Below are positions 1 through 64,000 of a stretch of 64,000 bases of DNA, piece after piece (within the stretch, counting starts at the first letter, position 1; each line of letters starts with the position of its first letter). Below the pieces are notes generated by a model, which saw only the letters and a program-made list of their open reading frames with translations, did no database searches and was not told the DNA's origin. Origin of the DNA: Pyropia yezoensis (lineage: Eukaryota > Rhodophyta > Bangiophyceae > Bangiales > Bangiaceae); contig CM020619.1 in the NCBI GenBank assembly GCA_009829735.1, positions 28,794,063-28,858,062 on the forward strand, written 5' to 3'. The position numbers were made by a program, and so were the translations under genes.

Positions 1-107
1 CACAGAGAGTGATACACACGAATGAAATGATGCCGGGGCGTCAGACAACCGCTACGGCGGCGGAGAAGCGCAGAAAGATCCCTCCAATACAACCCTCACC
101 GCAGCAC

Positions 108-785
108 TTAAGCGGGCCCGATAAATAGATCGCGCTGAGAACATACCTCTGTCCACTTTGCACGCAAGAACTGACCCGTGCGCCGAACTGTGTGAAGGTT
201 GGGGTCTATTGCTGCGTCTGCGCACGCGGCGGGAACAGTGAAGACCTCTGGGCCGTTGAACACCTCCGCCACGACCACTGGCCAGACCTCCGTACGACTC
301 GACCTCGAGTCCACCTGTTGGCGGGACATCGGGCCGCGAGACACGATGACACCAGCAGCGACCTCGCCATGGCACATCACATGCGCGAGACGCGCTCTCT
401 CGTGCTTGGTAAACGGAGGCTGTCGGTCTGGGCTCGGTTGGATGGCTGCCGTGCCACCGCTCTCGGCAGACACTTGTCCAGGGGTTGCCGCAGCAGGGAC
501 GGTCGCGTCAGGATCGCTTGGCGCTCCGCTCTGTCCTGCGGGTGTGCGCCGAGGAGGGGAGGGGCGAGGCTCGTCGGGCGCAGGGGAACCAGGATTCGAC
601 GGGGGAGGGAGAGCGCCCGACCGAGCACCCGAGGTAGATCCATCCGTCCCGGTGATAGCCGGCCCAGCACACGAGACCCCATTCTGTCGGCACCGGTCCG
701 CGAGCATCTGCTTCGTCCCGTGAATGGGGAGCCCCCGACGCTTCAGTTCGGCTCGCATCTGCTTAACAGTTACACGGGAAGCCAT
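108..785 (-). CDS. SAP-domain protein, uncharacterised
   Basis: Encodes 225 residues from the ATG at 785; the frame stays open upstream, but that part has no protein-like character. Residues about 5-35 fit the SAP DNA-binding motif closely (VTVKQMRAELKRRGLP, then GTKQML and a basic end), a helix-turn-helix that binds AT-rich or scaffold DNA in chromatin and DNA-repair proteins. A Pro/Ser/Gly-rich linker of about 90 residues follows, then a more ordered C-terminal part of about 95 residues containing EVWPVVVAEVFNGPEVF, which I do not recognise. It lies close to a transposase, so it could be a transposon passenger or a host gene. The SAP match is convincing; the gene as a whole is less certain. 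Confidence 0.5.
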   Translation of the reverse strand: MASRVTVKQMRAELKRRGLPIHGTKQMLADRCRQNGVSCAGPAITGTDGSTSGARSGALPPPSNPGSPAPDEPRPSPPRRTPAGQSGAPSDPDATVPAAATPGQVSAESGGTAAIQPSPDRQPPFTKHERARLAHVMCHGEVAAGVIVSRGPMSRQQVDSRSSRTEVWPVVVAEVFNGPEVFTVPAACADAAIDPNLHTVRRTGQFLRAKWTEVCSQRDLFIGPA

Positions 786-1064
786 ACTGGTCCGATCCGA
801 CGCAACAACAGGTAGGAAGAAGGCGTGAGGCTCTGGTCCGGAAGCGTGTGTGTGGATGTGCGGGTTGGCGTCTCGAGTGGTTCCGGGGGCGGGGTCGCTT
901 TTGCATTGCCGCCAGTGCGTGTCCAATGTTGTGGGTCTTCTTCCCGGCGCCTCTGCCCGCCAATGGACTTTGTCCAACGACACCCCTCGAACCTGTGAGT
1001 TGTCTCTGGCAACTCCAAACTTGGTCTCAATTCGATCGTCAAGTCTTGATCTCTGCAGTGTACG

Positions 1065-1132
1065 CCGCGGTATACCGTCGGTATAGACATACGCGGGCGC
1101 CCCGCGTATGTCTATACCGCGGTATACCGTCG
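1065..1132. repeat. Hairpin with flanking direct repeats
   Basis: A perfect inverted repeat with 18-nt arms and a 3-nt loop occupies 1080-1118 (arm GGTATAGACATACGCGGG). It is flanked by two exact copies of CCGCGGTATACCGTCG at 1065-1080 and 1117-1132; both contain the palindrome GGTATACC. A related word, CGTATATACCGTC, follows near 1165. This may be a transposon end or a structured regulatory site. Confidence 0.7.
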
Positions 1133-1606
1133 GGATGGGCACAGCCAATCAGATCGGCGTTACGCGTATATACCGTCACGCCGATTGCAACTGCGAACGG
1201 GCCTGAGAATGTCATGACAGTCAAAGGGGGGCTACTAAATCAATGGCCTGCGCGACTTTCTGAGATTCGAATAGACGGGGGTGGGGGGGGGGCGGGATCT
1301 CGCGGCGATTGCAGCTGTCGGGGGGGTGAGGGGGGGCGGCGGGGGGGGTGGGGGTGCACCTGCGGCGATCTGTGGCGGGGACCGAAATAGTGGGGGGGCG
1401 CAACACCTGTGGCGCCCTGCTGCCATGGTGAAGGGTGGGAGGCGGGTACCAGGGCGCGTCCGTGGCAGAGCGGGGGGTCGGGGGGATAGCCCCCGTGGCT
1501 TTGCTGAGCATGAAAATGGGAGCGTGCATGCACAGACTGGCATAGGAGGGGGGGCGAGGGAACGGAGTGACGAGCGAAAATGAGAAGAAACTACCGGAAA
1601 CCTCTA
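1133..1606. other. G-rich intergenic stretch, no gene
   Basis: Strongly G-rich on the plus strand between about 1276 and 1560, with many runs of five or more G. Several opposite-strand frames are open only because of this composition. It lies just past the stop codon of transposase copy A. Confidence 0.6.
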
Positions 1607-3552
1607 TCAGCCCTCCTCTTCGTCCTCCATTCCCTCCGAGCCTTCATCACTAGCCTCCCCATCCCCACACTCGGAGCCCTCCGAGACGGAATTCTCATCG
1701 TCCGCCTCCACACTCTCAAGCTCCCGCAGAGGCCCCTCAAGCTCCCCTTCCACCGCATCCCTAGCGGCAGCCAGACCGCGATAGAAGCCCTCCATCTTGT
1801 CTGCGTGGTCCTTGTACTGAGACCACACCTCTGGCGTGATCTTGTCAAACTCCTTCTCCACGAGCTCTCTCAGTGACGACAGTGTAAAGCTCGTGTTGCT
1901 GCGCTTCAGGGCCATCTTCACTGTCCCGCACACCATCTCAATTGGGTTAAGATCGGGGTGGGCTACGGGGGAGATGAGCACTGAAAATCCAAACTTAGCC
2001 GCCTGTTTCTGGACCATAAATCGTGGAGTAGGCTATTGGCGTCCGCAACAGCCTTCAATTCAGCTTTGGTCCGAGACTGCTGCCAGCACGCTTCCCAATC
2101 CGCCGGTACAACATCGTGGGAGACCAGACACTCCGCCGATTCGGCCTTCCGCAGCTTGTAGCCCACCGGGATAGTCTCAGGAGTTCGGATGAGGTGGTAG
2201 GGGGCCCGGTCGACGACCACAACTCCGCCAGAGATCTTCGGGAATACCGCGTCCTCGAGCCAGCTCAGCCAGACGTCGGAGCACATTTCCTTGTGGTAGT
2301 CCCCCTTTCCTTTATTCCCAACGAATACGAGCGCCGCATCCTGCACCAAGCCGGTCTCTCGTGAGCCCACGTGGGAAACAATCAACCGCCCACCCTTGCC
2401 CGATGTGACTGGCACAGGGTCCGCAGGGTCCCGTGCGTCCAGCTTCTGTAAACAAACATATTCTTGTTCGCCCACGTTTTGTCAGTGTAGGAGATGGTAC
2501 GGCCGCTGTCCCGGTACTGCTTAATCGTGGCGAGGTGGGAGTCTCGCGGGGCGACGATTGCGGGCTTATCACGGGCCACGTCATAGTGATTAGGGCCACG
2601 TGTGAAGCTGAACCCAATGTCTCGCAGAGCGCGAAAAAGAGTAGTGTGCGTCCACGTGAGCGTGAAGGGGGCGGGGGCCCAGGACATCACAACGGCCTCC
2701 GCTTGGAGGTACGCCAGTGTGGAATCCAGTGTGGGAATTGAGCGGTTCTCATACTGAGCGTACACCGCTGCCCGCACGCGAGCGAGCTCCTCGGTCGGTG
2801 GAAAAAACCGCTCGCGCAAGCAGCACCCAAGCTGGGGTGGTGCACAAGGGCTGCCTCCCGTGTCGGGGGAACTTGAAGAAGTGCAAGTCGCACACACGCT
2901 ATCCCTGTTGTGGGGCAATCCCCCCACCAGTAAACAAGATGATGGTTTGTGGGCCAGCAGTTTCTTGGTCGGGACGGGGAAGCGAGGCTAAGCCCCGCGG
3001 TCCCTCCCCTTATCTCTCCAGGGTCCTCTCAGAATCTCGCCACTGAGAATCTCCCACCCCACCACCTGCCCACCGGGCTACACGAAAATTTAACACGATA
3101 AAATGCAGAAAACTCTCAAATCCATGTTGGATTCACTATCAAGCAAAGTGTCCCTGACTTCGGGAAATTCGGGATCAAATGCAAAGGGAGAAACGGGTCA
3201 GACCAGTTGTCTCCCGCCCCAGTATGGCGTGCCCTGCCCCCCTGCGTGGGGCCAGTTCTGCCACACGGGCGGGATGCGTCGGCGAGACGTCCGTGAGGGC
3301 GCCTCTCCGCCAGTGGGTACACTTTGAGCGTACCCCTCCCCAGCCACTTCGCCGCAAAGTGCGCTCCCTCACCTCCGTGGCATCCACCGTCGGCTGCACG
3401 ACTCGGTGCAGGCGAGATGCACGCCCAGCCCCACGCTCTCGCTCGAAAAACGCGCGGACGTTGGAATTGATAGCGGCGCACTCCCTCGTGAGACGGCCCA
3501 ACGCGCGGTCCCTCGTCCGCGCGGTCGCCGTCACGCGCCGCGGGGAAGGCAT
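1607..3552 (-). pseudogene. Tc1/mariner-like transposase, copy A (decayed)
   Basis: Relic of a DDE transposase that would cut and paste a DNA transposon at TA sites. The likely start is the ATG at 3552, which aligns with the start of copy B. The N-terminal part contains RAFFERE, equivalent to RAIFERE in copy B. A 469-bp solo LTR (2797-3265) then interrupts the gene. The catalytic part resumes at EELARVR, with the helix-turn-helix TTLFRALRDIGFSFTRGPNH, the first Asp in YTDKTW, the second in VVDRAPYH, and HPDLNPIEMV before the third acidic residue. It ends in a long Glu/Asp/Ser-rich tail. The three parts lie in three frames (breaks near 2400-2470 and 1970-2010), and a normally conserved Trp in NPIEMVWG is Cys. 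It cannot make an intact enzyme. Confidence 0.85.
2797..3265 (-). repeat. Solo LTR of the E4 family in transposase copy A
   Basis: 469 bp, the same length as the E4 5' LTR at 52313-52781 and alignable along its whole length by eye, with many substitutions. The right end keeps TGCCACA; the left end has decayed from TGTGGCA to GGTGGAA. The 5 bp on each side are CGGTC and CGGGC, a target duplication with one change. Reading the transposase across the LTR gives RRRIPPEELARVR, matching RRVPAEELARLR in copy B, which confirms this is an insertion. Confidence 0.75.
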
Positions 3553-3605
3553 CGCGCTAAGCGTCAGGCGCCCGAGGAGCGTGTCTCCCGCCCTCAGGAA
3601 GCGCC

Positions 3606-3712
3606 TGCAAAGGGCGCGGCAGGGCACCTGAGAGGGGCTCGGCAGGGCGCCTGAGGGGGGCACGGCAGGGCACCTGAGGGGGCGCGTCGGGGCACCTGGG
3701 GGGGGCGCAGCC
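3606..3712. repeat. Minisatellite, about 24-bp period, four units
   Basis: Four imperfect units built on CGGCAGGGCACCTGAGGGG run head to tail. The open frames across them are repeat artefacts. Confidence 0.7.
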
Positions 3713-3715
3713 ACG

Positions 3716-4557
3716 CCTGGTCAGCAAAGCCGAAGGATCAAAAAAGGCGGGCACGCACGCGGCAGGGTCCAGGCCGGATCACGGGAATGGGCTGGCACAT
3801 CCCAGATGGAACTGATGATCAAGTAGCCCCCAGCATATTCCCCATCGAGCACATTTAATGTTGCAATCGGGTCCGAATCAACTCGTCCACCTCATCTGAC
3901 GGCGCTTCTTCTGCGCCCAGCCCTGAAGCGCACACCTGTTCGGGGCACTCACTGGTGTGAAAGTTTGACAGTCATGTGTGTCTTGACACGTTCTGCAGTC
4001 ACGCCACTTGTCAAGACATGTTCACAGGCGGGCAAGCGCACTATCAGTGCACGAAAAAGCCCGATTTCACGGAGCTCGTGACGCGGAGTTTTTTTCTCAT
4101 GCATGCCTTGTACAGCGAGCGGACATGCTTGTCGCAAAAACAGAAAGCCTGTGAGTTGCTCTTCCTTCAAAAAAAAAAACTAGTATAAAACGGGGCTGTA
4201 GCGCCGGAGCTACGACCGCTCAAAATTGGACCGTGCAAACCGGCCTAAAGGTATATCTCACGCAATAAGATTTTCGTTGAAAAATTTGCTACAGTGGATG
4301 GGCGTCCGACTGAGACTCAAAACTTCGCCGAAAAATAGACGTACGCGCTCCGGTGCTGTATAAAAAAAAGAGCGACGACGTCTCGAGGTAGCCGGAGTCA
4401 GCGTTCGTAGCGATCTCGAGTGGCGCTTCGCTCCACGTCTCTCCCCACTTCACGACACATGTGATCCGAGTGAGGCCGACGAAATGGGGGCTACTTTATT
4501 CCGGCGAACTTCCGTTAAACGCTGTCGAGTCTGACGTCCTGGGTTGGCGGACGCCCG
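3716..4557. other. Intergenic region with small hairpin and A-runs
   Basis: No credible gene. The region is less GC-rich than its surroundings. An inverted repeat with 10-nt arms (TGTCTTGACA / TGTCAAGACA) spans about 3979-4018. An A-run near 4170 is followed by CTAGTATAAAACGGGG, and a second TATAAAAAAAA lies near 4359; either could be a TATA-type promoter element, but no clear transcript follows. Confidence 0.5.
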
Positions 4558-4559
4558 TA

Positions 4560-4788
4560 CAGTGCGACCCCTCACTTGGCCGCCCCGCAGTTGTGCCGAT
4601 CGGCACAACTGAGGGGGGGGTACGCGTGAAGTGGCCCGGCCGGGCGGCTCATATTCGGGCGATTGACGGGTGCTGATTGGCTCATACCGTCCAGATCGCT
4701 GAAATCTGAACATCTCAGGACAACTGTCGGACACTGGAAGGGGGGCCACCTCCTTGGTCTACCCCAGGGCAAGTGAGGGGTCGCACTG
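4560..4788. mobile_element. MITE of Tc1/mariner type, copy 1
   Basis: A 229-bp non-autonomous element with terminal inverted repeats starting CAGTGCGACCCCTCACTTG, bordered by TA on both sides (4558-4559, 4789-4790), the target duplication typical of Tc1/mariner. It has no coding capacity. A perfect 22-bp palindrome lies at 4589-4610. It is the reverse complement of the copy at 8737-8965; by eye I find one difference in 229 bases, so both moved recently. Confidence 0.9.
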
Positions 4789-4917
4789 TAGTGATTGCGC
4801 GGGGTGACTGACTGCGGGTGTCGCGTTGGGTGGCGTCCGTTCTGCGTCGGTGGCGCGCGTTTCCCCCCCCCCATCACGTGCCCCCCCTGCTGCGACGCCC
4901 CCCGTGGGGGCAGCCGG

Positions 4918-5688
4918 ATGCGCCCTCCGTCGCGCCCTCCCCCCCACCCGCCACCCCCCGCCGCTGCCCTGCGCTCCCTCCTCTTCCTGGCCACCCTGTA
5001 CGCAGGCGCGTGGCTGCCGCCGCTTGCGCTGCTTGGCGGCCTGCGCCATGCCGCGCTGCTGCCCAGCACGCCCGGGGCGCACCCCCCCCCCCCCCCCCCC
5101 CCCCTTGGCGGTCTGACGACCTTTGTGCACGTCACGGACGTGCACTCGTCCGCCGCCGACCGCTGGGCGTCGGGTTGTGCCGGCGACGACACCAGATATG
5201 AGCGGCCGGTGTTGGACGACGTGGTGGCCGTGCGGGACGTGCCCTCCTGGTCGGCGGTGGCTGAGTCGGCCGTGGACGTTGCGCGCGCGAGCGCCCGCCG
5301 CCTTGTGTCAACCGCGGCGGCGGTGGTGACGGCGGTGGTGGGCACCTCGGACGAGGTGACAGTCTTCTCCGTCCTGGTGCCGGCCGACTGGTCCGCCCTG
5401 AAGCGCAAGGCGCGCGAGTACCTGGCGCGCGCCGACGTCATCCCCCCACCACGAGTGGATCGAGTCCGCCCGCGCGCAGTGCGTGCGTGGGCAGGACCAC
5501 ACGGGTGGCGGCGGCAGCGGCAGCGGCGGCAGCGGCGGCGGCGGCGGCGGCGGCGGCGGAGGCTGGCGCGCGGGGTGGTGGCGACGACCGCCGGCGGGCG
5601 GATCGTCGCCATCTCCAAGGCGCTCCTCGACGCGCGCCGGAGACCGGTGCGGCCGGCGGCCACGGGCGACGCCCCAGCCGCGGCATAG
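4918..5688 (+). CDS. Hypothetical membrane-anchored protein
   Basis: Translation from the ATG at 4918 gives a Pro-rich start, a hydrophobic stretch (LRSLLFLATLYAGAWLPPLALLGGL) suited to a signal anchor, then TTFVHVTDVHSS and about 130 residues of non-repetitive sequence. From about 5445 the frame becomes Arg-rich and low in complexity, while the frame one base away reads HHEWIESARAQCVRGQDH, which looks more like real protein. The switch falls at a run of six C, so a single-base indel or sequencing error there is likely and the true protein may extend further. TDVH resembles the DxH motif of metallophosphoesterases, but the other motifs of that family are not visible. Family unknown. Confidence 0.35.
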   Translation: MRPPSRPPPHPPPPAAALRSLLFLATLYAGAWLPPLALLGGLRHAALLPSTPGAHPPPPPPPLGGLTTFVHVTDVHSSAADRWASGCAGDDTRYERPVLDDVVAVRDVPSWSAVAESAVDVARASARRLVSTAAAVVTAVVGTSDEVTVFSVLVPADWSALKRKAREYLARADVIPPPRVDRVRPRAVRAWAGPHGWRRQRQRRQRRRRRRRRRRLARGVVATTAGGRIVAISKALLDARRRPVRPAATGDAPAAA

Positions 5689-8585
5689 GCCAAGACGCGC
5701 CGCCGCGCGGCCGCCGCGGAGCACCTGGTGCCGTACGCGCCGGTCACTGGCACGGACCCGCCGGTGGTGGCGGCGGCGGCGGCGGCCGGCGGCGGCACCG
5801 GCGGCGGCAGTGGCGGCGGGGGCGGCGACGAGGCCGCGTCTGCCGCGGCGACGGCTGCGGCGGCGGCCGCCTCCGCGACGGCCGGCAGCAACGGCCGGAC
5901 AGCGCACCTGCTGGGCGCCGCCCCCCTGCCGCTCGCAGCCGGCGTCGCGGTGGCGATGGCGCCTGTGGCGGGCATGGAGAGCGGCAGCCACGTGCTGTTC
6001 GCGGCCGTCCACGTTGCGCACGTGGCCGTGGCGATTTCCGGAGGGTGGGAGACGCTCGGGGCGGGCTCTTGGGGGGGGGGGGGTCGCCGCCACCGTCGCC
6101 GCGCTGCTGAGGGTGACCGCCGCCACGCGGGCGGCGGCGGCGCGCAGCGCTCTGGCGTTGGAGTGGGCGGAATCAGGGGGGGAGGGGGCGGCTGGGGGGG
6201 GGGGGAAGGGCGGTGGTCGGCGGGCAGGGGGGAGGAGGGGCGGACGCGGAGGGGGGGGGGGAACGGCGGGCGGCGTGCGGGGGGGGGGGGGGGGGGGTGG
6301 GGGGGGGCGGACCTTGGGCCACCACATCGCGGGCACCAAAACCGCGACGGTACGCGCGCAGTGGGGGTCGCGACGGGCGGCCCACCGCTGCGGGCATGCT
6401 CGCGCACGGCGGGCGGGGCCCGCCACCGTCCGCGGCGGGCGCGTGCCCGACTTGGCGTCGACGGGGACCACCGGGGCGGCGGCGGCCGCCGCCGCGGGCG
6501 CCCCGCCTCGCGTGCGACCGCACGGGGCCGCACGCCGGCCGGCTCGAGGCGACGGACAAGTGGTGGCTCGCGCCCGCGGCGGGCGGCGACCGCGGCCGTG
6601 TCCCCCCCTCAAGCCGCCGTCAGCCTCAGGCCGCCCTCCTGCACACGGCGCCGCACGGCACCGACACGGCGCGGCACGGCGCGGCGCAACACAGCACGGC
6701 GCGACGCGGCGTCGCCCCCCTCTCTCCCCCCGTCTCTTTCCGCCACGACGTCTGGCGGCCGCCCCCCCCCACCCCCCCTTCAGTTGTCCACAATGAAGAA
6801 AACATAGCGCTTCGGCCGGCTCGGAGAGGCGGCGACCAGTCCCCTCGCAGGCAGTCGCCCCGCCCGCTGCCCGGCCCGCGAGCAGCCCCCGCCCCAGACC
6901 CGACGACCCCCCTTCCCCCGCCCCCCCGTGGTCGCCGCGTTGGCGGCGCGGCGACTTCCGCTGGTGGCGGTGGCGGTAGCGGCGACGGTGGCCGGCCTAC
7001 CACACGACTGGTCGCTTCCGGTTCGGTGTACACGCTGCCTGACGGGCGACAGCTGACCGCCGCCGTCCACTCGGTGGGCGGCTGCCGCACGCGAACGGAC
7101 GCGCCGACGGGGAGTTCCCTGCGGGCGAACTACGGGCAGAGGGGAGGACCGACGGGGGGGGCGCCGGTAGCCCCGCCGCCGCCGCCGCCACCGCCGCTGC
7201 CCCCGCCCCCGCCCCCGTCAGCGGTGCTCGGCGCGCCCGCGGACGCGCCGTCACCGGCGGCGGCTGCGGCGCCGCCGCCCCCCCCGCCGGCGGCGCCCGC
7301 GCCGCCAGTCCCACGACGTCGGTCTTCCCTCCCCTCCGGCGCGCCTCGCGCCACCCACCCACGACGCCGGCCGTCACCGTCACACGCGCTCCCCACCCCC
7401 TTGCCCCACCCCCCCCCGCCGGCGCGTCCGCGGTCGGTGGCCGCCCCCCGCCCCCTCCCCCCGCCCCGCGCACGCCCCGCCCCCCCCTCCCCCCACGTCG
7501 AAGTCCGCCCCCGCGAGGAGGGACCCCCCCCCCCCCCCCCCAGCCGGACGGCCACCTCGGTGAAGGAGCTCCACGGGCGGCCCCACTGCTCCCTCGTCCA
7601 CCCCAGCGCGTACAGGTCGACGAGCGCGCGGTGGAGGAAGCCGACGCACCGCTCGCCGCCGCCGCCGTCGGGCGCCCCGCACGGCGGGAACGCCCGCTCG
7701 TCGGCAGCGCCCGCCGTGGCCGTCGCCGCCGCCACCCCGTCCCCCGCGACGGCCACGCGGCCAGGGAAGGCGGCGGCCAGGGCGGCCACCACCGCCGGGT
7801 CATGGCCGGCCACGTACGAGCGCGGGCGGGGGGGGGGGGGCCCTGCGGGGAGGGGTGGGAAGGGGGTGCCCAGCAGCCGCCGCCGTGGCCGCGTCGATTC
7901 CCGCGGCTGCCGCAGCGGGAGGGCGCCGGGGGGGCGCCCGACGCCCGCGCCACGGTGGTGGCATTGGCGGCGGTGGCGGCCCCGGCGCCCTCCCGCCCCC
8001 CCCCCTAAGTTCGCGGCCGGCTACGGGCGCGCCCCCCACCGCCGACCCCGCTCCCCGCCCCTCCCCCCTCCCCCTGCTGCCACGCCTGCCCCCACCCCCT
8101 CCCCACACGCACATGCGGATGGCGGGCGCGGTCAACGCGCTCCCCGTAGCCTCGCACGGAGATGCGTCATCCGACTGCCCGCGGGCGTCGATCGAGACGC
8201 GGGACGCTGGTCGAGCCACCCCGCTGTCGACGCCACGCGCGCGCGTCAGTGGCGGCCCGCGTCGGTGATGGCGGCGGGGGCACCAGGGGGGGGGTGGGCG
8301 GCCGCAGAGCGGTGGACGGGGGGGGGGGAGTGAGTGACGGGCACCCCGCTCGTTGCCCCCCCCCTCCTCTCGCACGCTGCCCCTCCTTTCCACGACCCTC
8401 GCGCCGCCCCCTCTTCCGTCGCCGCTGCGGCGCGCGCTGCGGTAGCCCCCCCCAATCGCGCGACGGTGCATTGGTGCGTCCGTCTGTTTTGGCCGCGATG
8501 GAACTGTCGTCGAAACGATGCAGGACGGAGGATGCAAACGATAGCCGGAAGGCACATTTGACCAATTGCTTAGTACCTGAGAGTC
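5689..8585. other. Very GC-rich, low-complexity region
   Basis: Extended GCG/GGC triplet runs and long homopolymers of G and C keep nearly all six frames open, so frame length is no evidence here. Two islands look less repetitive: a plus-strand stretch at about 5880-6050 (HLLGAAPLPLAAGVAVAMAP and on), and a minus-strand stretch at about 7560-7813, listed separately. A second exon of the upstream gene is possible but cannot be shown. Confidence 0.5.
7130..7813 (-). CDS. Possible hypothetical protein fragment
   Basis: The first 90 or so residues from the ATG at 7813 are non-repetitive and balanced in composition (MAGHDPAVVAALAAAF, then GFLHRALVDLYALGWTREQW and WSSFTEVAV). After that the frame turns into poly-Gly and Pro-rich repeats with no support. 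It could be one exon of a gene whose other exons I cannot place. I do not recognise the family. Confidence 0.25.
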   Translation of the reverse strand: MAGHDPAVVAALAAAFPGRVAVAGDGVAAATATAGAADERAFPPCGAPDGGGGERCVGFLHRALVDLYALGWTREQWGRPWSSFTEVAVRLGGGGGGPSSRGRTSTWGEGGAGRARGGGRGRGAATDRGRAGGGGWGKGVGSACDGDGRRRGWVARGAPEGREDRRRGTGGAGAAGGGGGGAAAAAGDGASAGAPSTADGGGGGGSGGGGGGGGATGAPPVGPPLCP

Positions 8586-8693
8586 TCACGGTAGATCACT
8601 TTCGCTCTCCCCCTCCTCGCTGCCCTCATCCAAAGAAATCCCTACCTCAATCTCATCCACGTCCCTACCCTCGTTGAATGCCGCCTCAACCTC

Positions 8694-8725
8694 GGAACTC
8701 ACCTCTTCGGGAACTCACCTCTTCC
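8694..8725. repeat. 16-bp tandem duplication in transposase tail
   Basis: GGAACTCACCTCTTC plus one base occurs twice in a row. Without one copy, the tail frame runs on through a Glu/Asp-rich C-terminus like that of copy A; with it, the frame meets an early stop. Confidence 0.75.
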
Positions 8726-8736
8726 ACACTTCGGTA

Positions 8737-8965
8737 CAGTGCGACCCCTCACTTGCCCTGGGGTAGACCAAGGAGGTGGCCCCCCTTCCAGTGTCCGACA
8801 GTTCTCCTGAGATGTTCAGATTTCAGCGATCTGGACGGTATGAGCCAATCAGCACCCGTCAATCGCCCGAATATGAGCCGCCCGGCCGGGCCACTTCACG
8901 CGTACCCCCCCCTCAGTTGTGCCGATCGGCACAACTGCGGGGCGGCCAAGTGAGGGGTCGCACTG
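8737..8965. mobile_element. MITE of Tc1/mariner type, copy 2
   Basis: The same 229-bp element as at 4560-4788, in opposite orientation, with TA at 8735-8736 and 8966-8967. It sits in the last part of transposase copy B, replacing its C-terminal codons with sequence read from the inverted repeat. Confidence 0.9.
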
Positions 8966-10038
8966 TAGTACCCCTCCACTCGGATTGCACGGTCCTCATA
9001 TCTCGCCCACACCTCAGGCGTAATCTTCGCGAACGCTTCCTCCGCCAACTCTCGGAGCGATACGAGGGAGAACTCAGTATTCGCCCGCTTCGGGGACATC
9101 TTGGTGCTTCCCCATACCATTTCAATAGGGTTGAGCTCGGGGTGCGCGACGGGCGAAATCAAGACTGCCACGTCAAAGCGAGCAGCCAGGTCCTGGACCA
9201 GATACCGCGGGGCCGGTCGGTTGTCGTCCGCCTGCTTCTTCAGCTGCGCCCTCGTGCACGTGGTCCGCCAGTGAGGTCCCCAGTCTTCCCGGTCCAGACC
9301 GTGCCGCTCCAGCCAGTCGGCGTACTCCGCCTTGCGGAAGTGAGGCAGGGCAGGGCGCGTGGCCTCGTTCCTGACCATGTGGTAGGGCGCTCGGTCGATC
9401 ACGAGAACACCGCCACGGATCTTGGGTAGGACAGACTCCTCCAACCATCTCAGCCACGAGGCCGAGTTCATCTCGGAATGGTAGTCCCCGCCGTTCTTCT
9501 TGCCCACAAACACCCACGCGGCACCGTCCACCAGCCCAGTCTTGCGAGAGCCCACGTGGACCACAATGATGCGAGCGCCCTTCCCAGACGGCACGTTCAG
9601 GCGGGAGCGCGTGTCGCCATCGTTCCAGCTGCGATAGGTAGTCATGTTCTTGTTCAGCCACGTCTCGTCCGTGTAGTAGATCGTCCGCCTCTCCGCCCGG
9701 TACTTCCGCATTGTGTCGATGAAGTCGTTCCGCTGCCGCCGCACCGACGGGCTCTCGCGTGCGACGTCGTAGTGATTGGGCCCACGGCTAAAAGAGAAGC
9801 CAATGTCTTGGAGCGCTCGGTGCACTGTAGCACGTGTCCAAATATAGCGCTCGCCACCACTGCCCTTGGCGCCGCCACCCGCATCAGGGCCGGTCTCCTC
9901 AGCACCCGAGAGGACTTCGAGAGTGCTGTCAAGAGTCGGGAGAGTGCGTTTGTGGTACTGCGAATAGATCGCCTCCCGCAGACGCGCTAGCTCCTCGGCT
10001 GGCACCCGCCGCGCAGACCGACGGGTCTCCGTGGCACC

Positions 10039-10086
10039 TGTGGCAAAAACCACTCGCACACGCGGCACCCAAGTTGGGGCGGTGTA
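10039..10086 (-). repeat. First 48 bp of the E4 3' LTR
   Basis: Starts TGTGGCAAAAACCACTCGC and is identical over all 48 bases to the matching end of the E4 5' LTR (52313-52360). It is preceded by GCACC at 10034-10038, the same five bases that follow the other end of E4 at 52782-52786. It breaks off at 10087 into unrelated sequence; the rest of this LTR is not visible and may lie in the N gap. Confidence 0.85.
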
Positions 10087-10377
10087 TTGCAGTTCTCCCA
10101 ATTTTGTCCCATGTGCACAGTGTCATGTGCAAACGTTGACTTACCTTTTCAAGCAATAATTTCTGTTTTCGCCAATGGACTTACTACTTCGAAGCATGTT
10201 TCGTAGGTTTCGAGCGTACGCAATTGTCATTTGGTAGGCTTCTGTTTGGGTCGCGACGGCGCTTCACCGGCCGGCGCGACGGCGCTTAACCGGCCGGCGC
10301 AGCCATCGCCGTCACTTCCTCCGTCGACCACGCCCGCTTCCACTATCGTCTCCTTCCTGTTCTCGATTTGCGGGGCG
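10087..10377. other. Non-coding region upstream of zinc-knuckle gene
   Basis: AT-richer DNA starting at the break in the E4 LTR. It holds a 23-bp tandem duplication at 10253-10298 (unit GCGACGGCGCTTCACCGGCC plus three bases). It presumably contains the promoter and 5' UTR of the gene at 10378. Confidence 0.5.
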
Positions 10378-11254
10378 ATGTCCGCCGCGGCCAGCTCCGA
10401 TGAGTCCTCGGACGAATGCCCGAGTCCTGGTGAGTCACGCTTTCCCTCTACTATTCTTCTGTGTGATGGATCATGCATCCTGAGATGTGCCGATGCTGAT
10501 GCTGACTCGCGGAGCAACCTGGTGCCGATTTTTTGATTTTTTTCTTTGTATGCTTTTTTTGTTTTGATTGCCTGTCTGCGCCTCTCGTGCAGCAACGATC
10601 CGTCCTTGCGGGGCATGCCGCTTGCCGGGCCATGACGCCCGGCGGTGCCCACTCGTCAAGACAGCAGAGTGCTTGTGCGGGTGTGGAATGGTGACGTGCG
10701 GCAAGTGTATGGTTACCTGCGGCAAGTGCGGCAGAAAGGGGCACTCTTTTGACACGCTGGTTGCGCCCATGCGCGCAGGCTCTCTCCCTCGCTTTGCGTG
10801 CGAGAAGCATGACTCTGCGGAGATGCAGAGCAGGGTGAGGGCGGCGCTCTCGCTGATGGCGCCTACGATGCGCAAGAAGAGGGAGCTTGCGCAGATGAAC
10901 AAGCGGCGATTGGCCGCCCTGGTGCCCGCTGCCAACAACCACTTTTCTGTGCATGCGCAACAATGTGCCCTCGTGGATGCTGCGGGGCTTGGCGGTGCTG
11001 CTGCTTCCACGCATGTGCGGACGGCTGAAGCGGCTGCAGCAGTGGTGCGGGACGACGGCGCTACCCGGGCTGCGGCACGTACGCTTGGCGCCTTTGTGCC
11101 TGACAGTGCCGCTGCAGACTCTGGATCGAGCGCCCAACCCCCTCCCGGACCACTCGGTTTGATCGATTTGACTGGTCCGCGCCAGACCGTGGTGGGGGCG
11201 CTGGAGGAGTGTGAGGAACCACCCACACTTGGGCAGCCCTCAACGTACTCGTGA
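10378..11254 (+). CDS. Zinc-knuckle protein, one intron, 3' end replaced by LTR
   Basis: Exon 1 is 10378-10429 (MSAAASSDESSDECPSP and one extra base). A 163-base intron follows at 10430-10592 with donor GTGAGT and a pyrimidine-rich acceptor ending GTGCAG. Exon 2 starts at 10593 in matching phase. The protein has a CX2CX4HX4C knuckle (CGACRLPGHDARRC), then a Cys cluster with a second CGKCGRKGH-type motif, suggesting nucleic-acid binding. From 11210 the frame enters the E3 LTR, which supplies the last 14 or so codons and the stop (TGA at 11252). The original C-terminus is lost. The intron shows this is not a retrocopy. It could be host or part of a DNA transposon; the family is unknown. Confidence 0.6.
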
Positions 11255-12056
11255 TGGTGTCAGCGACCCGTGCCAGCCAATAGGGCGACAGGGTACGGGG
11301 AAGAGGATGGAGGTGGTGAGGGCGGTGGGTCTGGGGAAGAGGACGGCGCGACGTCGGTGGTGATCGAGAGGGTTCAAAGGGTGAAGGTCGTCTTTGGTCA
11401 GTGTCTGTGGTTGCCCTTCCGGTCTCCCCCGGTGGCGCCGACACCCACGCACTATATACTCGCGTCCGGGCACCCTAGGTGCCCCAAAGCATGCGTTTCC
11501 CCGTCGCTCCACCGGTAGGCACAAAACGGCCCAAAAACAAAGCATGGCTCTCAGAACAAAGCATGGGCGCGCGTGCGCACTAAAGGAGTGCAGCCCCAGT
11601 TTGCCCCAAACGAAGGGGTCCGGCGTGCGGCGCCTAGGGCGCCGCCCCAGCCGGCTCCAGACGCCAGTCGGCCCGAAGGTCCTAGAGGCGTGTAAGCACG
11701 ATTCGATCGAGTCGGCCGAATCGGCCAGCCGGCTAGCCAGTCACATCGCTGCAATGCTGCAGCGAGGACATTTTAACGGACTCGCCAGCTGTGGCTGATG
11801 TGGCTCGTCATGGGTGCTGACGGTGGCGCCTTTCGACAGGCCATGATGGGCTGTCGATGGCTGCTGTCGTGCGGCCGGCAGACACCGTGAGACAGCGGCT
11901 GACTCATCTTGCGTCTGGAAGGTACACCGCGTCATGCCCCACAATACAAGGAGTTGATCCATGTTGCCAGGAGTTGATTCGGCAGGATCTGTAAGGAGAG
12001 GTCCCAGATATTATCCCTTACGTATTAGGCATGGGATTAGGGGGGAAATCCTTACA
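11210..12056 (-). repeat. E3 3' LTR
   Basis: 847 bp; in element orientation it begins TGTAAGG and ends CCTCACA. It contains TATATA near 11453 on the plus strand. Confidence 0.9.
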
Positions 12057-12068
12057 CCTCCCCCCCTT
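12057..12068 (-). other. E3 polypurine tract
   Basis: AAGGGGGGGAGG in element orientation, directly before the 3' LTR; it primes plus-strand DNA synthesis. It starts inside the TAA stop codon of pol. Confidence 0.85.
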
Positions 12069-15000
12069 AGGACGTGCGTCGAAGGAAGGCGTCGAGAACC
12101 TCAGGTGCGTTGTCGAGGTCTTGCGTGGTTAGCCAGGTGTTCTCACTGACATCGCAGCCTTTCCACTTGACCAGGTACTGCAGTCGTCCACGGCGTTTTT
12201 GTGACCGAATAATGGAGTCCACTTCGTACTCAACCGATCCGTCCGGAAATGCTACCGGAGCTGGAGCGGGAGGAAGTCGACCATACGGATCAGCGTTGTA
12301 CGGCTTGAGTAGACTGGCGTGAAAGGCGTTGTGCACCTTTCGATCAAGGACTGCTTGAGGCAGATCCAGACGGAACGTAACATCATTGATGTTTTCAGTG
12401 ACTCGGTATGGTCCCGAAAACTTGGGCATCAACTTGGGAGCGCCCTGGAAGGCGTCCGGCATAAGGTTCTTGGTGCTCAGGAGCACGAGGTCGTCGACAG
12501 CGATCGTACATGGTCGGCGTCGACGGTTAGCGTACGCCGAGCGCGTCTCATTGGCCTTCTTGATAGCGGTAATGGCAGTCTCCGGAGCTTTTTGCAGACT
12601 GCTTAGCCAATCTGAGACTGCTGGTAGTTTCGATTCCTTTCTCTCGACGATGTCGACAGGTACTGTCCTTGGTTCAAAGCCGTAGTTCAGGAAGAATGGG
12701 GAGTACGTCGTGACCGCATTGGGTGACCGGTTGTAAGCTACTTCTGCAGCAACAAGGAAGAGGTCCCAATCACCCTGATGATGGTTCACGAAGTTTCGCA
12801 GGATTTCTTCAATCTTCTTGTTCATGATCTCGGTTTGTCCGTCCGTCTGGGGATGATAGGCTGAAGATGCCTTGATCTTGACCTTGAGAATTTCGGTGAG
12901 CGACTGCCAGAAGTTGGAGAAGAAGATACGGTCTCGGTCGCAGACGACGTCGGATGGTAGACCGTGATGACGGTAGACGTGATCATGGTAGAGTTGCGCT
13001 ACGACTGGTGCAGTACAGTCGGGCTTCATTGGTGCTAGTCGAATCATCTTCGACAGTCTGTCCACAATGATGTAAATGCCATTGTGGCCCCTTTGGGTCA
13101 GTGGAAGAGGGGTGATAAAGTCCATGGAGACACTTGCCCATCGTTGGTCCGGTGGATCTAGTGGTTTGAGGTGACCCAGAGGTGAATGGGTGCCAGCTTT
13201 GTTCCGCTGGCACAAATCACATGATTGTACGTATCTTTGGATGTCCTTCCGCATTGTCTTCCAGTAGTATTTGGAAGCAATAGCGTTGGTGGTTTTCTTA
13301 ACTCCCATATGTCCTTGGCTTGGGATGTCGTGGTAGTCATGGAGTAGTCTTTGGCGTAGAGTACCAACGGGGATGCACGTACGGTCACCTCGTTTCAACA
13401 ACCTCATGTGAAGCCGGTAGGGAGATACCGGGTCTTTGACTAGGTCGGCAAACTCGGGATCCGCGTTGTACTCTTGGTCTAGGGTGGCAAGGTCTTGATC
13501 ACTTTGGCTTATGGTCATGAGGTTGTTGATTTCAGTTTTCTTGGGTAGGCTTTCGATGGTCTTGGTTAGCACGCGACTAAGGAGATCTTGATTGGGAGCG
13601 TGCTTATCGGGGGCGTCTTGTGGTTGCCTTGAAAGAGCATCAGCTACGGGGTTGGAAGTGCCCTTGATGGGGATGATCTTGAAATCGAATTGCTCCAACA
13701 GCTCTAGCCACTTGACTTGGCGGTCGTTGAGCTTCTCTTGGGTTTTCAAGTACCTTAGGGACTCATGGTCGGTGTGCACCTCGAACGACCTTCCATGGAG
13801 GTAGCAGCGCCAGTGTCGAATGGCTTGTACAACTGCGAGCAGTTCGCGCTCACGGATACTGTAGCGCTGTTCGTGGATGTTCAGCGTCAATGAGAAGTAG
13901 GCCACTGGGCGTCGTCCTTTTCCGTCATCTTGTTTAAGGACAGCGCCAACAGCATACCCACTGGCATCTGTGGCGACGAAGATTGGGTACCTCTTGTCGA
14001 ATGGCCTCAGTACTGGTGCACTTGTCGTCAGGGTTTGTAGTTGCTCAAAAGCCTTCTGGGCGTCAGAGTTCCATTCGAAGTCGACGTTCCCAGTAAGCCT
14101 TGTGAGGGGTGCAGCCACGGATGCCATTCCCTTAATAAATCGACGATAGAAGTTGACCATGCCGAGGAAAGATTGCACATCTTTTTTGCTCTGTGGCGTT
14201 GCCCATGATCGAATGGCTTGGACCTTGTAGTCCTCCATAGAGAAGCCTTCGTTGGAAATGACATGGCCGAGGTAGTCCACAGTTGTTCGCGCAAATTGGC
14301 ATTTGCTGAGTTTGGCGTAGAGCTTCTGCTCTCGCAGCTTGTCCATGGCTTGCCCTAGGTGCTTTAGATGATCTTCGTAAGCTTCACTGTAGACCAGGAT
14401 GTCGTCGAGGTAGACGCAGATAAACTCGTAGAGATAGGGTCGGAAGACGTCATTCATTAGGTTCATGAAGACCGCGGGGGCACTTGTTAGCCCAAAGGGT
14501 AGCACGGTAAATTCGTAGAACCCGTATTTTGTTCGGAACGCCGTCAGTGGGATAGTATCAGGGTCAAGCCGGATCTGGTGGTAACCTGATCGGAGGTCGA
14601 TCTTCGTGAAGTACTTGGCCTTTCGCAGTTGGTCGAAGATGTCGTCAATTCTTGGTAAGGGATATGCGTTCTTGATAGTGGCTTTGTTCAATGCTCGATA
14701 ATCGATGCACATTCGCCAGCCACCGTCCTTCTTTGCGGCAAAGAGTACAGAAGAGCCCCACGGTGAGGCACTTGGTTGGATGAACCCCTTTCGTATGAGG
14801 GTTGCAAGTTGTGTCTTGAGTTCATCGAGTTCCCATTCAGATAGGCGATAAATGCCACTGCGACGTGGTTGAGCGTCCTCCGTAAGCTTGACGCTAAACT
14901 TGTGACTGCGTTCAGGAGGAAGTCCATCGGGAAGCTCTTCCGGGAAGACGTCGGCGTACTCGTTGAGAATCTCTTGGACGTCATTCTTGTCTTCAGCTTC

Positions 15001-15558
15001 TCCCATTTTGATCGCATTGATGTCAAAGGTGCTGGAAGGATCTTCGGATTGCAGGTAAATGGCGAAGACAGGAACTTTTTGAATAAGGTCCTTGGCGAGG
15101 CGTTGCCTACTAATCAGGCCATGGGGTTTCTTGAGGGAGGCAGTGATGGAGATGTTCTTTTGGTTAAACTTGAAGGAGATCTTGTTCTTCTTGTTGTTGA
15201 TTTTGGCGTCCTTGTCGTCACGCCATTTCTTTCCGAGGATGATGTCGTACGCACTTAGGTCGCATACAGCAAACCGAAGACGTTCTTGGTATGGGCCGAT
15301 GTGAATCTCTAAGGGTTCAATGGTCTCTGTGAGGACGTGGGAGCGACCATCGGGCATGTTAGCCGCGAAGTCCGTTTCTTTCGTGGTCACATTCAGGGTA
15401 TTCACGAGGCGCCTTGATACGACGTTAATGGGAGATCCGTCGTCAAACAGCACCTCAACAAGATGTCCATTGACAGAGGCAGTAGAAAGCAGAAGCCCGA
15501 GACGCGGGCCTTCAAATGGTGACGACATGTTTTCAGGAACCGAAGAAGCGTCTGGCAC
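12067..15558 (-). CDS. pol: E3 Pol polyprotein (PR-RT-RH-IN-chromodomain)
   Basis: 1163 residues, uninterrupted; the listed start is simply the first GTG in frame, since translation should enter from gag by -1 frameshift at 15597-15603. Order: aspartic protease (FDDGSP, residues 38-43; the usual D-T/S-G reads D-D-G), reverse transcriptase (LPFGLTSAPAVF, YLDD at 383-386), RNase H (Asp 531, TDHES at 596-600), integrase with His743, His750, Cys780, Cys783 and the D,D-35-E triad Asp813, Asp874, Glu910, then a chromodomain at about 1109-1160 (YLVKWKGCDVSENTW). The chromodomain normally steers integration to marked chromatin. All catalytic residues apart from the odd protease motif are present, so the element may be functional. 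Confidence 0.92.
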   Translation of the reverse strand: MPDASSVPENMSSPFEGPRLGLLLSTASVNGHLVEVLFDDGSPINVVSRRLVNTLNVTTKETDFAANMPDGRSHVLTETIEPLEIHIGPYQERLRFAVCDLSAYDIILGKKWRDDKDAKINNKKNKISFKFNQKNISITASLKKPHGLISRQRLAKDLIQKVPVFAIYLQSEDPSSTFDINAIKMGEAEDKNDVQEILNEYADVFPEELPDGLPPERSHKFSVKLTEDAQPRRSGIYRLSEWELDELKTQLATLIRKGFIQPSASPWGSSVLFAAKKDGGWRMCIDYRALNKATIKNAYPLPRIDDIFDQLRKAKYFTKIDLRSGYHQIRLDPDTIPLTAFRTKYGFYEFTVLPFGLTSAPAVFMNLMNDVFRPYLYEFICVYLDDILVYSEAYEDHLKHLGQAMDKLREQKLYAKLSKCQFARTTVDYLGHVISNEGFSMEDYKVQAIRSWATPQSKKDVQSFLGMVNFYRRFIKGMASVAAPLTRLTGNVDFEWNSDAQKAFEQLQTLTTSAPVLRPFDKRYPIFVATDASGYAVGAVLKQDDGKGRRPVAYFSLTLNIHEQRYSIRERELLAVVQAIRHWRCYLHGRSFEVHTDHESLRYLKTQEKLNDRQVKWLELLEQFDFKIIPIKGTSNPVADALSRQPQDAPDKHAPNQDLLSRVLTKTIESLPKKTEINNLMTISQSDQDLATLDQEYNADPEFADLVKDPVSPYRLHMRLLKRGDRTCIPVGTLRQRLLHDYHDIPSQGHMGVKKTTNAIASKYYWKTMRKDIQRYVQSCDLCQRNKAGTHSPLGHLKPLDPPDQRWASVSMDFITPLPLTQRGHNGIYIIVDRLSKMIRLAPMKPDCTAPVVAQLYHDHVYRHHGLPSDVVCDRDRIFFSNFWQSLTEILKVKIKASSAYHPQTDGQTEIMNKKIEEILRNFVNHHQGDWDLFLVAAEVAYNRSPNAVTTYSPFFLNYGFEPRTVPVDIVERKESKLPAVSDWLSSLQKAPETAITAIKKANETRSAYANRRRRPCTIAVDDLVLLSTKNLMPDAFQGAPKLMPKFSGPYRVTENINDVTFRLDLPQAVLDRKVHNAFHASLLKPYNADPYGRLPPAPAPVAFPDGSVEYEVDSIIRSQKRRGRLQYLVKWKGCDVSENTWLTTQDLDNAPEVLDAFLRRTS

Positions 15559-15581
15559 CGGTTTTGATGACGGTTGCTGCT

Positions 15582-16451
15582 TCAGTTCCGCTGGCCTTTT
15601 GGGCAGTCCTTGGCCATATGTCCTTTCTCACGGCAGCGGAGGCAGAGGCCTTCACGCATGCAGCGCTGACGCTCTTCAGGCGTGAGTTTCTCGACTTTGA
15701 TGCTGGAGATTTCCATGGGAATGACACCCGTCGTGGATGGCCTCGCAGATGTGCCGCCGAGGTGCGTCGAGGCACCAGCCTTGGCAGCCTCCACGCGCAG
15801 AGCGTCAGTCATGACAGATTCAAGATCCGAGTAGGTCTTGAGACAAAGAGCCTGCCAGATGTCCCGCTTCAAGCCTCGGGTGTAGCGGTCAATCTTCTCG
15901 GCTTCCGTGATGTCAGGGATGTCCAAGAGGACGCTCAGAAACGTCCTGTTGAACGTTCCGACGTCTTTAATTTGGCGCCACGAGTGCAGCTTGTCTCGTG
16001 CCGCTTGTGTCTTGTTCAGTGGACTGAAGCGGCGAATTAGAGCAGAACGGAAGGATTCCCAGTTCGGGACAGCTGTAGTCTGACTGTAGACCTTCCACCA
16101 GTCGAACGCTTCGCCGTCGAGGAAGGTGCAAGCAATACTGCACGCATCGTCGGGGTCACTCAGTCGCACATAGAAATCCATATGCGAGCACCACGCTTCA
16201 ACCGTCCCAGGTTTACCGGAGAAAGCCACGGGTTTGTTCGGCCTCGCGGATTTCATGCCACTAGTAGTGGCCCTGGCCTTGGCTTCGGACAGTTGCTGCT
16301 TAGCGTCGGCTAGTTCCATCTTATGAGCCTCGAGTTGTTCGCTCATTTGCGCGACAAACGCTGTAAGCTGGGTCCAGGCTTCCATGGTCGGTGCGTTCGA
16401 GCCCGAGCCCGGATTGGCCGGGTTGACACCCCCTGGGATTGGTGCATCCAT
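15582..16451 (-). CDS. gag: E3 Gag with CCHC zinc knuckle
   Basis: 289 residues from the ATG at 16451. A Gly/Asn/Pro-rich start and a predicted coiled stretch (about 30-60, Gln/Lys/Glu/Ala rich) lead into the retrotransposon capsid-like domain (FSGKPGTVEAWCSHMDFYV, and DWWKVYSQ further on). Near the end is the knuckle CLRCREKGHMAKDC (CX2CX4HX4C), which packages RNA. The slippery heptamer lies directly after the knuckle, three codons before the last sense codon. Pol is in the -1 frame. Confidence 0.9.
   Translation of the reverse strand: MDAPIPGGVNPANPGSGSNAPTMEAWTQLTAFVAQMSEQLEAHKMELADAKQQLSEAKARATTSGMKSARPNKPVAFSGKPGTVEAWCSHMDFYVRLSDPDDACSIACTFLDGEAFDWWKVYSQTTAVPNWESFRSALIRRFSPLNKTQAARDKLHSWRQIKDVGTFNRTFLSVLLDIPDITEAEKIDRYTRGLKRDIWQALCLKTYSDLESVMTDALRVEAAKAGASTHLGGTSARPSTTGVIPMEISSIKVEKLTPEERQRCMREGLCLRCREKGHMAKDCPKGQRN
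15597..15603 (-). promoter_or_regulatory. E3 -1 frameshift slippery site CCCAAAA
   Basis: In gag phase the bases read TGC CCA AAA GGC, i.e. C CCA AAA, a standard X XXY YYZ heptamer. A one-base backward slip leads into the pol frame, which has no stop between here and the protease. Confidence 0.7.
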
Positions 16452-17331
16452 GGTGTCTTGGGTTCAAGTCCGAGGCAAACAAACTTACAACCCAGATTTC
16501 ACAAGACTTGCTTGGGGAGGACCCCAAGGAAGATCTCGGAGATGTGGGATAGGAGTTTGTCTGCAGCAGTAGTGGTGTACACGATTTGCATAAGTGCTGC
16601 GCTAGTTGCTGCAACGTTCCAAATGATGTACAGCACTACTTCGAGAAGCACAAGAAATTCGGTTGAAATCACACAAACGGATTATTCAGAAGCGTCTGTG
16701 CACAGGCCCGAGTCTGCCCTTGCCCGAGAGGGGGGGCTTGGGTGCGGCCCGGCCCGCCGAGGCGAGGCGGACTGGGACCGCCGGAGTAGGAATCGAGTAG
16801 GCGCCCGCCGGGGGGTTGTGTGCCCTCGGGCGGGCGTGTGCCTGCGGGGAGCCGCGTGCCGACGGGGGGCCGCGTGCCGACGGGGGGCCGCGTGCCGACG
16901 GACCGTGGGCCGTGAAGGCGCCACGGGTCGTCGGGGGTGCGCGGACCGTCGGGGGTGCGCGGATCGTCGAGGTTGTGCGTACCGGGGGGGTGCCACGGGA
17001 CGTGGACCCGGTATCGCGCGCCGAGGCCGCCGAGGATGTCGGGCCGGCCGCCAGTGCTGAGGAAGAGTATTCCGAATCTGATGTGGATCTCACTGGGATT
17101 CAACAATCGGTTGACCAAAAGAAAAATTCCGTGAAAAAAAACCACAAGGGTTGTGTCAGGAAATTGTTCGTTTGGTGTGATTCGTGGAACCCGCTACGTT
17201 CGTATTACAATGCCCGTGGCAAGCCGAACGTAGGGGGCAACACGACAGCACAATCGCAGGGAGAGCCAAATCAAAAACGGAATCGCAAGTCACCGCCAGG
17301 TAGAAAAGCCAAACTATCTGAAGCTACCACA
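16452..17331. other. E3 5' leader
   Basis: 880 bases between the 5' LTR and gag, long for a chromovirus. Three 18-bp tandem repeats lie at 16851-16904 (unit GCCGCGTGCCGACGGGGG). Next to the LTR, in element orientation and two bases in, is TGGTAGCTTCAGATAG, a candidate primer-binding site; only its first seven bases fit the usual initiator-tRNA-Met type. The plus strand of 16990-17331 is open and reads EEEYSESDVDLTG and KLFVWCDSWNPLRSYY, less repetitive than expected by chance, so a captured or antisense coding piece is possible. Confidence 0.5.
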
Positions 17332-18178
17332 TGTGAGGAACCACCCACACTTGGGCAGCCCTCAACGTACTCGTGATGGTGTCAGCGACCCGTGCCAGCC
17401 AATAGGGCGACAGGGTGCGGGGAAGAGGATGGAGGTGGTGAGGGTGGTGGGTCTGGGGAAGAGGACGGCGCGACGTCGGTGGTGATCGAGAGGGTTCAAA
17501 GGGTGAAGGTCGTCTTTGGTCTGTGTCTGTGGTTGCCCTTCCGGTCTCCCCCGGTGGCGCCGACACTCACGCACTATATACTCGCGTCCGGGCACCCTAG
17601 GTGCCCCAAAGCATGCGTTTCCCCGTCGCTCCACCGGTAGGCACAAAACGGCCCAAAAACAAAGCATGGCTCTCAGAACAAAGCATGGGCGGGCGTGCAC
17701 ACTGAAGGAGTGCAGCCCCAGTTTGCCCCAAGCGAAGGGGTCCGGCGTGCGGCGCCTAGGGCGCCGCCCCAGCCGGCTCCAGACGCCAGTCGGCCCGAAG
17801 GTCCGAGAGGCGTGTAAGCACGATTCGATCGAGTCGGCCGAATCGGCCAGCCGGCTAGCCAGTCACATCGCTGCAATGCTGCAGCGAGGACATTTTAACG
17901 GACTCGCCAGCTGTGGCTGATGTGGCTCGTCATGGGTGCTGACGGTGGCGCCTTTCGACAGGCCATGATGGGCTGTCGATGGCTGCTGTCGTGCGGCCGG
18001 CAGACACCGTGAGACAGCAGCTGACTCATCTTGCGTCTGGAAGGTACACCGCGTCATGCCCCACAATACAAGGAGTTGATCCATGTTGCCAGGAGTTGAT
18101 TCGGCAGGATCTGTAAGGAGAGGTCCCAGATATTATCCCTTAAGTATTAGGCATGGGATTAGGGGGGAAATCCTTACA
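17332..18178 (-). repeat. E3 5' LTR
   Basis: 847 bp direct repeat of 11210-12056. Its outer end cuts element E0 at 18178/18179. Confidence 0.9.
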
Positions 18179-18300
18179 GTACTCCCCAGGGCAGCAAACA
18201 GAGGCAAGCAATGCCCCCAAAGGGGATGAGTTTATACTCACTACTACCCGGCTACCATAAGGGCCACCGGGTCCCTCTCCCGTGCAAACAATAACACTCC

Positions 18301-20670
18301 TCAGTGGGTAGACCCACTGCCCGAGGGAGGCCACTCACGCGTAAGCGCGTATACCTCCGTGCTCCACCGGTCGGCAATCTCACGACGGTCAATCGCCCGA
18401 GTTACCTCGGTGCAAAGCTGGACGAGGGTGCTGCGGCCAGCCTCCACGTCCTCCAGAGCTTTCTGGAGGCGGTCAAGCACGCCACCGAAGCAACGCGCTG
18501 ACCCAACCAGCGCAGCATCTGGGGGGATATCCCCCAAGCTAACAGAGAGACCCTCCCGTATTGCGCGGGCAACAAGGGCGTCAACGCCCTCATACCAGAG
18601 ACGGGAGCCCTCGTCGTGCAGAACAGGGGCGGGAGGTGACACTGGCGCGGCCAGAGGGGCCACAGGAGCCGACACGGCTACCACCGGAGCCGGTGGCACC
18701 TGATACGAGGCCCGGTAGGACCCTACCGAAGGGGCTCCACCGTAACCCTGGCGGGCCTCCGCCCGACGACGGGACACCTCAAGCTCCCCACCCGCAGAGC
18801 CCCACTCTCGGGGACGACGGCCAACCACCGCCGGTATCGGGTTACCGAACCACGGGGCAAGGACCTGAAGAGGTTCATGGATAACCATGGGAATACCCAA
18901 GTCAGCAACAGCCTCGGTGGACGCCCACCCATGGCAACTAGGCTCACCCGGCTGAGTACGCCGGATACGCAACGAGTGACGAGGCAAGGGGGAAGCCCCA
19001 GCCTGCGGATCCCGGTACGGGGGAAGGGCCAACACCCCAGCCCAGTTCACGGCATCGTGAACAGCCAGCAGGGCCTCGAACCCCCGGGCCAACCCGGTCT
19101 TGGCGGCTATCAGGTCCACGCCCAACTGCGCGATGTGCCGACGGACACCCGTCAGAAGATGAAGCAGGCGCCCCTGCCGGCGGACGGACAGCAAGAAGGA
19201 GGACGCCTGCCCGAGGGTAACCTCAAGGGTGAAGGTACCCTGCAACGGGTGGACCGGCCGGGAGGCCAACACACTCCCGAAGTATCGGAGACAGGAGCCG
19301 GTGTCAAACCGGAAAGCAGGGGCGGGTTCCCACCCCTCCTGCCATAGCGGCGGGCGCACGGGAGTGTATACCGCCGCACGACCGTTGCCGGTCTGCAACG
19401 CACACGTTATATCCGTGCGAAACGCATCCGCCATGACACCATGGTTACGTCGCCAGCTCGACGCCGACTTCAACCCCGCCATAGGCGGGTAGGGAGCCGT
19501 CAACGACAGATACGGGGATACCCCCGGGTAGTAATCAAAGTCGGGATACCGACCGGTACTGCCCACCGTCTCCCCAAACGCAACCGGCTCCGCCGCCGCC
19601 GCAATCCCCCGAGCACTAGCCGGGTAGTCAATCTCCCGCGGCAACGCGGGGGCAATCAGGTCGCATACCCCGAAGGCGGGGTCGAGGTAGACCTCACCCC
19701 GTTTCACCCGAGTGTGCCAGAGCTGCGCATGCCGGTCGTCCGGCTGACTCAGGATCCAATGGTGTTCCACCCGCACCGCGTTCGGCTGGTTGACCAGCCG
19801 CACCAACTCCCGCTTCCAACTCGGGTCCACCTTGACGCGCCGGGAGGACTCTCCACGGGGATGGGGCAGGTGGAAGTCCACCCGCATCCGCCCATCGGAC
19901 TCCATTGACTCTTGCACAGTCAGGCCTCGAACCCGAGCCACCAAGTTGAACATCGACATGGCGGGCTGACCCGCCCCCACGGCGACGCCGCCGCCCAACG
20001 GGGCAACCCGGGCAGGACCAGGAAGAATAGGAGGCGCCGGGGGATGCCCCACCGACAGAGAGGCCGGCGCCGGAGTCGCACGAGGCCGTGGAGGAGGAAG
20101 AAGGGCGGGCACCCGCCCGGAGTAACTCCCGGAGTCCACTGCCATCGGGGTAGATACCTCTTGACCTTCGCGCGTCCGCGGCACCGCGGGCAGAGCATCG
20201 CCGCCACCCGGACCCGACGTGGGTACCACGGGGGCAGCACGGGTAGACCCGCTACCCGCCGCAGCGGACACACCAACCGGGCGGGCACCCGCGCCGTCTT
20301 GACCCGCCGGACTGGCCGGGGTGGCGCCACCACCATCCGCCACGCCGGCGACACCGTCTTGAGGTAGAGCCACGCCGGTACCGGCGACAGAAGCCATCCG
20401 GGCCGCCGGAGGAGAAGCGGTAGAAGCCACCGCTGCACGCGGTTGTCCGCCACCCGACGGAGCCGTCGTGCCGCTACACACGGACGACAACCCGCCCGGC
20501 GCGCCTTCCGGGGCCACACGAACGGTCACCCGGTCGTCCTCGTCCTCCGACGAGCTCGCTAGGAAGCACTCGGCGGCGGTGGCGGAGACGGGAACGTCGT
20601 CCACCATCACCTCTTCCCCCTCTTCAGGCAGGAGGTCGTCCTCGCCCCCGGGTACCTGGGGGTCCGACAT
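18301..20670 (-). CDS. E0 antisense ORF protein
   Basis: 789 residues from the ATG at 20670, on the strand opposite to the element. The N-terminal third is acidic then Ala/Gly/Pro/Ser rich and disordered; from about residue 240 it is compact and highly similar to the E1 antisense protein, with most differences in the disordered part. Shared motifs include DYYPGV and, further on, RQGRLLHLLTG. No domain I know fits, and there is no signal peptide or membrane helix, so it is not env-like. An intact 789-codon frame in a truncated element, with mostly conservative differences from E1, argues that it is a real gene. Confidence 0.75.
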   Translation of the reverse strand: MSDPQVPGGEDDLLPEEGEEVMVDDVPVSATAAECFLASSSEDEDDRVTVRVAPEGAPGGLSSVCSGTTAPSGGGQPRAAVASTASPPAARMASVAGTGVALPQDGVAGVADGGGATPASPAGQDGAGARPVGVSAAAGSGSTRAAPVVPTSGPGGGDALPAVPRTREGQEVSTPMAVDSGSYSGRVPALLPPPRPRATPAPASLSVGHPPAPPILPGPARVAPLGGGVAVGAGQPAMSMFNLVARVRGLTVQESMESDGRMRVDFHLPHPRGESSRRVKVDPSWKRELVRLVNQPNAVRVEHHWILSQPDDRHAQLWHTRVKRGEVYLDPAFGVCDLIAPALPREIDYPASARGIAAAAEPVAFGETVGSTGRYPDFDYYPGVSPYLSLTAPYPPMAGLKSASSWRRNHGVMADAFRTDITCALQTGNGRAAVYTPVRPPLWQEGWEPAPAFRFDTGSCLRYFGSVLASRPVHPLQGTFTLEVTLGQASSFLLSVRRQGRLLHLLTGVRRHIAQLGVDLIAAKTGLARGFEALLAVHDAVNWAGVLALPPYRDPQAGASPLPRHSLRIRRTQPGEPSCHGWASTEAVADLGIPMVIHEPLQVLAPWFGNPIPAVVGRRPREWGSAGGELEVSRRRAEARQGYGGAPSVGSYRASYQVPPAPVVAVSAPVAPLAAPVSPPAPVLHDEGSRLWYEGVDALVARAIREGLSVSLGDIPPDAALVGSARCFGGVLDRLQKALEDVEAGRSTLVQLCTEVTRAIDRREIADRWSTEVYALTREWPPSGSGSTH

Positions 20671-21246
20671 GGTGCAACCGGGGTAGCAGGGGCGCCCCGT
20701 GCAGAGAAGCCGAGGCCGGCTCGACCCGGTACAAGGAACGCTCGCGCGGGACGAGCCAGGGAAGCGCGGGCACCCGCGCTTATAACCACACAGCTCAGCA
20801 CGAGCGATACGGCAGCGCGGGACGACCCGCGCCAGCCGAGCTACGAAGGCGCTCCACCCAGGCACCTGGACCGGCGCCACGTCCCCCCCACACGGGGTAA
20901 GCAAGGGGGGTCACCCCCAACCGCCCCCACGCAACGCGGGCAGGTCCCGCCCCCACTCACTCGTCCACACGAGAGGGGCCCCCCTACCACCAGGCACCTG
21001 GTGGCGGATCCGCTTGCACCACCCCTCGGAAAGGGGGGTCGTGAACAGAACCCGCATCGGGAATTTAACGGTCCGGAAAACGGATCGTGTGTGTACCACA
21101 CAAAGGGGGGCACCCCCCTCAGACAACCTCGAAAAGGGGTGTCTGTCGCGACGGGGCGCAAAGCCCCACCCGACGGGTAAACGGTCACGCGACCCACTTA
21201 CATTCGGTAACCCGAATGCAACTCGACCCGAGGACGGGCCGAATCT

Positions 21247-21258
21247 AAGGGGGGGATA
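21247..21258 (+). other. E0 polypurine tract
   Basis: AAGGGGGGGATA next to the 3' LTR; same sequence as in E1. Confidence 0.85.
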
Positions 21259-21621
21259 TGTAGCAATATGGTTGTCCGTATTGTGACCCTAATATCAGGG
21301 GGGCTACTTCTAACCCTTAACTTTCAATTTGGTAGTTCGTACTGGTCACGGTATCTATAAGTTACGTATGACCAGAGGGACTTGCATCTTGGGGTGGAGG
21401 GTAGTTAGTAGTGTCTCCGAGGGTTTATAACGTGGGGGCCGGCGGCGAATCCACCGCCGGCCAAGGTAGAACAACAAACCCCTCCCATTTGGGCTCCCAT
21501 CTTGGTCCCGTGGCTTGTGCTCCAAGGACAGCAACCTTGGCCTCCCGGTGACGTTGGTGCCGATCCCCCTTGGTGAGTGTTCCCTGAGAGTGGACGTGCG
21601 ACGGATTCCTATTGTGCTACA
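21259..21621 (+). repeat. E0 3' LTR
   Basis: 363 bp, from TGTAGCA to GTGCTACA. It pairs in inverted orientation with the E1 LTR at 24493-24854. Confidence 0.9.
21424..21429 (-). promoter_or_regulatory. Antisense TATAAA in E0 LTR
   Basis: The only TATAAA in this LTR, oriented towards the antisense ORF that starts at 20670. Candidate promoter element for that ORF. Confidence 0.45.
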
Positions 21622-24492
21622 GTGCGGTGGGGGCAGCGGCGACGATACGATGCTGGGTCGGGGGTTGGCCCCCCCCCCACCAGCACCCCCACGATCTCCT
21701 CAACCGCCGTCGCAGCCGCCCACAACTACATTGAGAGGGAAACAAATGGCGCCACAGCGACGGCGGTGGTGGCCGCCGCGGCAAGAGGGGGCGAGAAGGT
21801 CGCGGCAGCTGGTGGCGCGCCGGCCACGCTCAGCGTGGCGGCCTCCGCAGGGGGTGGTGGCATTGAAGACGGCGCCGTAGATGCCGATGTGCGGCGGGAC
21901 GGGGAGGGGGGGAGGCATAATCCCCCTGGGTGGCCCCCTGGCGCCGCCCCGCGCGCCAACACCCCCCTTGAAGCTCGCGGCGCGACGGCGCACGGCACCG
22001 GCACGACCGCGAATACGCATTCGGCCGCGGCGGTGCGGCCCTAGTAGCGGCCGACGGCGGTCTAACCCCGGCCGACCGGCTGCTGGTGGGGGGTGTTGGG
22101 GGGGGCCGTGGTTGTGGCATGAGCAGGGGGGGGGAAGAGCAAGGAGGCGGGGGATGTTCCCCCCTCTTCCCCCCCCAAGCGGCCCCTGGCACCGCGGCCG
22201 CGGCCGCCAATGCCGCGGCAGGAGACGGCACAGCGGCGGATGCTGTTCCACCGCCGGGTGCCGGTGGGGCGGGGACGGAGGCTGCCGGGTGCGGCCACGC
22301 CGCGACACCAGAGATGGGCGGCGCGGCGAGGGTTGCGGCCGGGCGGCGTAGGGCGGGCGGCGAGGCAGGCGCTGCGGGCGGCGGCGGAGGGGGGGGAGCA
22401 ACGCTGGGATTGTGGGACCGATTCCCCCCCACTTGGCTCTACCTTTGCCACGTTTCTCACCTGGACTTGCCCGCGCCGACGGGGCGGTGGCGTCCGCCGC
22501 AGCCGGCGCGGGCCGCGGGGGAGCAGCCCGCCATCGCCCACCACCCTCGCGGGGGGGCGGCGGACAGCGCCGGAACGACCGCGAGTGCGCATACGGTCGC
22601 TGCAGAGCGGCCCTGGTCGCGGCCGGCGGCGGTATAGCCCCGGCCGGCCGGCTGGTGGTGGGAATGTTCGGGGGGCCTGTGGTTGTGGTATAGGTGAAGA
22701 TGCGAAGCGCAAGGATGCGGGAGATGTTCCCCCCTCTTCCCCCCCCAAGCGGCCCCTGGCACCGCGGCCGCGGCCGCCAATGCCGCGGCAGGAGACGGGA
22801 CGGCGGTGGATACCGTGCCATCGCCGGGCGCCTGCGGGGCGGGGACGGAGGTTGCCGAATGCGGCCACGCCGCGACGCCAGCTGTGGGCGGCGCGGCGAG
22901 GGCTGCGGCCGGGCGGCGTGTGGCGCACGGCGAGGCAGGCGCGGCGGACGGCGGTGGAAGGGGGGGAGCAACGCTGGGATTGTGGGACCGACTCTCCCCC
23001 ACTCGGCCCCACCTTTGCCACGTGTCTCACCTGGACTTGCCCGCGCCGACGGGGCGGTGGCGTCAGCCGCTGCCGGCGTGGGCGGCGGGGGCGCGGCCCG
23101 CCACCGCCCGCCACCCTCGCGGTCACACGGCGGAAAACGCTGGCACGACCGCGAGTGCGCAGACGGCCGCGGCAGTGCGGCCGCGGTGGCTGCCGGTGGC
23201 GGGCTAGCACCGGCCGGCCGGTTGGTGGTGGGGGTGTTTTGGGGGGCGGTGGTGGTGGAATGGGCGTGGTGGGGAGGAGCAAGGAGGCGGGGGGTGTCCC
23301 CTCCTCGTCACCCCGCGACCGGCCCCTGGTACCGCGGCCGCGGCAGCCAATGGCACAGCGGGTGGCGGGACGGCGGTGGACGCCGTGCCACCGCCGGGCG
23401 CCGACGGGGCAGGGAAGGATGTTGCCGGGGCCGGCCACGCCGCGACGCCAGAGGTGGGCGGCACTGAGGGGGTGTCGGCTTGGCGGCTTGGGGTGGGCGG
23501 CGTGGCAGGCGCAGCGGGCGGTGGAGAGGGGGGGGAGTGACGCCTGTGTGACCAAGTCCCCCCGGTCCGTGTCCATCTCTGCCACGTGTCGCATCCGGAA
23601 TCGCGTCGAGGATCGGGACTTGCGACTGAAGTTTACCACGTGTTTCATTCCCAACTGCGCGCGCCGACTGGGCTGTGGCTTCGGCTGCCGCCGTCTCTGT
23701 TCATTAGCGGCGCGCGGCCCACCGCTGCCGTGGCCGAGCGTTGCTTTGGGGGTGGGGCGGCATCGGGTTTATCCTGCCCCGATGAGGCGGCGGTGGCGGC
23801 GCCAGGCGGCTGCGGGGAGGACCAAGACGGCGCCGACACAGCAACGGCAGCGGCAGCATACGGCGGCAAGCTGGCGCCGCGCGGGACGTCACCACGACGA
23901 GCGTGCCAACGGGTGGAAAGGCGGCGGACGCGCCCGCGGTGGCGGGCGAGCTGCTGACGAGGGCGCCGGGCGGCAGGGCGGAGAAGCGCGCGGCCACGGC
24001 CGCGCGCGTCGACGGCGCCTGCGGTGACGTCTTCGGCGAGCAGGTAGTGCTTGGCGGCGGCGGCGGTGGGAGGGGGTGCGGCTGGGCACCTGTTGTGGCA
24101 CACCTCCCCCGCCCCCCCCCCCCCCGCCTCCTCGCTGCCGCCTAAGCGGTGGATTACGACCCCGTCCGTGGGCGGCCGCCGTGTTGCCACCACGCACCCC
24201 CCCCCTCCCACCTTCCCATCCCCTCGCCAACACAAGAGTGGGTCGTCGGCGCGCCGGGGTGCCGCCGCGCACAGACATGCAGAACGGAACGCGGGGAAGC
24301 GAGCGGCGGGCTGAATCAGGGCGGATGCAATATCTGGCGGTCGGTGGCCGGCCGGCGAAGGGGCGAAGGGGCGGTGGGGGGAGCCTGGCATTCTGGTGAA
24401 TGCACGCGCCGGGCCGGCGGGTCGCGCGGCGGAGGGCCGCTGTTCCTTCGCCACGCGACCCACCGACCGGGGTTACATAAGGTAGGGGTGGA
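21622..24492. repeat. GC-rich spacer with 570-bp tandem repeats
   Basis: Lies between the two facing 3' LTRs of E0 and E1. Three imperfect tandem units of about 570 bp start near 22070, 22638 and 23209, each opening with CCGGCCGGCTGGTGGTGGG-like sequence; a partial unit precedes them. Long frames on both strands (for example 22062-23654 minus) follow the repeat and carry no known domain. From about 23700 to 24480 the sequence is again GC-rich, with a weak minus-strand coding look near 23900-24050 that I cannot resolve. Confidence 0.55.
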
Positions 24493-24854
24493 TGTAGCAC
24501 AATAGGAATCCGTCGCACGTCCACTCTCAGGGAACACTCATTAAGGGGGATCGGCACCGACGTCACCGGGAGGCCAAGGTTGCTGTCCTTGGAGCACAAG
24601 CCACGGGACCAAGATGGGAGCCCAAATGGGAGGGGTTTGTTGTTCTCCTTGGCCGGCGGTGGATTCGCCACCGGCCCCCTCGTTATAAACCCTCGGAGAC
24701 ACTACTAACTACCCTCCACCCCAAGATGCAAGTCCCTCTGGTCATACGTAACTTATAGATACCGTGACCAGTTCGGACTCTCAAATTGAAAGTTAAGGGT
24801 TAGAAGTAGCCCCCCTGATATTAGGGTCACAATACGGACAACCATATTGCTACA
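24493..24854 (-). repeat. E1 3' LTR
   Basis: 362 bp; in element orientation it begins TGTAGCAATATGG and ends GTGCTACA. Confidence 0.9.
24684..24689 (+). promoter_or_regulatory. Antisense TATAAA in E1 LTR
   Basis: The only TATAAA on either strand of this LTR, pointing at the antisense ORF at 25440. Same position as in E0. Confidence 0.45.
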
Positions 24855-24867
24855 TATCCCCCCCTTA
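24855..24867 (-). other. E1 polypurine tract
   Basis: AAGGGGGGGATA in element orientation, abutting the 3' LTR. Confidence 0.85.
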
Positions 24868-25439
24868 GATTCGGCCCGTCCTCGGGTCGAGTTGCATTCG
24901 GGTTACCGAATGTAAGTGGGTCGCGTGACTGTTTACCCGTCGGGTGGGGCTTTGCGCCCCGTCGCGACAGACACCCCTTTTCGAGGTTGTCCGAGGGGGG
25001 TGCCCCCCTTTGTGTGGTACACACACGATCCGTTTTCCGGACCGTTAATTTCCCGATGCGGGTTTTTGTTCACGACCCCCCTTTCCGAGGGGTGGTGCAA
25101 GCGGATCCGCCACCAGGTGCCTGGTGGTAGGGGGGTCCCTCTCGTGTGGGCGATTGAGTGGGGGGCGGGGGCTGCCCGCGTTGCGTGGGGGCGGCTGGGG
25201 GTGACCCCGCTTGCTTACCCCGTGTGTCGGGGTGGCCCCGTCCCGCCCAGGTGCCTGGGTGGAGCGCGTTCGTAGCCCCGTGGGGCGTGGGTCGACCCAC
25301 GTGCCTGTGGCGCTTCTCGTGGCCGTTTGTGGTCATAAGCGCGGGTGTCCGCGCTTCCCTGGCTCGTCCCGGTTATCCCACCGTACCGGGTTGTAGCCGT
25401 CGACGGCTTGTGGGCGCGGGGGACTCTGCACCCGTTATC

Positions 25440-27887
25440 ATGTCCTATCCCCAGGTGCTTGGAGAGGAGGAAGACCTCCTGATCGGGGAGGAGATGGAGG
25501 ACGACGCGCCTGTCGGTCCCGACGCCGCGCGTTACGGGGTGAGCTCGTCTGACGACGACGGGCCTGCGGTGTCCGTCCGTCTGTCGGCCGGAGGACTGTC
25601 GTCCGTGTGCAGCGGCACGACGGTGCCGTCGGCCGGAGGTCAACCCGGCGGTCAACCGCGCGTCGCGGCTTCTACCCCCTCTCTGCCGGCTGCCCGGATG
25701 GAGCCTGGTGCCGGTGCCGGCTCACCGCAGCTACCTCAAGATGGTCCGCCCTGCGGCGGAGGTGGCGACCCGCAGCCGACTCCGGCTGGTCAAGGTGGTC
25801 CGGGTGTCCGGGCGGTGACTCCTCGAGGCGGTCCCGACGTTGACGCGGGTGGTGGTGGCGGTGCGACACCCGGTGCGGTGGGTCAGGACGGTGCGGGTGT
25901 CCGCACGGCCGGGGCTCCGGCTCCGGAGGCTGTCCAAGTGCCTTCCCCTTCCGAGGCGGGGGCTACGCCGACGGGTGGTGCCGGCGCCGGTGCCGTACCT
26001 GCGGTGCCGCGGGCGTCGAGCGGTCAAGACGCTCCTTCTCCCATGGCGGTTGACACCGGGAGTTACTCCGGGCGGGCGCCCGCCCTTCTTCTTCCTCCTC
26101 GGCCTCGTCCATCTCCGACGTCGGCCCCTCTTCCGGTGGTGCGTCCCCCGGCGCCCCCGATTCTTCCTGGTCCTGCCCGGGTTGCCCCGTTGGGTGGCGG
26201 CGTCGCCGTGGCGGCGGGTCAACCCGCCATGTCGGTGTCCGACTTGGTGGCTCGGGTTCGAGGCCTCACGGTGAAAGAGTCAATGGAGTCCGATGGGCGT
26301 ATGCGGGTGGACTTCCACCTGGTGCATCACCGTGGAGAGTCCTCCCGCCGCGTTAAGGTGGACCCGAGCTGGGAGCGGGAGTTGGTGCGGCTGGTCAACC
26401 AGCCGAACGCGGTCCGGGTGGAACATCATTGGATCCTGAGTCAGCCGGACGACCGGCATGCGCAGCTCTGGCGCACCCGGGTGGGACGGGGTGAGGTCTA
26501 CCTCGACCCCAACTTCGGGGTCTGCGACTTTATTGCCCCCGCGTTGCCGCGGGAGATTGACTACCCGGCTAGTGCTCGGGGGATTGCGGCGGCGGCGGAG
26601 CCGGTTGCGTTTGGGGAGACGGTGAGCCGTACCGGTCGGTATCCCGACTTTGACTACTACCCGGGGGTACCCCCGTATCTGTCGTTGACGGCTCCCTACC
26701 CGCCCATGGCGGGGTTGAAGTCGGCGTCGAGTTGGCGACGTAACCATGGTGTCATGGCGGATGCGTTCCGCACGGATATAACGTGTGCGTTGCAGACCGG
26801 CAACGGTCGTGCTCCGGTATACACTCCCGTGCGCCCGCCGCTATGGCAGGAGGGGTGGGAACCCGCCCCTGCTTTCCGGTTTGACACCGGCTCCTGCTTT
26901 CGCTACTTCGGGAGTGTGTTGGCCTCGCGACCGGTCCACCCGTTGCAGGGTACCTTCACCCTTGAGGTTACCCTCGGGCAGGCTTCATCCTTTTTGCTGT
27001 CCGTCCGCCGGCAGGGTCGTCTGTTTCATCTCCCGACGGGTGTCCGTCGGCACATCGCGCAGTTGGGCGTGGATCTGATGGCCGCCAAGACCGGGTTGGC
27101 CCGGGAGTTCGAGGCCCTGCTGGCTGTTCACGATGCCGTGAACTGGGCTGGGGTGTTGGCCCTTCCCCCGTACCGGGATCCGCAGGCTGGGGCTTCCCCC
27201 TTGCCTCGTCACTCGTTGCGTGTCCGGCGTACTCAGCCGGGTGAGCCCAGTTGCCATGGGTGGGCATCCACCGAGGCTGTTGCTGACCTGGGTATTCCCA
27301 TGGTTATCCATGACCCTCTTCAGGTCCTTGCTCCGTGGTTCGGTAACCCGATGCCGGCGGCGGTTGGCCGTCGTCCCCGAGAGTGGGGCTCTGTGGGTGG
27401 GGAGCGTGAGGTGTCCCGTCGTCGGGCGGAGTACCGCCGTGGTTACGGTGGAGCCCCTTCGGTAGGGTCCTACCGGGCCTCGTATCAGGTGCCACCGGCT
27501 CCGGTGGTAGCCGTGTCGGCTCCTGTGGCTCCTCTGGCTGCGCCAGTGTCACCTCCCGCCCCTGTCCTACATGACGGGGGTCCCCGTCTCTGGTATGAAG
27601 ACGTTGACGCCCTTGTTACCCGCGCAATGCGTGGGGGTCTCTCTGTTAGCTGGGGGGATATCCCCCCAGGTGCTGCGCTGGTTGGGTCAGCGCGTTGCTT
27701 CGGTGGCGTGCTGGACCGCCTCCAGAAAGCTCTGGAGGACGTGGAGGCTGGCCGCAGCACCCTCGTCCAGCTTTGCACCGAGGTAACTCGGGCGATTGAC
27801 CGTCGTGAGATTGCCGACCGGTGGAGCACGGAGGTATACGCGCTTACGCGTGAGTGGCCTCCCTCGGGCAGTGGGTCTACCCACTGA
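25440..27887 (+). CDS. E1 antisense ORF protein
   Basis: 815 residues from the ATG at 25440, 585 bases inside the 3' LTR and convergent with pol. Residues 1-260 are acidic then Gly/Ala/Pro rich; the rest is compact. Visible landmarks: WILSQPDDRHAQLW (about 331-344), DYYPGV (405-410), RQGRLFHLPTG (524-534), QLGVDL (541-546), and a C-terminal part with a likely helix (LDRLQKALEDVEAG). It is very similar to the E0 protein and more distantly resembles the antisense proteins of E2 and E4 (YYP, then a leucine/tryptophan-rich segment, then R-x-L-x-x-LP). Function unknown; an RNA-binding, silencing-suppressing or regulatory role would be speculation. Confidence 0.78.
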   Translation: MSYPQVLGEEEDLLIGEEMEDDAPVGPDAARYGVSSSDDDGPAVSVRLSAGGLSSVCSGTTVPSAGGQPGGQPRVAASTPSLPAARMEPGAGAGSPQLPQDGPPCGGGGDPQPTPAGQGGPGVRAVTPRGGPDVDAGGGGGATPGAVGQDGAGVRTAGAPAPEAVQVPSPSEAGATPTGGAGAGAVPAVPRASSGQDAPSPMAVDTGSYSGRAPALLLPPRPRPSPTSAPLPVVRPPAPPILPGPARVAPLGGGVAVAAGQPAMSVSDLVARVRGLTVKESMESDGRMRVDFHLVHHRGESSRRVKVDPSWERELVRLVNQPNAVRVEHHWILSQPDDRHAQLWRTRVGRGEVYLDPNFGVCDFIAPALPREIDYPASARGIAAAAEPVAFGETVSRTGRYPDFDYYPGVPPYLSLTAPYPPMAGLKSASSWRRNHGVMADAFRTDITCALQTGNGRAPVYTPVRPPLWQEGWEPAPAFRFDTGSCFRYFGSVLASRPVHPLQGTFTLEVTLGQASSFLLSVRRQGRLFHLPTGVRRHIAQLGVDLMAAKTGLAREFEALLAVHDAVNWAGVLALPPYRDPQAGASPLPRHSLRVRRTQPGEPSCHGWASTEAVADLGIPMVIHDPLQVLAPWFGNPMPAAVGRRPREWGSVGGEREVSRRRAEYRRGYGGAPSVGSYRASYQVPPAPVVAVSAPVAPLAAPVSPPAPVLHDGGPRLWYEDVDALVTRAMRGGLSVSWGDIPPGAALVGSARCFGGVLDRLQKALEDVEAGRSTLVQLCTEVTRAIDRREIADRWSTEVYALTREWPPSGSGSTH

Positions 27888-28201
27888 GGAGTGTTATTGT
27901 TTGCACGGGAGAGGGACCCGGTGGCCCTTATGGTAGCCGGGTAGTAGTGAGTATAAACTCATCCCCTGCTGGGGGCATTGCTTGCCTCTGTTTGCTGCCC
28001 TGGGGAGTACCCCTTCTGGCTCAGTGGTGCCTTGTCTCCCGCCCAACTTCTTCCGGTTGGTTCATGCTTGGGGAGGTTATCCTCCCTCACTTTGTGTCTT
28101 GGCTTGGGGAGGTCATCCTCCCGTGTAAGCTCCCTAGTTACTTCGATATTATCGGAGTTAGCCTTTACCTTTAAGTTAACTTATTAAGGTTCAGGTTTTT
28201 A

Positions 28202-28297
28202 CTTAGTTACCTAAGCTTAGCTCTACTTAGTTACCTAAGCTTGGTTCGACTTAGAAACCTAAGTCTGATTTGACTTAGAAACCTAAGTCTGCCGTAA
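28202..28297. repeat. 24-bp tandem repeat between convergent ORFs of E1
   Basis: Four units, each carrying the near-palindrome CTTAGNNACCTAAG, starting at 28202, 28226, 28250 and 28274. They lie between the stop of the antisense ORF (27887) and the stop of pol (28368), where both transcripts should end. Confidence 0.8.
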
Positions 28298-28367
28298 CCA
28301 TGTCACACCCTACTTAGTAGGTATAAGCCTCACCCCCCAACAGCCGAAGTCGGTGTCGGTTGGGTTG

Positions 28368-31300
28368 TTACAGTAGGCGTCGTCGCCTCATGTACGGCAT
28401 GAGGAGTTGGCGGGGTATATTTGCCGCCTGTTCCCAGGTGGGTGAGTCGTATCCGACCCACATAACCTTGACGTACCAGGGTCCTGGTAGGTCCGGGTCG
28501 GTGTGTCCGACCACGCTCTCTACTTGGTATGGAATCCCATCCGGTCCCACCAGGTCATCTGACCGGTGGGTTGTAAGAGCTTCATGTAGCAACCCAGCCG
28601 GTACCGGCTGAGGCTGTTCCGGCATCGGAGCAGGTGTGACATCATTCATGCTGATGCGTTGAATCTCCGTATCGGAGTGTAAGATAACAGAGTGGTCATC
28701 TCTGTGGAGGATCTGGTACGGTGCCTTGACCGGTTGCATAAGCTTGTTCCCTCGGAACTTCTGGTGTCTGATATAGACCCAGTCACCTGTTACCAGGGTT
28801 GCGTTGCGCACCCGTAGTCGGGCGTCGAAGTTCTTCTTGTATCGAAGTTGTGTTCTGTCAAGGGCACCCTTGAGCTTAGGAATCATCCACGATAGCTTGG
28901 CCAACCAAGCTAGGTGGATGCGTTCGGCGGGTCGGCCCTTCGGTGTATCATACCGAGTGCACCTGCCGGGTGGCAGCGTCAGGTTACCGACGCCTAGTGG
29001 CATGACCCACTCCAGCGGAGCAATGTTTGTGCTCCGATGTGGTCTGGCATTGTATGCCAGGGTGAGTACGGACAGAAGCCTGTCCCAAGTGTTCGTGTGC
29101 TCGGCCACGTAGCACTGTAGCATCTTTACGATGGTGCGGTTGAACCGCTCCACCTGCCCGTTGGAGTGCGGGTGGTAGTCGGATGCCCGACGTGGTTCGA
29201 TACCGAACATGCCCAGGACCTTAGTGCAGAATGCCGACGTAAGGTTTGCTCCGTTATCGGAGAGGAGTTGCTTCATGACTCCGTATGCACTGATCCAGTG
29301 GTCAACCACTGCGTTCATGATCGTGTATGCCGTATCATTCGGGATGGCTGCCGCTCTTGACAGCTTAGTGAAGCGGTCAGACATGACCAGGATGTACCTG
29401 TTCCCTTCTTCCGTTACCGGAAGTGGCCCGAGTATGTCGATAGCGACTTGCTCGTTGGGCCCATCGGGTGGGAATAGCTTCATGGCAGACGCCTGCCTAT
29501 GTAGACTCATGCGGTTACGCGCACAGGGGTGGCATCCCCTTACGTGGTCGACCACGTCGACGGCCATTGCTGGCCAGTAGAAGAACCTTCGCATTGCTGC
29601 GAACATACGTGAACCCCCCGGGTGTCCGGCTGTGGGGTTCTCGTGTTCTCGTTCCATGAAGGCTTGCCGTAAGGACACGGGGACCACGACTTGATGTCGT
29701 CCATCGGCGGGTGCCCGCCGGTATATGAGTCCGTCTTCGTTCTCGGAGAAGATGCCGGCCGTACCGGCCAGGAGGTTAGCGCGATGACGTCTACAGTCAT
29801 CGTCGTTGGCCTGTGCCTCGCGGAAGTCCGCGAGGGTCAATGGGCACGCAAGGTGTGCCATGGTATGGTCAGCCATACCCTGGGTAGCATTACCCACCAT
29901 GCACACCGGTACCACCGGGATGTCCTTGTCCACCGGGCGGGTATCCCCGCTCGGGGTGTCGAGTCGAGACAAAGCGTCTCCGAGGTGGTGGGTTGACCCA
30001 GCCTTATACACCGTGCGGTAGTCGTGCTCGGCCATCTTCAGCCTCCATCGGGCTAGCCTCCCATGGCTATCGGAATCCTTGTCACCAAGGTTGAGGAGCC
30101 ATCGTAGGGGTTCGTGGTCGGACCTCACGATGAACCTGGAGCCCTCCAGGTATGGACGGAGCAGTTGCACTGCCCATATAACTCCGAGGCATTCACGCTC
30201 GGTGGCACTATAGTTCCGCTCAGCCGGGTTGAGTGTCCGGCTGAAGTACCCTACCGGACGTAGGTCCGGGATAACGTTGTCGGTACCTATCAACGTCTCT
30301 CCCTGTAACAGGGTGCATCCCACTTGTGTATCACACGCATCGACATCGATGACGAAGGTACCCCGTCTATGCGGTAACGCAAGGACGGGTGGGGCTAGTA
30401 GGGCTCGCTTCAGCGACTCGAATGCCTCCTCTTCGCTAGGCGAAGGGGGTTGGAGTACCTTGGGTAAGGTACTGCTCGTAAGAACCGTTAACGGTTTAGC
30501 TATCCGAGCGAAGTCCTTGACGAACCGTCGGTATACATTGCACATTCCCAGGAAGCTCTTGAGCTGCGTCTGGGTGTTAGGGAACCGGGCATCCCGGAGT
30601 GCCCGGGTATTGGCTTCGAGTACCCCTAGTTTACCAGGGGTTATCTGGTGGCCCAGATACTCGACCGTCTGTTGGAAGAAGGCGCACTTCTTCAGACGCA
30701 GGGTTACCCCGGCGTTCCTCAAGAGGGTGAGTACCTCGTCAACATGTTGTACATGGTCATCCATGTTACGCGAGAAGACGATGACGTCATCGAGGTACAC
30801 TAGGCAGTTACGCCACTTCACCCCCGACAGTATAATGTCGATAGCCCGCTGGAATGTAGCGGGGGCATTGGACAATCCGAAGGGCATCCTTAGGAACTCG
30901 TACACTCCACTGTGACAGACGAATGCCGTCTTGGGGATATCCTCGTCCGCCACCGGGATCTGCCAGTATCCGGCATTGCAGTCGATGGTGGTAAACACCG
31001 TAGCCTCCCCCAGGGAGTCGATGCATTCATCCATCCTTGGTAAAGGGTATGAGTCCTTCTTGGTAACCAAGTTGAGGCGTCGATAATCGATGCAAAACCG
31101 AGGGGTTTGATCCTTCTTCGGCACAATAACGACTGGGGCACCCCATTCCGACATCGAAGGTCGGATCACCTTAGCTTCACTCATCCTCTTCACTTCTTCA
31201 TCGACGATCTCTCGTTGCATAGGTCCCGCTCGGTGCGGTTGTGAGCGGGCGGGTCGTGCGCCTGGTACCAGGTCTATACGATGTTGGGTTGCCCCAATGG

Positions 31301-32549
31301 TCCCCAAGGCCCCGCCTGTCCACATAACGTCATGCTTTCTTAGCATCCGTCGTACCCCTTCGGCTACCGAAGGGTGAAGGTGGTCGAGGTCAGCCTCGGC
31401 CAGTGCCTTCAAGGCCTCTTGGTCCTTTGGCGGCAGGTCCGCCGGAGCCGCCGATGGGTTAGGCTTCCCGTCATCGGGTTGCTGTCGCTCGGTGGTCTCG
31501 GCGACCGCCAGTACTTCAAGTGGTTCCACTTGACCTTCCTTATCAGGGGTAAGGATATCTCCTTCGTAGAGTTCGGCAATCCCGAGGATAGTTCCCTTCG
31601 GGAGGGTGACTGCCTTACGGCGATAGTTCGCCATCACTAGGAGGGACGACCCTCCTGCTGGGAGGTCTATGAGACCGTTGGCCATGGTCAACCCATGGCG
31701 CTTGTACGTCCGTAGGTTGGACAGGACTCTGCAGATGCCTGCGAGGTCGCAGTTAACCCGGGAGGACTGTCTCTGACAACGGCTCAAAGCGAGTTCGCTT
31801 GGCCAATCGAAGTGTCTTCGGCTCGACGCTTGCGTACACCTCAGCCACGTTAACGTGGCTTCCTTGTAGCGTCAGATCCCTGACGATAGCCGTGTGTCCT
31901 CGCTTCGTCCCGTCGGCTTCTTGAAGCTCGACGGTCCTCCGGCCTGGCCGGATTGCATCAACGTGAACGTTGATGAAGGTGCACCCCAGTATGCAGGGCA
32001 CCGATAGCGTTTCACATACCAGGAAGTCAACTTCCGTGGTAAGATCCCCGATGGTAACCCGCAGCGACATCGCTGCGGTCGTACGAATGAGTCGACCATT
32101 CGCGTCCTTGATGGTGGGTCCCCGAGTCACTCTGACTCGTGGAAGCCACTTGTCCGGGAGGGTATCCTTCCGGATAAGGTTGGGTCCAGCCCCTGTATCC
32201 AGTACAGGGTAGTACGATCGTGTCGACTGGGGGTCAACCCCCAGTGTGGCTGATACCTTGAAGTTCTCCAAGGTAAACAACACATGTCCTACACCGATAT
32301 CCGGTGTAGCTCGGGCATCCTGAACAGGGCCCTTGTCTGGTTCAACGTGACGGGGCTTCCCGTCCTCTCCTCCCAACCTTGGAGGTTGGTCATCAATCCC
32401 CTGACGCCGTGTCGTCGGGGCCGGAAGGTGTACCCGGGGGTTGATGCGGCGTCGGCTCAACCGCGCTCTCCGTGGGGCTTTCCCCGCGGTACTCCGGGGT
32501 GGCTTGCTTGGGTGACCCCAGCGCCCCCCGGTCATCCTTCCTCTTACTC
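28368..32549 (-). pseudogene. pol: E1 Pol (PR-RT-RH-IN-chromodomain), one frame break
   Basis: Entered by -1 frameshift at 32550-32556. The first part (to 31753) holds the protease (LDTGAGPN). Its frame ends in a TAA at 31753, while the next frame is open from 31787 to 28368, so one base is gained or lost near 31755-31785. The second part carries reverse transcriptase (MPFGLSNAPATFQ, YLDD), RNase H (DVDACDTQVG, SDHEPLRW), integrase (HHCC with HPCARNR; catalytic Asp in AIDILGPLP, Asp in LSDNGANL, Glu in GQVERFNRT) and a C-terminal chromodomain-like end (YVKVMWVGYDSPTWEQA). All later active-site residues are intact, so the break could be recent or a sequencing error. Confidence 0.88.
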
Positions 32550-34022
32550 GTTTCCCGCCCTTGGTAGGGTGCTGTCCGCCGGGACATCCGGCTGAGGAGG
32601 TGCCTCCTCGACGGCCAGTACTCCACCTGGAGCTGGCTGCCTACCCGGTGCGGGTCCGGGTGCTCGGGCGGGATACCCCCCGGTGGATGCCTTGCGTTGC
32701 GCCGCTGCCCGCCGAGACTCCTCGGGGATGAGTGGGCAGGAAGACACCCAGTGCTGGGGATCCCCACACAACATACACCCGGACGTGCCGGTCCCCCCTT
32801 GAGTTCGCATCGGGGTAGCCCCGTAGCTACGGTTGCCTCCCTCGGGCGCCCGAGTGCCTGCTCCCTGGTAGGCCTTGGGTCCTTGGGTCAACCGGAACAT
32901 GGACTCCCCCAACCGGTTGGGTCGGCCCGCAATCTGCGGAGGTGCCTCCGTGCGCACCGCCCATGTTGGCAAGGGTTGGTGAGGGTTACCCGTCACCGGG
33001 GAGTACCCCGTAGTCCGCACATACGGGACCGCCGTCCCGTTCCTTCGTTGACCTGGAACTGGGTTCCAGCCGGGGCGATGTACGCTACCGTACCATGTTC
33101 ATCAATCACCGGCGTCGCCGGTAGCAGCAGGTGGCCCTGTTTGGTCGACTAGAGGGTCATCCTCACCAATAGGGGTATGTTCGGTTGCCACCAGTACTGG
33201 TGCGGCCTTACGTTCACCTTCTCTTGCCTCGGTACCGGGGTTAAGACTGGGCTTGCCTCCCTCACCCTTGGGCTTCGGGGCCAAGGCACACTCCGGGTGT
33301 AGAACCCGGTAGGCGTCCCCTAGGGACTTGCACATATGCATCAGTCGACTGAAGTTCGTCCGTGCCGTGTTGGCGCCCCGTGCGCATATCCGCACGTAGT
33401 TGGGTACTCCTGCGAACAGGATGGCCCGTAGCTCGCCTTCTCCGAGGAGCTTCCCCAGCTCGTAGTCGAGCTCTTGGATCCGGCGTCCAAACATCTCCTC
33501 ATCCTCCAGGACTGGGCGGTGGCAGTGCGAAGGGCCCGATAGTGGTCCTCGCACTTGTCCTCACTGAGGTAGCTGCTCAGCAGCTCCTTCAATATCCCAC
33601 GGTAATCCATGGGGGTGGCCGCGACCCTCATTCCCGGCATCGGGGATGCCTGGCGAAGAATGCCTCGCACCCGTTCATCAACAAAGAACGGGAGGATCTC
33701 CAGGGCCAGCCCCTCGTTAACGAGCGCCTTGTCTGCGGCTGCCTTGAAGCTAGTCAAGAAGCCGATGACTGCCAACGGGCGTCCGTTCGGCCCCCCGAAC
33801 ATAGGGACTCCCTTCATAAGGGTCTGCATAGAGCGGATCGCCCGATGCGACGTATTACGCATCGATTCCGATACGGTGGTAGAGCGGTCCTCCAAACGAT
33901 AACGTTCCGGAGTAAGAACCGACCGGAAAGACCTCGTTGGCGATCTCCGTGTCAGCGTCCTGGATATCCAGTCGCTTAAGCAGTTGATGAGCGAACTCAT
34001 CGGACTCCATCCGCTTCAGTAG
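32544..34022 (-). pseudogene. gag: E1 Gag, broken and cut by gap
   Basis: Pieces in different frames: N-terminal part (FAHQLLKRLDIQDADTEI) running into the gap, capsid part (FLTSFKAAADKALVNEGLAL) similar to FLRRFVKACNDNDVSEGKAL in E2, a frame change near 33500, an in-frame stop near 33102, and the C-terminal part with the knuckle CMLCGDPQHWVSSC. It ends in Gly-Asn-Glu-stop, like E2 and E4. Confidence 0.8.
32550..32556 (-). promoter_or_regulatory. E1 -1 frameshift slippery site GGGAAAC
   Basis: In gag phase GCG GGA AAC GAG TAA; the heptamer G GGA AAC is of the type used by several retroviruses. One base back, the frame is open into the protease. Confidence 0.75.
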
Positions 34023-34522
34023 NNNNNNNNNNNNNNNNNNNNNNNNNNNNNNNNNNNNNNNNNNNNNNNNNNNNNNNNNNNNNNNNNNNNNNNNNNNNNN
34101 NNNNNNNNNNNNNNNNNNNNNNNNNNNNNNNNNNNNNNNNNNNNNNNNNNNNNNNNNNNNNNNNNNNNNNNNNNNNNNNNNNNNNNNNNNNNNNNNNNNN
34201 NNNNNNNNNNNNNNNNNNNNNNNNNNNNNNNNNNNNNNNNNNNNNNNNNNNNNNNNNNNNNNNNNNNNNNNNNNNNNNNNNNNNNNNNNNNNNNNNNNNN
34301 NNNNNNNNNNNNNNNNNNNNNNNNNNNNNNNNNNNNNNNNNNNNNNNNNNNNNNNNNNNNNNNNNNNNNNNNNNNNNNNNNNNNNNNNNNNNNNNNNNNN
34401 NNNNNNNNNNNNNNNNNNNNNNNNNNNNNNNNNNNNNNNNNNNNNNNNNNNNNNNNNNNNNNNNNNNNNNNNNNNNNNNNNNNNNNNNNNNNNNNNNNNN
34501 NNNNNNNNNNNNNNNNNNNNNN
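34023..34522. other. Assembly gap, 500 N
   Basis: Exactly 500 undetermined bases, so probably an arbitrary gap size. It should hold the rest of E1 gag and its 5' LTR, and the remainder of the E4 3' LTR. Confidence 0.99.
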
Positions 34523-34547
34523 AGGGCGTCTCTCCCAACTTGGGGAG
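34523..34547 (-). mobile_element. E4 3' segment (25 bp) left of E2
   Basis: AGGGCGTCTCTCCCAACTTG and five more bases ending GGGAG, the left copy of the E2 target duplication. It continues logically at 44207 beyond E2. Confidence 0.7.
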
Positions 34548-35122
34548 TGTGGTATAAAACTCGATCCTCTCAGACACGTGTCAATATCCCTCGGGGGAAA
34601 GGGACAGGTAACGCAGAAAGGGGAACTACGAGAATGGTATGCCTGTTGCCTCACGTGCCTGCTTGCAGGGCAAACAGATACGCACGGTAGTGCACACGGG
34701 GAAGAGGAAAGCAAACGCGCAGTTGTCTTTTTCCCTGAGGGCGCGGGCCGAGGGGCGCCTCGCTGTCCCTCTTAACGTGCATCTGGGGGAACCCCGGCAC
34801 GTTGGCCCGGTAGCCCCCCCCCATAACCCCGAGTGGCCCCGACCCGAGTCTAACCTCGTCAGGTCGGGGGCCACTATCACTACTAATTCTATTCCCACTC
34901 ACTAATCTCACACTCAAATTCTCTCAAATCAAGTCCCTCACAAATATGCAAAAACACATCAGAAATCCCTCTCTCGCGTGTGGATAGCGTAGTCCACCGC
35001 ATCCCAGTGCCGGGCACGGGCCACGGCCGCCAACCATCGCCACACGGCGGGCGTGTTCTGGCACCTGGTGCCCTCTGGTTGCAGTCCCGGGTCGGCGCCA
35101 AGTCGGGGCCAGGGATGCTACA
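34548..35122 (-). repeat. E2 3' LTR
   Basis: In element orientation it begins TGTAGCATCCC and ends TTTTATACCACA. Confidence 0.93.
34553..34559 (+). promoter_or_regulatory. Antisense TATAAAA in E2 3' LTR
   Basis: The only TATAAA in the LTR, on the plus strand, upstream of the antisense ORF. No equivalent is seen in the gag-pol direction. Confidence 0.45.
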
Positions 35123-35137
35123 TAGCTCCCTCCCTAG
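35123..35137 (-). other. E2 polypurine tract
   Basis: CTAGGGAGGGAGCTA in element orientation next to the 3' LTR. Confidence 0.75.
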
Positions 35138-35306
35138 TCCGGCACGTCCTCGGGCCGAACCAGGTGCCACCGTGCACAGCCTCGAGCACGTCCACACCGG
35201 TGCCGAGGTCGAGCGTCTTCACCCCGGTCACGATTACCTGCCCCGATTCTGCCCCCCCCCTCCGCTCCTTCACCTTGGCCCTCTCGTTCCCCGGAGTCTG
35301 GACGGT

Positions 35307-37424
35307 ATGTCCAGTTCCGAGATCCAAGCTGGGCCCGTGGTTCCGGCGGCGAGTGTTGCGGAGGAGAACTCGGGTCGTCGTGCCCCTCTCCTGCCTCCGG
35401 TTCCTCGGATGTCGGTGCCGGCGCCGGTCGCCACGGCGGGGACGGATCGAGTTCCCCCGGCTTCCGCGATGCACCCGGTCGAGGCCCCCCCGGAGGGTCT
35501 CCCGGAGATGCTCCTTGGGCAGGACCCTCTGGCGGCCCGGCGTTACTCCACGGTGGTCGGCAACGCCGGCGCGGCCCAGTGCCAGCAGGATTGCATGGAC
35601 CTCTGGCGCAAGGAACTCCAGCGCGGGGTCTTGACCGAGATGGACAAGGCACGTCTTCATACGGCGGACCAGATGCGCCTGGCACAAGACCGCTCCCAGA
35701 GCTTCTCGGGTTCCTCTTGGGTTGCTCGTCTGGAGGATCTCCCCTTCGCGCTGGTACTGGATCTACCCTTGACCGAGCGTCGCGTGTCCGCGTCCGTTCT
35801 CCGGTGGCCGGAGGAGGAAGGGTACGTCCACCGGGCGCTCAAGGTCTGGGACGAGGCGCTCAAGGGGTCGGGAAGCTTGAACTGCGACCCCCGTCCGAGC
35901 ATGGTCGCTCTGGAGCCGCCTTTCTTGACCCGGAAATACTCCAAGTTGTCGCCGGCACGGGAGCAGGGTGAGCGACGCGGGCGTCAGCGTGACTTCCTTG
36001 TGAGCTGCAACCACCAGGAGTTCTGGAAGCTGGACAAGGCTAACCGGGCGGCATACTACCCCAAGGTCATCCCGCAGCAGCAGGAAGTCGAGATCCCGGT
36101 CGGGTTTGCTCCTTCCAGCATCCCTTGCACCTGGTACTTCTTGGACGCCTTGACTCAGGCGTCGATCAAGGGCTTCTTCCACTCAATCCCGTACATGATG
36201 TACACGTCCGAGATGACAGTCTTGGCGGCCAACCACTGGCTTCATGAGGTCTTGGTGTCCAACCGGCTTTGGTTTCTCCCTGACCTCCTGATGGTCTGGA
36301 TTGTCGACAAGTTGACCGTCGACTTCCTGTGCAGCCAGGACGAGGAGTACAAGGAGCTCTTCCAGGCGATGATCGACTTCCGGCGTCTGGTACCGGTGCA
36401 TGACCGGAGCTTCTTGAACGCGATTGCCGACCAGAACCGCCCGCGTCGGGATGGCTTCGGTTGGGCGCAGGTGGTCTACCAGTCTTCTCCGGCTAAGGTG
36501 CAGCTGGCGACGCCGCTTCCGGCGTGGCCGCAGCTAGGTAGCTTTCCTGCTCCGGCCGCCCTTGATCTTCTGCCAGTTGGGCCGCCGGTGCAGGAGTCGG
36601 GATGGGCCGCGGCGGTCGGTCGGGCGTCTGCGGCGGCTCCGCTTCCTCCTGTTGCCCCTGTCGCCCCGGTTGCCTCGCCTGAACCGTCACCGGCACGTCC
36701 GCGCCCTGTTCCGGCTGTGCCAGTACTTCAAGCTCCTCCGGCACCGCGCTTGTCTGCGGCGAGTCTGGGAGTGGCCGTGCGGTCGCCGATTACTCCGGCC
36801 GCTCTACCCCGGACGCCTTCTTCCAACGCCGGCGGCGCTGTGCCTCCGCTGGAGTTGGGCACTCCGGTCTCGGGGGCCGTTGTGGACCGTCCGGTAGTGT
36901 CATCCTCGGGCCGGTTCGAGATTCCGGCGCCGACTCTGCGCCTTACCCGCTTCCGGGTGCCTGACTGGTACCTGAACCAAGGTGGTCCAACATGCGACCA
37001 GTACGACGTCGGCATGATTGAAGACCAGCTGGGTCGTCTTCCGGTGCAGGTTGAAGGCGTCGGGTCCTCCCTGGTGCTGGGCACTTACGCCAGTGTCTTG
37101 AATGACGTGGTCGACCGGGTGTTTGCTTGCGCGGACAGCGGCCAGATGTCGAACAACCCGGTGGTTGGCGAACTTCTGACGACTTTGACGCGGCATGGCT
37201 TGGCCCAGCAGTGGTCAGAGACCTTCACGGGCTTCCAGCGGCGCCGACGGACATATCTGGATGAGCGGGAGCCACCGGCAACTACTGGTACTACTCCGAT
37301 GGCGTCATACCGGGATGCGCCGCGTCCACCGCACTACGTCATCCCGTCTCCCTCCGGTTCCCGTCGTACCGCGGGGGCAGCGCCGGAGGACACTCCCTCG
37401 GCTCAGCGTCCGCGCCGAGAGTAG
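35307..37424 (+). CDS. E2 antisense ORF protein
   Basis: 705 residues from the ATG at 35307; an in-frame ATG at 35115 inside the LTR would add 64 residues. It converges on pol, with 145 bases between the stops. Residues 1-70 are Pro/Ala rich. The core (about 90-390) contains AAYYPKVIP (248-256), NHWLHEVL (309-316) and RLWFLP (320-325). A long Pro/Ala/Val-rich region follows, then a second ordered block (about 545-670; FRVPDWYLNQGGPTCDQYDVG) and a basic end. The YYP and LxxLP landmarks and their order recur in the E4 and E1/E0 antisense proteins. There is no signal peptide or clear membrane helix. Intact in a young element; function unknown. Confidence 0.8.
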   Translation: MSSSEIQAGPVVPAASVAEENSGRRAPLLPPVPRMSVPAPVATAGTDRVPPASAMHPVEAPPEGLPEMLLGQDPLAARRYSTVVGNAGAAQCQQDCMDLWRKELQRGVLTEMDKARLHTADQMRLAQDRSQSFSGSSWVARLEDLPFALVLDLPLTERRVSASVLRWPEEEGYVHRALKVWDEALKGSGSLNCDPRPSMVALEPPFLTRKYSKLSPAREQGERRGRQRDFLVSCNHQEFWKLDKANRAAYYPKVIPQQQEVEIPVGFAPSSIPCTWYFLDALTQASIKGFFHSIPYMMYTSEMTVLAANHWLHEVLVSNRLWFLPDLLMVWIVDKLTVDFLCSQDEEYKELFQAMIDFRRLVPVHDRSFLNAIADQNRPRRDGFGWAQVVYQSSPAKVQLATPLPAWPQLGSFPAPAALDLLPVGPPVQESGWAAAVGRASAAAPLPPVAPVAPVASPEPSPARPRPVPAVPVLQAPPAPRLSAASLGVAVRSPITPAALPRTPSSNAGGAVPPLELGTPVSGAVVDRPVVSSSGRFEIPAPTLRLTRFRVPDWYLNQGGPTCDQYDVGMIEDQLGRLPVQVEGVGSSLVLGTYASVLNDVVDRVFACADSGQMSNNPVVGELLTTLTRHGLAQQWSETFTGFQRRRRTYLDEREPPATTGTTPMASYRDAPRPPHYVIPSPSGSRRTAGAAPEDTPSAQRPRRE

Positions 37425-37569
37425 TAGTTGGAGGCAAGGAGGGTGAGGGTCTTGGGAGAAGCGAGGAGGGAAGAGGCGGAGAGAAGGGTTGCTCGAGCGG
37501 GTGCTTGGTTTCCTTGATTGTTCCATGCTTGCATTGCGTGTTCTCCTTGATATACCCGTTCCCTTCTTC

Positions 37570-40500
37570 TCAATCCTCTTGTTCCGCATCCGTTGCGGGT
37601 GAGCTCGTCTCGTCCCGAGGGTCTTGGTTGGCCCCGTCCTCTTGGTCCTCCTCCGTGTCCGACTCCAGAATCTTGCCGGCTCTGGCCACGGGAGTGCCCT
37701 CAATCCCGTTCCGTCGCGTGTAGGCACAGACGTCCGCGATGGGTAGCCGGTTTGAGGGTTCCCAGGTATCATCTGCCGGGTTGAAACCGAACCAGCGTAC
37801 TCGCAGGTACAGGCGTCCATCTCTCCAGGCATGGTCGACAAACTTGACGTAGACAAATTCCCGACCTTCTTCTTGGGATAGCCAGGGTATCGCAGTCCGC
37901 TTACGCCGGGTCAAGTCCCGTTGGCTTGGCGGTGGAGCTCGGGTGACATGGTCGCTGCTCACCCGGTACGGAGAGCCATCCACATCTAGAAGGAAGGTCC
38001 AGCCATCCGTATTGAGAATCTCATAAGGTCCATCCGTCTTAGAGTCCAGCTTCCCCCGGGTCTTGCTATGGTTGTCCACAAAAACCCAGTCGCCACCACC
38101 CAGTTCCTTGTTCTTTTCCCGGACACCCTTGTCATAGTCCCGCTTGTATCGCTCCTGGGTCTTTGAAATTGACTCCTTGACTCTTGGGAGCAGGAGCTTT
38201 AGTTGTTCCAGGAACTCATCCTTTGCCTTGGGACCTGACTTCAGTGCAGGCTGGAGACCATCCGGTATTCTTTCCAGGGAGAAGTTGGTCAGCCGCCTTG
38301 GGGTGACAAAGTCGAGTGGAGCGACTCCCGTTGTCCGGTGAACTCGGGAGTTGTAGGCTAGAGTGAGGACAGCCAGGAGCTCGTCCCAGTCTTCTTGGTG
38401 CTCCTCCACGTAGTGCCGTAGCATGTCCACTAGGGTCCGGTTGAATCGTTCCACCTGGCCGTTCGTTTGAGGGTGGTACGTCGTGGTGTACAAGTTCTTG
38501 ATGCCCATCAGGTCACAGACTCCTTGGAAGAACAGGGATGCAAACTGGGGACCGTTGTCGGTTAAGACGGAGTCTGGAGGGCCGTAGGCAGCTATCCAGT
38601 ACTCGCAGAAGGCCGACGTGACATCCAGAGCCGTGATGGTTCTCAACGGGATTGCTCGAGTGAACTTGGAGAACCGGTCACAAATGATGAGCAGGTATAT
38701 GTTGCCACTGGAGGTCTCAGGTAGGGGCCCCAGGATGTCCATGCTTAAGCTTGCAAAGGGCTCCGCCGCAGGGAATAGGCGTAGCTTAGAAGTCTTCTTC
38801 CTCTGGGACAACCGGTTCCTTGCACAAGAAATACAAGCCTCCAGGCACTTATGGACGTCACTGGCCATGGTTTCCCAGTAATAATGTCGTCTCATGGAAG
38901 CATACATCCGATTGATACCAGGATGTCCGGCCTGGGGAGACGAGTGCTCCAGGCGTAGGATGTCAGTCCGTAGGCTCCGGGGTACGTAGACTTGAGTTGC
39001 CCCATCGAAGGGTGACACCCGTACCAGGAGTCCGTCTGTAGACTCGGAGAAGCGACTGTTCCGGTTCAGGTCCATTTGGTGGCGAAGCTCCAAGCATTGA
39101 GGGTCCGTCAATTGTGCCTCCAGCATCCGGTGAATGGTTACCGGTTGATGAGCGTCAGGTGTCTCGTACAGGGGAGCGTGCCAGCCACGTCCGACATTCG
39201 GGAGGATGAAGCAAGGTATTTCCTCCGGGATAGGACCGGTATCGGCTGCAGGAGTCTCCAGCCGGGACATGGTGTCGGCGCAGTGGTGCTCCCTCCCTGC
39301 TCTGGTGCACACCTTGTACTTGAACTCCGAAAGGCGTAGGCGCCACCGGGCGACCCTTCCTTGACTGCTGTCCATGCATAGCAGCCACCTTAGACTGGCG
39401 TGGTCCGTCCGGATGAGGAACTCTTGTCCTTCAAGATATGGACGTAACAGGAAGCAAGCCCAGACGACCGCCAAGCACTCGCGCTCGGTCGTGGAATAGT
39501 TCTTCTCGGCTGGAGTCAAGACGCGACTGTAGTAGCCTATCGGGAGGAAGTGCCCATCAGGTTGCTGCTGGAGTAGTGAGCACCCCACCTGGACACCACA
39601 GGCGTCAGTCTCCAGAACAAACTGACCCTCCCGCTTGGGTAACGCCAGTACTGGAGTGGTGGTCAGGCGCTTCTTGAGCTCTTCGAAGGCTGCTGTCTGC
39701 TTCTCGTCGAACACCGGGAGTTGTGCTGGAAGCTTCTTGCTAGTAAGCTTGGTCAAGGGCCGGGCAATCAGAGCGTAGTCTCGTACGAACCGGCGGTAGA
39801 CGTTGCACATACCCAGGAAGCTCTTGAGTTCCGTCTGGGTTTTAGGTTGCCGTGCATGCCGGAGGGCCTTGATGTTCTTCTCATTGACTCGGAGCTCCCC
39901 CGGACTCAGCACGTGCCCCAGGTACTCCACCTCAGTCTCAAACAGGTGGCACTTCTCGGCCTTGAGGGTAACTCCAGCCTTGGACAGGAGGGCCAGGACC
40001 TCTCGAAGGTGCTCCAAGTGTTCCGCTGGGGTCTTGGAGAAAACGATGATGTCGTCCAGGTAGACCAAACATGTTCTCCACCTTAGCCCCGACAGGATGA
40101 TGTCGATGGCTCTCTGGAAGGTTGCCGGAGCATTAGTGAGACCAAAAGGGAGACGCTTGCACCGGAACAGTCCCATGTGGCACGTGAAGGTAGTCTTGTC
40201 CTTGTCCTCGTCAGCCAGAGGGATCTGCCAGTAACCGGCATTACAATCCAGCGTCGAGAAGAGGGTGGCATCACCAAGAAAGTCGAGGCAATCATCCATC
40301 CGGGGTATCGGGTATACATCCTTGACTGTCATCTCGTTCAGGCGTCTGTAGTCAACGCAGAAACGGAAGTGACCGCCAGGTTTCGGGACGACTACCACCG
40401 GGAAAGCCCACTCGCCATCAGACGGCTCGATAACATCCATCTTGAGCATCTTGTTAACCTGCTTCTCAATCTCATCCCGGCGATGAGGTCCAGCCCGGTA

Positions 40501-41663
40501 TGGGTGCATGTGCACTGGTTTGGCATCTGGCTTGAGTTGAATCCGGTGTAGGGTGGCGTCCATCTTGCCCAGCTCTCCAGACCACAGGTGCCGATATTCC
40601 TGGAGAAGCTTCTCCAGTGCCTCCTTCAAGTCGGGAGGGACGTTTTCTTGGTTGACCTTCGGCATCCCGGGCGGTGCTTGTTCGGGCTTCGGAGTAGTAC
40701 GGCCAGCCTGCTCTTGTTCCGGAGATACGTCTAAGGCCGTCAAGTTGGATGCCAGCTCTTGTTGCAGGTTCAAGAGGTCTTCCTTGCTCATAGCGCGGGC
40801 GGACCCCCGGTAAGGCTCTGCTGTACCAACTCGAGTGCCCTTGGCGAGGGTTATTGGCTTCCGGCTCACGTTGACGATCAGCACCGAGAACGGGGTGTGC
40901 CTCCCCACCTTCTTGTGGTGTCCGTGGGCTAGGTATAATCGGTGTTTCGCCAGAAATTCCTTGCGTCCGTAGATCAGGCATTGACCTGCAGTCCGGGTCG
41001 TGACTTGAACCTTGGTCTCCGAGCGAGGAGGTAGGAGCACCGGTTTGATGAGGGTCAAGGTAGAGGGTGGGATGCGTTCCTTCTGGTTCTTGGCCACACG
41101 AACCTTGGTGTCCAGGTGCTCCAGCACTGGTGACACAAACCCATGGTTGAACTGCACCTTTCCTTCTCCGGGTAGGATGCTCTTGACATGCTGCTTCTGG
41201 AAGTCCCAGCCTAGGATGAGGGGGACTGATAAGGTCTTGACTACTAGAAAGGGAAAAAGCATTGGTTCATTGTTGACATAGATGGCGACGGGAAGACGGC
41301 CAAGCGGTCGTAAGGTTTGACCTGATGCGTCTACAATCCGGGTCTTGGTAGGCGCTCTCCAGGCATGTCGACGCCAGCCCGGAGGTAACAGGTTCTCAGT
41401 GATGACGCTTGGTCCGGCTCCCGTGTCGACCACCGGCGTAACAGCTTGGGGGAGGCTATCCCCCACACGCATACGAGCATTAATCTTGAGGTTTTCCTTA
41501 CGCAGGACGAGCAAGGTCCCCTTGAACAAACAGGGTGTCCAGGCGGCTACCGGTTGAGCAGGTAACTGCCGTCCTTTCTCCCGGCACGCAAGGGGAGAAC
41601 AGGTAGAAGTACCCTGCCGTTGGAGATTCGGGAAGACACTTGGGGAGAGCGCCTGCCCTACTC
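37570..41663 (-). CDS. pol: E2 Pol polyprotein (PR-RT-RH-IN-chromodomain)
   Basis: Reached from gag by -1 slip at 41664-41670; the frame has no stop from there to 37570. Counting from the first TTG at 41529 (1319 residues): protease VVDTGAG (Asp35), reverse transcriptase YLDD at 490-493, RNase H Asp642 and TDH at 708-710, integrase zinc ligands His862, His869, Cys899, Cys902, triad Asp931, Asp991, Glu1027 with 35 residues between the last two, and a chromodomain-like end (YLRVRWFGFNPADDTWEPS, about 1241-1259). A Glu/Asp-rich tail of about 30 residues follows. All catalytic residues are present. Makes the enzymes for reverse transcription and integration. Confidence 0.95.
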
Positions 41664-43418
41664 GTTTCCCGGCTCCGAGGAGTCCTTAGAGGTTTCGGTC
41701 TCCAGGTCAAAGTCCGTAGGAGCTTCCCTTGCCAGAGCCTCCGTGATGCTCTGTAAGGTTGCCACTCGGATGGCATGTACCTGTGCCTTGTCCATCTTGG
41801 AGGGTGCCCGCCGGTCAGCCCAGTTGACCGCCTTTGCAAACACCAGTCTTTGACGCTTGAGTTTCTCCTGGAGATCCTCGGGAATGGTCGGGCACTGGTA
41901 GGACATATGATCCTCCTTCTGGCACAGCCAGCAAGACCGGAACCGCTGGTTCCTGATCTGCTTGGGGGCGACCAGGGAAGGTTGCTCCTTAGAAACGAAG
42001 CCGCCCCACTTGTCCCTTGACTCCATGGGTGAGGCCTCGCCAACTGCGAGTACCGGTACAGGGTTATCACCTCCCTTATACTTGTCGGGTCCGGGACGAA
42101 CTCGCGACAACGGCTTGGGGGTTGATACCATAGGAGCCTGGAGGGCCTTGGCTTGCCGGTGCTTGCCCTGGGTGTAGGCCATCAGCTGCTGGAAGGTATG
42201 TTCTTGATGTTCCTGGTTGTAGTTCTCCGCATCCACTTGAAGATATTCAGGAAGCCCCTCCGAGAAGATCATCTTGAGCCTGTCCTCAGGGTAAACGTTG
42301 CCACAAGCATCGCTCATCTCCCGGACACGACGGGCGAACGCCTCTGGAGTCTCTTGTCTCTCCATGGTTGCCCGGTTCAGCCTACCGACTGCCTTACGCA
42401 GGGAGTCCGCGTCTGCGTAGTTGGACAGGAGCCAGTTGACCGCCTCCGGATAACTCGCGACGGTACGTCCAACAATGTGCCCGGCAGAGTCTGGTAGAAC
42501 CTGTGCAAACCGCTGTTCCGCTTCTCCGGTCATGAAGTTAACCAGGAGATAGAGAGCCTTGCCCTCGGACACATCGTTGTCATTGCATGCCTTGACAAAC
42601 CGGCGCAGGAAGGCAAAGATAAGCGCCGGTCTCTTCCCGGAAAACTTAGGATGTCCCCCAAAGCTCGGCTGCATTCGCCGGTTCAGGGATGCCATCTTCT
42701 TGGCCATCTTCCGGGTGTAACCTTGGTCTTGGTTCTCCAGCCGGTAGTTACCCCAATACGTGACCTTGTTCAGGGTGGCATCTCCCACTTGGTGGGCAGG
42801 GAAGTCGAACTCGACTAGCCTGCGCCGGGTAGGACCGGAAGATGCATCCCAGTCATATCCCTCCTCAGGGCTGGAGGAACTGGTCTCGCTGGTGCTAGAG
42901 CGGCGGCGACGACGCCGACGCCTACGGCTGCTCCGGTCACCGGTCTTGGAGCTCCCCGCCCCATAGGACGCAAGGGGAGGAAAAGCTTGGCCGGTCCCAG
43001 GAGTCGAAGTCTCAGGAAGACCCGTAGAACCAGTCATAGCGGTGCCTCTGGCACTGCTAGTGCCCACAGGAAGAGGTGTATACACCCAGCTGCCATGTGT
43101 GGGTCCAGGAGTAAACACACCAGGGGCTATCCCTGGAGGTTGAAGAGTAGAACCGACAGGAGGGAGACGTCTGCTGCGAGCGGACTCAAACGCCGTTGAC
43201 CCCGGGGTGGCTCCCACAGGAGGAACAGCCGGAGGAACGGGAGCAGGCGGTACTTGGCCGCCTGTAGACTCCAGTCCACTACCGGATGTCACGCCCAGGT
43301 CTGCTTCACCCGTAGGGAGAACGCCGGGTTGGGCACCGTCCCCCGCGGTGACCAGGGATGCGTCAAGGGACGCGGGGTCTACCCCTTCGGGCACCGTCGT
43401 GCCAGGGAGGGTAGCCAT
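41658..43418 (-). CDS. gag: E2 Gag with CCHC zinc knuckle
   Basis: 586 residues from the ATG at 43418, about 190 bases after the primer site. A Pro/Gly/Ser/Thr-rich N-terminal 150 residues, then an Arg-rich patch (SSRRRRRRRRRSS), then the capsid domain (FSGKRPALIFAFLRRFVKAC and onward, with AVNWLLSNYADADSLRKAV), then the knuckle CWLCQKEDHMSYQC. It ends Gly-Asn-Glu-stop over the slippery site. Confidence 0.93.
   Translation of the reverse strand: MATLPGTTVPEGVDPASLDASLVTAGDGAQPGVLPTGEADLGVTSGSGLESTGGQVPPAPVPPAVPPVGATPGSTAFESARSRRLPPVGSTLQPPGIAPGVFTPGPTHGSWVYTPLPVGTSSARGTAMTGSTGLPETSTPGTGQAFPPLASYGAGSSKTGDRSSRRRRRRRRRSSTSETSSSSPEEGYDWDASSGPTRRRLVEFDFPAHQVGDATLNKVTYWGNYRLENQDQGYTRKMAKKMASLNRRMQPSFGGHPKFSGKRPALIFAFLRRFVKACNDNDVSEGKALYLLVNFMTGEAEQRFAQVLPDSAGHIVGRTVASYPEAVNWLLSNYADADSLRKAVGRLNRATMERQETPEAFARRVREMSDACGNVYPEDRLKMIFSEGLPEYLQVDAENYNQEHQEHTFQQLMAYTQGKHRQAKALQAPMVSTPKPLSRVRPGPDKYKGGDNPVPVLAVGEASPMESRDKWGGFVSKEQPSLVAPKQIRNQRFRSCWLCQKEDHMSYQCPTIPEDLQEKLKRQRLVFAKAVNWADRRAPSKMDKAQVHAIRVATLQSITEALAREAPTDFDLETETSKDSSEPGNE
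41664..41670 (-). promoter_or_regulatory. E2 -1 frameshift slippery site GGGAAAC
   Basis: In gag phase GAG CCG GGA AAC GAG TAG. The -1 frame reads on for over 1300 codons. Confidence 0.8.
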
Positions 43419-43606
43419 GTTGGTCTCTTGACAGCCACAGTCCAGTTACCTGCGTGTCCAAAGATCGCAAGACCACAAGAGAGGGGTTGGAGAGCCAGGA
43501 ATGGGATTCCCGTGAACGGGTGCAAATAATTCCCAAACCACAGAAAAAGACAGAATAGGAACAACGCAACCGCTGCTCCCAAATGTCTCTTCTCAAACAC
43601 TCCAAT

Positions 43607-43623
43607 CCCCTGCTGCTCCACCA
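43607..43623 (-). other. E2 primer-binding site
   Basis: TGGTGGAGCAGCAGGGG in element orientation, four bases inside the 5' LTR. It would pair with a tRNA 3' end CCCCTGCTGCTCCACCA. The same 17 bases occur in E4 at 52294-52310. I cannot name the tRNA. Confidence 0.75.
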
Positions 43624-43627
43624 AATA

Positions 43628-44201
43628 TGTGGTATAAAACTCGATCCTCTCAGACACGTGTCAATATCCCTCGGGGGAAAGGGACAGGTAACGCAGAAAG
43701 GGGAACTACGAGAATGGTATGCCTGTTGCCTCACGTGCCTGCTTGCAGGGCAAACAGATACGCACGGTAGTGCACACGGGGAAGAGGAAAGCAAACGCGC
43801 AGTTGTCTTTTTCCCTGAGGGCGCGGGCCGAGGGCGCCTCGCTGTCCCTCTTAACGTGCATCTGGGGGAACCCCGGCACGTTGGCCCGGTAGCCCCCCCC
43901 CATAACCCCGAGTGGCCCCGACCCGAGTCTAACCTCGTCAGGTCGGGGGCCACTATCACTACTAATTCTATTCCCACTCACTAATCTCACACTCAAATTC
44001 TCTCAAATCAAGTCCCTCACAAATATGCAAAAACACATCAGAAATCCCTCTCTCGCGTGTGGATAGCGTAGTCCACCGCATCCCAGTGCCGGGCACGGGC
44101 CACGGCCGCCAACCATCGCCACACGGCGGGCGTGTTCTGGCACCTGGTGCCCTCTGGTTGCAGTCCCGGGTCGGCGCCAAGTCGGGGCCAGGGATGCTAC
44201 A
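43628..44201 (-). repeat. E2 5' LTR
   Basis: 574 bp direct repeat of 34548-35122. Its outer end lies 9 bases before the ATG of the E4 antisense ORF. Confidence 0.93.
43633..43639 (+). promoter_or_regulatory. Antisense TATAAAA in E2 5' LTR
   Basis: Same box as in the 3' LTR; here it points at the E4 antisense ORF starting at 44211. Confidence 0.4.
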
Positions 44202-44210
44202 GGGAGGACC

Positions 44211-46154
44211 ATGGCGACCCCGGGAATGGAGACAGACTCTCTGGACGAACGTATGGAGGACACCTCCTACGGTGCAGCGCCCGCCGGGACTTCCGGCGGG
44301 GGCTCCGCGATCGTTCCAGGGGATGGGACTCCCGCGTCACCCGGCTTTGGGTTGACGGCGGGATCTCCCCCGGAGGCGGGACAAGTTGTCCCGCGTGAGG
44401 CCTTGTGGCGGTGGTTTTACCCCGCTTGGCCTCTATATGAGGAGGGGTTGACTGTTCTTCGCTGTGGCCGACTTGGCGCAGCGATGGGTCGGGTATGGGA
44501 CCGCCTACGGGAGAAGTTCCCCGGTAGGGTCGGGTCTCCTCCCGACTTCAGGACGGACCAGATTGCCTTCCTGGATGAGGACGAGGTCGAAGACGTGCAG
44601 CGGGCAAAGGCCATGGAGGACCGCGGGGGTACTATCTCGGGCACTGGCGACGTGCCAACCTTCACTTGGGACGCGGTGGCAACTCGCCCCCCGTACCTTC
44701 ACGAGGCCGATCCGCACACTCGTCACTTTGATGTGCGGATGGAGAAGGACTTCCGGCGAGGTCCCTACTTGGTGACCTCGGCTCAACTTGAGTTCCCTCA
44801 GCAGTCGGCTGCCAGTAAGGAGCAGTACTATCCGAAGAAGCCCGAGTGGTGGCCTCAAGTTGAGGTCCCCTACGGGTTCCCGGCGTTGCTACCACGGTTG
44901 CTTGACCACTTCGGCGCCGTCATGTTGACGGCTGGCCCAGATCACCTGGTGTGGGCCATGTTGGCCACCCAGTGGCTCCTCGAGGTCATGTCGACCAGGG
45001 TGTCTTGTGTTCAGCGGCGGGGGATGCTCTGGCATCTCCCCCTCCGGCATTTCCAAGGTTTGGAACAGCTCACCCCTCAGCTAGTTGCTGAGGGGTGTTC
45101 ATCAGGACAACTCACGCTACTTGAGGAGATGCTCCGCCTCCACAAGTTTATCGAGTGGGAGAGCATTGAGCACAAGTTGCGCCGCCCCACTCGTGGGCCC
45201 AAGGACGATGGCGCACTTCGCCAGTTCGTGTGGGTCGCTCGTGAACTTCACGACGGCCGTGTGGTCCTACGATAAGGGTTGGGCATCGGGGACTACCCGT
45301 ATGCCCCGGGGGTGGATCGCCACACTGCGCCACCCCCGGACAAGGCCATAGTTATGGCCGTGCCCTCATATGATGACCATATGACTCAACCCACTGCGGG
45401 GGCGCCAAGTCGGGGTCGCAGTTACACCCGGGTCCCGCCACCTCGGCCTGCCCCTCCGCTTCCTCCTGACCCCTACCAGCCGCACGGGGACATCCCGATT
45501 AGCGTGGCCGTTAAGTCGTCCACCCTGGTGTCCCCCAACTTGGGGGCCACCCTCCTGACGGTATACCCCAAGTTGGTGTTACCACCCACGCTTCTATCCT
45601 CAGAGATGATGATCACCACGTTGGTGCGCACCATTTCCTGGTTGGCCGCGTCGACCGCAACCCTTCAAAGTTCCGAGACTCCTCAACTTGAGGAGCGCGT
45701 TCGTACTGCAGTGGCGACCGCGAGTTGCAAGTCGGTGGCGGAGTTTATGACGGCCGAGTTGGCTCGCATCGGGGCTATTATGTCCCAGCCAGCCCCACTT
45801 GGGCGTGGCAAACGTCGCGCGAGCCGGGCATACTCGCCTCCTCGCCGTCCTCGCCGATACTCGCGGCGCTCTCCCTCCGTGTCGGAAGACGAGTTGTCTT
45901 ACTCCGTCTCGGAGTCCTCGACTGCGTCAGAGTCGGAGTCGGTCCGGCGTCTGCGTCGCCAACTTGCGCGCAAGACTAAACAGAAGGGCAGCCGTGGTCG
46001 TCGCCATTTGCGCGACCGTGAGGGGCGCGGTGGTTCCGACTTGGAGCCGCCGGCCCCGCCGACTGGTGGGGAGCGTTATCGCCGTGGGTCTCGCCGCTCG
46101 CCTCCACGTGAGGGCGAGGGCCGTGGGGTTGGAGAGTCTAGCATGCATGCCTAG
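44211..46154 (+). pseudogene. E4 antisense ORF protein, one stop
   Basis: 648 codons in one frame from the ATG at 44211, broken only by TAA at 45273-45275; the original protein would be about 646 residues. The core has QYYPKKP (205-211), TQWLLEVM (253-260), GMLWHLP (271-277) and LLEEMLRLHKFIEW, which parallel the E2 landmarks and the E1 segment GRLFHLPTG...EFEALLAVH. The last 120 residues are rich in Arg and Ser (SPPRRPRRYSRRSPS), like splicing-factor tails. It converges on pol with 111 bases between stops. E2 inserted just upstream and removed it from its own LTR. Confidence 0.72.
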
Positions 46155-46265
46155 TTGGCAGCTGCCTTGGTTGTGAGAGTGTGAGGGTTAGGGCTGTAGT
46201 TAAAAGCCACTCTGCGTACCACTTCGACTTGAAGCACTCTCTTGGCACTGTTACTCGGCCTTCCC

Positions 46266-49200
46266 TCACGTTGAGGGAGGGCTGTTAGGGTCTATCTCAT
46301 TTCGGGCACAGTAAGCCCGGGCCTTCTCAGCGGGAAGGTCCTCCACATACTCCCACGTATCATCATTGGCTTTGTAGCCAAACCAACGGACCCTCAACAT
46401 GAGGTGGTCAGTGTCCTCATCCCAGCCGTGGTCGATGAACTTATCGAACACGTACTCCTGCGGGCCCTGTTTGGCCGCAGGCAGTGAGGGGAGGCGCCAC
46501 GCTTCCAACGCACGCGCCCAAGCTGGGTCGCCTGCAGGCGGTGGTGCAACTTTGACCACGTCCTGTCCGTTCACTGTGCGGACCCCATCGTCACTTTCGA
46601 TGGTGAAGCGCCGCCCATCAGTACGAAGGACCTGGTACGGCCCCTTCGTCTGGAATACCAACTTACCCCCAGTTGGGGTGTGTGAGTGTACCAGCACCAA
46701 GTTACCCTGCTCGGGGACATGCTTAGCATTGCGCACCTTTTTGTCAAAGGTACACTTTTAGCGCTTTTGTGCTTTGTCCATCTCAGCCCTGACTTTAGGG
46801 ATGAGGTGTTCAAGCCTAGCAGCGAACTCCGCCTTACTCTCAGTAGGAGTAGGCGAACTGCCACCATCCTCCCTAGTTGGGAGCGGCCGCCGCACGGCAA
46901 TAGACCGCACGCGACGGGGGGTCACAAAAGCGAGGGGTACTTCCCCGGTAGATGAGTGAACCTTCGAATTGTAGGCAGTGGTAAGAATAGAAATGTATTG
47001 GTCCCACGTTTTCACATGCTCACTCACATAGTGGCGCAGCTGCCGAACAATAGTTTTGTTGAAGCGCTCCACCTGCCCATCAGTTTGTGGGTGGTAGGGG
47101 GTGGCATAGTTTGCCTTAACCCCCCACATATCCAGCACTCCCTGAAGCAGTACAGACGCAAATTGCGGTCCATTGTCCGATAGTGTACTATCCGGAATGC
47201 CATACGCGGCAACCCAGTGATCTAGGAAGGCTGACACGACCGACATGGCCGTGATCTCTGCCAGTGGGATCGCTCGCGTAAGTTTCGTGAAGCGGTCACA
47301 GATGACCAGGAGGTACTGGTTGCCCTCCTCGGTCACTGGCAGTGGCCCAAGGATGTCCATCGCCAACGCGGCGAAGGGCTCCTTGGCCGGGAACAATAGC
47401 ATAGCCGTAGTAGGCCGCCGTTCCATCAGACGGTTCTGTGCACAACTTGTGCAGGCAGCCACCCAAATGTAGATGTCCACCACCATGGACGGCCAGTAGT
47501 ACCTGGTCCTCAGGGTCTGGTACAGTTTACTAGACCCCAGGTGTCCACCCGTGGGAGCGTTAAGCTCCCTCTCAAGGATACTGTCCTTGAGGGATGCGGG
47601 GTCGACAAGTTGTTCGGTCCCCTGGAATACCCCCCTCCTCATGAGGAGGCCATCGTCTCCCAGAAAGAACCGCGTCTCCGCCACTGTATCCAGTGTATCC
47701 CTCTGCGACTTGCAGAAGGGATCCTCGGCCTGGGCCTTCACCACCTCGTCCAGGGACAGGGGCAAGTACTTCTTGTTCCCTGGCGCCTCGGGGTTCAACG
47801 CCTGACCCGAGCGCGTGACTACCCCCACGATGGGGATGTCCTCATCGACTGGGTTAGTGTCCAGCCGCTCGGTAGGTACCTGAGAGAGGCCGTCGGCAAG
47901 GGCATGTTGCCTGCCAGGTCGGTATTCAATGTCAAAGTTGAAGGGTGCCAGTCGCACCCTCCACCGGTTGAGACGAGTGTTCGTACAGTCCGTCTTAAAG
48001 ATGAACTGCAACGCGCGGTGGTCACAGCGGATGAGGAACTTCTCACCCTCCAGGTAGTGACGAAATGACGTCACCGCCCACACCACTGCGAGTCCTTCCA
48101 ACTCGGTGACTCCGTAGTTCTTCTCGGCCGAGTTCAGCCCCTTACTAAAGTATCCCACCGGCAAGTACTCCTTGTCCGGCTGCTGCTGAAGCAACACACA
48201 ACCAAGTTGGTCGTAGCTAGCGTCCACATCCAGGATGTAGTGGCCTCCCAATTTGGGAATAGCCAAGATGGGGGGCTTCAGCAGAAGGTCCCGAAGAGTC
48301 TCAAAGGATTCCTGCTCCACCCGACTTGGGGGAGGCAGGTTCTTCGGTAGCGTTGAGCTCACTAGCTCATTCAACGGCTTCGCCACCTAGGCGAAGCCCT
48401 TGGTGAAACGTCGGTACACGTTACACATCCCGAGAAAGCTCCTCATCTGGGTCTGGGTCCGGCGGTACTGAGCCTTACGGATGGCCCTCAAGTTTTTCTC
48501 GTTGACACTGAGACGCCCCGGACGGACAACATGTCCCAAGTATTCCACCTCTTGAGTGAAGAGGTGGCACTTACTCGCCTTCAGTGACACACCGGCGTCA
48601 GCAAGAAGCTTGAACACCTGGCCAAGATGGCCAATGTGTTCCTCCAGACTTCGGGAGAACACAATGATATCGTCTAGGTACACGAGACAGATCTGCCACC
48701 GTTCTCCGGCCAGAATCATGTCCATAGCGCGCTGGAAAGTTGCCGGCGCGTTACACAGGCCAAACAGTAGACGCTTGCACTGGTAGGTACCACAGTGACA
48801 GGTAAAGGTAGTTTTATGCCTGTCCTCCAAGGCAATGGGAATTTTCCAGTACCCCGCGTTACAGTCCAGGGTAGAGAACACGTTCGCCTCCCCCAGAGAG
48901 TCCAGACAGTCGTCCATCCTAGGTCGGGGATAACTGTCCTTCACCGTGCTCTCGTTGAGCTTTCGGTAGTCGATACAGAACCGGGGGGTCCCGTCAACTT
49001 TGGGGACGATAACCACCGGACTCGCCCACTCGGCGTTACTGGCCTCGATCACATCGAGGGCTTCCATGCGAGCAATTTGCTCCTTAACGAGGGCCCTTGA
49101 ACGGGGTCCTCCCCTATACGGCTGTTGGCGTATAGGGGGTGCACCGGGCTTCAACTCGATCCGGTGTTGGGTAGCTCTCATGAGTCCCAATTGACCATCC

Positions 49201-50251
49201 CACAACTTGTGATATTGGTCCAAGAGGCGTTCAACTTGAACCCTCAACCTGGGTGGAACATCCTCCATGTTCACATGGGGCCGAGGAGAGGCGGCCGACT
49301 TGGCTTGGTGCTTCTCCTTTCCAGACTTCGGGTCGCTACTTGCGCCCGCGTTGAGGGTGACCGCTACTACCGGTCCCTCGTGTTGGTCGATATAGCCGAA
49401 CTTGGCTCCCGACTTGAAGTACTTGGGCGACGAGCTCAGGTTCATCACCTGGATCCTCCACGAGACTCCGGCTTTGGAGTCCATCGTGCCAAGGGCAACA
49501 TGCACTTGGTGCTTGCGAGCAAGACGGGGGTAAGGGTGCACCAACCCGTTCCCCGTATAATCAGTTACAACATCAACGTGCGCCACCGAGTTGGGGGGCA
49601 ACGTGACTTTACGGGCAAAACGCAGGGTAGCAGCAAACCCGTCCCTCACAGAGCAAGCAGGCTTCGACTGTGAGACTGTCGCAGGAGCCACAGACTTTCC
49701 CTTACCAAGGATGGGGATAGTCTCCCCATTCATCAACTTGACCCAGTACTCAGGGCCACGAATCAAAGGCACTTGTGTTACAACATAAGGGGTACCCAGA
49801 AGCAGGGGTACCGATATATTCTCAACTACTCCATAGGTCACGTCGACCTCATGGGTCCCCAACCTAGTTGGTAGGGTCACGGCACCAACGATGGGAAGTA
49901 CCCCACCATTGATATCGATCAGATGGTCAGCTTTAGACTTCCAGCGTTGGAGCTTCATCTCCTTTGGTAATAGCGACATGCGTATCAAGGAGGCTCCTGA
50001 CCCGGCATCAAGTACGATACGGGCACAACAGGCGCGGCCGGGGGCAAGTTGCACCCGTCCAGCCACCTGGAAGTTCTCACCCGTCAGCACCGCGATGACC
50101 CGACGTGGGTTTACGTTCTTGGGGAGTCCAACCCGAGGTGGGCGGACTCCCTTAGGTCGCCGCAGTATCCGGCACGGTTGATTCGTCCTCTTGACCCACT
50201 TGGCCGAGGCTGCCGTTGTGAGCTTCGGACGGCCTGCTCCAACGGTCATTC
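46266..50251 (-). pseudogene. pol: E4 Pol (PR-RT-RH-IN-chromodomain), two stops
   Basis: Single frame reached by -1 slip at 50252-50258. Protease is VLDAGSGASL (D-A-G in place of D-T-G); reverse transcriptase LLFGLCNAPATFQ and YLDD; RNase H DVDASYDQLG and RCDHRALQF; integrase zinc ligands with SCAQNR, Asp in AMDILGPLP, Asp in LSDNGPQF, Glu in GQVERFNKT; chromodomain-like LRVRWFGYKANDDTWEY. TAG at 48387-48389 interrupts it before RNase H (others have a sense codon in KDFARIAKPL) and TAA at 46758-46760 after integrase, where E2 has Tyr. Otherwise well preserved. Confidence 0.88.
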
Positions 50252-52193
50252 GTTTCCCGCCGACTTGGCGTCCGAATCTGAGGACGAAGGGGAAGACGAC
50301 GAGTCCGAGGACGACGTGTCCGCCCCCTTCGCCGAGGGTGTGGCGACCGCCACCACCGGTCGAAACCCACCCTCGCGGCGTGAACGTACTTTGTTCGTAG
50401 CCGACTTCTTACTCGCATTCCTAACAAGTTGTTGGATGCGCTTACTCAACTTGGGGCAATCATATGCCCAGTGTCCATCTGAGTTGCAGTTCCAACACCG
50501 ATTGTCAGTTCCCGGAGGGGTCTTCCCAACTGGGGAAGACGAAGAGATACCCTGGGAAGCTCCCACGGCAGCTACCACCCTTTCCTTGCGGAATTCGGCG
50601 TGCCTCTCTCAGCTCTCTGGCCTGGCGCGCCTCTTCGCGTTCCTTGGCCAACTCGGCCTGACGCTCCTGGCGTTGTTCCTCCCGCAACTTGCGGTAGGCC
50701 TCACCTCTGCGGTAGGCGAACCTAGCTAACTCGGCCAGGGTCGCCCGGGCAGTGTTATGCTCCCGGGTCTCCATCCGGACTGACCAATGGAGTCCCTCCA
50801 CAAACCGACTCTTCACCACAGCTTGTAGATGAAGAAACCCACAAAGATTGTTGAGCTTACGGACTCGCTCCGCAAAGGACAACTCGTCCTCCGCCTCTTC
50901 CTGATGGGCTTGCGTAGACTCCTCGACTTGAGAAGCCAACGCCGCTTCATCAACCATGGCTCTCAACAACCAGTTGACGAGCTCCAAATAGGACGTCACC
51001 TCACTAGCGCCTCCACTTGAGGAGCTGGGCATGACGGACATAAGTTCTGTCCGCAGGTCTCCCTTCGTAAACTCCTGTAGCATGTAGAAAGCCATGCCTT
51101 CACTTATGGCATTGTCGTCACAGGCTTTTGTGAAACGACGTAGGAACTCAAAGACACGGAGGGGGGGAGTTCCATCCCACTCAGCTTTGTGCCCAAAAGA
51201 GTGAAGTGCATTCTTCTTGGCACGGCCCATGACTCGGGCCTGGTCAGGACCATACGCCACCGACTTGTTGTGGAGGGCGTAGGTCTCACAGTCAAAGATC
51301 CTCTGGTAGACCGGGTTGGCTACCTGGATCTTGGGCGGCACCTCACGTTGAGGGAACAGCCGCTGTGGCACTGGAGCAAGTTCACCCTCAGTACCCATAA
51401 TCTGGCGCGGCGCCCTTGGTGTAGCCGCCGGCGTTTCCGGGGGGAACTCCCCCATGAAGGGCGTACGCCCCACCGAGTATGGTGTGGCTCCCTCGTTGGG
51501 AGTCACAGGTGTCGCCCCCTGTTCGAGGCGACCAGAGGTAGGCGTGAGGAGGGATTCCCCCTGCGCCTGCGGGCTCGAAAGCCCCGATCCGGTCTGGACA
51601 TTAAGGCCATCTGGCAAACTCGCCACAATCTGATTCAGAATTGTATTCGTCATCGTGACCACCAGGTCCGGCAAAGTCTGCCGCAACACATTGGTCGCCT
51701 CCCGACGGTCAGTTTCCGCGAGGAGTGGATTGACGACTCCAGTTGAGTCTCGGTCCGCCTCCGGGAGTCCACCTGAGGGGTAACCACGTTCCTCAGGGGT
51801 CTCAACCGGGGGCATGGGCGCGAGCCCATCGCCGACCAACGGAGGTCCGCCGTCCTCCGAAAGCCTAGTTGGCGACCGCTCCAAGCCAAAGTTGGCTCCA
51901 ACCCGAGTGGAACCCGCGGGGACAGTCCTCACCCCTTGGGACGTTCCCGTTGAGTATACCACACGGTGGCCAGACTTCCGACCACCCACATCAGAAGTGT
52001 CACCCGAGCGAACTCCCGACTGAGTCGGGGTGGCCTGTTGCCCGCCCGCACTTCCAGTCCTGCTGGCTTGAGGGACCTCTAGTCCCTCTGCGACCCCAGG
52101 TAAACCCACCTGTGTCTCACCAGTATTCAAAGGCACTGAAATACGTGCGTCACCCGTGTACTCCCCGGACGACGGGGGGTCCGAACTAGCCAT
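50246..52193 (-). pseudogene. gag: E4 Gag with CCHC zinc knuckle, one frame break
   Basis: ATG at 52193. A Pro/Thr/Gly-rich N-terminus is followed by the capsid domain (VFEFLRRFTKACDDNAISEG, LVNWLLRAMVDEA), then a Glu/Arg coiled stretch (REEQRQERQAELAKERE). The frame changes near 50590; the other frame then gives the knuckle CWNCNSDGHWAYDC, a Ser/Asp-rich tail and the common end Gly-Asn-Glu-stop. Confidence 0.85.
50252..50258 (-). promoter_or_regulatory. E4 -1 frameshift slippery site GGGAAAC
   Basis: In gag phase TCG GCG GGA AAC GAA TGA; same heptamer and same codons as in E1 and E2. Confidence 0.78.
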
Positions 52194-52293
52194 GTTGGCT
52201 GACGATCCGTATGACACGGTCCAAGTTCACCGTTCCTCTGAGACAGAGGGCCCCCTACACCCGGGTGCACCCGGAGGTAAAGTTTACCTCTGT

Positions 52294-52310
52294 CCCCTGC
52301 TGCTCCACCA
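52294..52310 (-). other. E4 primer-binding site
   Basis: TGGTGGAGCAGCAGGGG, identical to that of E2, two bases inside the LTR. Confidence 0.75.
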
Positions 52311-52312
52311 AA

Positions 52313-52781
52313 TGTGGCAAAAACCACTCGCACACGCGGCACCCAAGTTGGGGCGGTGTACAAGGGCTGCCTCCCGTGTTGGGGGAACCGGAAGAAGTGC
52401 AAGTCGCACACACTCTGTCCCTGTCGTGGGGCAATCCCCCCACTGACAAACAAGAAGATGGTGTGTGGTCCGACAGTTTCTTGGTCGGGACGGGGACGCA
52501 GGGCCGAGCCCCGCTGTCCCTCCCCTTATCCCGCCAGGGTCCCCTCAGAATCTCGCGACTCAGAATCTCCCACCCGAGCACCTGCCCACCGGGCCACACG
52601 AAAATTCAAGACGATAAATGCAGAAAACCCTCAAATCCAAGTTGGATTTACTACTAAGCTAACTATCCCAAACTTAGGGAATATGGACCCAAATGCAGGG
52701 GGAGGAACGGATCAGGCTAGTGGCCTGCCGCCCCTTGCATGGCACGTGTTGCCCCCCTACCTGGGGGTCAATACTGCCACA
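52313..52781 (-). repeat. E4 5' LTR
   Basis: 469 bp with perfect 7-bp inverted ends TGTGGCA / TGCCACA, directly next to the primer site. The first 48 bp equal 10039-10086. It includes a 17-nt perfect hairpin at 52633-52649. A more diverged relative is the solo LTR at 2797-3265. Confidence 0.85.
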
Positions 52782-53032
52782 GCACCCTCCCCGGGCAGGG
52801 CCGCTCGGTGAACGTCGTTGCACACGCGACTCACAGAAGCGGTGCTCAGCCCCGTGGCAAGAGCGGTACGCTCAGCCGGCCGGTCGCGCAGCTCCGCACG
52901 TCGGTTGCACATCTCCCGCTCGAAAATCGCACGCACACTGAGCACCACGGCGGCAGTTCCAGCGTGGATGCTGCGCAGTGCCCGAGCCCTCTTACCCCCT
53001 CCCGGTGCGGCGATCGCGCGACCACGCGGCAT
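52782..53032 (-). pseudogene. Tc1/mariner-like transposase, copy B, N-terminal half
   Basis: From the ATG at 53032 about 83 codons encode a basic start and a helix-turn-helix (RAIFERE, then ERTALATGLSTASVSRV) of the type that binds transposon ends. It stops at GEG plus two bases, against the E4 LTR. Its phase continues correctly into 10033 on the far side of E4. It is therefore the front of the gene listed at 8586-10038. Confidence 0.82.
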
Positions 53033-55550
53033 CCTGACAGGTTGCCGCACAGGCTCCGGTCACGCGAGGGCGTTCCGCGACCACGCTGGCAGACCCGTCA
53101 GGCGGAGGCGCCGGTCAATGACGTGGAGCAGATCTGTGGCAGCCGAGGGACAGTTGGGGCGGGCAACAGAACCGCCTGACGGGCGACCAGAAATCTTCAA
53201 AAAAAAAAAAAAGGCGCGCAACTAGTTGGAAATGTAGCCCCCCATCGATCTTCTGCACTTTTTGTCCGCCTGATCTGGGGCGAGATAAATGCCGCACAGA
53301 CTGACGCTTCACTGCCTGAAGTGCCGCACTGGGCATGGTTCCCAAGCAGCATTGACGCGGCAACCTCGACACGAGCTTCGTAGCCCATATTGCGCCCTTT
53401 CGACATCGTCAGAACTTGGTTTTTGCAGAACATCGAGATTTTATTGCACACTGAGTCCGGAACGACGACGAAAACGATAACCTGATGTTCTTCCTCGAGG
53501 TATGGCTGAAGTAAGTTGGAAGCGTACGTGGGCCGAACATACACTAGAAAAAATGCCCGTGAGTTCCTCTTTCGAATGGTGTGCCAAGCGGGTCTGTGCG
53601 GGGGGCACACGTTCATCAGTACTGCCGTCAATGGTGGGACGTTCCCATCGATCTTAATGCGTGAGATCGACCTTTACCTATATGGAATCCACTTTTAGAC
53701 CCTCTCACAGAGGCCATTCTTCCCATCGGGGATACGACGTCTGACCAGTATAATCCCGAGCCCCGCCCCACGACGCCTCTGGGAGGGGGTGTGCGCACAT
53801 GTCACCGTCGCCAGTATACCCGAGACGGAGTTGTTGACAGCTATTTATCGCGACCTGAGAGCCATCGCGTACCATTGTCATGTCACGCTGCGTGTCTGGC
53901 CCACCGATCACTACGTTCACCACGCCCACGATGCTACTAACAGCGCTGAGAGTGCCTGTCAACAGACCGCGCGGCGGTCCCTGTGGTGGCTACGTCACCC
54001 ACGGAATATACTGTACGTTGCAAGAAAGCATAGAATGTACGTCCAGGAATGTTTCCCTCGGGACCGCTCTCGTACCAGACCCCTCTCCGCCCCGCCTGCC
54101 CCACGCCCACGTCCACCCAGCTTACAACAAAACGTTCCGCATGCAACGAACAAGACAAAGCCAGCATCTTCGTCACCCTGAGCAAGAAACAATGCCATAA
54201 AAAAGGCAGGACTCGCAGACAGAAAGTGAGATACACGAGAAAGAAAGAGACGTAGAAAGAGTGAAGAACACACAGCGAAAAGAGGCAATACACAAGGACA
54301 AAGCTATCACACTGTCGCGGAGGCAAAAGATGGGCAAAAAACAAACGATCGCATAAAAATGAAGAGAACGACGAAGAGGGCACATGGAGAACCTTAAGAC
54401 ACAAAAACGAAGAGGAAAAACTAGCAGCAAGACGACGACACGGAGAACGACAATGGGACAACACGAGAGATGCGAAGGTGGCAGAGAAAAACAGACAAAG
54501 AGTTGATTGCATAGGGCAGAAGACAATAACCCAGACATTGCGTTGATCTCTTCACCGCGTCTGGCGACAGACACATACTGCGAAGCCAGCACACAAAATG
54601 CAAGACGAAGGAGATCGGCACAAACGACAAAGGCACCACACCCACTACTAGCCCCCGAGACGAAGGCGTACGTTGACGAACGCCACCTGCACGACGACAG
54701 CTATACACGCGAAAGGCAGACAAATGGTGGCGCAAAGTCAAAGGCAGAATAGATCCGTGCGAAGCAAGGGAGGGGGAGGGGAGTGCGCGAGAAGGAGCCA
54801 CACACAAGTGGCAAAATGCGGGTTGAGGATGGAGCAAGGTGCGGATTACAGAGACGGAGGTGCGGGGTAGCGACGGAGGGACAGCTGAGCGCGAGAACGA
54901 AGTGAAAGAGGCCTGGCATGACGGCCCATGGCGAGATCTGCTCCTCATCAATGGGCTTGGGTGCCGTGAGCGAGACGTGGGGAGGAGGGACAGGCGGTGT
55001 CTGTGATATTGACTGCTCATTGTGTGTGCTGGTCGCTAGCTGGGTTCTGAGAGACGTGCCACCTAAAAGCGTCACAGCTGCGGGGCGGGTGGCGGTGGGG
55101 GCGGGGCGAGAGACGAGTGGTGATAGTGCACGTCTCCGCGCGAGGTGCGAACGTATTGTACAAGCCCAGGGGGCGCGCGCGTGCACGGGGAAGCGGACAC
55201 GTATAAAGGAATGACCTGGGGCATGCACCCGAGCGCGCACTGGAAGACCGCAAGAATGGAAGGAGGGTGGAGGGTACTGCTCAGAAATGTGAGCTGAGTG
55301 CCCTCTTGACGGGCAGTTTCTGTACGCAGAGGGCTTGCGCGAGCACAAGGCCACCTTTCAGATAAGGGTGGAGTGCCTCCTGGACCGACACGCTATAAGG
55401 GCGGGGGCGGGGGGCGGGGGGGGGGGTGAGGGGCGATCGAAGCTTAGACACGAGCCCGACTCGATTTGAGCATGGCTCATTGCGCATACGTGTCGAACGC
55501 GCGGGGGCGGGAGGAGTGAGGGGCGGGCGCACGACCTGGATCGGTCGTTA
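53033..55550. other. Intergenic region without recognised genes
   Basis: An A-run (53199-53211), an A/G-rich plus strand at about 54200-54900 and many short open frames without protein-like composition. No tRNA or rRNA signature seen. Confidence 0.45.
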
Positions 55551-55553
55551 ACT

Positions 55554-55984
55554 CCCATTGGACGAGCGATCACGACTGCGGCGAAGATAGGGAAGGAGAG
55601 GCCCGGTTGAGTGGGTGCCGTTGAAGTGAGCCTGTGCGGTGCCCCGGGGTGTGGAAATCAGAGTGGCGCTCGGCAGTTGAACTTGACGCCCATTGGATGA
55701 GCACGTTCCTTGCAAGCGGGAGGGATGGAGAGGGCGGGGCGAGAGTGGAAAGAGGACCGGTGTCAAGCAAGCCCAGGGGAACTAATCTCACAGGGCCCAC
55801 TGGGCAAGTGATCTGAGTGCCCATTGGACGAGCGCCTCCCATGCGTGCGGGGCACGGAAGAAAGAGGGGACGCCTCAGCACTCCCAGTGAAGTGTGGATA
55901 CCAGGGTTCAGCGGCGAAGATGGCTTACATCAGACACGTACAGCATTCAAACGACATCTGGCTTGGTACGATATTCTCATTGGA
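55554..55984. repeat. Spaced CCCATTGG-type repeats
   Basis: CCCATTGG or CTCATTGG occurs at 55554, 55689, 55820 and about 55977. Three of the four are followed by A-C/T-GAGC; the flanking 40-60 bases are loosely similar, so these look like diverged tandem units of about 131-157 bp. ATTGG is an inverted CCAAT box. Confidence 0.5.
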
Positions 55985-56462
55985 CAACGAAGCATCTCCA
56001 GGGCAATCAATATGGAACAACGAGTACAGACCATCACATGCCAGGTGAGGAGGCGCCTGTTCTCCTTATTGGCGAGCACCATAAACTGCACCATGACGAG
56101 AGCTGTTATATGCATATAAGACATGTTGATCGTTCTGGTTGGTTCAGCGTTGGTTCAGAGCACATGTGTGTTACACAATTGTTTTCATAGTGTTCATGAC
56201 TGTGCGCTACAATCAGTGCTACAAGCGGACAGTTCTGAGCAGTCAGAGTGAGACGAGGCCACATTCTGATCTATTTTCAACTTGAGCCACTCGTCATTGA
56301 GGCTCTTTGCGCCCATGCTCGATTTCCTTGTGACACGTGCTCCGAAGCCTGAAGTAGTTCATATATGTTCGGTATATGGCAAGTTTGCTCCTGACTCCGA
56401 GCTATTGGCCAATGGCTGACGCGAAATCGCTGGGAGTCGCTGGTGGCGTGTAAGACTCCTGT

Positions 56463-56640
56463 CCAGAATAGTACTTGTAGCCCGCCTTCGGACTTCTCGC
56501 AGACGTTCCTGGCATCCAAGAGATGAGATTTCTGACCATTGCCGCACTTGTAGCCTGCCAGCAGGCCGTTCGCAGGCGTTCCTGTCACTCAAAAGGTGAG
56601 ATTTCTGTCCAGAACCGCATTTCGAGCGCGCCTTTAGAGC
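56463..56640. repeat. Imperfect tandem repeat, about 77-bp period
   Basis: Two full units and the start of a third, with shared blocks ACTTGTAGCC, GACGTTCCTG/GGCGTTCCTG and GATGAGATTTCTG/GGTGAGATTTCTG. Confidence 0.6.
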
Positions 56641-57339
56641 CCGAGCAGGCGAGTGGGGCCCCCTCTGCCTGTGGGAGGGGTCTCATGACAGGCATGGCCA
56701 GGGTCGGTGAGGGGTCGATTCGGATTCGGATTCGGGTTCGCGAATACGGTATGCCCGAACTCTGGAGACGCTCCACCCGATCGACACTTCCAATGCCAAC
56801 ACGTGGTGGCCAATTGACCACGTGTGAGCGTACTTGACAGAGCTGGCATGGGCACCAGATCTAGTCTTGCAATGGGTGTTGAGGAGTCCACGCACATAGG
56901 CGTAGACAAGCATCAGGCTCCGCGCGGGGACGAGCGCTCTTGAAAGGTGCAAGGCTGCGGAGGGTCGAGAGCTCCAGCACCAGCGGCACGGTGACAGCAC
57001 CTGATCACTACCTGACCGTTTCGAGGACCTGTCAGAGCCGCCGGATCAATGCGTGTGGGAAATGTTGTTCAATTGCCGCGGGTCACTTATTGAAGGGCGG
57101 CGCCGCGCGGCAGCAACCAGCGAGCTCCCTCTGCAGAAGTGCATACTCGCTCACAGCACAGCTCCGCCTCTGTACTGTACATCCCTTGCTCGGGATCTCT
57201 CAAGAGACAGAGCCAGTGGGGAGCCATCTCCAGGCTCTTGGTGGGTTATTGTCCGTAACATTCTTTCACACGTATTAGTTCGTATGTGAGTCTATCTGAA
57301 CCGCGTTCGGATTCCGAAACCCGAATTACACCGTATTCG

Positions 57340-57425
57340 CCGAACGGTCGTCGTCGTCGTCGCTCCCCCCGTCGTTGTTGCCCCCCCCCCCGTCGTCCTC
57401 GCCCCCTCCCCCGGTGGTCGTCGTC
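57340..57425. repeat. GTC triplet and poly-C microsatellite
   Basis: Runs of GTC/GTT and C with no coding support. Confidence 0.6.
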
Positions 57426-57610
57426 CCCCCTTCCTGTTATGCATCGTCTGCCTTTTGCTGTCCCCCCCTTCCCCGTTGGTGTACCCACTCGCTCTCATTT
57501 TCTGCCTCTCTCTGCCCCCCGTTTGCTCCCTCTGCTCCCCCCGCATCTCTTCACGTGCTTCGCATCCTCCTGATGATTTTTCTTTCTATTTCTGTTGATG
57601 GAGAACTCAT

Positions 57611-57655
57611 TGACATCCCCTCTGTTGGCTATGATGGCCAACAGAGGGGATGTCA
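57611..57655. ncRNA. Strong hairpin, possible small-RNA precursor
   Basis: Perfect inverted repeat with 19-nt arms (57611-57629 and 57637-57655) and a 7-nt loop, extended after a 2-nt mismatch by five more pairs to 57604-57662. GC-rich stem in a region otherwise free of genes. It could be a microRNA-like precursor, a transcription terminator or a transposon relic. No expression evidence. Confidence 0.35.
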
Positions 57656-57662
57656 CCGAGTT

Positions 57663-59624
57663 CCGTGATGCCCAGGCATCCCGATCAAAGTCAACTCGTT
57701 TTTGGTCTTCGTTGCCCATAGCGTGCAGCGGACCCTTAGGGGGGTGGCAAGCGACCAGGGTTCCCGAGGCGGTGGCAAGTGTGCTCCGAGGCGACGTTCA
57801 CGGAGGGGGCTAACAAAATTAGAACAGGCTCGGCGTGTTGGGAAGAAGACGCGAGGACCTCTGCGCCGTTTGTATTTTTTTTTAACCAGCTTCCCAGGGG
57901 CCCTCGAGCGTAAGGTAGATGCCGCGATCCGTTGGATCAAAATGGAGCGGGACCGAAAAGCAACCGTTGGGCCCTCTGCCGTCAGCGTCCTGCGCCAACT
58001 TTGTGAGTAGGCTTATTTGATCTTGGCGGGCTCTTACACAAGGCATAGCCAATCAAGAGGCGCCATTGAATGCTGTTTTCGTTGTACTCATGTACCTGCT
58101 TGTACACGTGTATTTGCCATGAAAATACAACTTGACGTTTTCTCGCGCCTAGCCACCCCCGACTGGGCAAGGTCGCGCAAGGCCCGAAGCGGCACCAGCT
58201 CACATGCCCTTCACAGGCCGTCCCAGACCGCCTTGAAGTGCAACAGGAGCGGACCACATGATCTCTGGCGCGTCCGAGTTCCCGCCGGTCTGCCAGCACA
58301 GACTTCTGCGTCTCCTGGCCGAGCGTGTGTCACTGAAATGCCCCGAGGAGCGAGGCACCAGCTCTCATGGGGGTGCGCGACTGCGACAGGAGCCACTGCG
58401 TTCGGAGCATGCTTGCAGAGCAACTTTTGTGCCTGTCTGACTCGAGTGGGGCTCACAACCACACCAAGCCACCTCCAGTTGGCTTCACCACCAGCTGGTG
58501 TGCCTCTGCAGGGTGTCTTCATGATTCTTTGCTCTCGCGCAGGACATGATCGCAACACGTTGTCCCCGGCATGAAATGAGACCCCTCCCTCGTGCCCCAA
58601 ATCAGGTTTCTCATTTGCAATGTTCCGCCGTTCGTGCATGTGCGCCGGGTTTTCACAGGTGAAGATCCCCGATGGATATTGGGCAGCCAATGAGAGTCAT
58701 CCTGTGCGCACGACTGATCAAGAATTGCCTTCAGAATTGCATGTTTGCTTCACGATCCCGCATGTCATGGACACAAATTGCACTTTCACGACTGCTACAC
58801 GTCTATTTCTGGGGGATGCACAACACCGCACAGTACATGTGCAGCACAGAAAATAGCCACGAGTACAGCCCAGTATACCCTAGTACGGGTGGCACGTTTT
58901 CCCGACGATGAGAAGAGAAGGGCAGCAGCACCCCCTTAGATAATAGGGTAGATCTTCCGCCTGTGTCATGTGCTCTACTTTTCTTTGACCTTGCATAACA
59001 AACTGCCGAAACAGAGCCCTCTATGCCAGCGCTCTGCTGGCTGACTGACGGAAAATCGGTCGTTTGTCGTCCGGGGGATTCCGCTGAGGGTGGCGACGAT
59101 TACACCGCGGCGATACACTTTCCCCTTGTGCTCTGTTGACATTGCTGCACTCCATGAGCCCCGCAAGCGTGGTGAACAGGGTGGGCTGCCGAGGGAAAGG
59201 CGGCCGGCACCCCAGCTGCGGCCACCGTCGTCGTCTCTTGCAGTCGGCATCGAGTACTCGCAGGCCTTGCGCCAGCAGGTCTCCGCAGGAAGCTGTACGA
59301 TTCAGGCCGAGCTCAGCAGGAAGAGTACTTGGTATGGAAACGCCCAAGTACCACGATGTCACACAAACTGTCTGGTGTTTCAACACAGCAGGGGGGCTAA
59401 ATGTAATGACAACCGGTTGTTCTTGTCAGGGCGGACAGCTGGCTGTGCGAGGGCACCACCTTCTTCACTCCTTACAGTGGATCGCCGAGGGCAGGGCCGT
59501 CGTGGGGCCGCCGCCATCCTCCCGCTGAACCCTGCCCGCTCCGCCCCAAGCGCGTGCACATCTCCTCCATCGCGACGACGGAGCCGTCGACGATCGCTGT
59601 CGTCGTCTATCCCAGTCTTTCAAG
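57663..59624. other. Intergenic region upstream of eL28
   Basis: Short frames only; none is convincing. The part before 59624 probably includes the eL28 promoter and 5' UTR exon. Confidence 0.4.
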
Positions 59625-59972
59625 GTACGTGCGTAGCTCCTGTATCGTTCGCGGACCCCTGCGCTCGTGCCCTTTTGCATGCGTGGCGACGCGGCGCGCT
59701 GTGGTTTAGTGCAGATGCTGCAGCTGGTCGTGTATCGCAGCGCTCGTGAGCGGCATGAGCGCATGGATGGCGACGCGGTACAGTATGGATTGAGGCGGAG
59801 GCAGCTGCTGGACGCGTGGCCCAACGCTTTTGAGCAGCTCGTGAGCAGCGTGGCCCTCCATATCTCATGGCATGCTGACATACATGTGCCCTCCCTGTTG
59901 CTCTTCCCTGCGAATTCTCGGGTCTTTCCGCTTATCTTTGCTTATATCCATGTTCCCTGTTCCCCACCACAG
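59625..59972 (+). other. Probable 5' UTR intron of the eL28 gene
   Basis: Donor AAG/GTACGT at 59622-59630 and a pyrimidine-rich acceptor TCCCCACCACAG that ends directly before the ATG at 59973. Introns at this place are common in ribosomal protein genes. Confidence 0.5.
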
Positions 59973-60398
59973 ATGTCTTCCTCTCTGGTCTGGGAGCTGA
60001 CCCGCACGACCTCGTGCAAGATTGTGAAACGCAATGGCCTGATGATGTCTCGTGAGAAGGGCAACCTGAACAACAAGCACAGCTTCCGCGACAGCGGTCT
60101 GTGCAACCCGATGGCGGTGAACATTGTCGCCACCCGCGCGACGGCCAAGGCCAGTAAGACCCCCGCCATGGACCTGAAGAACACAAAGACTGAGGACGCC
60201 CGCAAGCCGGCCAAGATGTGGCGCCGGAACCACCTCAAGAAGGGTGGGCGCCGGGCATCGGCCGCTGCAGCCGCCGTCGTGGGGCGGTACCGGCCGGATC
60301 TGAAGAAGGATGCGGCCAAGCGGATGGACAAGGTGCTGGCGTCGCTGAAGGTTGCCCACAAGCCGGTGAAGAAGGGGCGGCGGAGCGCTGCCCTCTGA
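59973..60398 (+). CDS. RPL28: 60S ribosomal protein L28 (eL28)
   Basis: 141 residues, close to the usual length of about 137. Starts MSSSLVWELTRTTSCKIVKR, and contains FRDSGLCN and KTPAMDLKNTK-type sequence followed by a basic C-terminus (HKPVKKGRRSAAL), all as in the eukaryote-specific eL28 family. It is a structural protein of the cytosolic large ribosomal subunit. The coding part is intronless. It shows that this end of the window is host chromosome. Confidence 0.93.
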   Translation: MSSSLVWELTRTTSCKIVKRNGLMMSREKGNLNNKHSFRDSGLCNPMAVNIVATRATAKASKTPAMDLKNTKTEDARKPAKMWRRNHLKKGGRRASAAAAAVVGRYRPDLKKDAAKRMDKVLASLKVAHKPVKKGRRSAAL

Positions 60399-60739
60399 GG
60401 AGGGAACAAATGGCGTGGGCTGGGAGCTGTGGGTGAGATTGCGGGTGGGTTAGGGGCAGGGGGGAGGATGTGGTGCGGGGCGAGCTATGAGGATGGGGGG
60501 TTGGACATGGTGTGTACAAGCGGAGGCCTGTGCGGGAGAGGAATTTGAAGATCATTCTGTTTTTTGCATGTCTTGTCCCATATCCCGGACAGTCATCTCC
60601 CTACGCTCGCATGTGATGGGTTTTTGTCATGGTGGGGCCGCCTGTAGGGCGTTGGCGGCATCGACTGTCGCCGCCATCATCTTAGCACACACGCCGTGAC
60701 CTGCCCGAACTGCTAGTGGGCGGCACCACAACCACCCCC

Positions 60740-62051
60740 TCAGTCATAACCCAGGCCCCGTCCCCAGAGCCGCCTGAGCCGCGACGCCCGCAAATATCGG
60801 TAGGCCCCCAAAAACAGGTGCGCTTCGGGCACGTACACCTCGCTCACGCCACGGATGGCGTCAAAGTCGGGGTCCTCGGCTACCACCACCACCTCGACAG
60901 CAGTCCCAAGCGGGATGCCGGCGCTTCCCCCCCCCCCTCCGCCCCCCGGCGGCGCCCGCCTGTCAGCCCGCCCCCCCGCCAGGGCTGCGGTACCCGGTAC
61001 GGTCAGGCGCAGCGCCCGGCCGTCCGCGTCGCCAATCCGCAGCTCCGTCGCGTCCCCAGTCGCGGGCGTGGACACGCGGGTGGCCCCCCGCAGGCGACCG
61101 CGCAGCAGCGCCGCGTAGCGGCCGGCCGCACGGAAGCGGGCGTTGGCCACCGCCGCGGCAAAGGCGGGCGCGAGCATGGGGAGCGCCGCAAAGAAGGCCA
61201 ACCCCAGCAGTCGACCGACACTGTGGGGCGAGGGGACGGCGAAAGGGGCAGAAGAGGCAGAACAGAGGCGAAGAAGAAAAAGGGCATGGGGGGAGGGAGG
61301 AACCGTGGAGGGGAAGAAAAAGGAAGGGGGGGCGAGAAGGGGGCAGTGCGGATACAATCGGCCGACGGAGGGGCCAGCGCGGCAGGTGTCGAGAGTGAGA
61401 TTTAGGGACGCGCAAACCCGGCTGCTACGTGCGAACGCACGGGCGAGAGCAAGACCATCTGGCAGCACGGCCAAAAGGAGGGGAACGTTGAGCTACCAGG
61501 AAGCCACGAAGCAGCCTCGCATAACGGGCTCCCCCCCCTCGCACAAAAACGTACCGCCCAAACGGCGCCGGCAGCAGCAGGGTCAGCACCCCCCCAACGA
61601 CCGCCATCAGCAGTCGGTCCAGCCGCTGCGCGCGGGTGCCCCGGTGGAGCCGCCACTGCGCCCGGTGGGGGAGGACGGGCGCCAGCCACGCAACCGTCCG
61701 GTGGGACAGCGGGTGCAGTGAGCACGTGGTAGGGGATGGGCGGGAGGAGGGGGGTGGCGGGGCGGTCGCCGGCACGCCGCCGCCCCGCCGGTCATGGCGG
61801 GTGGCGGTCCGCCCTGCCAGCGGGGCGGGTGTGGTGGTGGCGGCAGCGGCAGCGGCGGCAACGGCAGCGGCAGCGGCGGCGGCAGGGGACAAGGGGACCA
61901 ACCGGGGGTGGCGCCGCCCCGGCCACAGCGTCGTGGCGGCCGCCACGCCGGTTGGCAGCGGCACGCGGGTTGAGGACGGCGAGGGCGCGCCGCGGCGGGC
62001 GGCGGCGGCGCCTGCCGCCGCCCCAACCAAACTCACGAAGCCGAGGTGCAT
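60740..62051 (-). CDS. Hypothetical membrane protein, probably two exons
   Basis: Start at the ATG at 62051 (MHLGFVSLVGAAAGAAAARRG), an Ala/Arg/Ser/Pro-rich leader that could target an organelle, then poly-Ala and Pro-rich sequence and a hydrophobic segment (LLMAVVGGVLTLLLPAPFG). The frame ends in low-quality sequence after about 61497. A second coding block from about 61220 to the TGA at 60740 has another hydrophobic segment (LLGLAFFAALPMLAPAFAAAV) and a soluble domain (AVEVVVVAEDPDFDAIRG, EVYVPEAHLFLGAYRYL). A CCCCACAG acceptor at about 61221 and a donor near 61496 are visible, but their phases do not match, so the exact splice sites are open. Family unknown. Tail to tail with eL28. Confidence 0.5.
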
Positions 62052-62660
62052 GGTGCACCTGGCTGAGGAGGGGGAACTCCAGGGGCGGCTGGCCGCCATC
62101 GGAGTGTCGCCTCCCCCAAGGCGGCCGAATGCGTCACCCACGCCGGCCGGGGCGGGCCCTGCTCGCTCGCAGGGGGAAGTGGGACCTGGCGGATGAACGG
62201 TATGCGTGGTGCCAGGTGCTCTTTTCTCCGAAAGATGCTTCGGCGCAAGAGGATGATGGTGCGATCTTTCCTGAGCATCCTTACCTTGCAGACTTCATGG
62301 AAGTTCCAATCTCTCAATCGCATACTTAGAATGTATTAAGTACACATGTTTTGGGACAGAGGCCCTGTTGTGACCATCCAAACCTAACCTATCGTCCTCG
62401 AGTCAGCGGAGATGCTGGTCTTGGCAGATCCCCACTGGGCAAGCCCGTCCTCATCGGTCAGCCGCCCATCGTCGAGGTGGTCGGCGCCTTCCCGCCGCGC
62501 CCCGCGTTCACCGACGAGGAGCGGCCGCGCTGCCCTCAAGCCCCGTATCTGCCTGGCCCTTTCCCGTCTCTCTGCGCTTTGATTCTGTCACATTCCCTCC
62601 CTCCCCATTCACCCCGCTCCTCCTCCCTGTGTATCCTCCTCCTCTACTGTCATCCTCATT
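62052..62660. other. Divergent intergenic region
   Basis: Between the membrane-protein gene and LeuRS, so probably contains both promoters. No clear TATA box. A pyrimidine-rich tract at about 62560-62660 precedes the LeuRS start. Confidence 0.4.
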
Positions 62661-64000
62661 ATGGGCTCTCGGGTGGCGTTTGCGGCCACTTCGACGGCTG
62701 CGTCGCGGCACCTGCGCCACTACTCTGCGGCCGCAACGGCGGCATGTGGCGCGCCACCCCGGCCGTCCGGCTTTGTCACCCGTGGCGCCGCGCTGGGCGC
62801 ATGGCGCCGACGGTCGGCGCTGGTGCCCCCTCCCCCCGCAGCCGCCGCGGCGGCGTCCACCGCCGCGGCCGCCGCCGCTGCCGCCCGCCGCCGTCACTCG
62901 ACCATGACGGCGACCGCGGGCGGCAATGGCACGGCGGGTTCTTCTCCTTCCTCCTTTCCCTCCCCCCCCTCTTCCCCTGCTACGGTTGCCACAGGCCCCG
63001 CGGGCGCTACGTACGACTTTACCGCCTTGGAGAAGAAGTGGCAGGCCCACTGGGAAGAAGCGGGTACGTTTGCGGTCGACGCAGCGGCGGCGGCGGCGTC
63101 AGGGAAGCCCAAGTTTTATGCCCTGGACATGTTCCCCTATCCGTCTGGGTCGGGCCTCCATGTGGGCCACCCCGAGGGCTACACCGCCACCGATATCATG
63201 GCACGGTACAAGCGCAAGACGGGTCATGCGGTGCTGCACCCCATGGGATGGGACGCGTTTGGCCTCCCCGCTGAGCAGTATGCGCTCGCGACGGGCACCC
63301 ACCCGGCCGACACGACGGCTCGCAACATTGGGCGGTTCCGGGAGCAGCTGCGCTCACTGGGCCTGTCGTACGATTGGGCACGGGAGGTCAACACCTCTGA
63401 GGCGTCCTATTACAAGCACACCCAGTGGATCTTCTTGCAGCTCTTCAAGCGGGGGCTTGCCTACCAGTCGGATGTGGCGGTCAACTGGTGCCCCGCATTG
63501 GGTACCGTCCTCGCCAATGAGGAGGTGATTGACGGGCTTTCTGAGCGGGGTTCCCACCCAGTGGTGCGCAAGCCGATGCGCCAGTGGGTGTTGCGGATCA
63601 CGGCCTACGCGGAACGGCTGCTGGGTGACCTAGAAGGCCTGGACTGGCCCGAGAGCATCAAGGACATGCAGCGCAACTGGATTGGAAAGTCGGTGGGGGC
63701 GGAACTGGTCTTTCCCATCGCAGGCTCGCCCGACTCTGCTGGTGACGAGGCCCCGCGCTCAGCTTCAACGGGCGTTGGCATTGCCGTTTACACCACCCGC
63801 CCCGAGACGGTGTGTGGCGTCACCTACCTGTGCGTTGCGCCCGAGTATGCGGGCCTGGACGCGCTGGTCACCCCCGAGCAGCGCGACGCGGTAGACGCCT
63901 ACGTCGCCGCGGCGGCGGCCAAGAGCGACCGTGAGCGCACGGGCGAGGGTGCCCGCACCAAGTCGGGCGTTGCGACCGGCTCGTTTGCAGTGAACCCCTT
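62661..64000 (+). CDS. LARS: Leucyl-tRNA synthetase, organellar, bacterial type (partial)
   Basis: Open from the ATG at 62661 to the window end. The first 80 or so residues are rich in Ala, Arg and Ser ([20 protein letters not shown]), as in plastid or mitochondrial transit peptides; an internal Met near residue 80 could give a second start. Then comes the class I synthetase fold: [18 protein letters not shown], the HIGH-type motif in [30 protein letters not shown], and [15 protein letters not shown]. The editing domain begins at [14 protein letters not shown], so proofreading is probably kept. The KMSKS motif and C-terminus lie beyond the window. It charges leucine onto tRNA-Leu in the organelles. 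Confidence 0.93.

Follow-up and report, generated by a model that had tools for sequence, protein, structure and literature searches.

Three families of retrotransposons in the red alga Pyropia yezoensis carry a long open reading frame (ORF) on the strand opposite to gag-pol, and we consider it very probable that this ORF codes for an accessory protein of a single Ty3/gypsy clade found in Bangialean red algae, its gene lying antisense between pol and the 3' LTR. This confidence concerns the accessory protein gene and does not extend to a role in trans. The window analysed is a stretch of 64,000 nt of P. yezoensis (GCA_009829735.1, contig CM020619.1, 28,794,063 to 28,858,062, forward strand), and the coordinates below are positions within it.

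The antisense ORF of the element E1 encodes 815 aa from the ATG at 25440 (25440..27887, plus strand) in a stop-to-stop frame of 25158-27887, and it is supported by selection (see below). E0, a remnant with no pol found for it in the window, has an antisense ORF of 789 aa from the ATG at 20670 (18301..20670, minus strand). The E2 ORF (35115..37424, plus strand) was initially given as 705 aa, which holds for the ATG at 35307; the earlier ATG at 35115 yields 769 aa. In E4, the ORF starts with the ATG at 44211 (44211..46154, plus strand) and is broken into 354 codons, a stop, and 292 codons. The description of E0/E1, E2 and E4 as bearing long ORFs opposite to gag-pol and convergent with pol thus stands, apart from the single stop in the E4 frame. 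None of 500 dinucleotide shuffles was as long as the E1 or the E2 frame, and the length of the first unbroken E4 piece was reached in one of 500. The E1 ATG lies at an identical offset in 27 of 30 copies. Coding of the E1 core by the sense strand was dropped from consideration, as its three sense frames contain 6, 18 and 13 stops and no long frame.

The pols, all on the minus strand, place the elements relative to each other. E1 pol (stop-to-stop, 28368..31871) comprises RT, RNase H, integrase and a weak chromodomain, E2 pol (stop-to-stop, 37570..41685) also has a weak chromodomain, and E4 pol (46290..50408) is interrupted by stops in this copy. These three are mutually 43-48% identical, as opposed to 30-34% with the pol of E3 (12067..15627), which has a clear chromodomain. 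Such identities group E1, E2 and E4 as three families within a single Ty3/gypsy clade that excludes E3; the three chromovirus lineages proposed in the initial annotation are therefore distinct families, albeit all within one clade. The chromodomains scored 58.5 bits in E3, 23.9 in E2 and 16.1 in E1 against the Pfam cut-off of 25.1 bits, and the tail of E4 was read by eye alone. E3 was correctly described as lacking the ORF: its pol ends at 12067, only 10 bp from its LTR, leaving no room for one.

E2 is bounded by its 3' LTR (34548..35122, minus strand) and 5' LTR (43628..44201, minus strand), flanked by target duplications at 34543..34547 and 44202..44206. It was inserted 9 bp before the ATG of E4, a distance made up of the 5-bp target duplication and a further 4 bp. 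The location between pol and the 3' LTR could be confirmed in the window for E2 and for E1, whose 3' LTR (24493..24973, minus strand) has an outer edge supported by other copies and an inner edge deduced from the position of a polypurine-like tract. No 3' LTR belonging to E4 can be seen next to the ORF of E4; a run of N at 34023-34522 may hide it.

Between the cores of E0 and E1, we obtained a dN/dS of 0.27, with 22 amino-acid changes where 39.3 were expected; none of 5000 simulations gave a number as low. Comparison of E1 with 29 other copies gave a pN/pS of 0.24 for the core and 0.21 for pol, in a set that consists of the best 30 of 50 scored E1 copies, favours intact ones and has E1's own branch entering every comparison. 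Both core values are well below 1, a value near which had been named as refuting the initial interpretation, and they indicate that purifying selection preserves the protein core. Selection on amino acids in that frame also speaks against the idea that the antisense RNA, as a regulatory RNA or a source of small RNAs, is what matters and that the protein frame is incidental. Frames of 909 or 845 codons, moreover, are not expected by chance. The convergent layout, the existence of subfamilies with stops and the ability of retrotransposon antisense transcripts to act as RNA, as discussed in PMC7264820, would fit such an RNA, yet we find this explanation highly improbable.

The antisense ORF also occurs in other copies in the genome, whose repeats are described as dominated by LTR elements (PMC7423979). 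Among the scored copies from the 107.5-Mb P. yezoensis genome, taken from capped lists ordered best-first, the ORF was free of stops in 49 of 50 E1-type, 36 of 54 E2-type and 74 of 76 E4-type copies, and stop-bearing in 1, 18 and 2 of them, respectively. The E4-type ORF is hence intact in copies elsewhere, unlike in the window. The ORF is kept in most scored copies with a conservation like that of pol (core 0.24 versus 0.21). The pol C-terminus converged with the antisense ORF at all 30 E1 loci inspected, and RT pieces were paired with the ORF in 12/50 E1, 7/76 E4 and 27/54 E2 copies, every one of them downstream of the antisense ORF and on the opposite strand. Stops were found in 12 of 13 E2-type copies at 94-96%, and three TGA codons in 11 of the 67 copies that P0002 retrieved; in view of these stop-bearing copies, an element may be able to do without a protein encoded in cis. 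Because numerous almost identical copies coexist with closely related ones that carry stops, the need for the protein, in cis or in trans, becomes testable. Relatives of the antisense protein are present in Pyropia vietnamensis, while a search of viral contigs with the E1 alignment and one of genome contigs with the E4/E2 alignment returned none.

How closely the antisense proteins of the three families are related was assessed by shuffle comparisons, for which segments were picked after inspection of the alignments. By their scores, E1 and E4 (z 13.6) as well as E2 and E4 (z 9.4) are clearly homologous, so that the other refuting condition, no significant match among the three, does not apply to these pairs, and the initial interpretation is supported. 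The direct comparison of E1 and E2 is weak and suggestive of homology (z 3.1; score reached by 24 of 2000 shuffles), and their relationship rests on the link of both to E4. E0 and E2 did not match significantly (504 of 2000 shuffles reached the score). A C-terminal resemblance of E1 and E2 (9/5000) was absent for P0002 and E2 and for E1 and the second E4 piece. Of the ordered landmarks initially described, the R/M-L-x-x-LP motif is in register in E1, E2 and E4, whereas the other two are out of register: DYYPG of E1 does not align with YYPK of E2 and E4, nor HWLHEVL of E2 with QWLLEVM of E4.

No match to the antisense protein was found in Pfam, NCBIfam (tested with five proteins) or PDB. DUF6214 came up for the C-terminal half of E1 and was set aside (E 0.014, below the cut-off). 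We also asked how the protein might relate to TRP28 (PF04195), the antisense protein of the flowering-plant element Retand. A distant relationship would agree with the matching place and strand (PMC11963269), although hmmscan, run on four homologs, the three cores and a C-terminal piece of E1, found no PF04195 match at E up to 10, where HMMER filters drop most weak matches, and TRP28 is reported only from flowering plants in the same source; we regard this relationship as very unlikely. A captured host gene carried as a passenger could account for the lack of similarity to other retrotransposon proteins. However, the gene is common to three families with 43-48% identical pols and to another species, and no host homolog appeared among the protein matches listed (capped lists of 8000, 7999 and 4536 candidates scored), leaving little to recommend a passenger.

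A structural or spread factor, such as a particle-assembly, envelope or movement-like protein, encoded antisense by happenstance, deserves more weight, though it is still unlikely. The antisense cores evolve at a gag-like rate, with ~25% between families compared with ~31% for gag of E2 and E4. On the other hand, simple scans detected neither a membrane-spanning stretch nor a CxxC pattern in the antisense proteins, and of nine control pairs aligned to gag, eight did no better than chance, with E4 against E3 gag at 5/300.

Regarding expression of the accessory gene, we favour, with some reservation, translation from an antisense mRNA initiated within the 3' LTR, since this LTR contains the first ATG of the E2 ORF. 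A TATAAA in the antisense direction occurs in the E2 LTR (34553..34558, plus strand) and in the E1 LTR (24684..24689, plus strand), and none in the region of the E4 5' LTR. A bacterial-type promoter scan was dropped as not meaningful for an alga. We propose tentatively that the protein works in trans and affects either the expression of the element that encodes it or the nuclear phase of that element; a regulatory or anti-silencing role would be a guess. Counting against the reading as a whole, clear nuclear-signal patterns were absent from E1, E0 and P0002.

Additional ORFs that lie antisense in the interval from pol to the 3' LTR (aORF-3R) have already been described in maize Grande gene23, rice RIRE2 and bean PvRetro13 (PMC7264820), confirming that an antisense accessory gene is known in Grande. 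A long antisense ORF between pol and the 3' LTR is likewise what we found in E1 and E2 in the window, and paired copies elsewhere agree. Place, strand, convergent layout, many copies and occurrence in more than one species are alike, but the likeness is by description and not by sequence, and here the host is a red alga and the elements form a Ty3-like clade with a chromodomain-like tail. The brtn gene of Boty from Botrytis, compared by description alone, is also an antisense additional gene of an LTR retrotransposon, in this case a fungal one (PMC7264820, PMC8365987). HTLV-1 HBZ is an antisense gene that starts at the 3' LTR and reads into the element (PMC7264820, PMC11963269). The comparison concerns the way it works, and for an antisense promoter in the 3' LTR and a nuclear regulator of this kind the seaweed elements give anatomical hints only; HTLV-1 is a retrovirus of people, and no known domain was found in the seaweed protein.

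The antisense accessory genes in these sources belong to flowering plants, apart from those of a single fungal element, and none is given a shown function (PMC7264820, PMC11963269, PMC8365987); no red-algal antisense retrotransposon gene was among the papers that the literature searches listed. The red-algal set, selected, abundant and young, provides an independent system beside them. The gene may be ancient, predating the divergence of the clade's families, and unrelated to the plant and fungal ones. If so, antisense genes would have arisen several times at one spot of the element, and such repeated origin, if true, would suggest that the antisense position at the 3' LTR brings a benefit common to all of them, e.g., the ability to be expressed under silencing of the sense promoter. 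Retand TRP28 resembles the red-algal gene in being antisense, in the pol-3' LTR region and near-universal in its family, whereas Retand belongs to flowering plants and is not a chromovirus. Retand also bears tandem repeats in the pol-3' LTR region, where E1 has a short array.

The initial annotation had described long ORFs on the strand opposite gag-pol, and the ORFs read in the window bore this out: they occur in the Ty3/gypsy-type elements E1, E2 and E4 and in the remnant E0, all convergent with pol, with lengths of 815 aa in E1, 789 in E0, 769 (or 705) in E2 and 646 codons plus one stop in E4. When each pol-LTR region was dinucleotide-shuffled 500 times and the longest frame taken, no shuffle matched the 909 codons of the E1 frame, counted from stop to stop, or the 766 of E2, and 1/500 reached the length of the first E4 piece. 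Read on the sense strand, the E1 core (residues 341-700 of the stop-to-stop frame) has 6, 18 and 13 stops in its three frames. The interval separating the E1 antisense stop from the pol end contains a short array of 24-bp tandem repeats (28200-28291); tandem repeats are likewise described in the antisense ORF region of Retand elements (PMC11963269).

The proposed kinship of the three proteins held for two of the three pairs. In blastp within a six-sequence set, E1 matched E4 with 25% identity over 186 aa (E 1.7e-8) and E2 matched E4 at E 6.6e-5, the best E1-E2 value being 0.41. Profile comparison with hhalign gave the same order: E1-E4, P 3.6e-5 and probability 71%; E2-E4, P 1.8e-4 and 48% over 68 columns; E1-E2, P 0.01 and 4%. 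Against 2000 shuffles, the z scores were 13.6 for E1-E4, 10.7 for E0-E4 and 9.4 for E2-E4 (each 0/2000), 3.1 for E1-E2 (24/2000) and, at chance level, 0.6 for E0-E2 (504/2000); among nine antisense-gag control pairs, the highest was 2.5 (E4 with E3 gag, 5/300) and the next 1.7. E1 and E2 taken alone are therefore weakly matched, and E4 links them. Their C-terminal ends resemble each other (9/5000 shuffles), a resemblance absent between E2 and the protein P0002 (3698/5000), and between E1 and the second E4 piece (1197/2000). Among the shared landmarks that had been proposed, R/M-L-x-x-LP aligned in register, but the others did not.

The pol proteins of E1, E2 and E4 are 43-48% identical to one another and 30-34% identical to that of E3, the element lacking the ORF; residues 194-1054 of E1 pol match Ty3 Gag-Pol (E 2e-111). 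On the simplest reading, the common ancestor of E1, E2 and E4 would have carried the antisense gene, which would evolve faster than pol. Chromodomain scores were 58.5 bits for E3, 23.9 for E2 and 16.1 for E1 (cut-off 25.1). The clear retrotransposon chromodomain of E3 lies at 12067-12366; a 2012 survey reports no such domain for the P. yezoensis data of that time (PMC3350952).

The E0 and E1 copies show purifying selection in the core, where dN is 0.032, dS 0.119 and their ratio 0.27; over aa 341-909 the ratio is 0.34. Random placement of the 57 core substitutions gave on average 39.3 amino-acid changes, compared with 22 seen, and 0/5000 runs were as low; for the C-terminal part alone, 237/5000 were. 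Comparing E1 with the other 29 of the 30 best E1-type loci, pN/pS was 0.53 in the N-terminal part, 0.24 in the core and 0.46 in the C-terminal part, and 0.21 in pol (338 codons). These 30 loci hold no gap in the ORF and one stop in the core; pol has three stops and one frame-breaking gap. When 24493-27887 was aligned with 18301-21621, the LTR stretch was 94-100% identical, the core had a dS of 0.12 and the N-terminal part of the ORF 0.68-1.3. E0 and E1 thus look mosaic, possibly through recombination between subfamilies.

The genome searched comprised 107,475,971 bp in 11 contigs, three of them large (43.6, 34.3 and 29.4 Mb), with the window at G000:C2:28794063-28858062; the P. yezoensis genome is described as about 108 Mb with 48% repeats, predominantly LTR elements (PMC7423979). 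Copy counts are partial, as the best candidates were scored: stop-free were 49 of the best 50 E1-type copies (36,477 first-look candidates), 36 of the best 54 E2-type (23,590) and 74 of the best 76 E4-type, queried with the protein P0006 (3,562). Because many copies are nearly identical, intactness alone proves little. The pol C-terminus was convergent with the antisense ORF at 30/30 E1 loci. Reverse transcriptase pieces, always on the opposite strand, paired with 12/50 E1 copies (gap 2459-2483), 27/54 E2 copies (gap 2351 in all) and 7/76 E4 copies (gap 2452-2453 in six of them, 4648 in the seventh); unpaired copies are expected, since the RT matches were the best 85, 75 and 66. Stops occurred in 12/13 E2-type copies at 94-96% identity and in 6/41 closer ones. 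P0002 matched at least 67 places in the genome searched at 50-53%, and at 11/67 the antisense frame is interrupted by three TGA codons, which may mark an inherited stop-bearing subfamily. The stops in the 12/13 E2-type copies and at these 11 places count against a need for the protein in cis.

At least four protein relatives were found for E1, and at least one each for E2 and E4. Three are P. vietnamensis 'hypothetical proteins' on different contigs; the best local alignments put their identity at 59, 48 and 33%, a multiple alignment at 51, 49 and 45%. The red-algal protein had no above-cut-off match in Pfam, none in NCBIfam and none below E 0.3 in the PDB, and the literature matches listed included no red-algal antisense retrotransposon gene. 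Antisense genes have been described earlier, in texts that give no demonstrated function for them (PMC11963269; brtn in PMC8365987). We therefore regard the protein as a new form within a known kind.

In E2, the antisense ORF has its first ATG within the 3' LTR, 8 nt away from the LTR edge. TATA[AT]A occurs once each in the E1 and E2 LTR stretches, in the antisense direction only, and not in the E4 5' LTR region; at the E1 LTR site, the five commonest contexts, accounting for 26/30 E1 copies, contain TATAAA. The E2 ATG position and the TATAAA sites fit a putative antisense mRNA that would start in the 3' LTR, as described for HTLV; in Grande, gene23 is served by a separate promoter upstream of it (both PMC7264820). 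Basic stretches, frequent among E4-type proteins, occur once in E1 and not at all in E0 or P0002, so that a nuclear action of the protein is no more than a guess.

The E1 3' LTR starts at 24493, where homology to other copies begins exactly in 21/29 and within 5 nt in 28/29; its inner edge was placed by inference. The E1 5' LTR and E4 3' LTR may be hidden by the N run at 34023-34522. E2, whose LTRs (34548-35122 and 43628-44201; ends TG..CA) are 99.8% identical and which is flanked by a 5-bp target duplication, is nested in E4 (34543-44206), 9 bp ahead of the ATG of the E4 antisense ORF, which its right LTR now faces. E3, with LTRs at 11210-12056 and 17332-18178 (98.7% identical), contains gag, pol and its clear chromodomain, with 10 bp between pol frame end and LTR. 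E0 runs up to its junction with E3, and the window yielded no pol that belongs to it. E2 and E4 have an identical primer-binding-site-like sequence beside the 5' LTR (43600-43627 and 52290-52313), from which that of E3 differs. The stretch 2798-3265, 83% identical to the E4 5' LTR region 52314-52781, is probably a solo or old LTR. Other features are three tandem units of 570 bp each within 75% GC sequence (22134-23573), a 233-bp inverted repeat (4558-4790 and 8735-8967, 99.6%) and a minus-strand ORF at 108-1148, possibly a host gene, in which a SAP domain scores 29.5 bits against a cut-off of 23.9.
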